From positions 41,001 to 105,000 of the forward strand of contig JBAMJV010008464.1 in assembly GCA_037951105.1 (NCBI GenBank): a DNA stretch of 64,000 nucleotides, read 5' to 3'. The notes under the pieces are model-generated. The model worked only from the letters and a program-made list of their open reading frames with translations, did not search any database and had not been told where the DNA came from. This stretch comes from Echinarachnius parma. Taxonomy: Eukaryota; Echinodermata; Echinoidea; Clypeasteroida; Echinarachniidae. This document shows, piece by piece, positions 1 through 64,000 of this stretch (positions are counted from its first letter, which is position 1; every line of letters starts with the position of its first letter). Position numbers and translations under genes: made by a program.

Positions 1-1627
1 TTTTGCACACAAACACACACAGAGGCCAAGTTTTCCTGTGACTTTTTCCAATACTGAGGTATTTTGAATGATTTTTGGTGATCTTTTCAGATGATACGGA
101 TAAGGTGAAAATTTGTGGTTGCTAATGTCCGAGATGGACTATAATAGACAATCAGGAGTGGATACTTTAGAGGGGGAAAAAGGGTATTCCTCATTGGAAT
201 TTAGTTCTGAGTAGAATTAATCATGGGAGGAAGTGGAGAGAGGTGAAATATTGAGTTTTTAAAAGAATTGAAAATAAAGAAAGAAATGTACACTTGTAAG
301 TTGATAGAATTAGATACATCTACTTGTAAAAAAAGGGGGTTATTTTTGTCAAAAACTAGCTCTTAGAGCACAGATTTTTCTTTGTTGGAATTAGTTAATT
401 GTAAAACTAGAGAAATGTATTTTACATGTACTGTACATCTGAACAATTCCTTTTCTCTGAATTACCCACATTACATATTATGTACCATGAGATATCCTGG
501 GGGGAAAACATTAAGATGAGAGAAATACACTTAGTGGGGGGATACTGGATACATTTACTAAAATCTCCATAATGAATGTAAGAAAAAGTATAGTTTTTGT
601 CTTAATTAGTTCTGAGAAGAACACTCAATTCATCAATTGATTAGTTCTGAGCATAAAATAATGGAAGGAAGTGGAGAGAGATGCCCATCAAGGACGAGAG
701 CTATTTTAAGGCAAAATTGATCATTGTTTTCCTCTACAAATTGGCAACTCCTAAATTTTGTTGACCGATCAATGACATAAAAATAGGTGGAAAATATTTA
801 GTAATGACCATTTAAGACCAATATGAAGTGACTTTGCCGCAAAGTTGCCAATTTGAACGCCAATATCTGTTTTTAAAATATCACAATGTGTTGCCAATTT
901 AAGGATTTTTCTAAATTATAGTGATTTACGCAATAATAAAAATCATTAAAAAATAACTAAAGCAGGTAGAGTAACAAAATAGGGCTCTAAAAATAGAGGA
1001 ATTTATGCTCTTTCTTCCTGTATACTTCACATAACTAGTCTTCTTCTTGTTTAAGTGTAGGACTACCAAACCACAAATATGTGGGCCTTAGGCACTGATG
1101 GGTAAGGAAACAAAATAATTTAGAAATACTCAAGTGAGTAAATACATATACTGTACAGGAAGGAAGAAGCATACATTTTTGGAAAATAAGTTCTTTGGAA
1201 AAACGATGACAGTGGGTACATAGGTAAGAGATAGAAAAAATACAGAGTATTCTTTCTTCAAAGTTTTAAAAAGAACTTTTGGAGAAAAAATGCATGTTTC
1301 TGTTTAATACCCTTTACTCTAATCATGTTCTCTTTTGAAAACAAATTTAGATCTTCAAAGAAAGAATCCTCTTTCTTTCTCTTTTCCACATTCCATATGT
1401 TTTGTTCTCTTCATAATAATTTGAGCATCATGTAGAAATAAAAGATTATTTTGAAATTGCTGCCTATCGTAAAATCATTTACGAGCAACTCGCCATTGGT
1501 TTTGACATACAATTTCACTTATTTCTGACTTCAGATGCTAAAAACACATTTTCTTTTGCTCGTTTTCACGAAAATGGGAAGGAATATTCATTAAATATAC
1601 TTGAATATCTGCTTCATTTGGTGACAG
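1..1627. other. TARBP1 upstream intron (no coding found)
   Basis: AT-rich sequence before the first recognisable TARBP1 exon. No exon could be supported. Two diverged blocks around 197-255 and 640-690 share the words TTAGTTCTGAG and GGAAGTGGAGAGAG, so part of it is an old local duplication. It is called intron because the exon at 1628 opens with an acceptor (TTTGGTGACAG) and the human protein has several hundred residues N-terminal to what is seen here. Confidence 0.6.
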
Positions 1628-4600
1628 TTGATCCTGGGACCACTGCTCACAGCCTTGCATGAGGAGTACCTGTATACCAAACCTCCTGACGTAGCGCCAG
1701 GCTCGCATCCTCCCATAGGCCTTGCTCTCAAGAAGTTCCTTCCTTCGTGCATGCAGCTTCTGCCCCAGAATACCAGATCAGGTAAGGCTAATTTTAAAGG
1801 GCTCCATTACTTTATAAGATTTTTTTTAAAGGTAATATTTGCGACTTTAATCATATATATACCAATATTATTATAACATTCTTTGGAATGATTTGTGATA
1901 GTTTAATTGAACAAAACACTGTTTACCTGAAGAAAAAAGTAAAAATTTATGACAGATTTTATCCATGATCATTCATGTGAAGTAACTTTACTTGGTTACT
2001 GTGAACATTCAAATTATCCACATTTCGGATACTTTTGCTACTAATTATTATTTTCTAGTGTTGTATTGTTAGCTTCTTTTTGTTACCCCACCTTTTTTGT
2101 ATAGCTCTATGTGCTATTAAATGTTAGCTTATTACAAATACAACCTGCCTAAAGTGGCCACCAGCCTAAAGTGGCCACCCAAAAAGGTCCCCTGCAGAAA
2201 AAAAACAATGCTATACTTATGTCACCTGTCTACAGTGGCCAATTTTCTTCTTTCCCTTAGGTGGTCACTATGCACAGGTTTAACTGTTCTACTTTCTAAC
2301 AAAGCATTTTCTGTTGGTTCCCCCTAAGGGTTGATACGCGTGTCTGAAAAACTTGGGGATTTTTTTGTGTGCCGATTTTGGCGTGAAGATTTCAGTTCAC
2401 GAGTCACACGATGCACCATGTGCTTGCTAACGATTTGTGTACGTAGTATTAGGTCCGATTTGAAGATTGATGTAAAAAAACTAAACTTGACAGCAGAAGT
2501 GATGACATCTGAATGTCATTGAGTCATATGTGTGGGAGATCGCTGTGGGGCAGCATTTGATATTCAGTGTAGGATGACTTCAATTTCAATTTCAATTTAG
2601 TTTATTCAACACTTTCATTAAAAACATACAAAGGAAACATATCAAAATACAATCAGCATACAAATATCAATATAAAAATATCAATACAAAAAAGCAAAAA
2701 ACAAATTACATGAAAGTGTTTGGTACCAGTAGAAAGGCTGAGCCTTATATGGAAACTGGTACCATCCTAGACAAAAAAATAGCAAAATTTAAAGTGTGAT
2801 AACAACATCAAGTAATTATAAAAGTACGCACACACAACACACACACATACACATACCATACAGGCCTTGGGTGTTATTATTGCACAGTGTATTTATCAAG
2901 TACAAATGTTTTGTATCTCTTTTTAAAAACATTTAGAGAAGGACTCTCTCTAATATGACTGGGCAAATTATTCCATATTAAAGGACCATTAAAAAATATA
3001 GATTTATGAAAGGCTGAAGTTCGAGTGCAAGGCAAGTTAAAATTATTGCAATTTCTTGTCACATGTTCATGTACTGTCAAAGTTAATTTAAAATGACTTA
3101 AATTGGACGGAGGAAGTACATTTTTAAAACACAAGTACATAAATATGGCAATTTGAAAAGTATACATATCATATATATTTAAAAGTTTAAGGCTTAAAAA
3201 GATTGGCATACTAGGGGCAAGGTATTCACTATGATTTATAATGCGAATTGCTTTTTTCTGTAATTTTAAAAGTCTATTCATATTAAAGTTTGTGCAATTT
3301 ACCCATTCAAGAATGCAATAATTCAAAAAAGCTAAATTAAGAGTATTATACAGCATCATTAAAATATTTTTAGGAAGCATCTTTAATCTATATAAAATAC
3401 CTATGTTCTTAGACAACCTATTGCAGACATCACCAACATGCTCATTCCAAGTTAGTCTTTCATCGATTATGACACCTACAAATTTTACATATTTCACCTG
3501 CTCAATATAATCTCCTTTAATTCTTATAAGAAAGTTACCCATATCAATGTTTCTATTGGAGAAAATCATATAATTTGTTTTTTTAATATTCAATACAAGT
3601 TTATTCATTTCAAACCAATCTACTAATTTACTAAATTCTAAAATAAAACTTTCTTGTAGAAACTGAGCATCTTTATGGGACATGAATACGATAGTGTCGT
3701 CTGCAAAGAGGATTAGTTTTAACATCTGTGAAACATTACAAATATCATTAATATACAAAATAAAAAGTAATGGACCAAGGATCGAACCTTGGGGCACTCC
3801 ACATTTTACTGTAAGGTGATGAGACTCGACGTTTTCATAAGAAACAAACTGCTTTCGATTACTCAAATAACTTTTAAACCATTGCCATAAAGTGCCACGA
3901 ATACCATATAAATGAAGTTTTTGTAAAAGAATAGAATGATCAAGGGAATCAAAAGCTTTACTTAAGTCTAAAAATAAACCAATCATAATTTCTTTATTCT
4001 CTAAAGCATACAAAGTTTTATAAAGAAATTCAATAAGAGCAGACTTCATTATCAAACTGGCTAAATTGGTAAATGCTGGGCCTTTTTAGGGTTCATTGAC
4101 TTTATGAAATTGTGTCATTGGTCTGAGATTTCTGAGAAAAAAGAACAAAGAGGTTTTCCAATTCCAATATATATTTTTATTATGATCTTTTGGAGAACTG
4201 GAGAACTGTTTAATTTCTCTTTTTAACCTCATCACTTCTTTAATTTGGGGGTTCAAAAACCAATTTGATAGGAACAAAAGAATCAAAATGACATGAAAAT
4301 TACAACCTCCACCATTTTGTTTGCCATCCCATTTTTAACCACAGTGCCTTCGAGTACAGCATTAAATTAAATCTTTTCTCACAAAATATGTGTGAATGGA
4401 CGCTTATCTTTGATACTGACATCCCATTCATACATGAGCTCGGCACTGGCCCATGACAAGCTTTTTACCCATTCATTTTAAGAAACTTCACGGCACAAGG
4501 ATCGCGCAAGTATGAATGGAAACTGGCTCAGATACTCTGCGCCATGGGCGTCGATCTGCAATTGATACCTATTTATCAGGGGGGATGATCATCCCCCCCT

Positions 4601-7600
4601 GATGAATAGGTATTACATAAGGATTGACGCCCATGTTCTGTGCATGTGCAATACAAACTTGACATTGGGAATTCAAAATGACGCAGTGACCCCCTATTCT
4701 GACGTACCATGAAGGGCGAATAATCAGAGCGAGTGCCGTGCCACTGTTTCCATTCATACTTGCACAAACACCAACTATTCAGCACTTGTCTGGCATATGC
4801 GTAAACCACCTCCCAAGCTGGCTCACAATAAATGCCAGGCTGAGCCAGTGCCGAGTTATAACAAACCCATTCATACTTGCGTCTGGCACTGGCTCGGCAC
4901 CGGCTTAAGCCAGTGCCATGTTCAGGTATGAATGGGATGTGATCATGTTTATCAGCCCTCATTCTCGTAGTCATTCTCTATCTGTCTCACGCCAAGGGCT
5001 GGATTGTGAAGGGTATTGGAATGGGTGTATGTGCTGGAGGCCCTCGAATTCCAGTACACGACCCACCAGTTGCATTTCATGCCACGTGCGTACATATACT
5101 CATTTCTTTAGGTACAGCTTGTAATAAACTAGTCCCGTAGCAATGGGGGGGGGGGGGGGGGGGGGTGGCATATTTGCATCCGGAACCCTTGGGAAATTAC
5201 AGTCAATACAGCATCAGTCCCATAGTGGTTATTTGTTTTAAAGGGTACCACCACCCAAAAATAATATTTTTATTAAAGAAAGGTAACATCTTTACGAAAA
5301 TATGTTTCCAGAAAAAGAAAAAAAAAATTGGAAACGCATCACCATTCTAAAGCATGCGTTCATGCGGTCTGAATTACGCAGAATGCTATGTGTGCTGTGA
5401 ATTGCAATGTGTGCAGAGCGAACGAATCGCCCGGGAATCTATTGTTTACAAACGTGCGCGTGAATAGCATTGGCGCACTCGCAAATGGTTGGCCCATATG
5501 GAACCAGGAAATAGCAGTGGTTCCGTAAGTGGTGGAAATTAATTGCTTTGTTTATGAATTACACAACCCTTTGCAAAATGTTGGGTATCTATTTGATATC
5601 ACAAAACGGTACCAAAACATATAATAATGTGTTGTTCTTTGCCAGGTGGTCCCCTTTAAAGCAAACTACATCAATCTGGCATTTGTGAAGAAAATGGATT
5701 TGGACGTCCTGATTCTGTATATTGTTGGACTTCTGGGCCAGTGGGTCTGTATGGAATTGTCCGCGGGGCCTATTGGGATTTGGTCCTTTGGACTATCGCC
5801 ATATACCATATGTCATGAGAACAGTAGATTATCAAAGAAATGTCAAACATTCCATAAAATAGTTTTTGTTATACATTTGAGTATTTGGCCAATATTCTCA
5901 CTTTGCTGAAATTTTCTTGGACTTTCTCTTTGCTAAGTTAGCAAAGAGAAAATCCAGAATGCTAAGCCTATCTCCAATGTGATACCATACTGAAAACTTT
6001 CCAAGATTCTGAAAAAGGATCACCTTCATGCACTTCCTGTTTGAACTAATCTTGGGTTGGGATTAATTTGGAACTCTCCGTCAGTTGTTACATCATTGCA
6101 CCCATTTAGTTTCTTTAAACCGAAAACTCAATGAAAATCCTATAATATGCATATTGTACCTCTTCTGAAAGCTGAGAACATACTGAGCATGAAAAGGTTA
6201 ATTTTGAAGCCCTAACACCGCCCAGAAAACAGTTAAAAGCAAATTTAAACTCTTATTCTGAACCCCGATTTTCGCCGTTTGACGGCGATTTGGTGCAGAG
6301 AAATTTGATGACGTCACAGGTTGACTAGGCCCAAACCACCCCGCCTACGGCGGCCGCGGACGGTAGAGCGGTAGTACCATAGTACCCTCTGCCTCCCCCA
6401 ACGATCCCCCAGTCCAGCTCGCGCGAGTTATGCTGCCCTGCTCAATCGATAGAACGCCGTCCTTGTCAATGTCATTTTTCTTGTTAGATTCGACCTGATA
6501 TCTGCAAAATCGGAGAATGGTGGAAATGTCTGAAGGAAGTGAAGATTTCAGGCATGGTTTTGAGGTGGAAATCGCCAGTATCGACAAAGTTGAATTCGAG
6601 TCGCAAAGTCGGGAAAAGGTGCATGGCGTATGGTAGATCGACAAAACTATCACTTTCATGGCCTCTTTGACTTTGACATTATATTGTATTTTTCTCTGTC
6701 GGCATTCTAAGCCGACAGTGAAAAATAACAATAATAATGTCGAAGAGGCCTTGAAAGTGATAGATTTGTCGATCTGGCGTATGGCTGCGGCAATTGTATA
6801 GCGAATTGCACCATGTCCATGCACTAGTTTGCCGGGAAAAATGCTGGTGTAAAGGGCGCATTGAAACCCGCACTCCGGTGTCGGCACGCTACCCCGCTAG
6901 CTGGCCGTGCCGCGCTCGTGAAGAGTACCCTACGAAACACAAATGTAACGTACCCAAAATCAACTAAATCTTCAAAAATTGCTCAAATAATGGTCATGAT
7001 TTCAAAGTAGTTATCTTTTTTACCTGTTTTGTGTAACTACTTTGAAATCATGACCATTATTTGAGCAATGGTCGAAGATTTAGTTGTTTTTGGGTACGTT
7101 ACATTAATTTGTTTCGTATGGTACTCTTCACGAGCGCGTCACGGGCAGCGTAGTGTGCCGACACCGGAGTGCGGGTACAATAGTGAACTAGCACCAAAAG
7201 TCTCCCAAATCCCCGTTATCATTGTCGCTGTCTGATGAATCATTCCTGTCCTCTTCTTCATCTTCTTCGGAAAAATCCATTGCGAAACTCAGTTCGAGAG
7301 TATTTTCCTCCATTTTCCTCGAAATAAAACTGTCGAGCTCGATCGTACGTTATCAAAAAGCAATATACACAACACATGCAGTACATACAATGCACGCGCG
7401 TCGCTTTGCTTGATCAGCTGATCGGCCGGGCCCATTCAACCGGTGACGTCACGATTTTCAGGCCGATCGTTGAGCGAATTTCAGTCAACGAGACGGCTCT
7501 CTTTTGCCCCATTTTCGAAGACTTTTTAAGTCAAATTTCAACATCTATATCGCGGATTAAGTTAATATCCTTAGAAAAAGTAACATTTCCTTCACAAACA

Positions 7601-10600
7601 TACCAAATTTTGCCAATTTGAAAGTCAACGAGGGTTCGGTTTAATAATTCAACAATGACCGGAAATACTGCTTCAAAACAAACGGTCTAACAACACGAAA
7701 ATCAAAGACACCCACAAATGCCCTGTAGTTGTGTTTTAGAAGCGGTGACGACATACTTGAGTTATATGAGTGAATACTCCTCTTTAGGGCAGCTTTACAA
7801 GATCGTGCCTTTCCCTGAATCTTGCTACAGATCGGGTCGGTGTTTTAATTTTTGTTGTGCAGCCTTCAATGCCACAAACCGTCCTGGTCATCTTTAACCC
7901 TAGGGTGGAGTTTTGCGAGTTGAGTGGGCATCGGAATTGATGTATTACCGGGGGCTCTTCAAGATTTTCAGGTCCTGAATTGAAGTTTAAACGTCACTTG
8001 GCGTTCCATGTGCTCGCAAACGTTTTCTTGTTTATGTTGCTTTGCTGTGAACTGGAGAAAATGGAGACGATTTTCTAGCTTTTTAAATGTCTCTGCTACA
8101 AAGTGGTATGTGTAGTAGATCGCTGTGGGGCAGTATTTGATATTCAGTGTAGGATGACTTCATTATCAAACTGGCTAAATTGGTAAATGCCTAAAAAAAT
8201 TGTACTGAAAAATATTTTGTGATTAAAAGAGAGCAAAGAAAATGGGATTCCAACGGGATTCGAACCCGAGACCATAGCTCAGTCGGTAAGAGCACTGGTC
8301 TAGCAATCTGGAGGTCTCGGGTTCGAATCCCGTTGGAATCCCATTTTCTTTGCTCTCTTTTAATCACATTATATTTTTTGGTCAGTTTCTCTGTGTGTTT
8401 GAATTAATTGAAAAATATTTTATCAAGAAGATTCCAGTTATCAGAGATTCATAAACTTGAACTTGCATCAATAAATATTTCAGAGAAGATAACAGTTTTT
8501 TTGTGGAATGATAAATATCTGATAAGCAGCAATATTTTCTTGATAGTTAGTATTGAGAACATAATATCCCCACATCAGGTCGATTTAGCCTCAGAAATTG
8601 CAAAAAGAGCCCCCCCCCCCCCCCCCGCCCTTGAAAAAACATAAAAGTGCTCCTGTGAATATGCTTAGATTTCAATGCAAGAGAAAGTAGCTGCTAAAAA
8701 ATAAATGTTATTTTCCCTGTTGCTTGGTCATCTGAGTAAATTGTTGTACATTCATAAATTAATGGTAAATATATTACTCATTGCGGATATAGTATCAAAA
8801 ATAATATCGCTAGTGATATTCGTTTGTCTCGCAATGTATGGTCAACATGGAATCTAAAAGATCACGACGTTTCGTATGCCGCTGCAATACTTTGTCAAGT
8901 GATATAAAATAATGTAAACAATCCTGTTTTATGCTCTCGTGCGGCTTGGGTGGCGATTAATTTGGAACTCTCCGTCAGTTGTTACATCATTGCACCCATT
9001 TAGTTTCTTTAATAATTCAACAATGACCGGAAATACTGCTTCAAAACAAACGGTCTCACAACACGAAAATCAAAGACACCCACAAATGCCCTGCAGTTGT
9101 GTTTTAGAAGCGGTGACGACATACTGGAGTTTATATGAGCGAATACTACTCTCTAGGGCAGCTTTACAAGATCGTGCCTTTCCCTAAATCTTGCTGCAGA
9201 TTGGGTGGGTGTTGTCTTCATTTTTGTAGTGCAGCCGTCAATCCCACAATCCTTCCAGATCATCTTTTCCCCAAGGGTCGAGTCGTGCGAGTTGAGTGGG
9301 CATCGGAATCGGTGTATGACGAGGGTCTTTGAGATTTCAGTTCACGAATTTAAGTTTAAACGTCACTTGGCGTTCCATGTGCTCGCAAACGTTTTCTTGT
9401 TTAAGTTGCTTAATATTTGCTGTGGAGAAAATGGAGACGATTTTCTAGCTTTTTTAAATGTTTCCGGTACAAAGTGGTTGGGGGCATACATTTTGGGTTG
9501 TTCTGTCAATCGCTGTGACGTGCATGCATGCATGCTTGTCTATTTGTCCTGTTCTTGTTATTGCTTTATCTCAAATATCGTTTGGCAGGTGGACATTGAT
9601 ATTGGCAGGGCTCTACACTTACCTTTTTTGTCAGTGGCCCAGTCGGGCAAGTAAAATCATTTCTTCCCCTTTTCTGGTGGCCCGAAAGAAAATTTTATTT
9701 CATAAGAAAACTTTTTACTATTCCCTCTATTCACTCTTTCCTGATAAAACCTGTAATTATAGATGAAGCATGACATGGACACGATGGAAGAAAACAAGAT
9801 TTTTCTAATTTTGCCAATGTTGGGCTGAAAATCTGCTTGCCCAATCAGGCCACCAAAATATGACTTCTATCCATTTTTGCTGGCCCGAAGTGCAATTTCA
9901 CTGGCCCTGGGCCAGCGGGCCAGTGTGAGTGTCGAGCCCTGATATTGGTGTCAAATACTGAGTGACTTGGAAGAGTTAAAGTGATCTATTAGCTTCATAA
10001 CATTTTCCCCAAAGTGATATTTGATACTTCAATCATATATCAATATCATCGTAAGATTTTTCTGAATGATATGTGATATTTTCATGGAAAAAGAACAAAG
10101 AACAATGAACATCTTTATTGTTCTCTGTAGAAATAAGTAGATAAGAATCTATTTTACATATTAAGTCATGAAAATGTTGTTGTTATCAAGTGGGAAAATG
10201 TTCTCTTCTGTGAAAACATCTTGATTACATCACAAGAACAATGCTAGGAAAACAAAACCCACGTCCTCCATTTTGTTGTGTGCATTTTATACTACATGTC
10301 ATTTAGCCGTGTCGGAGCTCTCTTGGGAAATTAACCAGGCTTTGAGAGACACAAGCACATCTATTCTCGGAAAAAAAGCCCCAAGGAGGCGGAACGTTGT
10401 GCAGCCATCAATCCCACAATCCTTTGTGTGTTCTCGCCATGGGGCAGTGGACGTGATGCGCCGATTGCGGAAGAGCCTGAAGAATCTAGGTGCATTAGCC
10501 GATCGAGTCACATGGCGCACCGTGTGCTTGCAAGCTAGGGGCAGTGTTTGCGTTGGAACGCTTTAAAGGGATCGAGGAACCTTATCTGTATGATCAGCAG

Positions 10601-13600
10601 ACTCATTTGCATCTCTATAGTGGTTGTTTTCCTCTTCCTAAAAGAAATATGAAACAAGATTCAATTTTTTGCCGTGTCAGTAAATTACAACATAATTGGA
10701 ATTTTTAGATTCAATGTCAGTTTGAATTGTGAATCGAGAGTTACTTAAAACCAGGATATGTGTTTGCATCATAAGATTAAAAGAAGTTATGGTGAAATTT
10801 TTTTGTTGGTTTGAATGATACTATTATAGTTATTTATTTAATGGTGGTGCTTGATGTTGCTTCAAGATAATGTATTATATGTCTTTGTCAAGTTTGTTAT
10901 TGGCTGGTTTGGGCCAGGTTTGATCGGCAAAAGAAAGAATGATGTTTATTCGTAACCCAATATTGAACATGTGTAGGGTTCTGGGCAATTTAGACCCTAA
11001 AATGTCATTTTAATAGAGAGTTCAATACAGAGTTCAGTGCAGACCTCTGCCAGCCCCCCCCCCCCCCCCCCCAACAACAAAAACAGGGGGGGGGGGGAGG
11101 GCTCATATGCCAATGTCAGGGGGTTTATTTAATGAATTATTTAATGAATTTTATTATAAACAAATCTCAGAGTGCTGCTTTAAAGATCTTGGCCACCTTT
11201 TGCAAGTCAAAATTCAAAAGTCAAAAGTTGCGAGATAAATACAATAAAATTTCATTTAAGAGCTTGCCTGAAAACATTAGGGCTTGAAACCTCCTTTCCA
11301 TGGAGTTATATTGATTGTAAGACCTCAAAATGATAAAAAGGTTAGACTGCCGTTTATTCTAATAAATTTACGAGCCTTCGCCCGTGTATGGTTTCGCTCA
11401 CAATAGCTGTAACCGGTATAATCACAAACTCGCATATTGTACGACTTTAATTTGTTTGCAAAATAGCATGAACAGAGAAGCACAGCTGCTGCTTACTGTC
11501 ACAGTGTCAAACGTGACACTTGAATTTCCAATGGAAACTCTGTACTCTTGCACAGCCGTCCACCTCCGTGGCTGTGCGTGAACCACGCGCAGATTGTGGT
11601 AGGTCTGCTATGAACAGCGGCGAAAGTGATGACTTATAACCAAGATTCGTAAAACTTACAATGCATTTGTTCATTCTTTATTTTCGAGACTTTTTTGTGG
11701 CATGTACATGCAAGAAATGTTGTGTATACAATAAATTCACGTGAATAACTTCAACGGTGTTGTAATATTATGCTAAATCAGTTAAACAAATGGATTGGCC
11801 GTAATGTAGTTCTTTGAAGAGATGATTTCTTCCTTTTTTTCATAGTCATTTTTTATTTTTTATTACAGCCTTGTTCGATCTAAAATTTCATACATGTGTG
11901 TGATATATTCATCCTACTCCATCTACTAGAGACTGTTCATATATGATTTGTAAATCGCTGATACTCCCTTTAATGCTTGAAACCATTAAAACTAGCCCTG
12001 TGATTTTTTTTTTTTTTTTTTGCCTCTGCCGTTAAAGGTGCTTGATAGCATTGTCGGAGGATAAATTGCAAAACTGTCAATTTATGTTTTTGGTTGTCAG
12101 TAGTCATACATGTATGTTGGCCTGGATGGTTAAATGTCTGTAGTCATACATGTAATGCCTGGTAATGCACAATTGTTGACATATGAATCTGTTTGAAAGT
12201 GCTAGTACTGCTCCTCCAATATTTTGCCATGGAAATGTTCACAGGCATATTTATAATCATAGGCAATAACACTGATATATTATGTAATTCACCCATTCAT
12301 CGATTTTAACATTAAAATAATGAAATCAAACAAGTATTAACTGCACTGGTTTCACGTCCTTAGACATTAGAATGTGGCGGTATACATTAGCCTAATACAT
12401 GTAGGTACAAAAACCATATAATACAGTTTATCAGTGTATACGAATACATTGAAACTTTGATGTATTTGTAGACAATGATTTGTAAGTTGTACAAATGGTA
12501 ATTCATAAGCAGTAACAAGAAAAACAAACATTGGAAATTTAAAAAATAGATACCTGTATTGTACGGTTAACGGTTGGAATAAATTGAGTTCTGATATTTT
12601 GCATGTAATTTTATTGATAATTATCTTTCTTTTTATATTGTTCAAATACATTTCTAAATGTTATTTGTTTACATTATTTATAGGACACCGTTATGCATAG
12701 AGATCAGGCGATTTAACGGCAGGGTTGCCATGGGAATAAGGGGATAAGGCATATTTTTGGAAACCGCCATAGTGCTAGCGTCAGATGAGGATGATAATGG
12801 ACGATACTTGCAAGGGGCGTATTGCTTAAAGGGACTTAGTAACATTGTCAACATTCTCAAAATCCAATTGAAATTCTAGCGGTTCCCTCATATCTTGTTG
12901 TACTCTTATTAAAACAAAAAAAAGCATGGGACGGGTTTCGGTTTTTCAAATTTCCCTTTCGTTAAAAAGATATTTACGATTGAAGTGTTCAGATGTCAAA
13001 TTATCCAATGGATCGTCAGAACCATGTACAAAGTGAGTGCGATGAGTTAGTGAATGTCACTTTGCATTTTTGCTCATTACTCGGCCATATAAAGTCTGTT
13101 TAACTTGAAATTTTCACACAACACCCAGTGGACATGTCAGATAACATCACTATACATTGTATATAACCACTCATCGCTTTTTGCACATGTCAACAAAGTT
13201 ACTAGATCCCTTTAAAGGCAACGCAACTATATTTTTTACCCTCTTTTTTTTCGGCTTTGGTTCTCCGCAAGGCTTATCAGGTTTGAATATCACGCGGTCA
13301 CCAAGATACAGGTGATATTCCAGTGAGGTTACGGCAAAAAGAACTGCAAATTAGACTGTCCAGTTTAGAGGGTCGGTTATCGAGTCCTTGCAGAGTTCAG
13401 ATTAGTGAAACTGATATGTGCATATATTAGCGATCAGTGCTAGCACTTAAAAGGTGCAGACAGTTTATATTCTTTTTATTCGTTTTATTTTAATGCATAG
13501 TGATTTTTTATTAATTGTATCATTGTTTTTTTGTCTATTAATTTTTTGAAATATTTTTTGTATCAATGTATTTTTTGTATCAATGTTTTTTTGTTTATTA

Positions 13601-16600
13601 ATTTTTTGAAATATTTTTTCTTTCATAATTTGTGAATCTTAAAAAGAATTACAAATAATCTACATTCTAACTAAAAAGGCTGATTCTTCTCATCAGTGGA
13701 CACAGTGTATTTGAGGGGGACTTCATGGGCTGTGCCCCCCCCCCCCCCCAATATCTCCCAAATTTGATAGTTTTGGAAATTCAGTCATCAGTAGAGTCAA
13801 ATAGTTTTGCAAAAGGCAATATTCAAGTCAAAGTTACTTGCAATCCAGGTGAAACATGTCTTCTTCTCTTCTTTTTTTGTTTTTTGTTTTTTTTTGGGGG
13901 GGGGGGGTGGGAAATGTATGTACAATTCTTGACAAAATCATATCATTTTCATGGCCGTAATACGTCCTATTCTGGCAAAATGAGTTGCAGGATCTGCAAT
14001 ATTGCCCAATTGCAGAATGTATTCTTAATTCATAGTGCATTTTCCTTGTTTCTTCTGTTCCCACCCCTTTTTTCTTAGCTGGAGACCTCTGTCAGTACCC
14101 CCCCCCCCCCCCCCCCAACCAAACAACAAACAAATCTTTCAATGACCTTTCATATGAGTTTATAACTACAGTCCAACCTGTCTATAGTGGCCACCCAAGG
14201 GAAACAAGAATAGTGGCCACTGTAGACAGGTGACATCTATAGACGGTTTCCATAACATTGTTTTTGTATGCAGTGGAACACACGCTGTGGCCACTAAAGG
14301 CAGGTTGACTGCTACAGACAGGTGACCACTAATACAGGTTTGACTAGAGTGTCTGAGCTTTCTATCCCAGGAGAATCTTCATCAGAGGTGAAACTACCAA
14401 ATGTGTAGATGAAATAAGCCTATTACTTATCCTAAGATATCCGAAATTTTCGGCTGTCATCTACAGCAAGTTTAAAATGGATATCTTATAAATTATCTAT
14501 ACAGATGAACTTTCATACTAATATTATTTATCCTGTTTACTATTTGTATCTGTATTGTATCTTTATAGAGTTTCTAACCAAGCTGCTGGAGTTGATATGT
14601 GGACAGTCATGGGGCCCAGTCACTATATTCTTCTTTGCTGAAGCCCTGGCAGCTATTCCCCCTTGCTCCGCCTGGGGTCTAGCATCACTGCATCTGTTGC
14701 GGTAAATATACTTTTTAAAATCTTCATATTTAAAGGGAACCGTCACCCAAATATATTAATTTACTATGTAATAGTACTTAGAAATTTAAATAGTCCATTC
14801 CACCAGCATCCATCGAAATATGTGTTACAAAATATATTTTATCCTTACTTTAACGACTACTAAACATAAACATCATCCACAATTGTTGCTCTCTACCCAT
14901 GTGTAATAAATAGTTACCATGGTCGGGTGTCAATTAGCCTTCGCGCCATTGGCAGCATATGGCTAGTATGCTCCCCAGGGAGTTGAGAAAGTATGCAATA
15001 TCATTGTGTGGGTTTGAACTGTAACTGATGACCATGGGTAATAATACTTGCGCTTAGAAACCCTGTATTAAGCGCTATATAAATGCAAGCTATTATTATT
15101 TATTATTATCATTCATGGGTCTTACAACAACAAAAACATTACACAATATCATATACAAATTCAAAAGAAACATACCAAATATATACAATATACAAATGCA
15201 AGGAAATATTATACATACTTTGCCTATAAAAAAAACATACAAGAAATGAATAAAGTGAAAACCCATTGTTCAAAATTGTGTGGTTATTTCTGTATAGTCT
15301 GATAGCATCTTCTTCCTTGCTGCATCCCTGGTATATATGCCTCGGTCGATGTCTTGCTTTGTTCATTTTACAGTCTAAATAGAATGTAATAACACAGTTA
15401 TTTGTGTGGTTGTTCATGTGTATGTTATGAGACTGCATTTATCGTGCATGATATGTGGTTATTACTTAAATTAGCATCTGATCACAATCTCCATTGTTTG
15501 CTAAAGCCCTGGCGTGTATTCCTTTTCGTCTTACCTTGGGGCTAGCATCACTCCATCTGCTGGTACAGTAAATATATAACTTCTTTTGTCCTCACTTCCA
15601 AACGAAAAAAGAAAAATATATAACTTCTTTTGTTCTCACTTCCCCATCTTTAGATATGTGATATTAAAATGAATTTACAAAATTCTTCATTGCATTAACC
15701 TTCCAGACTGTGATACTGTCATAGTCAGTGCTCGAAATTAGCATAAGCCCGCTGGCCCGCTGGCCCGGGGCCACTCAAATTTAGCTCCGGGCCACCAAAT
15801 TTCATTGATACTAAATTCTACTGGCCCATTCGGGCAACCAAATTTAACAGAATTTGTTATGTTTTCCTTTGTTTGGGGCCACCAGATTTAGGTTTCGGGC
15901 CACTCAAAGTTGAACAATCTTGTTTTTACTTACCCGACTGGACCACAAGGCAAAAAGCATTAGTGCACCATACATGTATCTTTCTTGACTCCCCCCCCCC
16001 CCCCCCCCCATATAAATCTAGTATCTGTTTCATTACTTTTCTCTCCGTCATTTCCTCACAGAGATAAGCTATTATCTGGTTTTCTGACGTACATCAGTGG
16101 CTACCATATCTCTATCCAATGTCAGGCGCAATCTCTCCCTATCTCCTCAATAACTTGGACAACATCTTTTTTTCTTATCATTACAAAGCTCTGACGTGGC
16201 TGTAATAAAAGGTTCATAGCTTGGCTTTCCCCTTGTTTCTTCATATAGACACAAGCTATCGTCCATTATTGTTTACGTACAACCAGCCAGTGCCTCATAC
16301 TGTGAGCAGATTTAATTTTCTTGTCTGTGACGCTGCCCTTACTTTCGTAGCTCTGTTAGGGTTTACTAATACTTTATTCTTTCTTTAACTGCAGTCAGAC
16401 CCACGTAGTGACTACCTGTCTATAGCAGCCACCAAAAGTGATCCCCTGAAGAGGATAACAGTGGTATGGAACCTGTCTATAGAGGTCACCTGTTTACAGT
16501 GGCCACGTTTCTTGTTTCCATTAGATGGTAACTATATATAACCTTGGGTTTGACTGTATTTTCCAAATATTTCCATACGGGGACAAGATTTTGTCTGGTT

Positions 16601-19600
16601 TTCTGACCTTCTCGCATTTACTATTATAAGTACTTAGGCATTCTTTGTTTATAACCATTGTCCAAATATTTATCTACAGGGACAAGCTTTCGTCTGGTTT
16701 TCTGACCTGCCCAGCCGGCTACCGCACATCCATCCAGTGCTTCTTACTGCGGGCGGGATTGAACCTTCTAGACTGGGATGCAGTATCGTTGCACCAGGTC
16801 TCCAGCCTGCTGGGTGTCTGCAGTGCGACCGAAGTCCTCAAGAGAGGCTCACCAGTCTGGCATGAGGTACAGTGACCTACCTCTACTCGCTGCTCCTTTA
16901 GCCCAATCATCCTTAGACTTAGCATGAAACTGCCTCTTTTCTATGAACACGAGGAGCCATATCTTTAAAACCCAACTAGTTTTAATAGTTTCATGCTTAG
17001 TCTAAGGATGATGGTGCTAACTAAACAGCAAGTAGGTTTCTAAGTTGTCAACACCGGTTAGTTGGATAAGCCTTTGTTACCTACTAAGTTAACCATAGTT
17101 ATCAACAAAAAAGACCCCCATTTTGCATACATAGCCCAATCATTAAAAAACAACTAGCATGGAACTATGCTAGCAATGTTGTATGCATTGTAGGTCCAGT
17201 TATAAACTTTCCTTCCTTCTGGTAGTTTACCTAAACCTTCCGAAAACCCTATGTCCAATCCGGGTTCCTTGCTTGAGATGTGCTTGCAAGAGGTCAAAGG
17301 CTACTTTCATATTGCCCTATCCCTCAGACATATTTGAATCCTGATGTGTGTATTTTCTAGGTCTGTCAAGCCCTCCAACAACTCACTGAAGCACACCCTT
17401 CTGAAAGTTTACCTAAACCTTCCAAAAAACCCATGTCCGATCTGAGTTCCTTACTCGAGATATGCCTGAAAAAGGTCAAAGGTTACCTTCATGTTGCCCT
17501 GTCCCTAAGACATATGCCTATGTTTGAATCCTGTTGTTTGTTTATTTGTATAGGTCTGCCAGGCCCTCCAACATCTCACTGAGGCTCACCCTTCTGGAAG
17601 TTCACCTAACCCTTCCGAAAACCCTAAGTCTGATCGGGGTTCCTTGCTTGAGATGTGCTTGCAAGAGGTCAAGGGCTACCTTCATGTTGACCCCACCCCG
17701 GGGCACGATGTGGGTGGGGACCTGCCAAACCCGGGGGAAGCTCAGAGAGTGGCAGTGACCATTCTGCTTGTAGCTGATGCGCAGCGTTCCCTCAGATCAA
17801 CAGATGAGTAAGTATTAGTGGACAAACTTTAAAGGGGTAGTACAGTTTTGGTAAGGCTGAGCTTTAGTAACCAAAACCTGCACAATAACAAACTAATAGT
17901 TATAACTCCACCATCGGATATATATATATTTATTGATATTTCAGCCATTTCTGAACCGATTTTGATCAAATCAAGTTTATTCTGTCATTAAAATTGTATG
18001 CTCTTTCAAATTTTACACTCAGTTTTTCATTATCTCACACAAAAAAAGTATTTGGTGCAGGCTCTCTATACCAAAACTGAACTACCCCTTTAAGGGTTAT
18101 GAAGAGAGCTTGTTCTTTCTCAATTTGTGTGTGAGTGTTTTGGTTGGTTTTCAATCCATTTGAAGAAAAAAAACACATTTAGTACCAGGTAATCAATGAG
18201 AATTATTCTCCTCCAAATGCTTGCATATTTGTGAATGTTGATAATTGGGCCTTATGTGGGTACCCATGAGATCAATTCCATAAGGTACCAGGGAATGAGA
18301 GTAACTTTATTTTCAATAATGACAAATGGGTTAACATGAAATACGAGCATGAAAATAAAAGTGTAAAATTAGGCATGTTTTTTCAAAGATTCAGTGGCTT
18401 ATACATGTATATAATTTGTTAATTGACCAAACCTTTAAAAAAAAGTACAAATACTTATAAAGTCAGACCCATTTTAGCCCTTAGAAATTACAAACAAACT
18501 ACAGCTACAATGAAGAAGATTTTGTTTATTGACCACATGCAAAACAAAATTGACAAGTACTGATAACGACAGACCCATTGTTAGCCTCTAGAAATTACAA
18601 GCAAATTATAGCTACCTTCAGTTAAAATTGTGTATTTTGCTTTTTGCAGGCCCATGTTCATATCAAGACTCCTCCAGCCTGTGACAGCGGTCTTGGGAAG
18701 GGTTGGTAGTCACGTGTATCTACACCCCCTCAAAGCAGACAAGGCTATCCAGCTCCTAGAGACCCTTCTCAGGGAATCGGGTCAACCTGAACATGGGAGC
18801 ATAGATGGAGGTATTGTAAGGGATTGATTTCATTCTTTAAAGGTATCTAGTAACTTTATTGATACATGCAAACACTGACAGAGGGTTGATACAATGTGTA
18901 TTTCTGTTATCTCTTATGTCCACTAAGTGATGCGTGAACATTCCATGGGAAATGAATGTCATATCACCGAGTAATGAGCGAACATGCTATTAGAGATATT
19001 ATCTAACTCATCGCACTGACTCTGAACAAAGTTGAAAGTCTCCCAGGGAGACTTTAAAATCCAAACACTTCAATCATAAATATCTTTACAACGAAAGAGA
19101 AATTCTGAAAATCAAAACATGTTCCATGCTTCGATGGTAATATGAATACAACAAGGTATGTGAGAACCACTAGAATTCTAAGTTCGCTTTGACCATGTTA
19201 AGCCCGGCGCAGACAGAGCCGACTCGACCCAATCCGACTAGTTTCAATCAGGCTAGAGTTGGGCCCGGTCGTTCGGAGCCGATTCACTGTGTTGAATCGG
19301 CCCCAACTGGCATCCGACTGTCTCTCGACTGGCAAAATGTGTGTTGCGAGGCACTGAAAACTGAGCCGATCTGATTGAAACCAGTCGGATCGGGTCGAGT
19401 CGGCTCTGTCTGCAGAGGGCTTTACTCTCTGCAATCCTGCTGGTGTAAATAATTTCTCATTTATTGCTTTCTTGCAGAAGTTATGCAGTGCCTTACATCC
19501 TTACTGGGCCAAACATTTGATGAGATTGTCCAGTATGTAATGCGATGGCTGATAGGCAATAGCCAATCTCAGGTAAGTTATTATTTCAATCTATACTTTT

Positions 19601-22600
19601 TTCTTTTTTTCTTCTTTTAAAATATTGTAAACCGATGGGAGATCTAAAGTAACAGGTGAACACAGTTGTTTACATGCGTTTAGAGGGACTGGGGCTACAA
19701 AATCGTTCCCTTTCCACTCAACTTTCTTGTGGACATTTTGACCATGAAGATGTGATATTGGTAGTTTAGTAATAGCAAAGAATAGTATCTTCAAGCCAAT
19801 GCCTACCTAGCATTGAGATCTGATTTCCTGACAGCTTTCTATTTTGTGTTTATTGCTGTTGTCTGTATTATCTTTTGTAGATGGTACATTTCCATGGAGG
19901 TAACCTGGTGAAAAATGAACATTATCAGCCTGTCTATTAACCCGTTTACCTCGAGATTCTGAAATCTCCATAGACTTTGTACGCAACCCACCCGGTTCCC
20001 GTAGTCAATGGGTTAAATCTGAAGGTCATGGATTCAATCCCCATCTCAGTCTGCTTCTCTTGTTTTTTCATGAAAACTCAAACATAATGTTGACGGGTAA
20101 AAATACAATCAATTAATTTATACCAGACGAAACAAAATGTAATAATTTCCAAATGATTTTAAAATCTATAACTTGTTTGTTTATTTTGCTATTAGACATT
20201 TGATGTTGGTCGTGTAGCCCTGTACAAGTCTTTCCTTGATGCTGTGGTTGCCTATGTAGCAAAGAGCGGTATCATCCAGCCAAAGACCTCCAAGTACCCG
20301 AGTGCAGTATCTGGAGTGGTTGACGGCAGGCGGCGTCTGTTGCAAGGCTGTCAGATGCTCATGAAGGGACAAGGCAGCGAGGAGGTACTATATTGTTACT
20401 GAAGTCATTTTATATTACTAATAATACAAATTTGTATGCCTCAGCCATTGAGGCATTGTTTTGGGGTTGTCAATCCGTACATCTGTACATACGTGCATCC
20501 ATCCCGTTTTCACCTCGCAATATCTTGAGAACCTTGTCATGGATCAATTTCAAACTTAGTAAGAGGGTTCATATCAGGGTGACAATGATCTGAATAAATG
20601 TTGAGGTTATGAGGTCAAAGGGCTCATATATGCAAAAAATAGTTGAAATTGCAATATCTTGAGAACGGGTCAACAGATTACCATCAAACTTGGTACCTGT
20701 ACGTTTTGAAAAGCCATTGAACTAGTAAGATTTTGGGGTCATGATGTCAACGGTCACAGGTCTCATTATATATGCAAAAACAGCTTGCAATCACATTATC
20801 TCAAAAACCAGTGTTTAGTGAAACAGCCCTGTTGTCATGGAAACTTAACATGGATATGCTTATTTTCATTGTTGTTATCGTCTTATTGTGTTTTTCATTT
20901 CATTGTTTTCCTGTATTTTTGTTTGTATATGTAGCTCTCAGAAAGCCAGAAGTGGTATCAGAGCTTTGTCCTGATGGCCCTGTTGTCATGGCAACTGGAC
21001 ATGGACGTGCTGATACACGATGCTCACATGCCTTCCTCAATGGAGATGCTGTCTGCGCTAATGGCTGTGGACGCAACAAGTACAAAGCCAAGAGAGATAA
21101 AGGACGGTATGCTCATGATTCTTATTACTACTACCGTAAATCTCCGTGTATAAGACGCACTTTTTTTCCGTCAGAAAATTTTCAAAGTGGGGGGGGGGGG
21201 GGGTGGGTGCGTCTTATACACTGGTAGAGCAAAAAAAAAAAATAATAAGATAAAATTTGTAGTCACCCTGTAGTCCTGTTGAGATTTACGGTAGTTGTTG
21301 AGACATATAGAGTACAGAAGCCATGACGTCATAAAAACACTTTTTTAGAATTTTCAAATTTGGACTTCATTTTCAGAAAGAGCATAACAAATAATGTCCT
21401 AATACCGAAAATCAAAGGAAAAGGTTACGTATTGGCTGAGATATGCCAATCCGAATGAATTTTACTTCAATAGGCAATCAGTGTTATAGTGCACTGGTTC
21501 CTAAATTTAGGAACCAGTGCACTATAACACTGATTGCCCATTGACCAAAAAATCATTCGGATGGGCATATATCAGCCAATACGTAACCTATTCCTTTGAT
21601 TTTTGGTATTTGGACATTATTTGTTATGCTCTTTCTGAAAATGAAGTCTAAATTTGAAAATACAAAAAAAAATGTTTATGACATCATTTATGACATCACA
21701 CTTCACCACTCTATAGGTCGAGGGGCAACACTGACAGTAGATCCCAAGTCATTGGTTGAGAAAGAGAGGGGTGCTAAGTCACTTATTGTACTTCTGAGAA
21801 AAATCACGTTTGAAAGCTATGTACAAACCGAACCGAATATCCATGTAGCTCTATTTTATGTTTGATGAATATTCCCAAAATACGACATAATTACTACATG
21901 AACGAGGCGCATCACAATGAGAGGAGGCTCGAACTTACAAGATGGTTTGCATTACTCAGTTTTGCAACAACAACAAAATGTCCTCAAGCCCTTAATACCA
22001 CCCTCACCCAACAAAATCTTGTTTTGTTTTATCATTTTGTAATCAGGCAGAGGTGCAGACCGCCCTGACCGAGGCAGGCTACAGTCTGATCTGATATGCA
22101 GCAAGTGGGAGGCCATGTTGGCTGTGGTGAAGCGATTATGTGCTCCAGGATGCAGTGCTGGAGACGGGGAGAACACGGATGCAGGAGATCGGAAGAGGGA
22201 GGAAGTGGGAGCTATAGAGAAGAAGGAGGGCCCTGGAGATGAGAAGCAGATGGATACGGTTACCTGGCAACAAGTGCTATCAGCTTGTGTAGCAGACATA
22301 GGCCTTGTTTCTGCTGTTCACGCAGTGCCTCTCTTGCAGTGTGCTGCTATCCTTATTCCCAAGGTAATCAGCCTTGCATTGACTTGGGCTTGGAGAACAT
22401 TTTTGGAGGAATTATTTTTGCAATTTGCAAACATGAAATCTGACAAATACTTATCTCTTTAGACAGAGTTTTCACTTCAAAGTGTTTGTGAACTAAATGA
22501 TAGCATCACTGTAGTGAAAAGTTGTATTTAATATCAGATCTAACGGCACATTCGGGTGTGTCTACACAGGTTGCTCAATGTGACGTTCATTTTACTTGTA

Positions 22601-25600
22601 TTATTATTATTGTTATTCTTTGGTATTCTGAAACAGGTCATTGATGCTAACATGCCTCTATGTCTAGAAGCATCGGCCGCTGCATGGTGCTCGGTTCAGG
22701 ATGGATGGAGATCTAACCTCACATTCTGGTGCGTCTACGAAGCTTTCATTACCCTAGTCTTTCAACCGGCTCTGCTGCAGTATGGAGAGGACACAGAAGT
22801 CTTTGAAACATTACAGAAGGTAATCCAATCTATATTAAAAAACTAAGTACATTACTGTACAGGAATAATGATTTCATTAGGAAATAACACTATATTTTTT
22901 AATGTGAACTAAGATAAAGTAAATAATATGCAAGGAAAGAATTTGAAAACATTTATCATAAAGTATATAGTTGTAATGATATTTCATTTGGAAATGTTTG
23001 TAGTACTGTTTTGATGATGTTATCTGACTTGATCAAATATTAGTCAATGATTGGCTAAACTCAGTCATGTGATGTCAACTTGATTCAGTATGTTCACCGC
23101 ATAACTGTTATGTCTCACCCCTCAGAGCAGCGATTGATCATTTTCTTATTCTTTTCTCAATTGTTATCCTCATGTTATGTCCAGTACACCAAGAAGATCC
23201 TGGCACAAGGGGAGACACGACTAGGCATGCTCAACTGCCTGCTGTCCCACCTGGCCAGAATGCTCCACAGGGAGTTCTTTGCGGTCTCTCCTGACCTGCG
23301 TAGCTGTGACGCCATGAGCATTGTTTGGAACCTCTCTGGCATTTTGCAGGAGGCAGCCTTGTTTGGTCCGGTTATCAGCAAGTCAGTCAGGTAAGGACGG
23401 CTTAATGCATGATCCCATGTAAAATACATGTACAGTCAAACCTGTCTTAGTGGCCATCTGTCTATTGCAGCCAAACGACCTGTAGTGGCCACTGCAAGTG
23501 TACCTTTGCAGAGAAAAACATTGTTATGGAACCTTTCTGTATCCCCTAGGAGGTCACTATACACAGGTTTGATTGCAGTTGGTTAATAAATAAACAAAAA
23601 TGAGCAAATAGTATTTGGCTTCACAGGGAATCAAACCTGAGACCTCCAGATTGCTAGACCAAAGCTCTTACTATTGAGTCTCCTTGTGCCAAGGTTTCAC
23701 GCACCATGCAAGCATAATGGTATAGGTTTTCCCATCCATTTTAACACTTTTGTCATTCAATTTATAAATTTGTACTTCAATTTCGTCCCGAGAAGCCGAG
23801 AATGTGCCAATGCCAACTTCAATTTCGTCTTTTTTCGATCAATTTCACAAAAAGTCCATTCAATTTAGTCATTCATCACGCATTTTTGTTGATTACAATT
23901 CAAATTCGTCTGTCACAGTTGCTGAACGCATCTGTGACTGACGAATTTGAATTGTACTGGACGATAATGTGCGACAAATGACTAAATTGAATGGACTTTT
24001 TCTGAAATTGGTCGACAATAGACGAAAGTACAAATTTATAAAATGAATGACAAAGGTGTTAAAATGGACGGGAAAACCTATATTAAAATAGTATTGGTTG
24101 ATAGTAATCAAGAGATCTCATATTCTATTCCTCTCCACACTCCATTTATTTAATATATACCTGGTCTGCTTCCCCTATTATAAAGACAAACAATAAAATA
24201 CATTTTAATTCAGTTCAGTTCATGTTGTAAAATATATGCAGAATTTTCACAGTATAAAGTAAATTTAATTCACAATGTTATAAAAAGACTAATTACCTAA
24301 GTAGATTTAGAATTGTCATTTCAAAAGGGTTGAAAAAAAAAAAAATAGCCACTCTCTATTAAATAAAACCTTTCAGATTACGATCTTAGCCCAATAGTCC
24401 ACAGAAGATTATACGTTAAATATGGAGAAATTATAAAAACGAAATGAGATACCTATACCTTTGTAATTATATTTATTTGTAGAATTCAAACATAGAGGAA
24501 ACTTACTAGTAATATTTTAAATGATTGAAAATGAGCAAAGCAAAAAAGGCTTCGCCGTGAATCGAACCTGAGACCTCCCGATTGCTAGACCGGTGCTCAA
24601 CCCATTGAGCCACGAATATGATATTTTATTATATAAATTTATTATATTTATTTGTATTAAAGTGAAGTGAAGATATGTTTGTTTATATCTGTCTCATAAA
24701 CTTTGCCCTTTTGGTCATTTATCTGAGCAGGTTGATGGAGGATGTGTCTGCATATCTTCTGCAACATGAAGGACTTGATGCAGCAAAACCCATTATTCAG
24801 ACTAACAGGTAATATAACCTACATAAACACCAGGGGGGTGTTTCACAAAGATCCTAAGACTTACAATTTATGGAAAGCCTTTAGTTTCTTTTTTTTTAAT
24901 GTTGAAAAGTTATTTGAAGAGTCATAAGATGTTGATTTAAATCATAATGATATTTTCTTTTATCAAGATTTTATGTTCGTGATGTAAATATTATGAAAGT
25001 CTTAAATGCTTGCATTCTTGCTTTTGAATATATTTTATTTCAAGGCTACAAATGGCTTTCCATAATAGTTAGGTCTGACTTAGAGTAAAGTTCAACTTTG
25101 AATCTTTGTGAAACACCCCCAAGAGCTGCTGATATTCAATTCAATATTTAAATCAAGTATGTTATTGTGAGTCTTGTCATCGGCAGAGAGTGTTGGACAA
25201 AGCACTTTCAGAATAGTTAAATGTTGATCAAGCTTTTGATGCCTATAATGATAATAATGCATGATATGCCTTGTACTTTATGCTACATTAGGCGATGTCA
25301 CACAGGAAAAAATTATCTAGATAACTTAATTATCTAGATAATTTGTAGCATGTCTGTCACATACATAGGTGAATTATCTAGATAATTGTGTGTGACACTG
25401 GCTATTGAATATTATACAAAGACCAGCAGGGTCACAGAGAGGTGACATTCCAAGTTGTTTACAAATCAGTTGTAAATTTCAACCTGTCATATCACATTCT
25501 AGCCTTGTTTCTTCCATCCCAGAAGAGACATTCCTCCTTGTTTACAAATTGATTGTAAATTTCATCCTGTAATTCCACATTCTTGCCTTGTAAATTTCAA

Positions 25601-28336
25601 CCACCAGCTGTAAGTCTTTTACAAGGGGTTGCATATTTCTATAGTAAATTTCCTTCATTAATGATGAAAATTAACAAGAGTGCATTCCAGTCTGTTGATG
25701 ACAGGATGTGTGTAGATTTCATCCTTGTAGAGATAGTAGATGAATGCATACTTTGAATGTACATTTCAGGGAGACCTGTCAATCATCTGAAAGAAAGATC
25801 TGTCAATCATTGTTCAGGTTCAGAAAGTAAAACTGGAAAGAGCCACGAACCTGCCCTACTTATAGAGTAGTAGTACTTGTACTACAAATCTTTAGATACT
25901 AATAACACTTTTTGCGTACTAATGATTATACATGTAGTTTGTTCTTTATAAAACTTAAAGGTGCACCTGTAAAGTGTCAGATATTGCCCAAAATGACATT
26001 TGAGACTTCAATCCTATACCAAAATCATTGTAAGAAATGTCCGAATGATGTGTGAAAGTTTCATTGAAAAAGAAAACTGCTTTCCTGGTTAAAAAAGCGA
26101 AAATTTGCGTCAGCTTTTACAACAAATTATTGTATGACGTGTATGAGGTTTATGACCGTTCATTAACGCTCTTGAGCTGAATGATTATCAATGATAGATA
26201 TCGTCATACTAAAGGGGCATTTGAAAAAAATCTTACCCTATTTTATTCTTCTCTTACCATAGGCCAAACAACACGGTAGAAGAGAAACGTGGAAGCTCAA
26301 ATTAATTTTTGTGAAGTTAGACACTTTACAGGTGCACCTTTAAGATGATGTGTGTATCATTTTAGTATTTTCTTTTACACTATTTTATACAGTGATACAG
26401 TCAAATTATTAAAAAATTAAGTGCACATTTTTAAAACTGTGCAGGGAAATTGATCTATTAAAAAAAAAAATCATTAATGACTGTGATTTATGTATAACAT
26501 GCATTTCCATTAACACATATGAGCATTTTCAGGGCCACCTTTATATCATTAATCAAGGGGGTGTCTAGATGGCTGACCAATGAAAATACCAAAGTGTACC
26601 AGATCTCAGAGGCTGATATCTGAACCCGTTCTGAACTGGGCCCCAAAATAATCAGGCTTGGGTCTATGGAAAATGCATGTTATACCAAAGTCGAATTGTT
26701 TGAATAGGTTAACCATTTATGAGCCTTTGAGATCTTGTAATTTCTATTAACTTGAATACCTAATGCACAAAGTTCAGGTAGGCAATGGGTTAAAAATAAC
26801 ATATATATATATATTTTCCCCTGCAGCAATTCAAGCAATCCACGCTACCCAAGGGTCTACGCACTTGAAATCCTGATGCAAATTGGAACAAGTGACTTGG
26901 AGGGAAAGGAAGAGTTCTTTGAGCATTTCATCATTAACTTATTGGAAAAGGTAAAACTTTCGACTTTAATAAAACTGTTGACTGCTGTCGGGATCAGCAA
27001 ATTTGACATTATTTTATACAAAAAGGAATAATTATCAACTTTTGCCTTTGCCAACCCCTGCACACATACAAAATTTGATTCACCAGGAATATACAAATTC
27101 AATCATTATATGAGTGTCAGTATTTCCCTGGAGAAATGTGCGGAAACCTTGAAAATGTAGTTTCTTAAGTTAAGGGTAGTAATATTTGATAGAAACGCAT
27201 TAATATGTATCTTATTAAACAGATTTAGGAACAAATATGTGTACGACATAATAAGTAGAACATGCATTTTCATAACTGGCAATTTGAAGATATGGCATGT
27301 TCTTCAGAAAAATTCATTAAAAAAAATAATTCATTTTAAAGTTTGGCTTTCCTCACTCTTCACAGCAGTGTATCATTGGATGAAACTGATTAACCAAGCA
27401 TTAATACCATGGTGATATCTTTGTATTCTACAGGTGAATGAATATGTGACCGGCTATAGCAAAACCCTGCAATTGCCGTTTTGAAGAAATGGGCATTTTA
27501 AGTTCAGATAATGATTTTGATTTTTTACCGACAAGTGCAGGGTTTTGCTATAGCTGGTCACATATAATAAGAAACAATGACATTCCATCTCTAGTAGCTC
27601 TATGCTTTATACAGGCAGTCACTATACACAGGTTTGACTGTATATTGTTCAATAATGATGCGTGTCTTCGTGACATTTTACTGCAAGTATGTACTCCACA
27701 GTAACTTTAATGAATCAACTTTTGTTCATTTTACCTACATGTACTAGGACCAAGAAATAACTCCGCCCAAGAGGAGTTACATCATCAACTCATCGGTCCA
27801 TCGGATCAAACTACGTATCTGGCAGGCGGTTATTGTCATTATGCACTTCATGAGTGCGGTAAGGAGACAAAGATACACTTTTAGTTTTAAGCCCGGTGCA
27901 GACAGAGCCGACTCGATCTGATCCGACTGAATTTCAGTCAGGCTAGAGTCCGTTTCGCTCAGTCGGAGCCGATCCAACATGTTGAATCGGCCTTGATTGA
28001 TCTCCGACTGGCACTTGACTGGAAAAACTGGAGTCCTGAGGCAGCACTTACTGACTGAAAACCAGTCGGATCGGGTCGGGTCGGCTCTGTCTGCGCCGGG
28101 CATAATGAAACTCATCTTTATTATAACAATTTTTTTTTTTTCACACTTTGATATCAGTTTAGTTAAGTTCCGTTCAGTTTGTTTTATTTTCTAACAAAAT
28201 GTCAAATATATAGCATTGTACAAAACAATAACAAACAAGTTTACATCCAATTAATGCCCATGAAAATGTTAGTAATCCTTGAAAAATAATTTAAAACATA
28301 TCACTTCCTGTTTAATCCTGCTCGTCTTGAGTGAGA

Positions 28337-28367
<31 letters not shown>

Positions 28368-31300
28368 CTGTGTTCAATTTCTATTTTATTTGAATAGGGA
28401 TCTAGTAACTTTGTTGACATGTGCAAAGAATGATGAAGGGTTGATACAACTTGTATTTTTGTGATCTGATATATACAACTTATGGAATTGAGAATAGTCT
28501 TTTGCATTTTTATTAATTTCTTGGCTATTGAACATTGATTTGACATAGTATTTTTGCACACCACCCAGTTGACATATCAAATCACAGACATTCACATTTA
28601 ACCAACCCTTTGTTTATTTTTGTGTATGTCATCATATTTACTAGATTATTATTGGCCTAAACAGAGGAACTTAATCTCCCACAGATAAATAGAAAATAGA
28701 ACCACCCATTGTTATATTCCCTTAAAGGGGACCACCAGACAAAGAACAACACATAATTATATGTTTTGGTACCGTTTTGTGATATCAAATATATAGATAC
28801 CCAACATTTTGCAAAGGGTTGTGTAATTCATAAACAAAGCAATTAATTACCACCACTCAACACTAGCACTTGCCTGCTTGCCCGGGGCAAGTAAAAATTG
28901 ATGTTGGACAAGTAAAATTTCTTAAATTGTCTAGTTTGCTTGCCCATCCAGACAACTAAATAATGTATGCGAGAGCAATGTAATTTCATAGCGTAAATTT
29001 CATCAAGAAGTAAGAGGGCAAGTACAATTTAAAAATGTATGATTTACCTTCCCGGACCGGACCAGTACAGACAAATACATACTTGCCAACTGTCCCGTTT
29101 TTATCGGAACTTTTTTTAAAAACTTTACTTTACTTTATTAAATGTATAGAGACAACATTTAAACGTAAATCTGACCAAATCTTAACTAGTAATTTTGGAA
29201 GAATTATGAAAAATGGGCCAATTTTGTCCCTCTTTCCAAAATTCAAATGTTGGCAAGTATGCAAATAGTTAGTGTGAAGGCTTGTCTTAACAATTCATTT
29301 TTTAATCAAATTTTGATTGTTTTACCCTCGCCTGAAGACTGCAGCTGCTCGAGTGATGAAGAGCGTTCTGAGGTCTCTGAGGGCGGAAAACCAGACGTCA
29401 ACCCGTCATCTGATCGAGGTCTTCGTCGTGAGACTGATTCATCTGCATCCCCACCTGCTTCAACAGTTCTGGGAGTATACCGCTGAGGTGAGACACAAGA
29501 CCTTTTGTTCATCAGAACCACAGTAAAGGAACAAATCTGATGTTGGGGGGGGGGGGGGCTTCTCGCATATTTGTGACACAGGAACGTTTCAATATTACTC
29601 ATGAATATTTCTTATGGCAGTCAGACAGATACTTGACAGACTTGACTTTTCTTTTTTTAATCTACCTTTCATATTGAATATGAATACTTTGACATTTTGT
29701 TGTTAACCTCATCGAAAGCCAAGATCTACCTTGACTTTCACAGTGATTATTAAATAATGTTCATTCTTGCAGGTCGCCAACGATCAAGAAGTGAGCTTCT
29801 CCCCTCTGATCATGATCATTGCTCATCTGGGTCTAGTCCAGCCAGCTGACCAGCAGGTATGCAGACAATTGTTACCCATTCAGTCATTCTAGAAATTAAA
29901 GGGGGCCACCAGGCAAAGAACAACACATAATTATATGTTTTGGTACCTTTTTGTGATATCAAAAAGATACCCAACATTTTGCAAAGGGTTGTGTAAATTC
30001 ATAAACAAAGCAATGAATTACCAACACTTACGGAACCACTATTATTTCCTGGTTCCGTACGGGCCAAACATTTGCGAGTGCTCCAATGCTATTCACGCGT
30101 ACGTTTGGAGACAATAGAATCCCGGACGATTCGTTCGCTCTGGACGCAGTAGTCTTCGTACATGCATACCCATGAACGCATGCTTTAGAATGGTGATGCG
30201 TTTTCCAATTATTTTTTATCTGGAAACATATTTTTGTGAACTTGTTGATGGAATGGACTACTAAAGATGTTACCTTTCATTTATAAGAATATCATTTTTG
30301 GGTGGTGGTACCCTTTAATGTTTTTGCCATGTGGCCCAGTCAAGCAAGGAGAAACAAGATTGTTTCCAATTTTAGTGGCCCGGCCCAAAAACCTAAATCT
30401 TGTGGCCCCAGATAAGGAAATACATAAATTCTGTTTTATTTGGTTGCCCATTTGGGCCGGTAGAATTTAGAATCAATAAAATACATGTATGGTGTCCGGA
30501 TGTGGGCCAGGATCTCCGGGCCGAAGATATCAAAGTGTAATTGCATTATCGAATGTGTAACTTTTGTATGGGAATGTCATTGACTTGCGTGCTACCACTA
30601 GGTGCACAGCAAAACGTGAATAGAATGGGAAATGATATGAAACTTTTACATTTATTATATATCCTCCCCAAATGCTGATATTCCAGAACAAATATTGACT
30701 ATTATCAAACCTGCTTTTAATCTTGGGTTTTGTAAGCCTTGCATAAATCTTCTTATTCCTATTAAATATTCCTAAATTTAATTGATTTTTTTCTAGGAGT
30801 CTTTCTACATGCATGCGATTCCCACCATACTTCCGTGGACGTTTGTTCCCGCCATGGCCATGCGCACCCAGTCCCAGGTGGCGCTGTTCAAGATGTGGCG
30901 GGATTGCAAGGAGGCGGGGCTTACCGCTGTGATTGACAGGTTCCCCGGTGTAGCTGTGTGCATGGACTTCACACAGAACAATAGGTCAGAAATCAGATTT
31001 TCAAATGTCATAAAATAGGATTTTGAATTTTAATGCTCGCCTCCCCTCTAAATAAAAAACAATAAAAACAACAAAAAACAACATTTACTAGGGACCTCAA
31101 TTGTAGTTTAGATCCAGCTAAGTTGAATTTCAATAGCAGCATGCCATATCGTCCAGTTAGTCTCTCCTTGTACATTCATACTAAATCCCTCCGCACACAG
31201 AGCCGACTCGACCCGATCCGACTGGTTTTCAGTCAGGTTAGAGTCAGTTTCGCTCAGTCGGAGCCGATTTAACATGTTGAATCGGCCTCAAATGATCTCC

Positions 31301-34300
31301 GACAGGCTCTTGACCGGCAAAACAGGAGTCCTGAGGCAACTTAAACTGAGCTGAACCGACTGAAAACCAGTCGGACCGGGTCAAGTCGGCTCTGTGTGCG
31401 GAAGGCTTTATACGATTTCAAAAGTCTGTCGTGTACATTGCCACTTCACTCTGCATCCATTGTGCCTCTGAATCCAGACATGTTTAAAGGGGACCACCAG
31501 GCAAAGCACAACTCATAATTATATGTTTGGTACCCTTTTGTGATATCAAATAGATACCCAACATTTTGCAAAGGGTTGTGTAATTCATAAACAAAGCAAT
31601 TAATTACCACCACTTACGGAACCACTATTATTTCCATTTGCGAGTGCACCAATGCTATTCACGCGTACGTTTGGAGACAATAGAATCCCGGACGATTCGT
31701 TCGCTCTGGACAAAGTAGTCTTTGTACATGCAGACCCATGAACGCATGTATTAGAATGGTGATGCGTTTTCCAATTATATTTTCTTTTTCTGGAAACATA
31801 TTTTTGTGAACTTGTTGATGGAATGAACTACTAAAGATGTTACCTTTTATTTATAAGAATATTATTTTTGGGTGGTGGTACCCTTTAAGGATTGTCATGC
31901 ATGGGGAAGTAGAGGGCGGTGCAAGCATTCATAACTAAGCTAGATTGTCTACACTACATATAAACTAAGCCATTACCATGTATTTAGCACCATGCGCAAG
32001 GCATTCGCAAGATGGCACCACATGTCCAATTTTTGTATCCGAGCCACCTTTAAATCTGTGTAAATTTTGTTTCTGAATTTGGTTTGTGTGTTTTCTATAT
32101 ATCCATTAATTTTGTCTTGCCTTTCAAAATTATGAGTATCTAGAAAATTACATTAAACCCTCTTTATAATGAGCTCTGTTATAACAAGGTACCTGATATA
32201 GCGAGGTAATTTCACAGGTCCAGGTTCCATGTATTTTTTTTTTTTTCAAGCCCTGGACCAACAAGATATCTGATATACTTAGGTAAATTCAATGGGCCCA
32301 AGGTGCTCATTATAATGAGGTTTCACTGTATTGTTATCCTTTGGTTGCAGCGCCCTTCAGTCTTGAAATCCTCCTCCACTCCTTGCCTTACCTCATCCTT
32401 GTAACTGAGGACAAGAGAGGTGACCTATAGACAGGTTCCATAACGTTGTTTTTCTCGGAAGGGGATCATTTTGGTGGCCACTAAAGGCCAGTAGGCTGCT
32501 ATTGACAGGTGGCCGCTAAGACAGGTTTTAATGTTCCAAATATGATTATTATCCTTTGATTGCAGCGCCCTTCATCAGCTGAGGGAGCGAATGGAGGGCA
32601 GCTTCTTCCTGCGCTTCTTCCATCCCCTGGACGACTTCAGTCTGGAGACCATCCTGCGCTCCATGCCCTACCTCACCCTGGTCACCGAGGACGAGTGGGT
32701 GGAGCCAGAGCTCTTCCTCTCATCGAGCACATCGCCATGGAGACCCGATGGGAAGCATCCCATCATGCCCCTGTACAGCCGAACGGACGCCCTTCGCACC
32801 TGCAAGCTGATTGAAAGAAAGAAGACCACATCTGGTAAGATTTCGTGCTCTTCATTTTGGTGCACTTTATTTTAAAAGTAAATCTATTAAATCCACCCTA
32901 GACTTATCTTGCAAAGTGTAGAAGAAAGTACAAATTTGTTATGTGATTAGTAATCATTAGCAGATTGCAGTGTATCAAAGTTATCCCTCTCAAAAGGCAT
33001 GAGCTATTTTTTTGCAGTTCCAAACCAAGGAGATATTAGAAAGTATACCTCCTTGGCCAAACCATGTTTTGCTAAATGTGTAGCAATGGCATGATTTCAC
33101 AATTTGGATTATTAAGAACAATTGTTTTGTCTGATATCCCCTTTAAAAATTTGCCAGTAAGAGTTTCATAGAGTATTGAATGTAGTTGTGTTGTATCGAT
33201 ATCAATAAACAATCAACCCTCTGTCTTACTGTATGTATAACATCAACAAAAATACCAGTGACACCTTCACTTTTGATAGACATTCCTTATCCAGAGCTGC
33301 CAAGTCTTCATGATTTCGCTGAAGACTTCCTGAAAATAGACCAAGATTACTGCATCGGACAGCCAATCTTCCTGATTATCAAAAAATTATTGTCATTAGG
33401 TTGTATGCATTTTATAGATATCTTCCTGATTTCTGATAAAATTTCCCTAAATCTTCCCGATTGTTGAATTTCAATGTTGGTAGCTCTGCTTATCTGAAAC
33501 TCGACCGAGTCAGATGTGCCTCCATGTGCCTCGGTACAAACATCACATCAGTTTTAATACATACCTGATTGATTTCTCCTTCTTACTTGTTAAACCTGTA
33601 GTGAAGGATGGGGAGATCAGAGAGGAATCATGGATGGAGGATGGCTCAGGAGATGTACAGAAGAAGATCACCCCCTTGAAGGAATGGCACATTCCAGGCT
33701 TTGAACCCTCTCCTGAGGGTCAAAGGTCATCATCCAAGGGTCACCTGGTCGTGGTGGCATCATTGGTGGACAGGATACCTAATCTAGGTGGTAAGTTATT
33801 CCTTTCAGTTTGAAGTCTTTTTAGTGCTGGGGTCAATTGTAAATGCATATGTGACCAGCTATAGCAAAACCTGGCTAATTCATGTTTTGAAGAAATGGGC
33901 ATTTTAAGTTCACACAATGTGTGTAAAAAACCTATGATTGTAAAATTGTAACAGTCATACCTTCGCCAATTATTGACCAATTAGTTAGAACAAAGCATCA
34001 AATGAAAGCTTGTGACAAGGCCTTTTTAAAAGTATGAAAATCTACATTTTGATTTTCACCGACAAGTGCAGGGTTTTGCTATAGCCGATCACATATTATA
34101 CCAATAAAATCAGATGCGTGGTGCCATCCTTCCAAAACACCCTGTGCACGGTGCAATATACACACTGGCTCAGTGTTATGCAGTGCGCTGAAACTAGCCT
34201 AGTTCAAAATGGCGATCTGCGTTGTAACATCCCCACGCTTGACAATCTTTAAGAATATTATCAGATGTGCAGCGCCATCTTGCAAATGCCCTGGGCACGG

Positions 34301-37300
34301 TTCGATATATACATTACACACTGGCTCAGTGTTATGCAGTATGCAGTATCTATATAAGAAATAAACATTGTCTACTTGCCGGTCTTTGCAGAACATGTGA
34401 GGTCGTTGGTGTTTCATTTGTCATGGATTTAATTTGTAATAGGATGTCTATCGGGTAGTTAAGGCAAGCCTCCACACTAACTTGTTTCTGTACTGGCCCA
34501 TTCGGGCAAGTAAAATCATACATGTTGAAATTTTACTTGCCCCATTATAAAATCAACTTGCCCTCTTACTCCTAGATGAGATTAACACATGTGAAATGAT
34601 GCTGTTCTCTTGTAGTTGAACAATTATTTAGTTGCCCAATCGGGCAAGCAAACTAGACAATTCATGAAATTTTACTTGCCCGACACCAATTTTTACTTGC
34701 CCTGGGCAAGCGGGCAAGTGCTAGTGTCGAGCCCTGGAACTTAAGGTTTCTAACTAGAAAGGGTTGTTTTGGGCAATCTTGAGAAGAATATGGCCAAATT
34801 TAAGAATGTCAATCATGTTTATCTGCAGGTCTTTGTAGGATGTGTGAGATCTTTGATGCTTCCTGCCTGGTGCTGGGTACTTCCTCGGTCTCTGTGGTTC
34901 ATTTGTAAGTGGATGTCTAGGGGGGTATCTGGTGGTTCGGGGAATAACAAGAAGGGTTGTTTTGGGCAATCTAGAGATGAATATGGTCACATTGAAGAAT
35001 ATAAACCTTGTCTCTCTGCAGGTCTGTGCAGGACGTGTGAGATCGTTGGTGCATCCTCTCTGGCACTGGGTACTTCCTCAGTATTTCATTTGTCATGGAT
35101 TTTGTTTGTTTGCAACTATTGGGAAGTTCAGGGAATAACAAGAATATAGCCAACTTTATGAAGAATGTAATCATGGTCTTTTTGCAGGTCTGTGCAGGAC
35201 GTGTGAGGTCTTTGGTGCTTCCTGCCTGGTGCTGGGTAACATCTTCCTGAAGGATCATCAGGACTTCCTCAGTCTTAGTGTGTCTGCAGAAAGATGGCTG
35301 CCAATCAGAGAGGTGAGAGATGCTGGAACATATCACTTCGAAAGGGCACATTATCTAATCGAGCTCAGAGAGGCTAGAAGTGTAAAGATGTGTTACTTTT
35401 GTCATATAACGTAACAGATGTTAACTTTGATGTCGGGGGAAATTCATAGAATGTTCCCGCTGGATTTGAAATGCTATTTCGTGAAGACAACAAGTCCCTC
35501 GACTACGTCTCGGGACTTATAATCTTCCCTCAATATCATTTCAAATCGCTCGGAGAGGAACATTCTGTGATATTTCCTCCACCAACCGTTAACATCTGTA
35601 TAATAACACCCACAATTTTAAATATCCCACCAGGTGAAACCATTTTGTTTATATATTTTTTAAAGTTTGAAATGCAGATGTGACCAATAGCCCACCAGTG
35701 TTTAACCCGTTGCTTACGGGAACCGGGTGGACTATGTACAAAGTCTATGGGGATTTTATAATCTTGTAGTGAACAGGTTAAAACGGATCGGGAAGGCCAA
35801 CCAAATGGTTCACTGCAACTTAAGTACCAAAGAAAAAATATACAATAAAAAAGAAAAAATTATGGGGTGAACAAGACCCCCCAAAACAAATTATTATCTG
35901 AAGACTTACGTGATTGAAATGAAACAGCATGGCTTTGCCCTGGTAGGAGTGATATGGAAAATTTGGTCTTGTACGAAATGCAATACTTATCAGGGGTCAA
36001 TGAATAAATATAAAATAAGTTCCATATAAATATTCCCCCTACCCAGGTTAAACCTAATGGTCTGAAGGCCTACATGATTGAGATGAAACAGCATGGCTAC
36101 GCCCTGGTAGGAGTGGAGCAGACCGCTAATAGCCAGATTCTAACAGACTTCAAGTTTCCTCAACTTTTATGTTTAAACTGTACCCAATGTCAAGTGATAA
36201 ATGCATGGGATATATTACCAAGAATTTTCCAATTCAATATTCCCCCTACCCAGGTTAAACCTAATGGTCTGAAGGCCTACATGATTGAGATGAAACAGCA
36301 TGGCTACGCCCTGGTAGGAGTGGAACAGACCGCTAATAGCCAGCCTCTAACAGACTTCAAGTTCCCTCAACGAACCATGCTACTCTTGGGGTAAGTTCAA
36401 TTATGTACATTAGTCTTCTCTGCTTTAATTGGGTAGGCTTTGGCAAAGTATATTTTACACCTTCAACAGGTTTATTTATTGATTGATTGATTGATTGATC
36501 CATTTTATTTCAAATTCAGTAAAAAAAAAAATTTAAAGGTTTTTAAAATGTAAAATATAAAATTAACTTAAATATGTAAAACAAGTAATGACAAAGATAC
36601 AAATTGTAGGAAAATGGAGTAAAGGGTTTACTTGATTCAGTGGAGAAAATTTCCTTTAATGTAAGCCAAGGACTGGCATTTTCACACATTGTTGCCACAG
36701 CAGAAGTTAAATTATCATATCACTGTACTATAACTCTCAAACTGTCTAATGTACTTCTCACTCCTATTACCTTCCTCTTTTTCCCTTTTTTCCCCTTTCT
36801 CCTTTTCTCACCTATTGTCTTTCTCCCTTTCCTTCCTAAATCTTAAAACAAAATTATAGTGTTTATGAATATTGTGTTTGACGATGTATGTAAATGATTT
36901 TGTCATTATGTTGATATTCAGATGTTTTTCTTATATATGAACTGTTTAATTGTTATTAACTGTGATGTGAACCCGAAAACAATTTAAGCTGGACTAATTA
37001 AATGTTGGATTGTATTGAGTGAACTGTATACCATATTGCTCTAAGTGATGCCAAAAATTATTTCGGGAATATTTATCAAAAATAAAAGAGATATGAATTT
37101 GGTTTTTATTAGGCTCTCAAACATGAAACAGGATTACCTCCAAAGTACAAAAAGTGACGTAGCAACCCTTCTCTTTCCCAACAAACGGCATTATTTATCA
37201 TACATGTATTGGATTTGTATTTGTCACACTAGCCGGTTCACACAGGGGCCAATTATCTAGATAATTCGTAGCCTGCCCGTCACCTGTCTGTCACATACGT

Positions 37301-37684
37301 AGATGAATTATCTAGATAATCGTGTGTTCGTTGTGTGTGACACCGGCTACTGTGTCGGTCATGGCGCTATGTAAGTCGCCACTATGATTGTTATTTATTA
37401 TATTAGTCGTGTAACACAGGGGCCAATTATCTAGATAATTCGTAGCCTGTCCGTCGCATACTAGGTTAATTATCTTGATAATTGTGTGTGACACCGGCTA
37501 TTGAATGAATGGATTTTGTTCTCTCTGCAGGAAAGAGAGGGAGGGAATTCCAGCCGATCTGATCCAACTGTTGGACGTGTGTGTGGAGATACCTCAACTG
37601 GGCTTCATACGGTCACTCAACGTCCATGTGAGCGGTGCGCTGATGATCTGGGAATACACCAGACAAAAACTACTTCAGTCATGA
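1628..37684 (+). CDS. TARBP1: TARBP1 tRNA (guanosine-2'-O)-methyltransferase, 3' part, 22 exons
   Basis: SPOUT-class (TrmH/SpoU) RNA 2'-O-ribose methyltransferase; the human protein modifies G18 of some tRNAs using S-adenosylmethionine. Exons, all with matching phases: 1628-1781, 14569-14701, 16680-16866, 17554-17807, 18650-18810, 19478-19572, 20196-20384, 20935-21106, 22047-22363, 22637-22819, 23185-23390, 24731-24808, 26827-26950, 27748-27858, 29338-29487, 29773-29856, 30797-30984, 32566-32834, 33602-33790, 35188-35312, 36254-36390, 37531-37684. They encode about 1,219 aa, compared with about 1,620 in human, so roughly 400 N-terminal residues lie outside the window. The first 18 exons are helical-repeat-like and the last four form the methyltransferase. 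Exon 5 uses a GTATTG donor; the alternative GTAAGG nine bases on would give a wrong frame. Exon 8 is read in a frame different from the longest ORF there. Recognised from memory of the family, not by search. Confidence 0.93.
2110..2325. repeat. 'CTGTCTATAGTGGCCAC' MITE family, copy 1
   Basis: First of about seven copies of a 150-190 bp repeat built from CCTGTCTATAGTGGCCAC words and ending in ACAGGTTTGACTG or a variant. The other copies are annotated separately at about 14170, 16391, 23431, 27610, 32405 and 60540. This copy contains an internal doubling of CCTAAAGTGGCCACC. No transposase is seen, so it is a non-autonomous element. Confidence 0.7.
2330..2575 (+). repeat. interrupted copy of a long unclassified repeat
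   Basis: Shares GATTTCAGTTCACGA, CATGTGCTTGCTAAC-like and AGATCGCTGTGGGGCAG words with longer copies at 7637-8190 and 9005-9480. It ends where the LINE is inserted. The long copies contain protein-like frames with no recognised domain. Confidence 0.6.
2576..4048 (-). mobile_element. 5'-truncated CR1/L2-like non-LTR retrotransposon with 7-bp TSD
   Basis: Element body is about 2583-4041, minus strand, flanked by GACTTCA at 2576-2582 and 4042-4048. Its 3' end (low-coordinate side) finishes in ATTGAA-type tandem units, as in CR1, L2 and related clades. The same flanking sequence occurs uninterrupted at about 8110-8190, giving an empty-site paralog that fixes both insertion ends. The 5' part, including the endonuclease, is absent, which is usual for LINE insertions. 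The long intact frame suggests a fairly recent insertion. It lies in the large TARBP1 intron, antisense to the gene. Confidence 0.85.
2877..4055 (-). CDS. reverse transcriptase domain of LINE (5' partial)
   Basis: A 392-aa open frame with the main RT signatures in order: [14 protein letters not shown] (catalytic Asp of motif A), [19 protein letters not shown], and LFADDT (catalytic Asp pair), followed by a C-terminal region with [13 protein letters not shown] and a [15 protein letters not shown] block. It copies the element's own RNA into DNA at a nicked target. The endonuclease domain is missing through 5' truncation. The first few residues of the frame are flanking genomic sequence, not element, since the insertion junction is near 4041. 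The clade (CR1/L2/Rex group) is inferred from motif style and the 3' tail. Confidence 0.85.
   Translation of the reverse strand: MIMKSALIEFLYKTLYALENKEIMIGLFLDLSKAFDSLDHSILLQKLHLYGIRGTLWQWFKSYLSNRKQFVSYENVESHHLTVKCGVPQGSILGPLLFILYINDICNVSQMLKLILFADDTIVFMSHKDAQFLQESFILEFSKLVDWFEMNKLVLNIKKTNYMIFSNRNIDMGNFLIRIKGDYIEQVKYVKFVGVIIDERLTWNEHVGDVCNRLSKNIGILYRLKMLPKNILMMLYNTLNLAFLNYCILEWVNCTNFNMNRLLKLQKKAIRIINHSEYLAPSMPIFLSLKLLNIYDMYTFQIAIFMYLCFKNVLPPSNLSHFKLTLTVHEHVTRNCNNFNLPCTRTSAFHKSIFFNGPLIWNNLPSHIRESPSLNVFKKRYKTFVLDKYTVQ
4086..4286 (-). pseudogene. possible LINE linker fragment
   Basis: A short minus-strand frame reads [20 protein letters not shown], which resembles the linker between endonuclease and RT in LINE ORF2 proteins. 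It lies beyond the right target duplication of the neighbouring LINE, so it would be a remnant of a different copy. This rests on a single short similarity and may be chance. Confidence 0.25.
4509..4761. repeat. foldback (palindromic) repeat
   Basis: The core at 4564-4613 is a near-perfect palindrome around GGGGGGATGATCATCCCCCC. The symmetry extends through CATGGGCGTC/GACGCCCATG (about 4543-4635) and AAGTATGAATGGAAAC/GTTTCCATTCATACTT (4509 and 4746). Further related words (GGCACTGGCTC, CCCATTCATAC) continue to about 4945. It is probably a non-autonomous inverted-repeat transposon. Confidence 0.65.
5145..5165 (+). repeat. poly(G)21 tract
   Basis: Uninterrupted run of 21 G. One of many long G or C homopolymers in this window. 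Confidence 0.95.
5234..5665 (-). repeat. TTAA-flanked 430-bp TIR element, copy A
   Basis: Starts TTTTAAAGGGTACCACCACCC and ends near GGTGGTCCCCTTTAAA, so both ends carry AAAGGG/CCCTTT inside TTAA-like targets, as in piggyBac-type MITEs. Inner words GAAACGCATCACCATTC, ATTCGTTCGCTCTG-like and TTTGCAAAGGGTTGTG recur, in opposite orientation, in copies at 29896-30320 and 31486-31890, and partly at 28726-28860. Confidence 0.75.
5925..5955. repeat. short perfect hairpin
   Basis: TTTCTCTTTGCTAA and TTAGCAAAGAGAAA form an inverted repeat with almost no loop. No U-tract or gene end is next to it. Confidence 0.6.
6625..6784. mobile_element. Mutator-like mini foldback element with 9-bp TSD
   Basis: Element 6634-6775, 142 bp, is essentially two inverted ends (TAGATCGACAAA...TTTGTCGATCT) meeting at CGGCATTCTAAGCCG. 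It is bracketed by perfect 9-bp target duplications GGCGTATGG at 6625-6633 and 6776-6784. The ends match those of the 940-bp foldback at 51630-52569 over about 70 bp. The 9-bp duplication is typical of the Mutator superfamily. Confidence 0.85.
6867..7175. repeat. 310-bp palindrome (foldback)
   Basis: Arms run from CCCGCACTCCGGTGTCGGC (6867) to GCCGACACCGGAGTGCGGG (7175), with a small loop near 7021 between AACTACTTTGAAATCATG and its complement. Both arms contain AGAGTACC and AACGTACCC blocks. No target duplication was found. Confidence 0.8.
7190..7313 (-). CDS. 41-aa acidic ORF (uncertain)
   Basis: A minus-strand ATG near 7313 opens a short frame with an acidic stretch ([20 protein letters not shown]), ending at TAG next to the 310-bp palindrome. 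Its position inside a composite repeat suggests the N-terminal exon of a decayed transposon protein, but no domain is visible and splicing cannot be shown. Confidence 0.25.
7637..8195 (+). repeat. long unclassified repeat, copy with empty LINE site
   Basis: Nearly collinear with 9005-9480 (AACAATGACCGGAAATAC, CAAAGACACCCACAAATGCC, CTTTACAAGATCGTGCC). Its right end AGGATGACTTCATTATCAAAC is the intact version of the site split by the LINE at 2576-4048. Both copies translate in pieces, but frameshifts are present and no family was recognised. Confidence 0.7.
8218..8368 (+). repeat. palindromic tRNA-Ala-like SINE
   Basis: Two perfect 56-bp inverted arms (8218-8273 and 8313-8368) flank a central tRNA-like body. 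The plus strand shows an A box (TAGCTCAGTCGGTAAGAGC), an anticodon-loop-like CTAGCAA (AGC, Ala) and a B box (GGTTCGAATCC), then a TTTT terminator. The left arm is an inverted copy of the T-arm plus 3' tail, so the acceptor stem cannot pair in the usual way. This is a SINE-like foldback, not a working tRNA gene. Confidence 0.8.
8610..8626 (+). repeat. poly(C) tract
   Basis: Run of about 17 C followed by GCCC. Confidence 0.9.
9005..9480 (+). repeat. long unclassified repeat, copy 3
   Basis: Matches 7637-8100 over most of its length. A third, shorter relative is at about 10390-10560 (GTGCAGCCATCAATCCCACAATCC). Plus-strand frames in this copy (for example [17 protein letters not shown]) look protein-like but are broken. 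Probably part of a transposon coding region. Confidence 0.65.
9600..9945. repeat. 'GGGCCAGT/GGGCAAGT' repeat, copy 1
   Basis: Contains several spaced GGCCCGAA, GGGCAAGT and GGGCCAGTG words and ends in GTGTCGAGCCCTG. About eight copies of this internally periodic family occur in the window (others near 15726, 28858, 30322, 34490, 42790, 45295, 54262). Function unknown. Confidence 0.6.
10380..10560 (+). repeat. short copy of the long unclassified repeat
   Basis: Shares GTGCAGCCATCAATCCCACAATCC-type and CACCGTGTGCTTGCAA words with 9230-9400 and 2400-2440. No intact protein. Confidence 0.5.
11054..11097 (+). repeat. poly(C)/poly(G) hairpin
   Basis: A run of 19 C is followed after 13 nt by a run of 12 G, so the strand can fold on itself; each run could also form an i-motif or quadruplex. 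Confidence 0.9.
11180..12050. repeat. diverged copy of the 640-bp TIR element
   Basis: CACCTTTTGCAAGTCAAAATTC, AAAAGTTGCGAG and ATGCTAAATCAGTTAAAC match the element at 60977-61618 in the same order. The ends have decayed here. Confidence 0.55.
12829..13215. repeat. TTAA-flanked 387-bp TIR element
   Basis: Left end TTAAAGGGACTTAGTAACATT and right end AAGTTACTAGATCCCTTTAA are inverted copies. Related pieces, each truncated, are at 18838-19175 and 28398-28640. Confidence 0.75.
13540..13625. repeat. AT-rich direct repeat
   Basis: TTATTAATTTTTTGAAATATTT and GTATCAATGTTTTTTTG blocks are tandemly repeated in the TARBP1 intron. Confidence 0.6.
14170..14348. repeat. 'CTGTCTATAGTGGCCAC' MITE, copy 2
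   Basis: A well-preserved copy of about 180 bp. The left end CAGTCCAACCTGTCTATAG and right end ACAGGTTTGACTAG are inverted, supporting a TIR element. Confidence 0.75.
15496..15575 (+). pseudogene. decayed copy of TARBP1 exon 2
   Basis: TTTGCTAAAGCCCTGGCGTG, then CTTGGGGCTAGCATCACT and a terminal GTACAGTAAATATA, match the 3' half of exon 2 including its donor region (14632-14710). It lies in the next intron, same strand. Substitutions and a small indel destroy the frame. Confidence 0.8.
15726..15955. repeat. 'GGGCCAGT/GGGCAAGT' repeat, copy 2
   Basis: Begins TCAGTGCTCGAAATTAGCAT and alternates GCTGGCCCG, GGGCCACCAAATTT and CGGGCAACC. It ends TACCCGACTGG. Confidence 0.6.
16062..16125 (+). pseudogene. 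decayed copy of TARBP1 exon 3 (first)
   Basis: An acceptor-like TTTCCTCACAG is followed by AGATAAGCTATTATCTGG, TTTTCTGACGTACATCAGTGG and CTACC..ATCCA, matching the start of exon 3 (16680 onward). Confidence 0.75.
16249..16311 (+). pseudogene. decayed copy of TARBP1 exon 3 (second)
   Basis: After TTCATATAG the sequence ACACAAGCTATCGTCC...CCAGCCAGTGCCTCATACTG matches exon 3 words GACAAGCTTTCGTC and CCAGTGCTTCTTACTGCG at a lower level. Confidence 0.55.
16391..16612 (+). repeat. 'CTGTCTATAGTGGCCAC' MITE, copy 3, followed by a third exon 3 fragment
   Basis: 16391-16555 is a MITE copy (CAGTCAGACCCACGTAGTG to GGGTTTGACTGTA). Immediately after, GGGACAAGATTTTGTCTGG and TTTTCTGACC at about 16580-16612 repeat the start of TARBP1 exon 3. 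Confidence 0.65.
16905..17012. repeat. inverted repeat, 24-bp arms
   Basis: CATCCTTAGACTTAGCATGAAAC and GTTTCATGCTTAGTCTAAGGATG flank about 55 bp, just downstream of TARBP1 exon 3. Confidence 0.75.
17204..17339 (+). pseudogene. decayed copy of TARBP1 exon 4 (first)
   Basis: CTTCTGGTAGTTTACCTAAACC through CTTGCTTGAGATGTGCTTGC and CAAGAGGTCAAAGGCTAC matches exon 4 (17600-17690). The start of the exon is missing in this copy. Confidence 0.85.
17361..17515 (+). pseudogene. copy of TARBP1 exon 4 (second), frame still open
   Basis: Starts after TATTTTCTAG with GTCTGTCAAGCCCTCCAACA, 193 bp before the real exon. The frame reads [20 protein letters not shown], then [20 protein letters not shown], without a stop. 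The exon's own donor and last part are absent, so inclusion would not join correctly to exon 5. Confidence 0.85.
17829..18094. repeat. TTAA-type 265-bp TIR element
   Basis: Left TTTAAAGGGGTAGTACAGTTTTGG, right CAAAACTGAACTACCCCTTTAA, just after TARBP1 exon 4. Non-coding. Confidence 0.8.
18838..19175. repeat. relative of the 387-bp TIR element, right end lost
   Basis: TTTAAAGGTATCTAGTAAC at the left, followed by CATGCAAACACTGA and GTTGATACAATGTGTATTT, is similar to 28398-28470 and 12829-13215. Confidence 0.6.
19200..19428. repeat. 'GAGCCGACTCGACCC' MITE, copy 1
   Basis: About 225 bp with roughly 50-bp inverted ends (GCAGACAGAGCCGACTCGAC...GTCGAGTCGGCTCTGTCTGC). Other copies are at 27890-28105 and 31186-31410. 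Very CpG-rich against AT-rich introns. Confidence 0.85.
20430..20820 (+). mobile_element. diverged Helitron-like repeat, copy 2
   Basis: Opens with a GCCTC..GAGGC hairpin and contains GAGGTCAAAGGGCTCATATATGCAAAAA and CAATATCTTGAGAAC units, as in the element at 55310-56286, but is more diverged and shorter. It ends next to a decayed copy of TARBP1 exon 8. Confidence 0.6.
20825..20862 (+). pseudogene. fragment of TARBP1 exon 8
   Basis: GCCCTGTTGTCATGGAAACT, then AACATGGATATGCT, copies exon 8 (20979-21013), about 150 bp upstream of the real segment. Confidence 0.7.
21128..21296. repeat. MITE with TACCGTAAATCTC ends
   Basis: CTACCGTAAATCTCC at 21128 and GAGATTTACGGTAG at about 21283 are inverted. 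Inner GTATAAGACGCAC/GTGCGTCTTATAC adds a second inverted pair around a poly(G) tract. Confidence 0.75.
21302..21720. repeat. 410-bp near-perfect palindrome
   Basis: The centre is CCTAAATTTAGG at 21505/21506, with no loop. Arms extend about 200 bp (CATAACAAATAATGTCC and its complement, CAGTGTTATAGTGCACTGG and its complement) to ATGACGTCAT/ATGACATCA and TATAGAG/CTCTATA. The right arm has a small duplication (ATGACATCATTTATGACATC). It lies in TARBP1 intron 8. Confidence 0.9.
23431..23578. repeat. 'CTGTCTATAGTGGCCAC' MITE, copy 4
   Basis: CAGTCAAACCTGTCTTAGTGG at the left to ACACAGGTTTGATTGCAG at the right. Confidence 0.75.
23618..23690 (-). repeat. tRNA-Ala-like SINE fragment
   Basis: The minus strand reads GGTCTAGCAATCTGGAGGTC then a B-box-like GGTTTGATTCC, as in the SINE at 8218-8368, with several differences in the box A side. 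Confidence 0.65.
23721..24082. repeat. 360-bp foldback element
   Basis: TATAGGTTTTCCC at 23721 and GGGAAAACCTATA ending 24082, with the arms continuing through CATTTTAACAC, TACAAATTTATAA, AAAGTCCATTCAATTTAGTCA and CAATTCAAATTCGTC. The left arm carries an extra roughly 40-bp segment (23788-23830). Confidence 0.85.
24541..24612 (-). repeat. tRNA-Ala-like SINE fragment
   Basis: Minus strand: TGAGCACCGGTCTAGCAATC then GGGAGGTCTCAGGTTCGATTC, a tRNA-Ala(AGC)-like body with a degenerate D-arm. Confidence 0.7.
24834..25122. repeat. MITE with GGGGGTGTTTCACAAAG ends
   Basis: Left GGGGGGTGTTTCACAAAGAT, right ATCTTTGTGAAACACCCCC, with AT-rich inner sequence, just downstream of TARBP1 exon 12. Confidence 0.85.
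25291..25406. repeat. 'TTATCTAGATAA' MITE, copy 1
   Basis: About 115 bp ending GTGTGTGACACTGGCTA, with two ATTATCTAGATAAT-type palindromes inside. Copies 2 and 3 are at 37228-37351 and 37405-37502. Confidence 0.8.
25440..25625. repeat. tandem repeat, about 85-bp unit
   Basis: Two to three diverged units carry TTGTTTACAAATTGATTGTAAATTTCA and CACATTCTTGCCTTG. Confidence 0.65.
25958..26343. repeat. TTAA-type 385-bp TIR element
   Basis: Left TTAAAGGTGCACCTGTAAAGTG, right CACTTTACAGGTGCACCTTTAA. Inner GACATTTGAGACTTCAATC is shared with truncated relatives at about 9978-10120 and 45070-45180. Confidence 0.85.
27437..27572. repeat. 'GTGACCGGCTATAGCAAAACC' MITE, copy 1
   Basis: Left TATGTGACCGGCTATAGC, right GGTTTTGCTATAGCTGGTCACATA. 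Copy 2 is at 33847-34096 with an extra internal segment. Confidence 0.85.
27610..27643. repeat. 'CTGTCTATAGTGGCCAC' MITE end
   Basis: Short remnant: CAGGCAGTCACTATACACAG then GTTTGACTGTA. Confidence 0.55.
27890..28105. repeat. 'GAGCCGACTCGACCC' MITE, copy 2
   Basis: Inverted ends AAGCCCGGTGCAGACAGAGCC and GGCTCTGTCTGCGCCGGGC. It lies about 30 bp after the TARBP1 exon 14 donor. Confidence 0.85.
28150..28370. repeat. LINE 3'-end-like fragment plus AAAT microsatellite
   Basis: GTTCCGTTCAGTTTGTTTTATTTTC resembles the 3' ends of the LINEs at 2583 and 57738. The perfect AAAT tetranucleotide run at about 28337-28366 follows. Confidence 0.5.
28398..28640. repeat. copy of the 387-bp TIR element family, truncated
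   Basis: GGGATCTAGTAACTTTGTTGAC, CATGTGCAAAGAATGATGAAGG and ACACCACCCAGTTGACAT match 12829-13215 in inverted orientation. Confidence 0.6.
28726..29080. repeat. partial TTAA element followed by GGGCAAGT repeat
   Basis: 28726-28860 matches the left third of the 430-bp TIR element (AAAGGGGACCACCAGACAAAG). Then 28860-29080 is a GGGCAAGT-family copy (CTTGCCTGCTTGCCCGGGGC). Confidence 0.65.
29896..30320 (+). repeat. TTAA-flanked 430-bp TIR element, copy B
   Basis: AAAGGGGGCCACCAGGCAAAG to GGGTGGTGGTACCCTTTAA. Opposite orientation to copy A, in TARBP1 intron 16. Confidence 0.8.
30322..30535. repeat. 'GGGCCAGT/GGGCAAGT' repeat, copy
   Basis: GTGGCCCAGTCAAGCAAGG and AGTGGCCCGGCCCAAAAACC, ending CCGGGCCGAAGAT. 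Confidence 0.6.
31186..31410. repeat. 'GAGCCGACTCGACCC' MITE, copy 3
   Basis: CCGCACACAGAGCCGACTCG at the left, CGGCTCTGTGTGCGG at the right. The inner sequence is collinear with copies 1 and 2. Confidence 0.85.
31486..31890 (+). repeat. TTAA-flanked 430-bp TIR element, copy C
   Basis: TTTAAAGGGGACCACCAGGC to GGGTGGTGGTACCCTTTAAG. Lacks about 20 bp (TGGTTCCGTACGGGCC-like) present in copy B. Confidence 0.8.
32153..32328. repeat. pogo/Tigger-like MITE
   Basis: AAACCCTCTTTATAATGAGC to GCTCATTATAATGAGGTTTCACTG, then TA. Same family as 39951-40866, 41989-42125 and 57337-57480. CAGTG ends and TA targets suggest Tc1/mariner-pogo type. Confidence 0.75.
32351..32533 (+). pseudogene. deleted copy of TARBP1 exon 18, followed by a MITE copy
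   Basis: After TTTGGTTGCAG the copy (about 32351-32412) reads CGCCCTTC directly joined to AGTCTTGAAATCCTCCTCCA and CTCATCCTTGTAACTGAGGA. Compared with the real exon it lacks about 80 bp between two CTTC words, consistent with a microhomology deletion. The rest (32405-32533) is a CTGTCTATAGTGGCCAC-family MITE. Confidence 0.8.
33602..37684 (+). CDS. TARBP1: TARBP1 SPOUT methyltransferase domain exons 19-22
   Basis: Exon 19 ends with IPNLGG and exon 20 continues [16 protein letters not shown]. Together they form SpoU motif 1 with its conserved Asn and Arg, split by the intron after NLG. Exon 21 ends with TMLLLG and exon 22 opens KEREGIP, forming motif 2, which is part of the cofactor-binding knot. 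Exon 22 then has [20 protein letters not shown], motif 3, with the N-V-x-x-(S/A) pattern of the trefoil knot, and stops at TGA 37682-37684. All catalytic and cofactor signatures of a functional enzyme are therefore present. Exons 20, 21 and 22 each have partial copies nearby, described separately. The last intron contains two copies of a small TIR element, and the second ends about 25 bp before the exon 22 acceptor. Confidence 0.92.
33847..34096. repeat. 'GTGACCAGCTATAGCAAAACC' MITE, copy 2
   Basis: ATATGTGACCAGCTATAGC to GCTATAGCCGATCACATAT. About 110 bp longer inside than copy 1. Confidence 0.85.
34381..34411 (+). pseudogene. short decayed copy of TARBP1 exon 20
   Basis: GGTCTTTGCAGAACATGTGA then GGTCGTTGGTG matches the motif 1 exon, but the acceptor has become GCCG. 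Confidence 0.6.
34490..34740. repeat. 'GGGCAAGT' repeat, best-preserved copy
   Basis: At least six GGGCAAGT or ACTTGCCC words alternate in both orientations over 250 bp, ending GGCAAGTGCTAGTGTCGAGC. Copies near 28860 and 45295 are the same subfamily. Confidence 0.65.
34829..34885 (+). pseudogene. copy of TARBP1 exon 20 (second)
   Basis: Acceptor TTTATCTGCAG followed by GTCTTTGTAGGATGTGTGAG, then CTTCCTGCCTGGTGCTGGGT. The preceding intron (GGGTTGTTTTGGGCAATCT) is also duplicated. Confidence 0.8.
35022..35072 (+). pseudogene. copy of TARBP1 exon 20 (third), acceptor and frame intact
   Basis: Acceptor TCTCTCTGCAG, then GTCTGTGCAGGACGTGTGAG; it encodes [16 protein letters not shown] against [16 protein letters not shown] in the true exon 166 bp further on. 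The frame stays open about 25 codons past the homology. Confidence 0.85.
35905..35955 (+). pseudogene. fragment of TARBP1 exon 21
   Basis: TACGTGATTGAAATGAAACA, then GCATGGCTTTGCCCTGGTAG. No acceptor. Confidence 0.8.
36047..36164 (+). pseudogene. near-identical copy of TARBP1 exon 21 without donor
   Basis: Acceptor CCCCCTACCCAG and about 118 bp nearly identical to exon 21 (GTTAAACCTAATGGTCTGAA onward), 207 bp upstream. It stops at CCTCAAC, losing the last 20 bases and the donor. The frame continues without a stop through the spacer into the real exon up to 36390. Confidence 0.9.
36475..36620. repeat. ATTG microsatellite and A-rich tract
   Basis: Several TTGA/ATTG units at 36475-36500, then LINE-tail-like CCATTTTATTTCAAATTCAG and an A run. 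Confidence 0.55.
37228..37351. repeat. 'TTATCTAGATAA' MITE, copy 2
   Basis: Ends TAGCCGGTTCACACA and GTGTGTGACACCGGCTA. It includes two perfect 14-bp palindromes ATTATCTAGATAAT, each a back-to-back GATA motif. Confidence 0.85.
37405..37502. repeat. 'TTATCTAGATAA' MITE, copy 3
   Basis: Ends TAGTCGTGTAACACA and GTGTGTGACACCGGCTA, with the right end 28 bp before the TARBP1 exon 22 acceptor region. Confidence 0.8.
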
Positions 37685-37685
37685 C

Positions 37686-37691
37686 AATAAA
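37686..37691 (+). terminator. AATAAA two bases after the TARBP1 stop
   Basis: A canonical AATAAA hexamer lies at 37686-37691, overlapping the expected start of the 3' UTR. It is the only close hexamer I noticed. If used, the 3' UTR would be only about 20 nt, so a later signal is also possible. Confidence 0.35.
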
Positions 37692-37732
37692 ACTTGGTTC
37701 ATAAATCAGGACTCCATATACTGGATGCCTCC

Positions 37733-38195
37733 ATACCTTGGACTAACATGATGGACTTGCACTACACCAGTCAATAACTACTTCAGTCGTGATGATAAAA
37801 GAGTTTGCTCTTCAAGGGTTTACATTAACATCATTTCATCAAGTCGGTTAACTTTCAGAAAAGCAGCGTCTGGGAGTTTATTAGGTAGAAACTGCTGAAA
37901 TGAGATTGAAGAACTCTAGGTCTCGGTTTAATGCCTAAGAATGATATAGTGTGACTATGTTTTCACCAAGTTTGCCTGTATGAGGCTACTCATTGTCCAT
38001 GTTAGTGGTGTGCTGATTATCTAGGAGTACACTTGAGTTCTGTGATATATGAGTAAGAAGTCATGACATCCAAGATTTCTATGCCACCATACCTTGGAAT
38101 TATTTAATTGATCTTCATTGTTCTTGTGAGCCGTGCACTGATGATCTGGGAATAAATGCACCAAAAACTAATTCAGTAGAGACAAACATTATTTT
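37733..38195 (+). pseudogene. three decayed copies of the TARBP1 terminal exon
   Basis: About 37733-37800 (ACACCAGTCAATAACTACTT, CAGTCGTGATGATAAAAG), 37985-38060 (CTACTCATTGTCCATGTTAG, TGGTGTGCTGATTATCTAGG) and 38107-38195 (GCCGTGCACTGATGATCTGG, CACCAAAAACTAATTCAGTA) each match parts of exon 22 (37606-37690), downstream of the stop. Confidence 0.8.
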
Positions 38196-38345
38196 GCTCT
38201 TCCAGAGATTCTATGAGCATGGTTTCATCATGGTTGTTTATTAAAAACTTCCAACAAAGCAGCTTTTATGATCTTAATATATTATTCATTATGTCGGAAC
38301 TGATCAAATCATGAAATCAAAGAGTTCTTTAATACCTTGGAATTA

Positions 38346-38460
38346 CAGTGAAACCTTGGGCACATTGAATTTACCTTGTTATATCGGTTATTCTGATCCC
38401 TTTAAATCTCAAATAGAATTTCAAAAGGGGAGCTCTCATAAGGTATTGTATTTCATGAAT
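38346..38460. repeat. partial pogo/Tigger-like MITE
   Basis: CAGTGAAACCTTGGGCACAT, then TACCTTGTTATATCGG; one end only. Confidence 0.55.
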
Positions 38461-38782
38461 AATTATTTCAAAAATGAAAGATAATCTGGAATTTGAAATT
38501 ATGTATGAATATTTATCAGATCAGTAGTTCAATAATATTTGAATTAAGGTTGCAACGGTGTTGGATGAATAAGAGGAACTCAAATATAAAATGAAAGGTT
38601 CATTGAAAAGGAATACTGCAAATGTCAATGGTAACTATCACAAAGGACATTATATGTGGTAGTAGAGGTTCAGCTGTTCAAAACTTTTTGTTTGGACTTA
38701 TCCTCTCCTTTTTCCGAGACTAGTCCTGAATGAACAAAAAGTGATGTATTCATTCAAAGTTATACAGTAAATTAAATGATCA

Positions 38783-38990
38783 AAGAAAAATGGGCTTCGC
38801 CAGGAATTTAATCCGAGACCTCCTGGTTGCAAGCCTGGTGCTCAACCATTGAGCTTTCAGAAATATTTTGCGAAAGCTTGATGGTTGAGCACCTGACTTG
38901 CAATTTTGAGGTCTTGGGTTCGAGTCCAGCAATCCCGAGGTCTTAGGTAGGATTCCTGGCGAAGCCCACTTTTCTTGATGGCTCATTTCA
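38783..38990. repeat. inverted tRNA-Ala-like SINE pair (foldback)
   Basis: The left arm (minus) and right arm (plus) each carry a tRNA-like body with a CTTGCAA loop (TGC, Ala), GAGGTCTTGGGTTCGAGTCC-like B box, and outer TGGGCTTCGCCAGGA/TCCTGGCGAAGCCCA. They are separated by about 40 bp. A second foldback SINE besides 8218-8368. Confidence 0.75.
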
Positions 38991-39289
38991 ATTATTCTAT
39001 TAATTTCTAGTCATTTTCCTTTAAATTGAATTGTAACAGTATGCTGGATTGCGTACCTGTATTATCCTCAGGTTCTTCCATCCTCGAGTTTCTGTATTAT
39101 ATATCAATATCTATTTGCAAATTTCTGTATGAATCTATTGATCAGAACTATCTATAATCCATTTTTTTTAAAGACCAACTTTGAGAAAGCAATATTATAT
39201 TTTCAAATAAAATATTTTATTTTCTCTTGCAAAAAATTTGTTGAAGTGTTCTTCTTGTTGAGTAACTATAGAGCATGTTGTTGTGAAAT

Positions 39290-39450
39290 AGACCAGGTCC
39301 CCATTTTAGAAAGATTACAATCAATTGTAAAGTTGCAAATAATTGCAAGTAAGAAAATATGTGCATTAAACCAATCAGATTTGCGCATTTAGTCACATAT
39401 TCTGACTTTTTACAATCGATAGCAACTCTTTTCTGCAACGGGGCCCAGAT
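39290..39450. repeat. 'GGGCCCCGTTGCAGAAA' MITE, copy 1
   Basis: Right end CTTTTCTGCAACGGGGCCC. Inner ATTACAATCAATTGTAAAG and ATCAGATTTGCGCATTTAGTC pair with the copy at 46142-46268. Confidence 0.7.
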
Positions 39451-39950
39451 CACACATGTGTATACCAAGATGCCAGTAATGAGCATGTTTTTGTTTGTGT
39501 GTTTTTTGTCTGTAGATTGTCCTTAGTCCTTACATATAAAGTCAAATGTAGGGACATTTGCGATATGTGGTCCATTTCTTTCCCTTTGAAATTCCAGTTC
39601 ATTTGTCAGCATGTAAAGCTTTTCCCTTCATCGCCTTATGGCGCTACATTGCAAATGCATGAGATATTCTCTTATATGACAATAATGCTCAATTCTTTGT
39701 CATCGGCTACGTTTCCTCTAAAAACGTTCCCCCCAAATAATAAATACATGTACAACATATTGAATATAATAATTGTAATGATTTAATCACTTTCACACAG
39801 TATCACTGCAGTAATGGTAATCACAAGTCACATAACGGTTTTCTTGAAAGATGATTCAAAGATATTCATATTGCAAAAAAAAAAATATAAATGGATGTAG
39901 AGATAGTTGGACAAATCATAAGTGTTGATACCTTGTGATTTTAAAAAATA

Positions 39951-40866
39951 CAGTGAAACCTCATTATAATGAGCACCTTGGGTCCAAGGAATTTACCTCT
40001 TTATATCAAATACTGTATAAGCTGTTAATTTCGCGAGGGTTTTATTTTCGCGTATCAGTAGAGAGACGCGAAAATAACAACACGCCAAAATATTGCCAGT
40101 CATTTGTACGATCTTGTCAATGGGCATTCGCATACACTTGGTTGGCCAGTCCCCCGGCAGATATCAAGTAGTGGTCTGGTAGCTACCGCAACAAAGAAAG
40201 CAGCTGTCGAAGCTCAATTTATCTAGATCTAACCTGAACTAGAACTTCACCTCGATCTATTTCCTCTACTTACGTGACTGCAAGGAATTCGGGAACAATA
40301 AAGAGAAAATGCGCGCAAAAACAAGTATAAAACAGCGCCAGGTCAGATTCGCATCGGATCGATTGTTGCATGCACTGCACCCTGTATACACGTATACCTA
40401 CATATATGCGTTTTTCGCTGCTGCGCTTGAACATGAAGTTGAACAACGTAATACGAATAGAAAATGAAATTGTATCGGAGAATGACGCTAGTTGGCAGAA
40501 AATAGCCAAAAATTGTGGCGCTATGACTATCAAATTCGCTGAAGTGTGATGAAGAAACGATCGGCCACCGAGGCCATTTATGTCCTATTTTTGTCAGAAA
40601 TTTCGTAATCGAGGTAAATCTGAACAGTATGTTACCATATTTCCGTAAAAATCATGTCAGATATGCTAAAACGGTAATTGATTTACGAATTTGCTGTATT
40701 TTATAAGATGATTAATTGTCATAAATGCGCTGCATTTTTGTCATTACTTTTGAGTGAACTTTTTTCCCAGCGGCGTATACAGTATCTAGTTGTAACGGGG
40801 CATAAAAACAATAAAATACATAGAACCTGGACCTGTGAAAGAGCTTGTTATAAAGAGGTTCCACTA
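39951..40866. mobile_element. 900-bp pogo/Tigger-like non-autonomous element
   Basis: CAGTGAAACCTCATTATAATG at the left after TA, and CTTGTTATAAAGAGGTTCCACT at the right before ATA. Between them no transposase frame is recognised; the inside contains GC-richer unique sequence. It lies between the convergent TARBP1 and COQ6 genes. Confidence 0.65.
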
Positions 40867-40960
40867 TAAACCTCCATGAATGTCCAACACATTGACTAAA
40901 ACAATGATTCTTTCGTTCATCCATGCCATGAATAACGATTGATTCAAGATTTCATAATTT

Positions 40961-41575
40961 GGCTGCCATGGCAAAAAGCATTGCCTGGAGACGATATTTC
41001 ATCATCATGCTGCAGAAAGATTGGTGAAATAAAGCTTTCAATCAATACAAGATTGTCAGTGGAGTAAAGTCTTTCGTTCACCAAAGCCATGTATCAAGAT
41101 TCATTCAACATCTAGCTGCCGTGGATATAATCGTGTCCTTGAGGGGTCTTGGAGACTTTTGGCTAAATTTTGCCCTGGAGACCAAGATTCCTAATCATCG
41201 CGTTTGCAGAATGATCGGGTGATGATAGGCCATAAACAGAGAGGAAACATTCTGGCCTTCGTTGCAATGATGGTTGTTAGCCTGAAGACCGTGTCTCCTC
41301 AGTATCACAACAGCAGTATGGTAATTTAATTATTCTTTTGTTCTCCAAGGCTATGGATATGATCCTGTCCTTGAGGGGTCCTAGAGCATTGGTTGCCTGG
41401 AGACCTTAACTCCTCATCATCACGGCCGCTGGGTTGTCACCCAGGCCATGGATCAAGAAAACAAGAAAAACGATTCACTTACTAGCAACCTTGGATAAGA
41501 CCCTTATCTGACCCTGAGGGGTTTGTTGCCTGGAAACCAACGTTCTTAATCATTATGCTGCACAATGATCCCTGA
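40961..41575 (-). pseudogene. four decayed tandem copies of the COQ6 terminal exon
   Basis: Minus-strand matches to exon 9 at about 41500-41575 (MIKNVGFQATN), 41345-41445 (DNPAAVMMRS, stop [20 protein letters not shown]), 41110-41210 (MIRNLGLQ) and 40961-41015. Linking sequence is also repeated (ATTATCACAACAGCAGGATGG at 41655 against AGTATCACAACAGCAGTATGG at 41301), so blocks of roughly 360 bp were copied. The best copy keeps 17 residues identical except for the stop. Confidence 0.85.
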
Positions 41576-41737
41576 AATCAGGCCGTGAATCGAGAGAAAC
41601 ATTCTGACTTTCACCGCAACGTTGGCTGTTTGCCAGGGAAAAACTGTCTCTTCATTATCACAACAGCAGGATGGTTAATAGATAGTCTTTTGTTCAGTTC
41701 GACCAAGATTCATCAAGAGGACGAGAATCATGAGTCA

Positions 41738-44700
41738 CTAACTGGCAGCCATGGATATGATTCTGTCCTTGAGGGGTCCCAGAGCGTTGGTTGCCTGGAG
41801 ACCGAAGCTCCTGATCATCACGGCTGCGGGGTTGTCGGTGGAGTACAGCCTCTTGAGGACATCTATGGTTCCCATGACTGGAAGCACATGGCGCTGCCGC
41901 TGGGTTTCATACTCCTCTAGGTGGGATAGGCCTCCTATGGAGAAATCAGTGTCAAACACAATTATTAAGTCAAACATATTACAGAAGAACCTTGTAATTA
42001 GGAGCTCTAAGAGCTGATCATCTTGTTATATTCTTTTGTGTTTTAACCCTTATAACAAGAAATCTGATATAACAAGGCAATTTTTATGGTCACAAGGTCA
42101 TCATAATAATGAGGATCCGCTGTTTTAAACACAATTATAAACCAATTATTAAAATAACCAAAATCACAGTTTCTGACATCTTTATTACTTATTTGTTGTT
42201 TTTGCATAATCTTACATGTAATGCACCAACTACAAAATGTGTATGTAATTTGTTAATTTCTTTCTGTGCACCTGCCAATCGTATATGGCAGTACCCTAGA
42301 ATAGTATGCAGGAATATTATTCATGTCAAAGTATGTAACACAAATGCTCAGTAAATCTTAGTTTCTAGCTGAAAATCATCACAATCATTCTACACTAATT
42401 TTGCAATCATAAAGCAAGTTGAAGATTATGATATTATTACATGGTTGTGTTAACATGGGAATCCAGCATCCCACTCACTCCTTTTGAATCTACACAAATC
42501 TACAAGTAAATGGGTTCAAGTAAGAGAGAAAAGTCGAGGGAGAACTTACCAAAATCTTTACCCATCGAGGCGGCTTCAGAGAGGACCTGAGATAGTGTCG
42601 CAACATCACCAAAGCCTAGATTGATACCCTGCCCTGCCAATGGATGGATCCTGTGTGCAGCGTCACTACAGGAAATAATGCAAACGGCAACATGCAAAGA
42701 TTTACAAATTGTATGAATACAAATGTTTACTGCCAGAGAATGCTGTGGATTAGAACCCCTATTCTATGCTAGAAGTTTAACCTTTTTTCTTTGTGGCCCG
42801 GTTAGGCAAGTAAATCTAATTTGAGTGGCCCCAAACCTCTATCTGGTGTCCCCAAACAAAGAAAAATATTAAAGAGTTTTAAGATATACATTTTAAACTG
42901 TTGATCACAATACAACATTTGTGGCTGTCATCTACAGCCTTCGTCAGCGAGGTGACCCGACTAATATGAAAAGAGTTATGTAGTAAAATTTAGCTTTATG
43001 AAATTTGGGTGGCCCAAAGCCAAATTTTGGGGCCATCTGGCCAGCGGGCCAGTGCTAATTTCAAGCATTGCTCCTTTGATTGAAAAGAATGGACAGGCAG
43101 TTTTTTATTTGACTATTCTGTAGTATTTATTAGGCCCTTTGGTAGCATGGCTAATTTTGACCAGTATTATTACTGTTTAATTAACTGTTTAACTAAAAAG
43201 TAGCAGCATTTTACAGAACTATGATTTTTTTTAAATATATCTATTATGTTTTTTGTAAGTACTGGTTTCCATGGTGATGCAGATACTTTCAAAGCTTGCG
43301 GTATTACCATGTAAGAAGGTAAGGATTTGAGAGTCCTGAGAAGGGCTGTTGGTATTCTTTCTTGGGTAGTCCTACAAAGGATTGTGTCTGTGGTAGTCCT
43401 TGAAAGGACTGCTATTCTTTCTTTAACTTGTAATCTAAAATCTGGTATGCTACTTACCCTATGAGAGCAACCCTGTCTGAAACGTATCTTGGAGCGTGAC
43501 ATAGTCCGAGTGGGAACCTGGCCCTGCTTCCCGGATCCACCCCAGCCACGCCCGGTGGCAGCTGACGAATAGACGACCCCTCTGGCTTCATCGCCGATAG
43601 CAACCCGCCAAACAGCCGAGAAGCGGCATCCACTGAAGGGTTGTGATGACTATTGTCCCACTGTTCAACAGATATATGGTCAGAACGTTTACTTTAAAAA
43701 CAATCCATTTCTTTAAACAAAAATTTACAACATTTTTCCTGAAATTACTTTGTCTTGGTTTTATGGAAAATGCATGAATATTGCCAAACAAATTTGTCTT
43801 AAATTAAAGGTACATCTATCCCATTCAAAATTATTTTATTTTGATATAATAAGCATTCTCCATAGACCAAAGACTAAATATTTTCTAAACTAGATCTGAC
43901 TGAGGTTAACTTGATACCTTTTTGTGCAGAAATAAGATTTGGAATTAATTTTAAGTACATGAGTAACATTTGATATGAGTAACATTTGACATGCCATATA
44001 AATCAAGAGCAGTCATATATTGTAAAGCCAGCTAGCTTTAATAGTTCTTGCTAAGTCTATTTTGGATGATGTGGCAGTGGCTAGGTATGAAACACATGAT
44101 CTGTTAGTTGCTAACTAGGGTTAACTTAGTGGTTACCTAAGATAAACCAGCTAAACCTAGTTGGGGATTATGGAAACTGTTTGTTGCTCACTACTAAAGC
44201 TAGCCGGCTTTTATGAATATGAGCCTATTACTTTATTTTCTTACAAATGCATGGTTAACTGCCTCCACAAAGTCGTCTTCCTCCATATTGACCAGTTGCT
44301 TGGATTGATCAGGGCTGGTTGACCACACCAGGGAGCTCTGGTCATCACTCAGCTGTTGTCATGGAAACAAAATATTCAAAAGATTCTTGTTAGTAAAATA
44401 ATAAACATAAACTATAATTCAAAGGATGTACAAGATGAGATTTTTTTAAAAGGGTGACAAATTGTGAGGAAGTGCTACATCAAAATCTGCTGCTATGACA
44501 ATGACATCAGAAAGATGCAAGTAGTAATTAGAAGATTGTGGGAGAAAAGATTATTACTGTACTCTTCAAAATTGGCCACATAAACATTGTTGCAGATAGG
44601 ACAGAAAGAATTAATTGAACAAGAATGCTCAGAATGCTCGTAACAGAAGTTTATCATGTCTTGTAGATCAATGGTAACGTGACCTATCAGTGAAAAATAA

Positions 44701-47700
44701 GCGATTTAGTCCCCGAAATGCCTAAAAGAGCCCCCTGAACATTGTAAAATAGCCCCCATAAATTTTCATAGAGTTCAATGCAACTATTTCAGAGTGCTAT
44801 TTTTATGCAGGCTAGCTTGACAAGTAGCCCCCCGAAAAATAACTTTTATTTGTTTCCCTGTGACCTATTCTTACATCCCTTTCAACTGAAATTCTTGCTT
44901 TTCCGTATTCTTCTACAAGTACGATAATTAAGAGAGAAAGAGGAAAAGTAAGGGAAATAGCTATATTTATTTGTATACTTACGGGAAGAAGAGCAACCGG
45001 TCCAGTTGGTAGGAACCTCTGCCATGCAACAATGTTTTCTGTTGGCTGGATGAGAAAAAAACAAATTAAAGTGATCCATTAACTTTATATTTCCCAAAGG
45101 TGATATTTGAGACTTCAATCATATACCAATGTCATTGTAAGATATGTGATATTTTCATAGAATTTCACAGGATTATGTAGGTATAATGCTAGAAAATGAT
45201 TGACAACAATTTCTTACTTAAGTATGTTACTCACTGATTAACATAAGTGTTCTTTATATAACGACAGGTGACAAACTGAATGTTCCTTCCCTAATGAACC
45301 AATTCGGGCAAGTAACAAATAGTTTGGGGCAAGCTATTTCCATAGAAACTTTTCCCACTGGGCAAGTCAGAATACAAATTTATGAAGAGCTCTGTTTATG
45401 ATCAGCAAATGACTATGGAGTCTATAGGGCCTCGAACACAAGCACATACTGCTTGCAGCTTCCCTGAGGTCCCGGCTATGATTTATTAGATGTACCTCGA
45501 TTATTTACCTCTGTTTTTTTATTTGCCAATTAAACTGAATTTAATTGAAAATAATTAGCAAATGTAATAGATAATCTTTACTTCTGCTAGCTGGACGGTG
45601 GCCACCACCCCCCACTGGTCATAGCTCCAAGCAAGCTCCTTGAGTCCCGTCAGGCTCCGAACCACGGACCTGGCCCCGTCGGCCCCTATCACCAGCCTCG
45701 TCTTGATCACACTCTCATCACCATGGAGATGAATCTGAGCCCACGACTCCTCCTCGAACAAACCCTGGGGTGGGATCTGGATAGACGTCAGTCTGCAAAA
45801 AAATTGTTTTATTGCATTCACGATTAATTGTTTATTGCAAGCTTTATAGTTTTGTTGAAAATTTAAAAAATAAAATATAAATAAAATTAAAATTAAAATA
45901 TAAACATTCAAATAAAACAAAATTATTATGGTTATCAGTAAGGCATAATGTAAGATGAGTGGAAACTTGTTAAAAGTGATTGGTCATTTCTGCAGTCTGA
46001 TTAAACTTTTTCATTTCATACTGCACATTCTCATTGACCTCATTAAGATGACTGTAGTGGGCGATGTTTGTGACATTTTAAAGAAAAAAATCAGTCAATA
46101 TTTCAGACATTATTTTGTCTACAAGATCATTGATCACTACAGGGCCCTGTTGCAGAGAGAGTTGATTGTAAGTCAGATCATGTGACTGAATGCGCAAATC
46201 TGATTTGTTCAAATGAGCATATTTTCTGACTTGCAATTAATTGCAACTCTTTCTGCAACGGGGCCCAGGGAGCAGGGGCCCGATTACGGACCAGCGACAT
46301 TTACCATGGTAATTAGCATCATTGGCTCTAACTCATTGATGTCAATATGCTAGAATTACGTACAAATCATTCAACAGTAAAGCATATCTAGAGATCAGTG
46401 GAACTAGGTCTGGTCCTGGGTCATGATCGTGCTCTCGGCCACAGATCTCTAGGAATTAAATCTTACTTTTTCTCATATCGTACTTCCACGTTCCCTTTAA
46501 CGGCATCTAGCCGATTATAGAGGGCAGCGTTTGTGACGTCGTTCTCAACGATGAATGCCATATCTTCGGAGAGATCAGAGGACTGGTTGAAGGCGATGAT
46601 GGCATCTGAGCAGGCATCCCACACTTGCATCCTTCTGAACGGCTTCACTCGCTTCTCAACCATGTGCTGCCAGGCACCAACATCTTACAAGACAAATCCA
46701 GATTTTTTTGTTCAACTTCAATTAGAATTTATTTAAACGAAATGGAAATACACAATTAGAACTGCAAAACAGTACTTAACAAAATTGTGGAAATCAGACA
46801 AATAGCGCAAAATTAATTGGAACAATTTGAAACAAGATGAAATGATTTGTTTCAAATAGAGTGTGTGCAATTTTTCAACTTTATTTGGGGGTTTATTAAT
46901 TGATGTAAGTAGCACTTCTTTAGAAGTGTATCCAGTGGTAACCTTAACAGGGGAAAAGCTGCCCATGAAGGAGGAAATATTATGGCCTAGTCTCACTGCA
47001 CTGTTTCTCCTTCAGTTTCCTATCTGACCAAAATGTGGCGAAACGATCAGTATCTAGCAAATTTTCCGGAGCCAAATTAAAAGTATCCTACTTACTAACT
47101 AGTCCATTCCAAATTTGGTCCGCATCATTTTGTTTCCTGCTAGAACCTTCTGAATGTCAAACGGATAGGAAACGGAAGGAGAAATGGTGCAATGGGACAA
47201 TGCCATTAAGATGGTGCTTGTAAGCTTTGTATAGATCTACAAGAATCTTCGGCATCTAATCTTCAGGATTGAAGAAGGCAGATGAACCAGAAGAAGTTTG
47301 AGGAAGACTTATGTGTCCCAACATGGAGTGCATAATTAGTTAAGTGCCATTGATCACAAACCCCTCCCAAATCCTCTAACTACTAAAAGAATGAGACCTA
47401 CCTGTGAGAAGCTTGACAGAGCTGTGGTTGAGCGCACACACCCTGTTGCTGTACCTGGACGGCAGATCGCTAATCTTGGTAGGAGGCTTGCCTTGCTCTA
47501 ACAGCAGGATCCGGTGATCCGCCAGCCTCGGATCAGACCCTGGCAGAGAAGAAAGTCATTACTAGCAGGGAAGGAAATATACGGGGCTCAGGGGCTGAGG
47601 GCGGTTTTGTCCCCTAATTTTCAAAATAGCCCCCTGAAATCAGTAGGTAGCCCCTAAAATCACATAGGGTATTATGTGAAATATTTTGTGATATCCATCA

Positions 47701-50700
47701 GATTGAAAAAGTAGCCCCATAAAATTAAAAATTAATTCCTGGTAATAGGCCTTATAATTTATTCATGTATTTCAAATCAATAACATTGGTGTAGCATGGT
47801 CAGACAGATAGTGGGGGGGGGGGGGGGGGGGGGGGTACACTCTATACACATTATTTCTCTATTTCATAAAACTTACATTTTTCAAATATAGTCAATAACA
47901 TTGGCGTAGCGTGTGGTCAGACAGATCGGGGGGGGGGGGGGGGCACCCTAGGGTCACTCTCATAGGCAGGCTGCAGTAAACAAATTTGTGAGACTGGCAA
48001 AAATCATAAAATCATTTCTAGCTAAAATCTCACCAATTAATCAAACTTAACATAACAGGGGGTTAGAATTGAATATAATTTAAAACTTACATGAGCTTTC
48101 CAATGTCAGAAGCACTTTAAATTCCAGTTTTTAAAATATTTGATCTATGACTTGAAGCTCCAATCTGAGCCTGAGCTTTCTGACTGTGCAGCCCTCAACC
48201 ACAGGTTTTAGAACAGTTGTTTACATGTTTAGTCCACTGACCTCTACTAATGGACGGGCGGCTGCACGTTGATTGGCCATTCAAAAATGAGGCCGCCGCG
48301 CGCGCACGGCGGCCATATTGGGACCATCATCATGGACCGTCGATAACCCGCTGTTGATAGTGTGTAACATTCGTAAACATTTTTCAGATTAATTTTACCA
48401 ATTGTGCTCGTTAGATAAAAAGTGTTGATTGTATTCTGATTAGGGATGGCACATTACATGGCATTTGGCTGTACAACTCGAAATGATAATGACATACAAA
48501 AGGCTGAAATCACGTTTCATAGGCGAGTTGTTTGCAGTCATTGGCCGCCTACAGTCCCATGTGTTATGTTTTGTGTCAGAAAATATTATAGTTTACCTCT
48601 TATATTCCACATATATATTAGGTTGCTACATTTATTATAAATAGGGTACTGTACTGATAGATTTGTTTAAATATTGAAATAAAACAAGTGAAATCGATAA
48701 GAGATTTAGATACGGGCAGGCAAATAGATGACAAAAATGTGATTGTAAACTTGAAAATGTATTTTTGATATAATTGAATAAGTGATTGGGTTTTGAAAAT
48801 GTATGTTTGAATTCATAAAGCCTATACTAAGGCTAGGGTTTTCTGTCGAGACAGTGACTCATTAAGTTAATTACAGCCATTAAAAAGTGAAATAATGAAA
48901 GAAGATACATTTGTATATGAAATATTGGTATTATGCACTCATTTGAATTTACATCGTGGTGAATTTTGAGGGGATATTATGTTAGTCATTGTGGAATTAA
49001 TGCAATGAAATGGTTGATAGAGAAGCAAAACATGGCTTGGGGGGAAAAGGGAGATTTGTAATAAAGTGAAATAAATAGTATGATTAAACAAAAGTATTAT
49101 GTTAAATGGCAACAAAGATGGGAGGACTTTGAATCTTCCTTGGAAAATATTAAAAATAATGTAACTCAGTCGTATATATAGGCCTACCATTGTAATTTGA
49201 ATAATATTAACATTTTAATCTATATTGCATCGTTTACGGATGGGAAATATTGGTATGTGTATATCATGGGCATATGTAAAGATACATAATGTATTTTTTT
49301 GTAAAAGGAGCAATTAATTTGAGTTGAAACAAAAAGGAGAAAAGAAGGAAGAAAACAAAAACAGATTGGCTCAAAATGAATGAAGAACAGCAATAAACAC
49401 AAAACAACAGCAACAACAACAACGACAACATGTCTCTCCAATTAATGTTAAGTATTGACTTTTATAACATCTAATTAATAGAGGTTGCATATGGTCGAAC
49501 TTCGAATTTCTTCAGAAGTGTTTTATAACCTCCATGATCGATCCCTGATCGATGTTCATAATGATTTAAAACAAACCATAAAGGTAACATTATGAATATG
49601 AACCATAACTCACAAAGCATGCCCTTTGAAATAGTAATCTCAGGAAGAACGCGGAAAACACGTTACCAAATAAATTGAAAAGGAAAGAAAAGAAAACAAA
49701 GATTGGCTATCTTTTTATGATATTTTGATATACGGGGATGACGTGCCATATGGTAGAGTAAAGTGATCCATGAACGCATGGTACAATTAAATAAATTAAT
49801 GAAAACAGCACAAAAGTTCTTTCTTTACATGGGGAACAAAATCTTGTTAAAAACAAGGGGAAAATCAGAGATAAACTAGGGGCGAGTAATAGTTATAAGA
49901 TCGGGTCAATAGCGGGAATCCGAGTGAATCTCTCCGGGCAACGCCGGCGCGCATATACCTTACGTTACCGTGTAAGCATCATAACAAATGGCGAATTATC
50001 ATTGCTTGAGCTGTGATTCAATACGCTGGATAATTTTAATTAATCATGCTAGTATTCAATCACTAAGACTATTTACTTCTCATATATGATCATATTTCAT
50101 TCCTGGGGGGAAAAGGGATATAACAATGCCATGGTGAGCAACAACTCCGTAGTAAGTATAATGCAATACCACGTTAGTGCATATATCCGCTGTTACGGGT
50201 TGATGGTCCCAACATGGCGCGCGCCCGCAGCCCGCGGCCTCAATTACTGAGCCATGACCGCCCGTCCATTAGTAGAGGTCAGTGGTTTAGTCTTGTCTGC
50301 CAGCCAGTATTATCAAAAGGCTGAAGGGATTATTTCAGAGATTAGTGTCTGAATGACCTAACTGACAATGGGTTCTGCAAAGTACTCTGACTTGTACTAT
50401 TTACAGGGGTGCAGCATTTCAATAGGTGTCTGGACAAGACAATAGTCAATACATGTGGCTTTTGTATCGCATTCCGAAGTATATAACAATGAATATAGGT
50501 CAATTTGTGACTCTAAGGAATTCTTTACAACCAGCTTTGAACAGATTAACACAATGATTCAATGAAGGCATGCTATAATTGTTTGTTGAACAAAGGCCAA
50601 AGCAATTATGCAATTTATACAGACATACACAGCATCAAATTGATCAATAGTGTTTTAAGGCTAGGTAGACAGGGGAATCCCCCAGTGTTTACTTGGACAA

Positions 50701-51517
50701 TGAAGGCAGCTGACTATCAGGCTTTTTTCAAGGCAATGGAGTAAGGGGTTAATGCAGCATGCTGTTAACCCCTTGTCTTGTAGGGGTGGGGGGGGGGGGG
50801 GGGGGGGTGGGTGGGGGGGGGGGGGTGGGGCACACTCTATTTCATAAAACTTACATTTTCCTCTCAAATGTGTTATCAAATTATTGGGGGGCATATCAGC
50901 CCAGCAAGTCAAGAGCACCTAAACCACCCACCCCTGCAAGTCAAGGGGCTTACTGTGCTACACCCCCATGCCCCAGGCTAATTAGCCACCGATCAACACT
51001 CAACAATTTAGTTGAAAGTTAGTATTGAATTAGTCAGAGAAACTAAACATTAATTAATGAACAATATTGAACGCATAAAATGTACACAAGCTGAGGAAGA
51101 ACAAAGACAAAATAGATCATTTATTTACCACGTTTACAGTAACATAATCAAATGAGACAGCACTGGTCAGTAAATATTATTTTGTATTTCTAAAGCAGTA
51201 AAAGGGAATTCATGTTTTTGTTTTTTGTGTGTTTTTGTTTTGTGCAACTCACCCAATGAACATGCCATGGCTTGTCCTGCCATCCCTCCTCCCACGATGA
51301 CCACATCGTACAGTTCATCCTCCGAGGTCGTCTGCCAGCTCCCAACCATCGGCCTCTTCTCTCTCCCATTGCTCTTCTCCTCGTCTCCACTTTGCCGAAG
51401 GTGAACATCACCGGATTTAGAACTAGTCGAAGATGTGAAACTAAATTTGGTCGCATTCCCACGACTGCTTGAGAAAGATCGCACGAGCAGTTGTCCTGCA
51501 AATCGGGAGACAACTCC
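41738..51517 (-). CDS. COQ6: COQ6 ubiquinone biosynthesis flavin monooxygenase, 9 exons
   Basis: FAD-dependent aromatic hydroxylase of coenzyme Q synthesis, acting on the ring in the mitochondrial matrix-side CoQ complex. Exons in transcript order: 51517-51253, 47539-47402, 46683-46467, 45792-45582, 45045-44983, 44352-44245, 43660-43458, 42665-42550, 41934-41738. All phases close, giving about 505 aa against 468 in human. Motifs: [18 protein letters not shown] (Rossmann GxGxxG, exon 1), [14 protein letters not shown] (exon 3), [14 protein letters not shown] (DG motif, exon 4), and [17 protein letters not shown] across exons 7-8 (GD motif, second FAD contact). The C-terminal [20 protein letters not shown] is family-typical. 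The Ser/Arg-rich leader ([11 protein letters not shown]) suits a mitochondrial presequence. Exon 5 must use the acceptor giving PTENIVAWQ; the nearer AG breaks the frame. The start codon is unresolved. Confidence 0.93.
41989..42125. repeat. pogo/Tigger-like MITE
   Basis: GAACCTTGTAATTAGGAGCTC to CATCATAATAATGAGGATCC, in COQ6 intron 8 next to exon 9. Confidence 0.6.
42790..43075. repeat. 'GGGCCAGT' repeat copy in COQ6 intron
   Basis: TGTGGCCCGGTTAGGCAAGT, GTGGCCCCAAACC and GGCCAGCGGGCCAGTGCTAAT. An unrelated roughly 100-bp stretch (GGCTGTCATCTACAGCCTTC) sits in the middle. Confidence 0.6.
45295..45375. repeat. short GGGCAAGT repeat copy
   Basis: CCAATTCGGGCAAGTAAC, TTGGGGCAAGC and CCCACTGGGCAAGTC. 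Confidence 0.5.
46142..46268. repeat. 'GGGCCCCGTTGCAGAAA' MITE, copy 2
   Basis: Ends GGGCCCTGTTGCAGAGAGAG and CTCTTTCTGCAACGGGGCCC, with CTTGCAATTAATTGC inside. In COQ6 intron 3. Confidence 0.85.
47813..47942 (+). repeat. duplicated poly(G) tracts
   Basis: A run of 23 G at 47813-47835 and a second of about 15 near 47928-47942, each preceded by GGTCAGACAGAT and, further left, AATAACATTGG(T/C)GTAGC. The block is therefore duplicated and the G runs differ in length. Confidence 0.85.
48227..50292 (+). mobile_element. P-element-like DNA transposon with 8-bp TSD
   Basis: Element 48235-50284 (2,050 bp) is bracketed by perfect 8-bp duplications GTTTAGTC at 48227-48234 and 50285-50292. Terminal inverted repeats: CACTGACCTCTACTAATGGA (then CGGGCGG) and their complement. 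Subterminal TTGGGACCATCA and TGATGGTCCCAA are also inverted. The left side holds a THAP-like N-terminus at 48446. The 8-bp duplication plus THAP domain fits the P superfamily. The middle is AT-rich with no transposase core visible, so it is probably non-autonomous. It occupies much of COQ6 intron 1. Confidence 0.8.
48446..48640 (+). pseudogene. THAP-domain N-terminal fragment
   Basis: ATG-initiated frame [20 protein letters not shown] then EITFHR resembles the THAP zinc-finger start (M..C.A.GC.NR......SFHR). The first zinc ligand Cys is replaced by Tyr and the later part (C..H) is not convincing. It may be a first exon, or a decayed one. Confidence 0.55.
50785..50826 (+). repeat. long interrupted poly(G) tract
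   Basis: About 40 bp of G broken only by single T residues (GTGGGTG), strongly quadruplex-prone, in COQ6 intron 1. Confidence 0.9.
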
Positions 51518-51546
51518 CTGAGATGTTCACAATAAATCCGTGGCAT

Positions 51547-52891
51547 TGTTCGATTATTCAGTTATTTACACGAAAGAAAACGAAGATGTTAGATGGCACT
51601 GGACGGCGAATTGCGTGCACCCAATTATGTAGATCGACAAATCTATCGCTTTCATGGCCTTTTTGACATTATTATTGTTATTTTCACTGTCGGCATTCTA
51701 GCGATCGACGCTATCTATACACTCTGCCTTGCGCAGTAAGAACACCGTAACTCGAGAGTAAAAGTTAGTTACGGAAAATGATTTTTTTGTTCATATAAAA
51801 CACCACATTCTCACACTTTGACCGACATTTGTAGCCCTATCAATACATTTAGGGCTGCTATAGTATATTAACTCACCGATCTCGTGTGTCGCTATACATG
51901 TCATTCTATAATTACGGCGATTTGTGATATTTTCCACGATTTTCCATGTTTCTTCATCGGTCTTTCGCGGTACTTTTTGTTCAAACTGCAAAAAAAAAAA
52001 ATATAACGTGCATCCGTATGCGCGAACACTTTTTCAGAAACTTAGGCAGCTAGGTACGGTACAGCGCGCGCGCCGCAAAGCTGCTATACAGAACTTGAGC
52101 GCGCCAAGTTATAGCAGCTTTGCGGCGCGCGCGCTGTACCGTACCTAGCTGCCTAAGTTTCTGAAAAAGTGTTCGCGCATACGGATGCACGTTATATTTT
52201 TTTTTTTTGCAGTTTGAACAAAAAGTACCGCGAAAGACCGATGAAGAAACATGGAAAATCGTGGAAAATATCACAAATCGCCGTAATTATAGAATGACAT
52301 GTATAGCGACACACGAGATCGGTGAGTTAATATACTATAGCAGCCCTAAATGTATTGATAGGGCTACAAATGTCGGTCAAAGTGTGAGAATGTGGTGTTT
52401 TATATGAACAAAAAAAATCATTTTCCGTAACTAACTTTTACTCTCGAGTTACGGTGTTCTTACTGCGCAAGGCAGAGTGTATAGATAGCGTCGATCGCTA
52501 GAATGCCGACAGTGAAAATAACAATAATAATGTCAAAAAGGCCATGAAAGCGATAGATTTGTCGATCTACCAATTATGCACCCACAGTATTATGGCGATG
52601 CAGTGTACGATTTCCGACACGCTCTTGATGAGCGGTGTGGTTACGAAACTCTACCTTAATAGGGATCACATCAAACGTTCAACATGAAGAGCTATATTTT
52701 ACTTCTTTTCTTTGCTTAGCCAAAGCGAGTACTATTTCAATATTATGTATTTTTAAATTTATTTTACATTGATACAATCAGTAAATTACATCAGAAATTA
52801 CATCAATCTCTAACAAAAATTCTACAAAATATGTTGTTTCGAATTTGATTCCTTGTCCCTGAATGTCACATGATAATTTTTCTCGATCGAG
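51547..52891. promoter_or_regulatory. divergent COQ6/COMMD1 intergenic promoter region with inserted foldback
   Basis: The two genes are head to head, with about 1.35 kb between coding starts. Of this, 940 bp is the foldback transposon at 51630-52569. Without it the starts would be only about 0.4 kb apart, typical of a bidirectional promoter. No TATA box is evident close to either start. Assignment as a promoter is inference from geometry. Confidence 0.55.
51621..52578. mobile_element. 940-bp Mutator-like foldback transposon with 9-bp TSD
   Basis: Element 51630-52569 with target duplications CCAATTATG at 51621-51629 and 52570-52578. The arms are about 455 bp each and virtually identical, meeting near 52099 around a roughly 20-bp spacer. 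Each arm encodes the same 66-aa frame (51791-51991 minus; 52207-52407 plus) containing VPRKTDEETWKIVENITNRR. The outer 70 bp match the 142-bp element at 6634-6775. The inner GGCGCGCGCGC stretches are very GC-rich. The frame is not recognised; it may be captured host sequence. Confidence 0.9.
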
Positions 52892-55800
52892 ATGGCAGAA
52901 GAGGAGGAAACGACGAAACTATTTGGGCTGCTAACTGGGATTGCCAAGCACGATTACCTTGGCTTTCATGATATTTCTGATGGGCTTTTGAAAGGAGAAC
53001 TGTATCCAGATTTCCAAGAAGATGAATTTGCAATCCTTTTGACAAAATTTAGAACTTTAATCAAGGTATGACATTGGCTTATTTCCTTTTCAGTCCCGTA
53101 TGCAGTGTTTTTGTGTAGTGTTATGCGAGTGCAGCTAGATGCTTGTACTAGATGTATTCATTTGGAATTGAAACGAGTATAGATGTTTTTTGGGTATTAT
53201 TTTATATTGTTTGCCATGATCATACCTGTAATCATATGGACAAAATCTTTAAAGAATGTGCATGCTGGTTTATTTGGTTATATAATGTTCCATGTTACAA
53301 CTAGTCCTAGTCACAATTGCAATTCTGCTAATTAAAGTGTAATTTCCTTCTTTTTTTTTGCTCCTTTCAGAATGTTGTTTCAATTGATATGGACTTCAAT
53401 CAGCTTGAAGCATTCCTGTCATCTCAGATGAAGAAGAGAGAAGGAGCTATCACACAAGCACAGGCAACCGCATTCACTAAGTTCTGGCGAAGCAATCGAG
53501 GAAAGATCCATGACAAAGTAGTCTCACAAGTAAGTACATTTCAACTGCAAGAGCAATCTTTCTCTTTATTTTGTAGTATGGCAGATAATGCATGTATATA
53601 CATGTACTCACATCTACTAAAGTAAATGGTCCAATCAGTTGGACCATTTATACGTTAATACGCTGGAGATGAGCATACCGCCCATTTGTACACTGTACCG
53701 TTCAACAGTTGAACGCTATGTTTTAGGACGCATCGGTAAGGAAAACGGACGGGAAATAATCTTTTTTTTCCTACATTTTGCGGTCTTCAAAACAACAGAG
53801 TCAGTAATTATTATCAAAGTATATGAATTGTGGATCACATAAACAAATTTTTTTTTGCATTTGCTGGTAAATGGAGGGAGAAATCGGCCGACAAAAAATG
53901 TTTTTGTGTTTGATATTGCAGCAGGCGGAAGAGGTTGATCTCCGCACAGCGCTATTGTAATGAACCTATGTGTGCATGTACTGACTTCCATCAAAATTTG
54001 ATTTAATGTTCATGGGGTTTGTTTTTTCCAGTCGTGTTGAGGTCATTTATTCCAGGATAATAATGATTTTGAAAGGAAGATTATTCACTTTGATTTTGAA
54101 CACTTTTGAAGAAATATAATACATTTCCAAATAATTCAAAATTGTACATTATATTATTTTTACTTGCAAGATAAGGAATAGAATAGGAGCCTTATTGCTA
54201 GTAGTTAATTTGTTATGTTCCTTTATTTCTGACAAACTATTAAAACATCTGATATTGGATATTCAGGGCTCTCCCTTGCTTTTCTTTCAGGTGTCCAAAA
54301 TTACACATCCGATATACTCTCACTATAGACTAGTGTGTTGTAAGAGCGTAATTTGTTGTTGGCCAATACAGAGTTTCTAGCCCGTTTCTTGTGGCCAAAT
54401 TAAATTTCAGGTGGCCATTGGCAACCGGGCCACTGCTAAGGGCGGGCCCTGATATAATTATCAATATTACACGTTTTTGATGATGATCAGAGTATTATTA
54501 CTGATGTACATTTTTTAAAATTATTTTTCAATCTTGATACAGTCAGTATTTGGCAACACACTAAAGGATTTGAGCTGGAGGATAGACATCAAGAGTCAAG
54601 CAAGACACATAGATCAAATCAACACACCAACTGCCATTGTAGAACTCAAAATAGGCAACACAATTCAACCAAAGGAGGTAAGTTTACTAATGGTGTAACT
54701 CATTAAGACTATGTGATTATGTTCTGGTTTAACATGTATTCTGCATTAACCCCAGCCCAAGTATGTTCATGACAAGTCTTGATTGGGTTAACCTGTCCCA
54801 AACAATATGATTTTGATATATTGTGCATGAACCAGACCAGACCAGACCCTGTATTTTTTTTGCGACCAGCCCTAATCGAGTTAAAAACTTTATTCTCTTG
54901 TTCCAATAGGCCGGGTGTCTATTCCTTGTACTTTTCCTATAAATCGTCAATTTATATTTTGACATGAATGAAGTACTGTACAAGTGTTTAACCCTTTGCT
55001 GGTCTTGTTATTTTGCCTCAAAGATCAAAACCTTGTTAGTTAATGAATGTATACCTTTTCAAATTTGTGCACTTATAATTTGGCTTATAATGCAATTGTG
55101 ATCAGAAATGCTGTGTTTAGTATGTATACTATAGTCTAGAGGAACAAATTATTCTGTAAGAACTGTGCAAGTATTTTCACTTTGTAAGTCTTGTTATTTT
55201 GTCTTAAAATAAATCTGCATAAGTTTGAGCTGGGTTTTTTTGTGTTCTTTTCTCACTTATCTGCCACCATAAAACCTAAAAACCTTTAATGCTTTGCTCA
55301 TATTTTAAATCTATTTTTATGCCTCCGCAACGAAGTAGCCGGAGGCATTATGTTTTCGGGTTGTCCGTCCGTCCGTACGTCCGTCCGTACGTACGTCCGT
55401 ACGTACGTCCCGTTCTCGTGATCGCGTTATCTCAAGAACCGATTGACGGATTTTCACCAAACTTGGGTCATGTATGTATCTTGGGGTGCCAATGATCTGA
55501 TTAGATTTTGGGGTCATGAGGTCAAAGGTCAAAGGTCACAGAGCTCATTATATATATGCAAAAATAGCTTGTGATCGCGTTATCTCAAGAAGGGATTGAC
55601 AGATTCTGACCAAACTTGGTACATGTATGTATCTTGGGGGGCCGATGATCTGATTAGATTTTGGAGTCATGAGGTCAAAGGTCACAGAGCTCATTATATA
55701 TGCAAAAATAGCTCGTGATCGCCTTATCTCAAGAAGGGATTGACAGATTCTGACCAAACTTGGTACATGTATGTATCTTGGGGGGCCGATGATCTGATTA

Positions 55801-56417
55801 GATTTTGGGGTCATGAGGTCAAAGGTCACAGAGCTCATTATATATGCAAAAATAGCTCGTGATCGCGTTATCTCAAGAACGGATTGACAGATTCTGACCA
55901 AACTTGGTACATGTATGTTCCTTGGAGAGCCAATGAACTGATTAGATTTTGGGGGTCATGAGGTCAAAGGTCACAGGGCTCATTATATGTAAAAGTAGCC
56001 TGAGATTGGAAATCTCAAGAACTGAATATCAGATTTCAATCCAACTTGATACCTGAATGTATCTTAGGGAACAATTGTAGTCATTAGATTTTGGGGTCAT
56101 GAGGGCAAAGGTCAAGGTCACTTATAGCTCATAATTGTGATACGTCAAGATCTAAAAGACAGAGTACCATCAAAATTTATTTGACAGAATTAATTCTGTG
56201 TACATGTTGATTTGGGCTTGATATGAATAAATTGCGTAATGGCGGAGGCATCATTTTCGACTGCGCGCAGTCGAAGATCCATCTAGTTTCTCTCTTCTTT
56301 CCTTTCCTTTCCTAGACATGTGAACATTTACGATTTGAGATGGATGAAACGCAACTCAATCATGTCATCGGGAACTTGGAAGAAATTGAAAAGCAAATTG
56401 TAGCCCACTGTCAGTGA
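52892..56417 (+). CDS. COMMD1: COMMD1 (COMM domain-containing protein 1), 4 exons
   Basis: Exons 52892-53065, 53371-53529, 54543-54677, 56316-56417, all in phase 0; 189 aa, against 190 in human. In vertebrates COMMD1 is part of the Commander/CCC complex that recycles endosomal cargo, including copper transporters, and damps NF-kappaB. Residues 1-110 form the helical N-terminal part (LFGLLTGIAKHDYLGFHDIS). Exons 3-4 encode the C-terminal COMM domain, beginning at the conserved Trp (LKDLSWRIDIKSQARH), through TPTAIVELKIG to FEMDETQLNHVIGNLEEIEK. The ATG in CGAGATGGCAGAAG has a purine at -3. Intron 3 carries a Helitron-like element ending 29 bp before exon 4. No local exon copies were seen for this gene. 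Confidence 0.95.
54262..54452. repeat. 'GGGCCAGT' repeat copy in COMMD1 intron 2
   Basis: GGCTCTCCCTTGC, GTGGCCAAATTAAATTTCAG and GCAACCGGGCCACTGCTAAG, then GGGCGGGCCCTGATAT. Confidence 0.5.
55310..56286 (+). mobile_element. Helitron-like non-autonomous element with internal tandem repeats
   Basis: Begins TCTATTTTTATGCCTCC and ends with an 18-nt hairpin TCGACTGCGCGCAGTCGA, eight bases, then CTAG followed by T. This layout (5' TC, 3' hairpin plus CTRR, A/T insertion, no TIR or TSD) is that of Helitrons. Inside are a GTCCGTACGT-rich tract (55365-55415) and about four tandem units of roughly 150 bp containing TATCTCAAGAACGGATTGAC, TGATCTGATTAGATTTTGGG and AGGTCAAAGGTCACAG. A diverged copy is at 20430-20820. 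Confidence 0.75.
55518..55975 (+). promoter_or_regulatory. array of AGGTCA-type direct repeats (DR1)
   Basis: AGGTCAAAGGTCA, the consensus DR1 site for RXR/HNF4-type nuclear receptors, occurs in each tandem unit of the Helitron-like element, and twice overlapping in the first. The match is exact to the known motif; binding or function is not shown. Confidence 0.5.
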
Positions 56418-57050
56418 AATATGTAATTGTGTATGTATGTTAACGCTTCATTTCCTGAATAGTTTTGTTTAGGATATATTTTTATACAAAAATCTGATAC
56501 ATTCATTTATTGTACTATTTTCTAATTTGTTTCTAATTTGTTGTTTTTACTACCCTACTGGGTATAACTGAGATGTTAATTCAAGTTAAATTAAACTTCA
56601 TAGAATATAACACAGAAGTTTCATCAGTGTGATGGTTTGACAACAATAACTTTCATACAACACTTATCAGTCTTCTGCTTTTTGTGGCAATTGCACATGA
56701 TATATTCAGTTTAGTGTGAAACAGAGCGCTTGGGCATTAATACGTTCATTTTGTATTTTTATTATCAAGTAACCAAGTAACTTGACTATGGAGGGAAAGG
56801 GGCCTAAGAAAAAGAAATACTGGATATATCTTGGTTTAAATAAATCATGGTACCAATAGTTATATTCACACTTTATGTAAAATTTGTAAAATATATTATA
56901 TGTTTGAATATATTATACAAAACAGCTGCATCACTTTGGTGATCCCTCGCATATATCCCCAAGTTGATTTCTATTCTTCAGGTTTATGTCAGATTTATAA
57001 TAGCTTCTGACCACACGAGCATTGAAAACTAAGGGGTTTCAGGGACGAAC
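56418..57050. other. COMMD1 3' flank
   Basis: AT-rich sequence after the COMMD1 stop. A canonical AATAAA near 56839 is a possible polyadenylation signal. No coding signal or clear repeat was seen. Confidence 0.45.
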
Positions 57051-57064
57051 ATTGCACTAGGGTT

Positions 57065-57155
57065 TTCTATAGCTCAGGTGGTAGAGCGCCGGTCTAGCAA
57101 TCCGGAGGTACCGGATTCGAATCCCGGAGGAATCCCATTTTCTTTGCTCTTTTTC
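57065..57155 (+). repeat. tRNA-Ala(AGC)-like SINE
   Basis: A box TAGCTCAGGTGGTAGAGCG, anticodon loop CTAGCAA in stem CCGG/CCGG, B box GGATTCGAATCCC, and 3' tail CCCATTTTCTTTGCTCTTTT identical to the SINE at 8218. The anticodon and T arms fold well, but the acceptor stem does not, so it is probably a SINE head or tRNA pseudogene. Confidence 0.7.
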
Positions 57156-57229
57156 ATTTATAAAATATATTATTTGAAATGTCCGAAATGTATATTTTGT
57201 CTGACGAATGTCATTATGATGTCAATATA

Positions 57230-57322
57230 TTAGTAACATTTCAATATCAATATAATATTTAGTAACATTTCAATATCAATATAATATTTAGTAACATTTC
57301 AATATCAATATAATATTTAGTA
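57230..57322. repeat. 29-bp tandem repeat, three units
   Basis: GTAACATTTCAATATCAATA followed by TAATATTTA, three identical units in a row. Confidence 0.9.
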
Positions 57323-57336
57323 ACATTTTGGTTTCC

Positions 57337-57480
57337 GGTGGAACCTCGTTATAAAGAGCTCTGATAAAACAAAACGCTCTAATAACATGGTAATTTTGCT
57401 GGTTCCAGCCCTTTTTTTACCCTGATATATCTAGGTATTTTTCATGGTCCCAAGGATCTCATTATAAAGAGGTTCCACTG
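57337..57480. repeat. pogo/Tigger-like MITE
   Basis: GGTGGAACCTCGTTATAAAG at the left, CTCATTATAAAGAGGTTCCA and CTG before TA at the right. The best-preserved copy of the family. Confidence 0.8.
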
Positions 57481-57737
57481 TATATGTCTGTACATGGTAT
57501 ACTAACATTATACTGTTGACAAAGTCAATTTTTTAAAATTCATCTTAGAGACCAAAATATCTATGTTTGTGTTATTTGTTTCCCAAGTAAAACAAATTCA
57601 CAATAACCAAAATGTGGAAATGGGGTACCTACTAGCATTGTACTCTGGGCGACTGGCCTTGATTTGATGTCACTATTTTATTTGATAAAATATTCACAAT
57701 TTACATTTAGTAATATTATGTTCTCATTTATTGCATA

Positions 57738-58170
57738 CATTCAAGTTCAAGTTCAGTTTATTTTCTCAATATAAAAGCAACAATATAAGATATATACAAA
57801 TTGATAACAATATAAAAGTAAATTTCATTTAAAGTTTAAAAATGCAGATTGCATGTACAAGTTAAAATTAATTATTTTTTGAGGGGTAACAAACCAAAAA
57901 GGTATACAAAACATTGTACATCAAATTAAAATTTATATAAATATAATGAAAGTCATAGTTCAATTTCAAAATTCAAACATAATTATCCAAAAACAGTACA
58001 ATATAACGAAACACCTAACAAACAAAGTGTAGTAGACTTGGGGAAATTATTTTATCCTAGTAAAAGGGTACATGTATAATTCATCTTGGTTATTTACTTT
58101 TTAGAGGGTGCTGAAAATTACTTTTAAAAATTGTTTCTCTGACATGTTTATTCCTTTGTAAATTATAGAG
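57738..58170 (-). mobile_element. LINE 3' fragment
   Basis: TTCAAGTTCAAGTTCAGTTTA at the low-coordinate end mirrors the LINE tail at 2583. The body has the same A-rich minus-strand 3' UTR style, with no coding left. Confidence 0.55.
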
Positions 58171-58439
58171 AATGTTAAAGTTACAAAACTTATGACACAC
58201 ACATAGAGTACTCACTAAATATTTTGAACATGGATGTTTTATGCATGTTTTATTGCACTTGGCAATTATATACAGTATATTGAAGCTACAATTTATTTAA
58301 CTACTTTTTGTAACAATGTCCAGATATAAGAAGCCCTAGCATCTTTAAGCACTATACAAGTGCATTATCTACCCAGTCACTGGATATTGCACTTTCTACT
58401 CACTTTCTATTGCACTTTCTGGCAGCCATTATTACAAGG

Positions 58440-58735
58440 CACACATGGGCGTCAACAGGCAGGGGGGGGGGGGGGGACATGCCCCCCCCCCCCCACATTT
58501 GAAAGTGGAGGGGATTGTCCCCCTCACTTTTTCATATGTATACATTATGTATGTTTGATTCCATAGCTTACACGACATATTATAGTCTCGTTTATGCACC
58601 AAATCTAACAATTTCACCCCAACAAATGCAAAGCTCCCTACTGTGGGAGGGGGCCACACCATCCCCCGCTTGGTCGCTTCGCTCCCTCGCAATTTCCCCC
58701 CCCCCCCCCACCACTTTTGAAAAGCTGTTGACGCC
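58440..58735. repeat. inverted poly(G)/poly(C) repeat
   Basis: GGGCGTCAACAGGC with a run of about 14 G and then about 14 C at 58463-58495, and a poly(C) run at about 58697-58710 followed by GCTGTTGACGCCC. Outer words are inverted copies, so this is a TIR element with homopolymers near both ends. Confidence 0.75.
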
Positions 58736-59278
58736 CTTCAGCATACACAACTTCCTCTGAGAACTGAGGACCAACTCATGATCATTCATTTCATGTTGCA
58801 AGTGTCATTTCCTTATGTTCGAATTATGATAAACATTGATAAAGGAAATTATAGTTTTGTAAATACTAATTCCTTTGTGTTGTAGTCTTATTAAATTCAA
58901 TATTTCTAGAAAGAAAGAATCTGAATTTGCATTTGTTTGTATGTGACATAAAAGTTAGACTTCATAGACTTTTTTTAACCCACCCCCTAAGCCATGTGAG
59001 TCTTTCCACAATAAAGTTTTACTTCTTAGTTTGCACGCTTCTACTTCTCCTATTTATATCGATATCTATAATATTGATGTTATGTGTTTGAGTGTGTTTC
59101 TGTGCTTGAGTGTGTATGTATGTTCGTGTTGTTCAGACTCTGTTATCTTTGATTTGACTCTTTGATTTGTCACCAAAAAAAGATCCTGTATACAATTATA
59201 TTTTCTTCAGCATTCCTATGATGGTGTGTTTCTGTGATTTGTTACTGTGGTGATGTAAATTGGCATTAAATGATTTTG

Positions 59279-59296
59279 CCCCCCCCCCCCCCCCCA
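59279..59296 (+). repeat. poly(C) tract
   Basis: About 18 C in a row. Confidence 0.9.
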
Positions 59297-59577
59297 TCCT
59301 CCTTTCCCCCGGATGGGAATTTTCACTCACCTCCTCATTGAAGATTAAATAATAATGACAGTAATAATTCAATATTTTTGACTGAGTGCTGCCCCTTGAT
59401 CGCTGCTGAAGCTTTATGCATTTGACTGAGTGATGTTTGAAAAGAAAACTTTTGTTCTATTGCCAATCATCATTATACTGGTCCCAGAAACAAAGTATGA
59501 TGCTATAAACGGTCCCACAAATTGATGACCGAAATTGCATCAAACTTTAGTCCCTCAAATGCATGATAGAAACGTAA

Positions 59578-59590
59578 GTATGTGTGTGCA

Positions 59591-59653
<63 letters not shown>

Positions 59654-59708
59654 GTGCGCGTGTGTGTGTGTGTGCGTGTGTGCGCGTGTGTGTGTGTGCG
59701 TGTGTGCG

Positions 59709-59739
<31 letters not shown>

Positions 59740-59740
59740 A
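59578..59740 (+). repeat. (TG)n microsatellite with GC interruptions
   Basis: About 160 bp of TG dinucleotides with periodic TGCG variants; Z-DNA-prone. Long Cys/Val or Thr/His frames across it are artefacts. Confidence 0.97.
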
Positions 59741-60021
59741 GGGGTGAATGTTTACTTGGTTCAAATTTCTGTCAGAGATGAAACCATCATCCTTCGTTAT
59801 TCTTGTCAACACATCGATTACATTTTGCAATTATTTGTCAAGCTACAGCCAACATGTCACACACCCGTCACACAATAATAAATTGCTACATGAACTCATA
59901 AAGCTTTAGTAATATATATTATTATTTTCTGAAAAAACGATGAAAATTGTTCAAATGGTTCTATTTAAAGGCACGTTGACTTAAATATCTTCATAAACAT
60001 GGGTCATGTGAATGACTTATG

Positions 60022-63000
60022 TCAAAAATATTGACTGCCGAATTTGAAAATGAATGCGACTAAAATCAACACCACAGAAATACACGCAGCAATGACAGTG
60101 AGGAAATAGACGAGAAATTTGTGGACAAGCCGGTTCGAGGTGTCGTCGACGCATATTTCATATCCGTAATTCCATTCTCTCTTCCGAATGTCCACGTGTA
60201 TATTCGTGAAGAGTGTTGATAATGAAATCCGAGTTCCAGGCGGATATCGGATGGCTGATAGTCCGTCGAATGCCATCCGCTTTTCTGAGTGTTTCAATAG
60301 GCAGAATCTGGAAGAAACGTATACAAAATATAATAGTTTATATTTTGTTTACATACAATAAAGTGCATTATTCGTTGTTATATACATTGATACTTTTATA
60401 ATTGTAGGCATCTCAACTGTACGGATTGCAATATATTATTATATCAAACACGTTTGATATATAGGTCAATCTATCTTTAAATTTAGTTATCATGAAATAT
60501 TATTTCCATTCCGCTCATGGTATGAAAATTTAATTCTCAATTCTGGTCACTATAGGCAGTTTGGCTGCTATAGACATTTGGCAGCCTAAGCAGGTTTTGT
60601 ACTGTATTTTTGTTTTTATTATGCAATGAATGCGATAATTGATCACCTTTCACGACAAGCCTCCCTCCTCGTGCTCTTCTTGTGGCCGAGATGGCGATAG
60701 AAGCCGTCGTCGCCGGGTCTCGTGATGTTGTAATGGAAGGACATCGTTCTGCTTAATACATCGTCGTCTTCGCCTCCCCAACCCCAGTACATGTTGGAAT
60801 AGCCGTTAATCCTCTCCACTTGATCCCCAGTTAATCCCACCACGCCGCCGAAACTGTCAATAAAGGGATTACTGCATGCATATAAGGAAAATGGTTAATC
60901 ATTATCGTGATAAACATTGTCACAATGTTCCCAAATATATAGCATAATTCATAACGCTATTAAGACATACTTTTATTAAAGGGAGAGATCCACTTTTGCA
61001 AGCCAAAATTCAAAAGTTGCGAGGTTATTGTCTTATATGAAAGGAAATGTCATTTAATAGCATGCCTGAAAAAATTAGGGCTTGAAATCTCTTTTTCGTG
61101 GAGTTATAGACCTAAAACTTAATAAACTGAGGGACGTCGGTTAATTAGGTACATACGTATTTTCGGCCGGTGAGTAAGTTCGTACATAGATTTCACGGAG
61201 TGCCAGATCGATATGCATGACCCCTACGTGACCCGCGCTAGCTACGTGACCCGCGCATAAGTACTAATGTGTGAGCGTTTACCAAGTAAAATACCCAAAC
61301 ATCGCTTAAACTGACTACATGTAATTATATATTCTTTCTTTTTGAGATCTTTTTCCGTGACATACGTTAACAAATGTCGGCTTCACAATACCTTTACGAG
61401 AATTAGTACTATATAGTGTTGTAATGTTATGCTAAATCAGTTGAACTCCTTTATTGACCGATATATAGTTTAAATGGAGGGACGCATTCGTTTTTCATTC
61501 GTAGAATCCAAATTAGAGGGCTGTTCGCTCTGATTTTTTTTTGCGTGTTACATTGATCCCCATCCGTCAACTGAAAGCTGTTCAGACGTTTTGTAAAAGT
61601 GGACCTGTCCCTTTAAGGGGGGGACCTAGGGCCATGCCCCCTACCAATTTGTCTTAGCTCGCCAATCACCCCCCCCCCCCCCCGCACCCCATCCAACACC
61701 ACAATATTATTGCGGGTTTATACAGTAATGAATACAATAAATCGGCAAAATCATTACATTCTCGAAGGTAAATTCATTTAGGCATCTACAAAATATTGAC
61801 ATTTTTTGTTTGCTTGTCGAGTGAAAACCTGACTCCTACCCATCTATGAAATCAACCACTAAATCACATATAATTGAATTCTTCCATCTTCGTCGCATGG
61901 TGCTTGGAAAACCCGTCACAGTCGTAGCAAGTTGGATGTGTTCAATCGACATCGATTTGGCGTCATTTTAGAAGCCACTTATACATTTTCTCAGTGAAGA
62001 CTTGTTTGTGTTGTGCTTGGCAGGTGAAAACCTGACTCCTTCCCACTACTGACATATACCGTAGAACACCATCGTCAAGCACCCCCCCCCCCCCCCCCCC
62101 AAGCACCTATACGCATATTGCTTTTAAAGACGTTTCCATGAGATTCACCTCCATTATTATCCTCATGAATATTCCTCACCATTATTTGCATTCTTGATTA
62201 AAGTTTACCGTTTGGACAGAGAGCGGGCGCTCTTTAAAAGCAAGATGCATATTGGTGCTTGGGGGGTGCTTGACGATGGTGTTCTACGGGTATATGCCCT
62301 TCAATCACATAACATTGTGAAACCAATTCCACTGTATGTATAATAAAGCTCAAGTCTATAAAAAAATCACCTATAATTAAATTCTTCAAGCTTCGTGGTA
62401 TAGTGTCTGGGAAACCCGTCGCAGCCGTAGTAGTTGGTCGTGTTCATCGGAACATAGTCGACATCGTGGAAGATGTAGCAGTCCCACTCCGTGCCGCTGT
62501 TTCGCGCCAACTGGTAGCCGATGTTGCGCATCATACCGCGATTCATCACCTCGGAATGACCCTATATATATATATATAGAAAGGGGAAAATCATATTAAA
62601 AACGGCGAAAACGGACGATTTGCTTGGAATGCAGACTACCCCTCACTTGTGTAAATCTCTGCCCGGCTGCCCCCACACCTCCCCCTTTTTGGGGGGCCTG
62701 TTTTAAGAAAATGCAGCAAATTTATACGTATCACTATTGTAATTGGTTTTATTTTTTGAAAGGCTGTAAGAAAAACATCGTATATGGCCCCAAAATTAAT
62801 AAGTAATAATCTCTATTAAATGATTGGTTCGACCTCTCGAATCAGTGAAAGAAGTGACGAAGAAAGATACAATTTAGAACACAGAAAGGAGGGGCGTGTT
62901 GGAAAGAATATATAACTTTACTTCCCGTCCTTTATAAAGCTTATATTTCCCGGGATTTTTCCCCAATTATCGAAATGTCGATCTTACTTGTTCCGCAACA

Positions 63001-64000
63001 AATATTCCGAACTCCAGCTCTTGATACAACAAGAATGGGATGAGATTGCGGAGAAGAATATGCAGATTGACGAAGCGATCCCGAAATGGTATCACAATCG
63101 CTACCTATTAGATAGATATATGGAAGAAAGAAAAGAAGAAAACAAATCACATGACAGTTATTGAAGGAATCAATCAATGATCAACTGTTAAATGTATAGT
63201 TTATATATTTCATTTTATTGAATTTTCCATAAGACACAGTGATTCCCTTTTCACATAACAAACAAAGTGATTCCAAATAAGCTTCCAACTTTTTGAACAT
63301 ATTATTTCAGTATTGTTGCGTCACTGGTTGTAATTTTAGCCCATAAATTCATGAATCACACAAACTATACATTTCAAAATACCAATCATTTCAAATAATA
63401 TGCTCGCTGACCAAAGGTTAACTGAAAAACTTGAGAATAAGAGACTGATAGGTTCGTCCTGCTAGAGAGAAAATTAACACTACTTGTTAGCCCAGGCTCC
63501 TTTACAGCGAATTAATATTTGACCAAAAGTATACCATTAAAAGAGAGAGGGATGACCATAGGGGTAGGAGGGGGGCTGGGGGCTGGGGGCTGCAGTAGAC
63601 CTCTGGAGTTTTGAAATCGGCCATATATTCGGGCAAATTGCACCTGAGATTCGGGCAACTCATGACGTTTTCGGGCAAGGCAAAATCATGTCATATTCGG
63701 GCAAAATCAGGTTACATTCGGGCAGTGTCATGTTATTTTCGGGCACAAATGTCTCACATTTGGGCACAATCGTGTTATTAAGGACCGAACAAATGAAAGC
63801 ATGTCATTCTCGGACATCAAAGAGGCTAGGACCTTTCCATTTTTATTTTTCTTATTTGCTTGTCAGGTGAAAGTTCGGGCAAAAGAACTCAACGCCCATG
63901 GGGATGACGAATGTTTATAAACACACCTTCCACCTCGGTTTACACCTGGTCGGAATCCAGTGTCCTCCGGGAAAGTATACAGCATGAGTCTCCAAATCCA
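60022..64000 (-). CDS. beta-1,4-galactosyltransferase family enzyme, 5' partial, 5 exons
   Basis: GT7-family Golgi glycosyltransferase. Exons in transcript order: 64000-63927 (continues outside), 63104-62988, 62561-62371, 60871-60647, 60307-60022; all phases close, about 296 aa. Motifs: GGHWIPTRCKPRWK, VAIVIPFRDRFVNL (family IPFRxR), MMRNIGYQLA, CYIFHDVDYVPMNTTNYYGC (DVD metal/UDP site), SFGGVVGLTGDQVERING, YWGWGGEDDDVLSR, YNITRP, HLGHKK, then LKHSEKRM..DGL and LFTNIHVDI. The usual N-terminal signal-anchor is beyond the window edge. Odd points: a predicted membrane helix at the extreme C-terminus (FLVYFLTVIAACISVVLILV), and Ser where Tyr usually precedes FGG. It could be a Gal-, GalNAc- or Glc-transferase, so no numbered symbol is given. 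Confidence 0.9.
60540..60602. repeat. 'CTGTCTATAGTGGCCAC' MITE remnant
   Basis: GGTCACTATAGGCAGTTTGG, CTGCTATAGACATTTGGCAG and CAGGTTTTGTACTG, between the last two exons of the galactosyltransferase gene. Confidence 0.5.
60977..61618. repeat. TTAA-type 640-bp TIR element
   Basis: Left TTAAAGGGAGAGATCCACTTTTG, right AAAAGTGGACCTGTCCCTTTAA. Non-coding. A diverged relative is at 11180-12050. Confidence 0.8.
61671..61685 (+). repeat. poly(C) tract
   Basis: About 14 C followed by GCACCCC. Confidence 0.85.
61857..61962 (-). pseudogene. decayed copy of the galactosyltransferase DVD exon
   Basis: The minus strand reads DVD, stop, then CYDCDGFSKHHATKMEEFNY, matching DVDYVPMNTTNYYGCDGFPRHYTTKLEEFNY of the true exon (62371-62561). 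It has an in-frame TGA after DVD and an altered donor (AT before GTGATT). It lies about 500 bp downstream of the real exon in the transcript direction. Confidence 0.85.
62035..62300. repeat. TIR element with poly(C) near one end
   Basis: Left ACCGTAGAACACCATCGTCAAGCACCCC and right GGGGTGCTTGACGATGGTGTTCTACGGG are inverted. A run of about 18 C follows the left end. Between the decayed and real copies of the DVD exon. Confidence 0.85.
63615..63785 (+). repeat. 21-bp minisatellite (TTCGGGCA)
   Basis: About seven diverged units beginning (A/T)TTCGGGCA, the last four with exactly 21-bp spacing (ATTCGGGCAAAATCAGGTTAC and similar), so the unit is a whole number of codons. In the first visible intron of the galactosyltransferase gene. 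No evidence that it is translated. Confidence 0.75.

Follow-up and report, generated by a model that had tools for sequence, protein, structure and literature searches.

Why do coding exons in one stretch of the genome of the echinoid Echinarachnius parma have incomplete copies of themselves nearby, and how did these copies come about? The stretch analyzed here (the window) is 64 kb long, and 34 exons of four genes were mapped in it.

Exon map and extent of the copies

The exons (19 of TARBP1, nine of COQ6, two of COMMD1, and four of B4GALT) were mapped from open frames, splice sites, and phase, independently of the copies; COQ6 exons Q2, Q5, and Q6 were placed only by eye from frame lists. 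TARBP1 exon 1 is absent from the map, and an exon may be missing between T12 and T13. A candidate exon at 25625-25750 was dropped because the T11 donor (phase 2) joins the T12 remainder of 1 directly and because the splice sites of the candidate are poor. The genes were identified by matches to human TARBP1 (2HA8, E 9e-62), TIGR01989 for COQ6 (E 2e-148), COMMD1_N (E 4.4e-35), and B4GALT1 (E 1.1e-22). With the copies left out, the nine COQ6 exon pieces were joined by eye and cover residues 4-416 of the 421 of TIGR01989; two COQ6 fragment queries had no match in Pfam, while the longer joined query matched in NCBIfam.

Each exon, extended by 40 bp on each side, was aligned with the 2 kb on either side of it, and a same-strand match with a score of at least 40 was called a copy. 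A TG run, a satellite, a G-run, and long homopolymers were masked; the satellite has a 144-bp motif.

A partial copy accompanies 11 of the 34 exons, with scores from 40 to 255: nine of the 19 TARBP1 exons (T2, 62; T3, 69; T4, 188; T7, 46; T9, 40; T16, 59; T18, 109; T19, 255; T20, 65), one of nine in COQ6 (exon 9, 128), and one of four in B4GALT (the DVD exon, 88). T9 and T7 are the weakest of these. The highest non-local score for the 34 exons was 35, and in the local reverse complement no exon reached 40 (maximum 33). This bears out an earlier note on this DNA, which described exon copies in three of the four genes; the two mapped COMMD1 exons have no copy and are too few for a contrast with the other genes. 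The exons that it numbered 18, 20, 21, and 22 correspond to T16, T18, T19, and T20, all of which have copies, our map having two fewer exons in between. Its exon 8 has no clear counterpart: T8 scores only 25 and 20, and the weak copies are found at T7 and T9 instead. Nor did we recover spacings of up to 1.4 kb, since the 20 copies counted in a search within 2.5 kb lie at offsets of 99-862 bp. The copies of any affected exon are confined to one side of it. Two matches are outside this count: a third T3 copy scoring 36 (16276-16333) and, near T20, an intron match of 22 bp scoring 39. Altogether, 657 of 5971 coding bases (11%) are represented in copies that align at 80% identity or higher. Non-exonic local direct repeats are likewise present in the window.

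Anatomy and origin of the copies

The anatomy of the copies follows a simple rule. An exon edge is included in 14 of the 20 copies (a splice site in ten and the stop-codon end in four), and no copy includes both edges; the earlier note had described copies that reach past a splice site and usually lack the far end of the exon. In all 14 edge-bearing copies, the copied edge is the one facing the copy; counted per exon, the rule holds in 9/9 cases (sign test, 0.002). Copies of this form are what remains after a tandem duplication that crosses a single exon edge.

Acceptor-side copies lie upstream of their exons. TARBP1, on the + strand, supplies all of them. Intact exon T3 (16680..16866) has copies of its 5′ edge at 16558..16609 (offset 99, 87% identity, acceptor AG lost) and 16058..16121 (offset 618, 74%, AG kept). 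Intact exon T4 (17554..17807) is the last unit of a contiguous array (TRF period 193, 2.5 copies), in which two tandem copies of its 5′ part (17215..17493, units of about 182-193 bp) precede it, the second with the acceptor AG kept. The 5′ edge of T16 (32566..32834) recurs at 32330..32422 with the AG kept and an internal deletion that splits the copy into two alignments. T18 (35188..35312), within the methyltransferase part matched to 2HA8, has 5′-edge copies at 34979..35078 (offset 163, 79%, AG kept), 34784..34885 (offset 356, 83%, AG kept), and 34350..34415 (offset 804, 79%, AG lost); its self-alignment spans 322 bases at an offset of about 180-194, which indicates a contiguous array. The youngest copy of all belongs to T19 (36254..36390): at 36020..36164, the acceptor and 118 of the 137 exon bases are repeated at 95% identity and an offset of 207. 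Filler of about 62 bp comes after this copy. An older T19 copy lies at 35897..35951 (offset 371, 89%). The two weakest cases are short upstream copies of exon interiors, 20826..20863 for T7 (20935..21104, placed by eye and phase-consistent) and the very short 22536..22565 for T9 (22637..22819).

Copies of the opposite edge lie downstream. Intact exon T2 (14569..14701, +), defined by acceptor, donor, and phase, has a copy of its 3′ part and donor at 15482..15576 (offset 862, 74%), and the B4GALT DVD exon (62371..62561, - strand) has one at 61861..61952 (offset 503, 80%); both keep the donor GT. The other two cases concern last exons that end at the stop codon. T20 (37531..37684, +) is followed by three copies of its 3′ end within 37749..38185 (37749-37800, 37988-38032, and 38125-38185), and COQ6 exon Q9 (41738..41934, -) by three within 41093..41561 (41452-41561, 41350-41438, and 41093-41202).

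In our opinion, these copies are probably explained by small tandem duplications that recurred across exon edges, although tandem duplication as the birth event is something that we infer. Short stretches, about 100-200 bp in the closest arrays and more where copies are further apart, would have been duplicated in tandem repeatedly in the genome. A unit lying over an acceptor would repeat the intron end together with the exon start, so that the intact exon becomes the last unit and the copies lie upstream; with a unit over a donor or stop codon, the intact exon would be the first unit and the copies would lie downstream. Such duplications may be tolerated since a complete exon persists and no copy has more than one splice site; a half-exon with no partner site would presumably be ignored under exon definition. 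The copies subsequently decay near-neutrally. As constraint preserves the original, those derived from exons would stay recognizable for more time than duplicates of intron sequence alone. The present data would fit replication slippage, template switching, or unequal exchange alike.

The flanks of the copies complicate this picture. At T3 (z 6.0) and COQ6 exon 9 (z 10.2), homology continues into the flank past the end of the aligned block, but the extension is clearly positive in only these two of nine tests: z is 1.7 for T2 and 1.0 for DVD, nowhere above 0.5 for T16, T18, and T20, and -0.5 and -0.4 for the youngest T19 pair. Consequently, later insertions, faster intron decay, or non-contiguous copying must be assumed. 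The youngest T19 pair, moreover, has sharp edges and only four mismatches in 118 exon bases, and the filler between its members is unrelated to either, so that clean head-to-tail duplication is insufficient at T19. The best score for a source of the filler within the window was 27, taken as chance level. These features would suit dispersed local template switching of the FoSTeS/MMBIR kind, in which exon-edge pieces are copied, not strictly in tandem, to places a few hundred bases away; the filler at T19 and the lack of residual flank-side homology at T16, T20, and the well separated T2 and DVD copies are what such events may leave. Free insertion, however, would hit either side of an exon, whereas all nine edge-copied exons obey the side rule, and T4 and T18 form contiguous arrays. 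For these reasons, we regard dispersed copying as unlikely.

Exon preference and decay

A separate question is whether exon edges duplicate preferentially. Detection accounts for part of the exon bias, since duplicates that lie wholly within introns fade up to twice as fast; when one of two copies is under purifying selection, the pair stays recognizable longer, and some exon excess is therefore expected. A residual excess beyond this effect is suggestive. In a whole-window simulation that combined uniform duplication with detection bias and left repeat-rich sequence in, 16-24% of events were expected to touch exons, compared with an observed 11 of 18 or 19, and P did not exceed 0.002 in any of 12 settings; thus, unless its assumptions fail, the uniform model predicts too few exon events. 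In a rotation test of TARBP1, nine of 12 events touch exons against a mean of 3.7, and 0.24% of rotations reach nine. Both results would be expected if exon boundaries were duplicated more often than introns, for example, by transcription- or splicing-linked breakage. Against such an active bias, the TARBP1 result weakens once a 1.8-2x detection advantage is allowed for, to P 0.03-0.05 when every event is counted, 0.06-0.09 when T9 is dropped, and 0.11-0.15 when T7 is dropped as well, and inclusion of two half repeat-like direct repeats omitted from the test (34496/34634 and 37212/37386) would weaken it further. The repeat-rich sequence kept in the simulation also counts against the bias, as does the frequency of local same-strand matches among in-gene intron segments (38/150, compared with 11/34 exons; Fisher P 0.40), although the intron figure includes copies of transposons as well as the exon copies. 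We therefore consider an active bias doubtful, and equally doubtful the broader proposition that exon boundaries are preferred sites of continuing tandem duplication beyond slower decay, supplying half-exons. If it were true, half-exons could seed new splice sites, new introns, or exon extensions such as TARBP1 36047-36253, which is in frame.

The copies differ widely in age, with mismatches in the exon part from 4/118 (T19) to 15/59 (a T3 copy). Five premature stops occur in four of the 20 copies and exon-part indels in nine. Pooled dN/dS is 0.44 at a kappa of 3, estimated from 113 transitions and 75 transversions (bootstrap by exon, 0.38-0.52), and 0.40 at a kappa of 2 (0.35-0.47). A neutral copy whose original is under strong constraint should give approximately 0.5; the kappa 3 value is close to this, and the kappa 2 value is somewhat under it. 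The copies look as if they decay nearly neutrally, and weak constraint is still compatible with the kappa 2 value. The predicted faster fading of intron parts was not seen in aligned blocks (47/307 intron vs. 196/1338 exon substitutions, Fisher P 0.79). The claim that intron parts diverged more thus finds no support from substitutions; only the short intron reach of the copies agrees with it.

Could the copies instead be maintained by selection, whether as alternative exons, as mutually exclusive exons, or as decoy splice sites that are regulated? The acceptor AG is kept in six of eight mapped acceptor copies and the donor GT in both donor copies, the aligned exon part is stop-free in 16 of 20 copies, splicing to 36047, the acceptor of the T19 copy, would extend the exon in frame by 69 codons with no stop, and the kappa 2 range lies under 0.5. 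Yet no copy has both splice sites, both copied donors score below their originals, stops and indels have accumulated, and the kappa 3 range takes in the neutral-copy value, all of which makes such selection very unlikely. An assembly artefact, i.e., collapsed or mis-joined haplotypes, is still harder to credit. The 95% identity of the T19 pair could fall within the allelic divergence of a highly polymorphic animal, but the T19 flanks differ, and the other 19 copies are only 69-91% identical to their exons (one 25-base T16 alignment, 92%). Lancelet PGBD5 repeats of similar kind were upheld by re-sequencing (PMC3902484). Retro-insertion of spliced mRNA pieces is ruled out by the ten copies that carry intron sequence adjoining a splice site.

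Relation to known duplications

Boundary-spanning tandem repeats in genes were described in amphioxus as "mirages", in Adh3, the globins BflGb6 and BflGb9, and PGBD5, with troponin C cited there (PMC3087553, PMC3902484). Exon duplications that are degenerate or partial occur often enough that dedicated tools exist for them (PMC12343006). By analogy, we take the window copies to be mirages, or their counterpart in another animal, and hence of a kind already known. The earlier note is supported in reading the copies as local, recurrent duplications of graded age, though not as something new. In both animals, same-strand copies in tandem or near-tandem lie over an exon/intron boundary at either exon end (14 of 20 copies here), an intact exon (here phase-consistent) is kept at one end of the array, and unit lengths are of similar order (150-160 bp in the globins, 60 and 108 bp in PGBD5, and 99-207 bp for the closest copies here). 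Unlike mirages, most window copies are old and decayed, with identities of 69-91%, and many are non-contiguous, T4 and T18 forming contiguous arrays, T19 having filler, and T2 and DVD being widely separated; in two cases, the copied part is the stop-codon end of a last exon, and a single 64-kb window has 11 affected exons among 34.

Tandem exon duplication and mutually exclusive exons also involve local same-strand duplicates of exon sequence; here, in contrast, none of the 20 copies is complete with both splice sites, and decay proceeds almost without coding constraint. Intron creation through internal tandem duplication, the proto-splice-site model with Drosophila cases as outlined in PMC2891723, resembles the present copies in that coding sequence is tandem-duplicated beside splice signals and one copy turns non-coding; the window duplications, by contrast with that outline, span existing boundaries. 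Duplicated exonic nucleotides amount to about 2% in human and less than 0.1% in fly and worm in the figures of one survey (PMC9013439), with which our 11% can be compared only roughly, as method and filters differ.

What distinguishes the window is the density of the copies, their graded ages, and the copying of stop-codon ends. With copies of widely differing age next to the same exons, the window offers a dated series in which to study how boundary duplications arise, come to be tolerated by splicing, and decay, and such a series could also show whether they ever turn into new introns or exons.

Genes of the window and detection of exon copies

The window consists of animal DNA and contains TARBP1 (exons T2–T20, 14569–37684, plus strand; match to human 2HA8, E 9e-62), COQ6 (nine exons, about 51517–41738, minus strand; TIGR01989, E 2e-148), COMMD1 (two exons mapped, plus strand; COMMD1_N, 4.4e-35), and a beta-1,4-galactosyltransferase gene (B4GALT; four exons mapped, minus strand; B4GALT1, 1.1e-22). 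Open frames, splice-site scores, and continuity of phase guided the exon mapping; T7 was positioned by eye, as were COQ6 exons 2, 5, and 6, these three from frame lists only. TARBP1 exon 1 was not found in this mapping of the window.

Each exon with 40 bp on either side was aligned, under a single scoring scheme, to both strands of the adjoining 2 kb in each direction; 2-kb blocks lying over 6 kb away served as the non-local control. Same-strand local scores of at least 40 were obtained for 11 of the 34 exons (range 40 to 255), against maxima of 35 for non-local and 33 for local reverse-complement matches of the 34 exons. The decayed partial exon copies described in the earlier note are thus real, and a blastn self-comparison of the window recovers the same exon/copy pairs. 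Exons with copies number 9/19 in TARBP1, 1/9 in COQ6, 0/2 in COMMD1, and 1/4 in B4GALT, the weakest copies being those of T9 (score 40) and T7 (score 46).

The window also carries other repeats and elements. A 942-bp near-perfect palindrome at 51629–52570, between COQ6 exon 1 and COMMD1, is 98.7% identical to its own reverse complement; its ends match 6711–6775, so it is probably a fold-back transposable element. A satellite at 55415–56114 (144-bp unit, 4.8 copies), with a relative at 20577–20808, contains AGGTCAAAGGTCA exactly in five places; with at most one mismatch, this motif has 8 matches in the window, 6 of them inside the satellite, versus 0.08 expected, and its spacing resembles that of a nuclear-receptor DR1 site. 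A 402-aa open frame at 2877–4085 (minus strand) encodes a retrotransposon reverse transcriptase (RVT_1, 4.5e-24 over a 264-aa part). The tRNA-like matches at 8268–8341 and 57063–57134 (47.7 and 37.9 bits) lie in stretches that are 82% alike, possibly tRNA-derived SINEs. Outside the mapped genes, 7640–8107 and 9008–9478 form a direct repeat of 470 bp (88% identity, spaced 1.37 kb).

Geometry and origin of the copies

There are 20 copies scoring at least 40, at offsets of 99 to 862 bp, with two T16 alignments counted as one copy and alignments scoring 36 and 39 excluded. An exon edge is present in 14 of them, invariably the one toward the intron (for last exons, the 3' flank) that holds the copy; counted per exon, this side rule holds in 9/9 (sign test, 0.002). 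T3, T4, T16, T18, and T19 are preceded by acceptor-type copies; T2, T20, COQ6 exon 9, and the DVD exon of B4GALT are followed by donor- or stop-type copies; and the copies upstream of T7 and T9 represent exon interior. Contiguous arrays occur at T4 (TRF period 193, 2.5 copies) and T18. None of the 20 copies contains both exon edges. In our opinion, this geometry is quite probably what remains after tandem duplication of units that span a single exon edge. Such a unit would omit the exon's far end by construction, so that the lack of that end, mentioned in the earlier note, would require no special cause.

Some evidence fits poorly with clean tandem duplication. Homology running past the aligned blocks was tested in 18 comparisons, nine flank-side and nine exon-side. 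On the flank side two of nine were clearly positive (T3, z 6.0; COQ6 exon 9, z 10.2), with z of at most 1.7 in the remaining seven; on the exon side, for which no continuation is predicted, 0/9 exceeded z 2.6. The seven flank-side tests without signal weigh slightly against tandem duplication. The T19 pair, the youngest, differs at 4 of 118 exon bases and 3 of 27 intron bases; its similarity stops sharply at either end, and about 62 bp of unrelated sequence separates the copies. The T2 copy is 862 bp from its exon and the DVD copy 503 bp from its own, and the extension test detected no residual homology past the donor in either. These three cases need junction filler, later insertions, or non-contiguous birth.

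Exons and introns as sites of duplication

Local same-strand matches of at least 40 occur in 38 of 150 in-gene intron segments, a count that includes transposons and the exon copies themselves, versus 11/34 exons (Fisher P 0.40); for reverse-orientation matches the figures are 33/150 versus 0/34. Script tags in the event list mark 18 alignments as exon-touching, 17 as non-exonic, and 10 as repeat-like. Read by hand, the list yields 11 exon loci and 7–8 exon-free loci (186; 7640 with 9226; 18415; 25438; 34103; 47777; 54971; and, weakly, 52750). In this reading T2, whose repeat tag results from the span-filling rule of the mask, was reassigned to the exon group, and non-exonic alignments near T16, T18, T19, COQ6 exon 9, and the DVD exon were assigned to those loci.

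Simulation of uniform tandem duplication with constrained exons predicts that 16–24% of detected events touch exons, whereas 11 of 18 or 19 do so (P ≤ 0.002, with repeat-rich sequence still included on the intron side). In a rotation test of TARBP1, 9/12 events were exonic against a mean of 3.7, a value reached in 0.24% of rotations. Granting exons a 1.8- to 2-fold detection advantage gives P 0.03–0.05, or 0.06–0.09 without T9 and 0.11–0.15 without T7 and T9. It should be noted that the three non-exonic events exclude the repeat-like direct repeats 34496/34634 and 37212/37386, whose inclusion would weaken the result. The excess of copies at exons is partly a detection effect; given the detection-corrected P values and the omitted repeats, exon targeting is no more than a possibility.

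Decay of the copies and known parallels

Divergence of the exon part runs from 3% (T19) to 25% (one T3 copy); the copies therefore form a graded series. Gaps interrupt the exon part in 9/20 copies, and four copies contain five premature stops. At the first, second, and third codon positions, mismatches number 46/446, 52/444, and 98/448. Comparing exons with their copies gives a pooled dN/dS of 0.44 at kappa 3 (0.38–0.52 on bootstrapping by exon), close to the value of about 0.5 expected for a freely evolving copy of a strongly constrained original; the copies thus appear near neutral, and slight constraint or gene conversion is possible. Within aligned blocks, intron parts (47/307) show no higher substitution frequency than exon parts do (196/1338; P 0.79). 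AG is kept in 6/8 mapped acceptor copies and GT in 2/2 donor copies, the latter with lower scores. That the copies are functional is highly improbable, its weight being raised slightly by the lower dN/dS at kappa 2, 0.40 (0.35–0.47). Taken together, these data give no convincing indication that the copies code for protein. Usage of the copied T19 acceptor, conceivable in principle, would extend the conserved methyltransferase part of TARBP1 by 69 in-frame codons (36047–36253), without a stop.

Surveys of exon duplications that also cover partial and intronic remnants come from Exonize (PMC12343006) and from PMC9013439; the latter gives exonic nucleotides duplicated at 80% identity or more as about 2% in human and <0.1% in fly and worm, and in the window, by a different method, the figure is 657/5971 coding bases (11%). 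In Drosophila, new introns have been linked to tandem duplication (PMC2891723). Boundary-spanning tandem repeats named "mirages" are described from the amphioxus globin, Adh3, PGBD5, and troponin C genes (PMC3087553, PMC3902484); literature searches on mirages and exon duplication turned up no genome-wide survey of them, and one may exist. Those of the globins reportedly have 150–160-bp units, occur at both exon edges, differ in copy number between two haplotypes, and leave regular splicing undisturbed; the same study offers a model for intron gain (PMC3087553). The exon copies of the window probably belong to this known kind.
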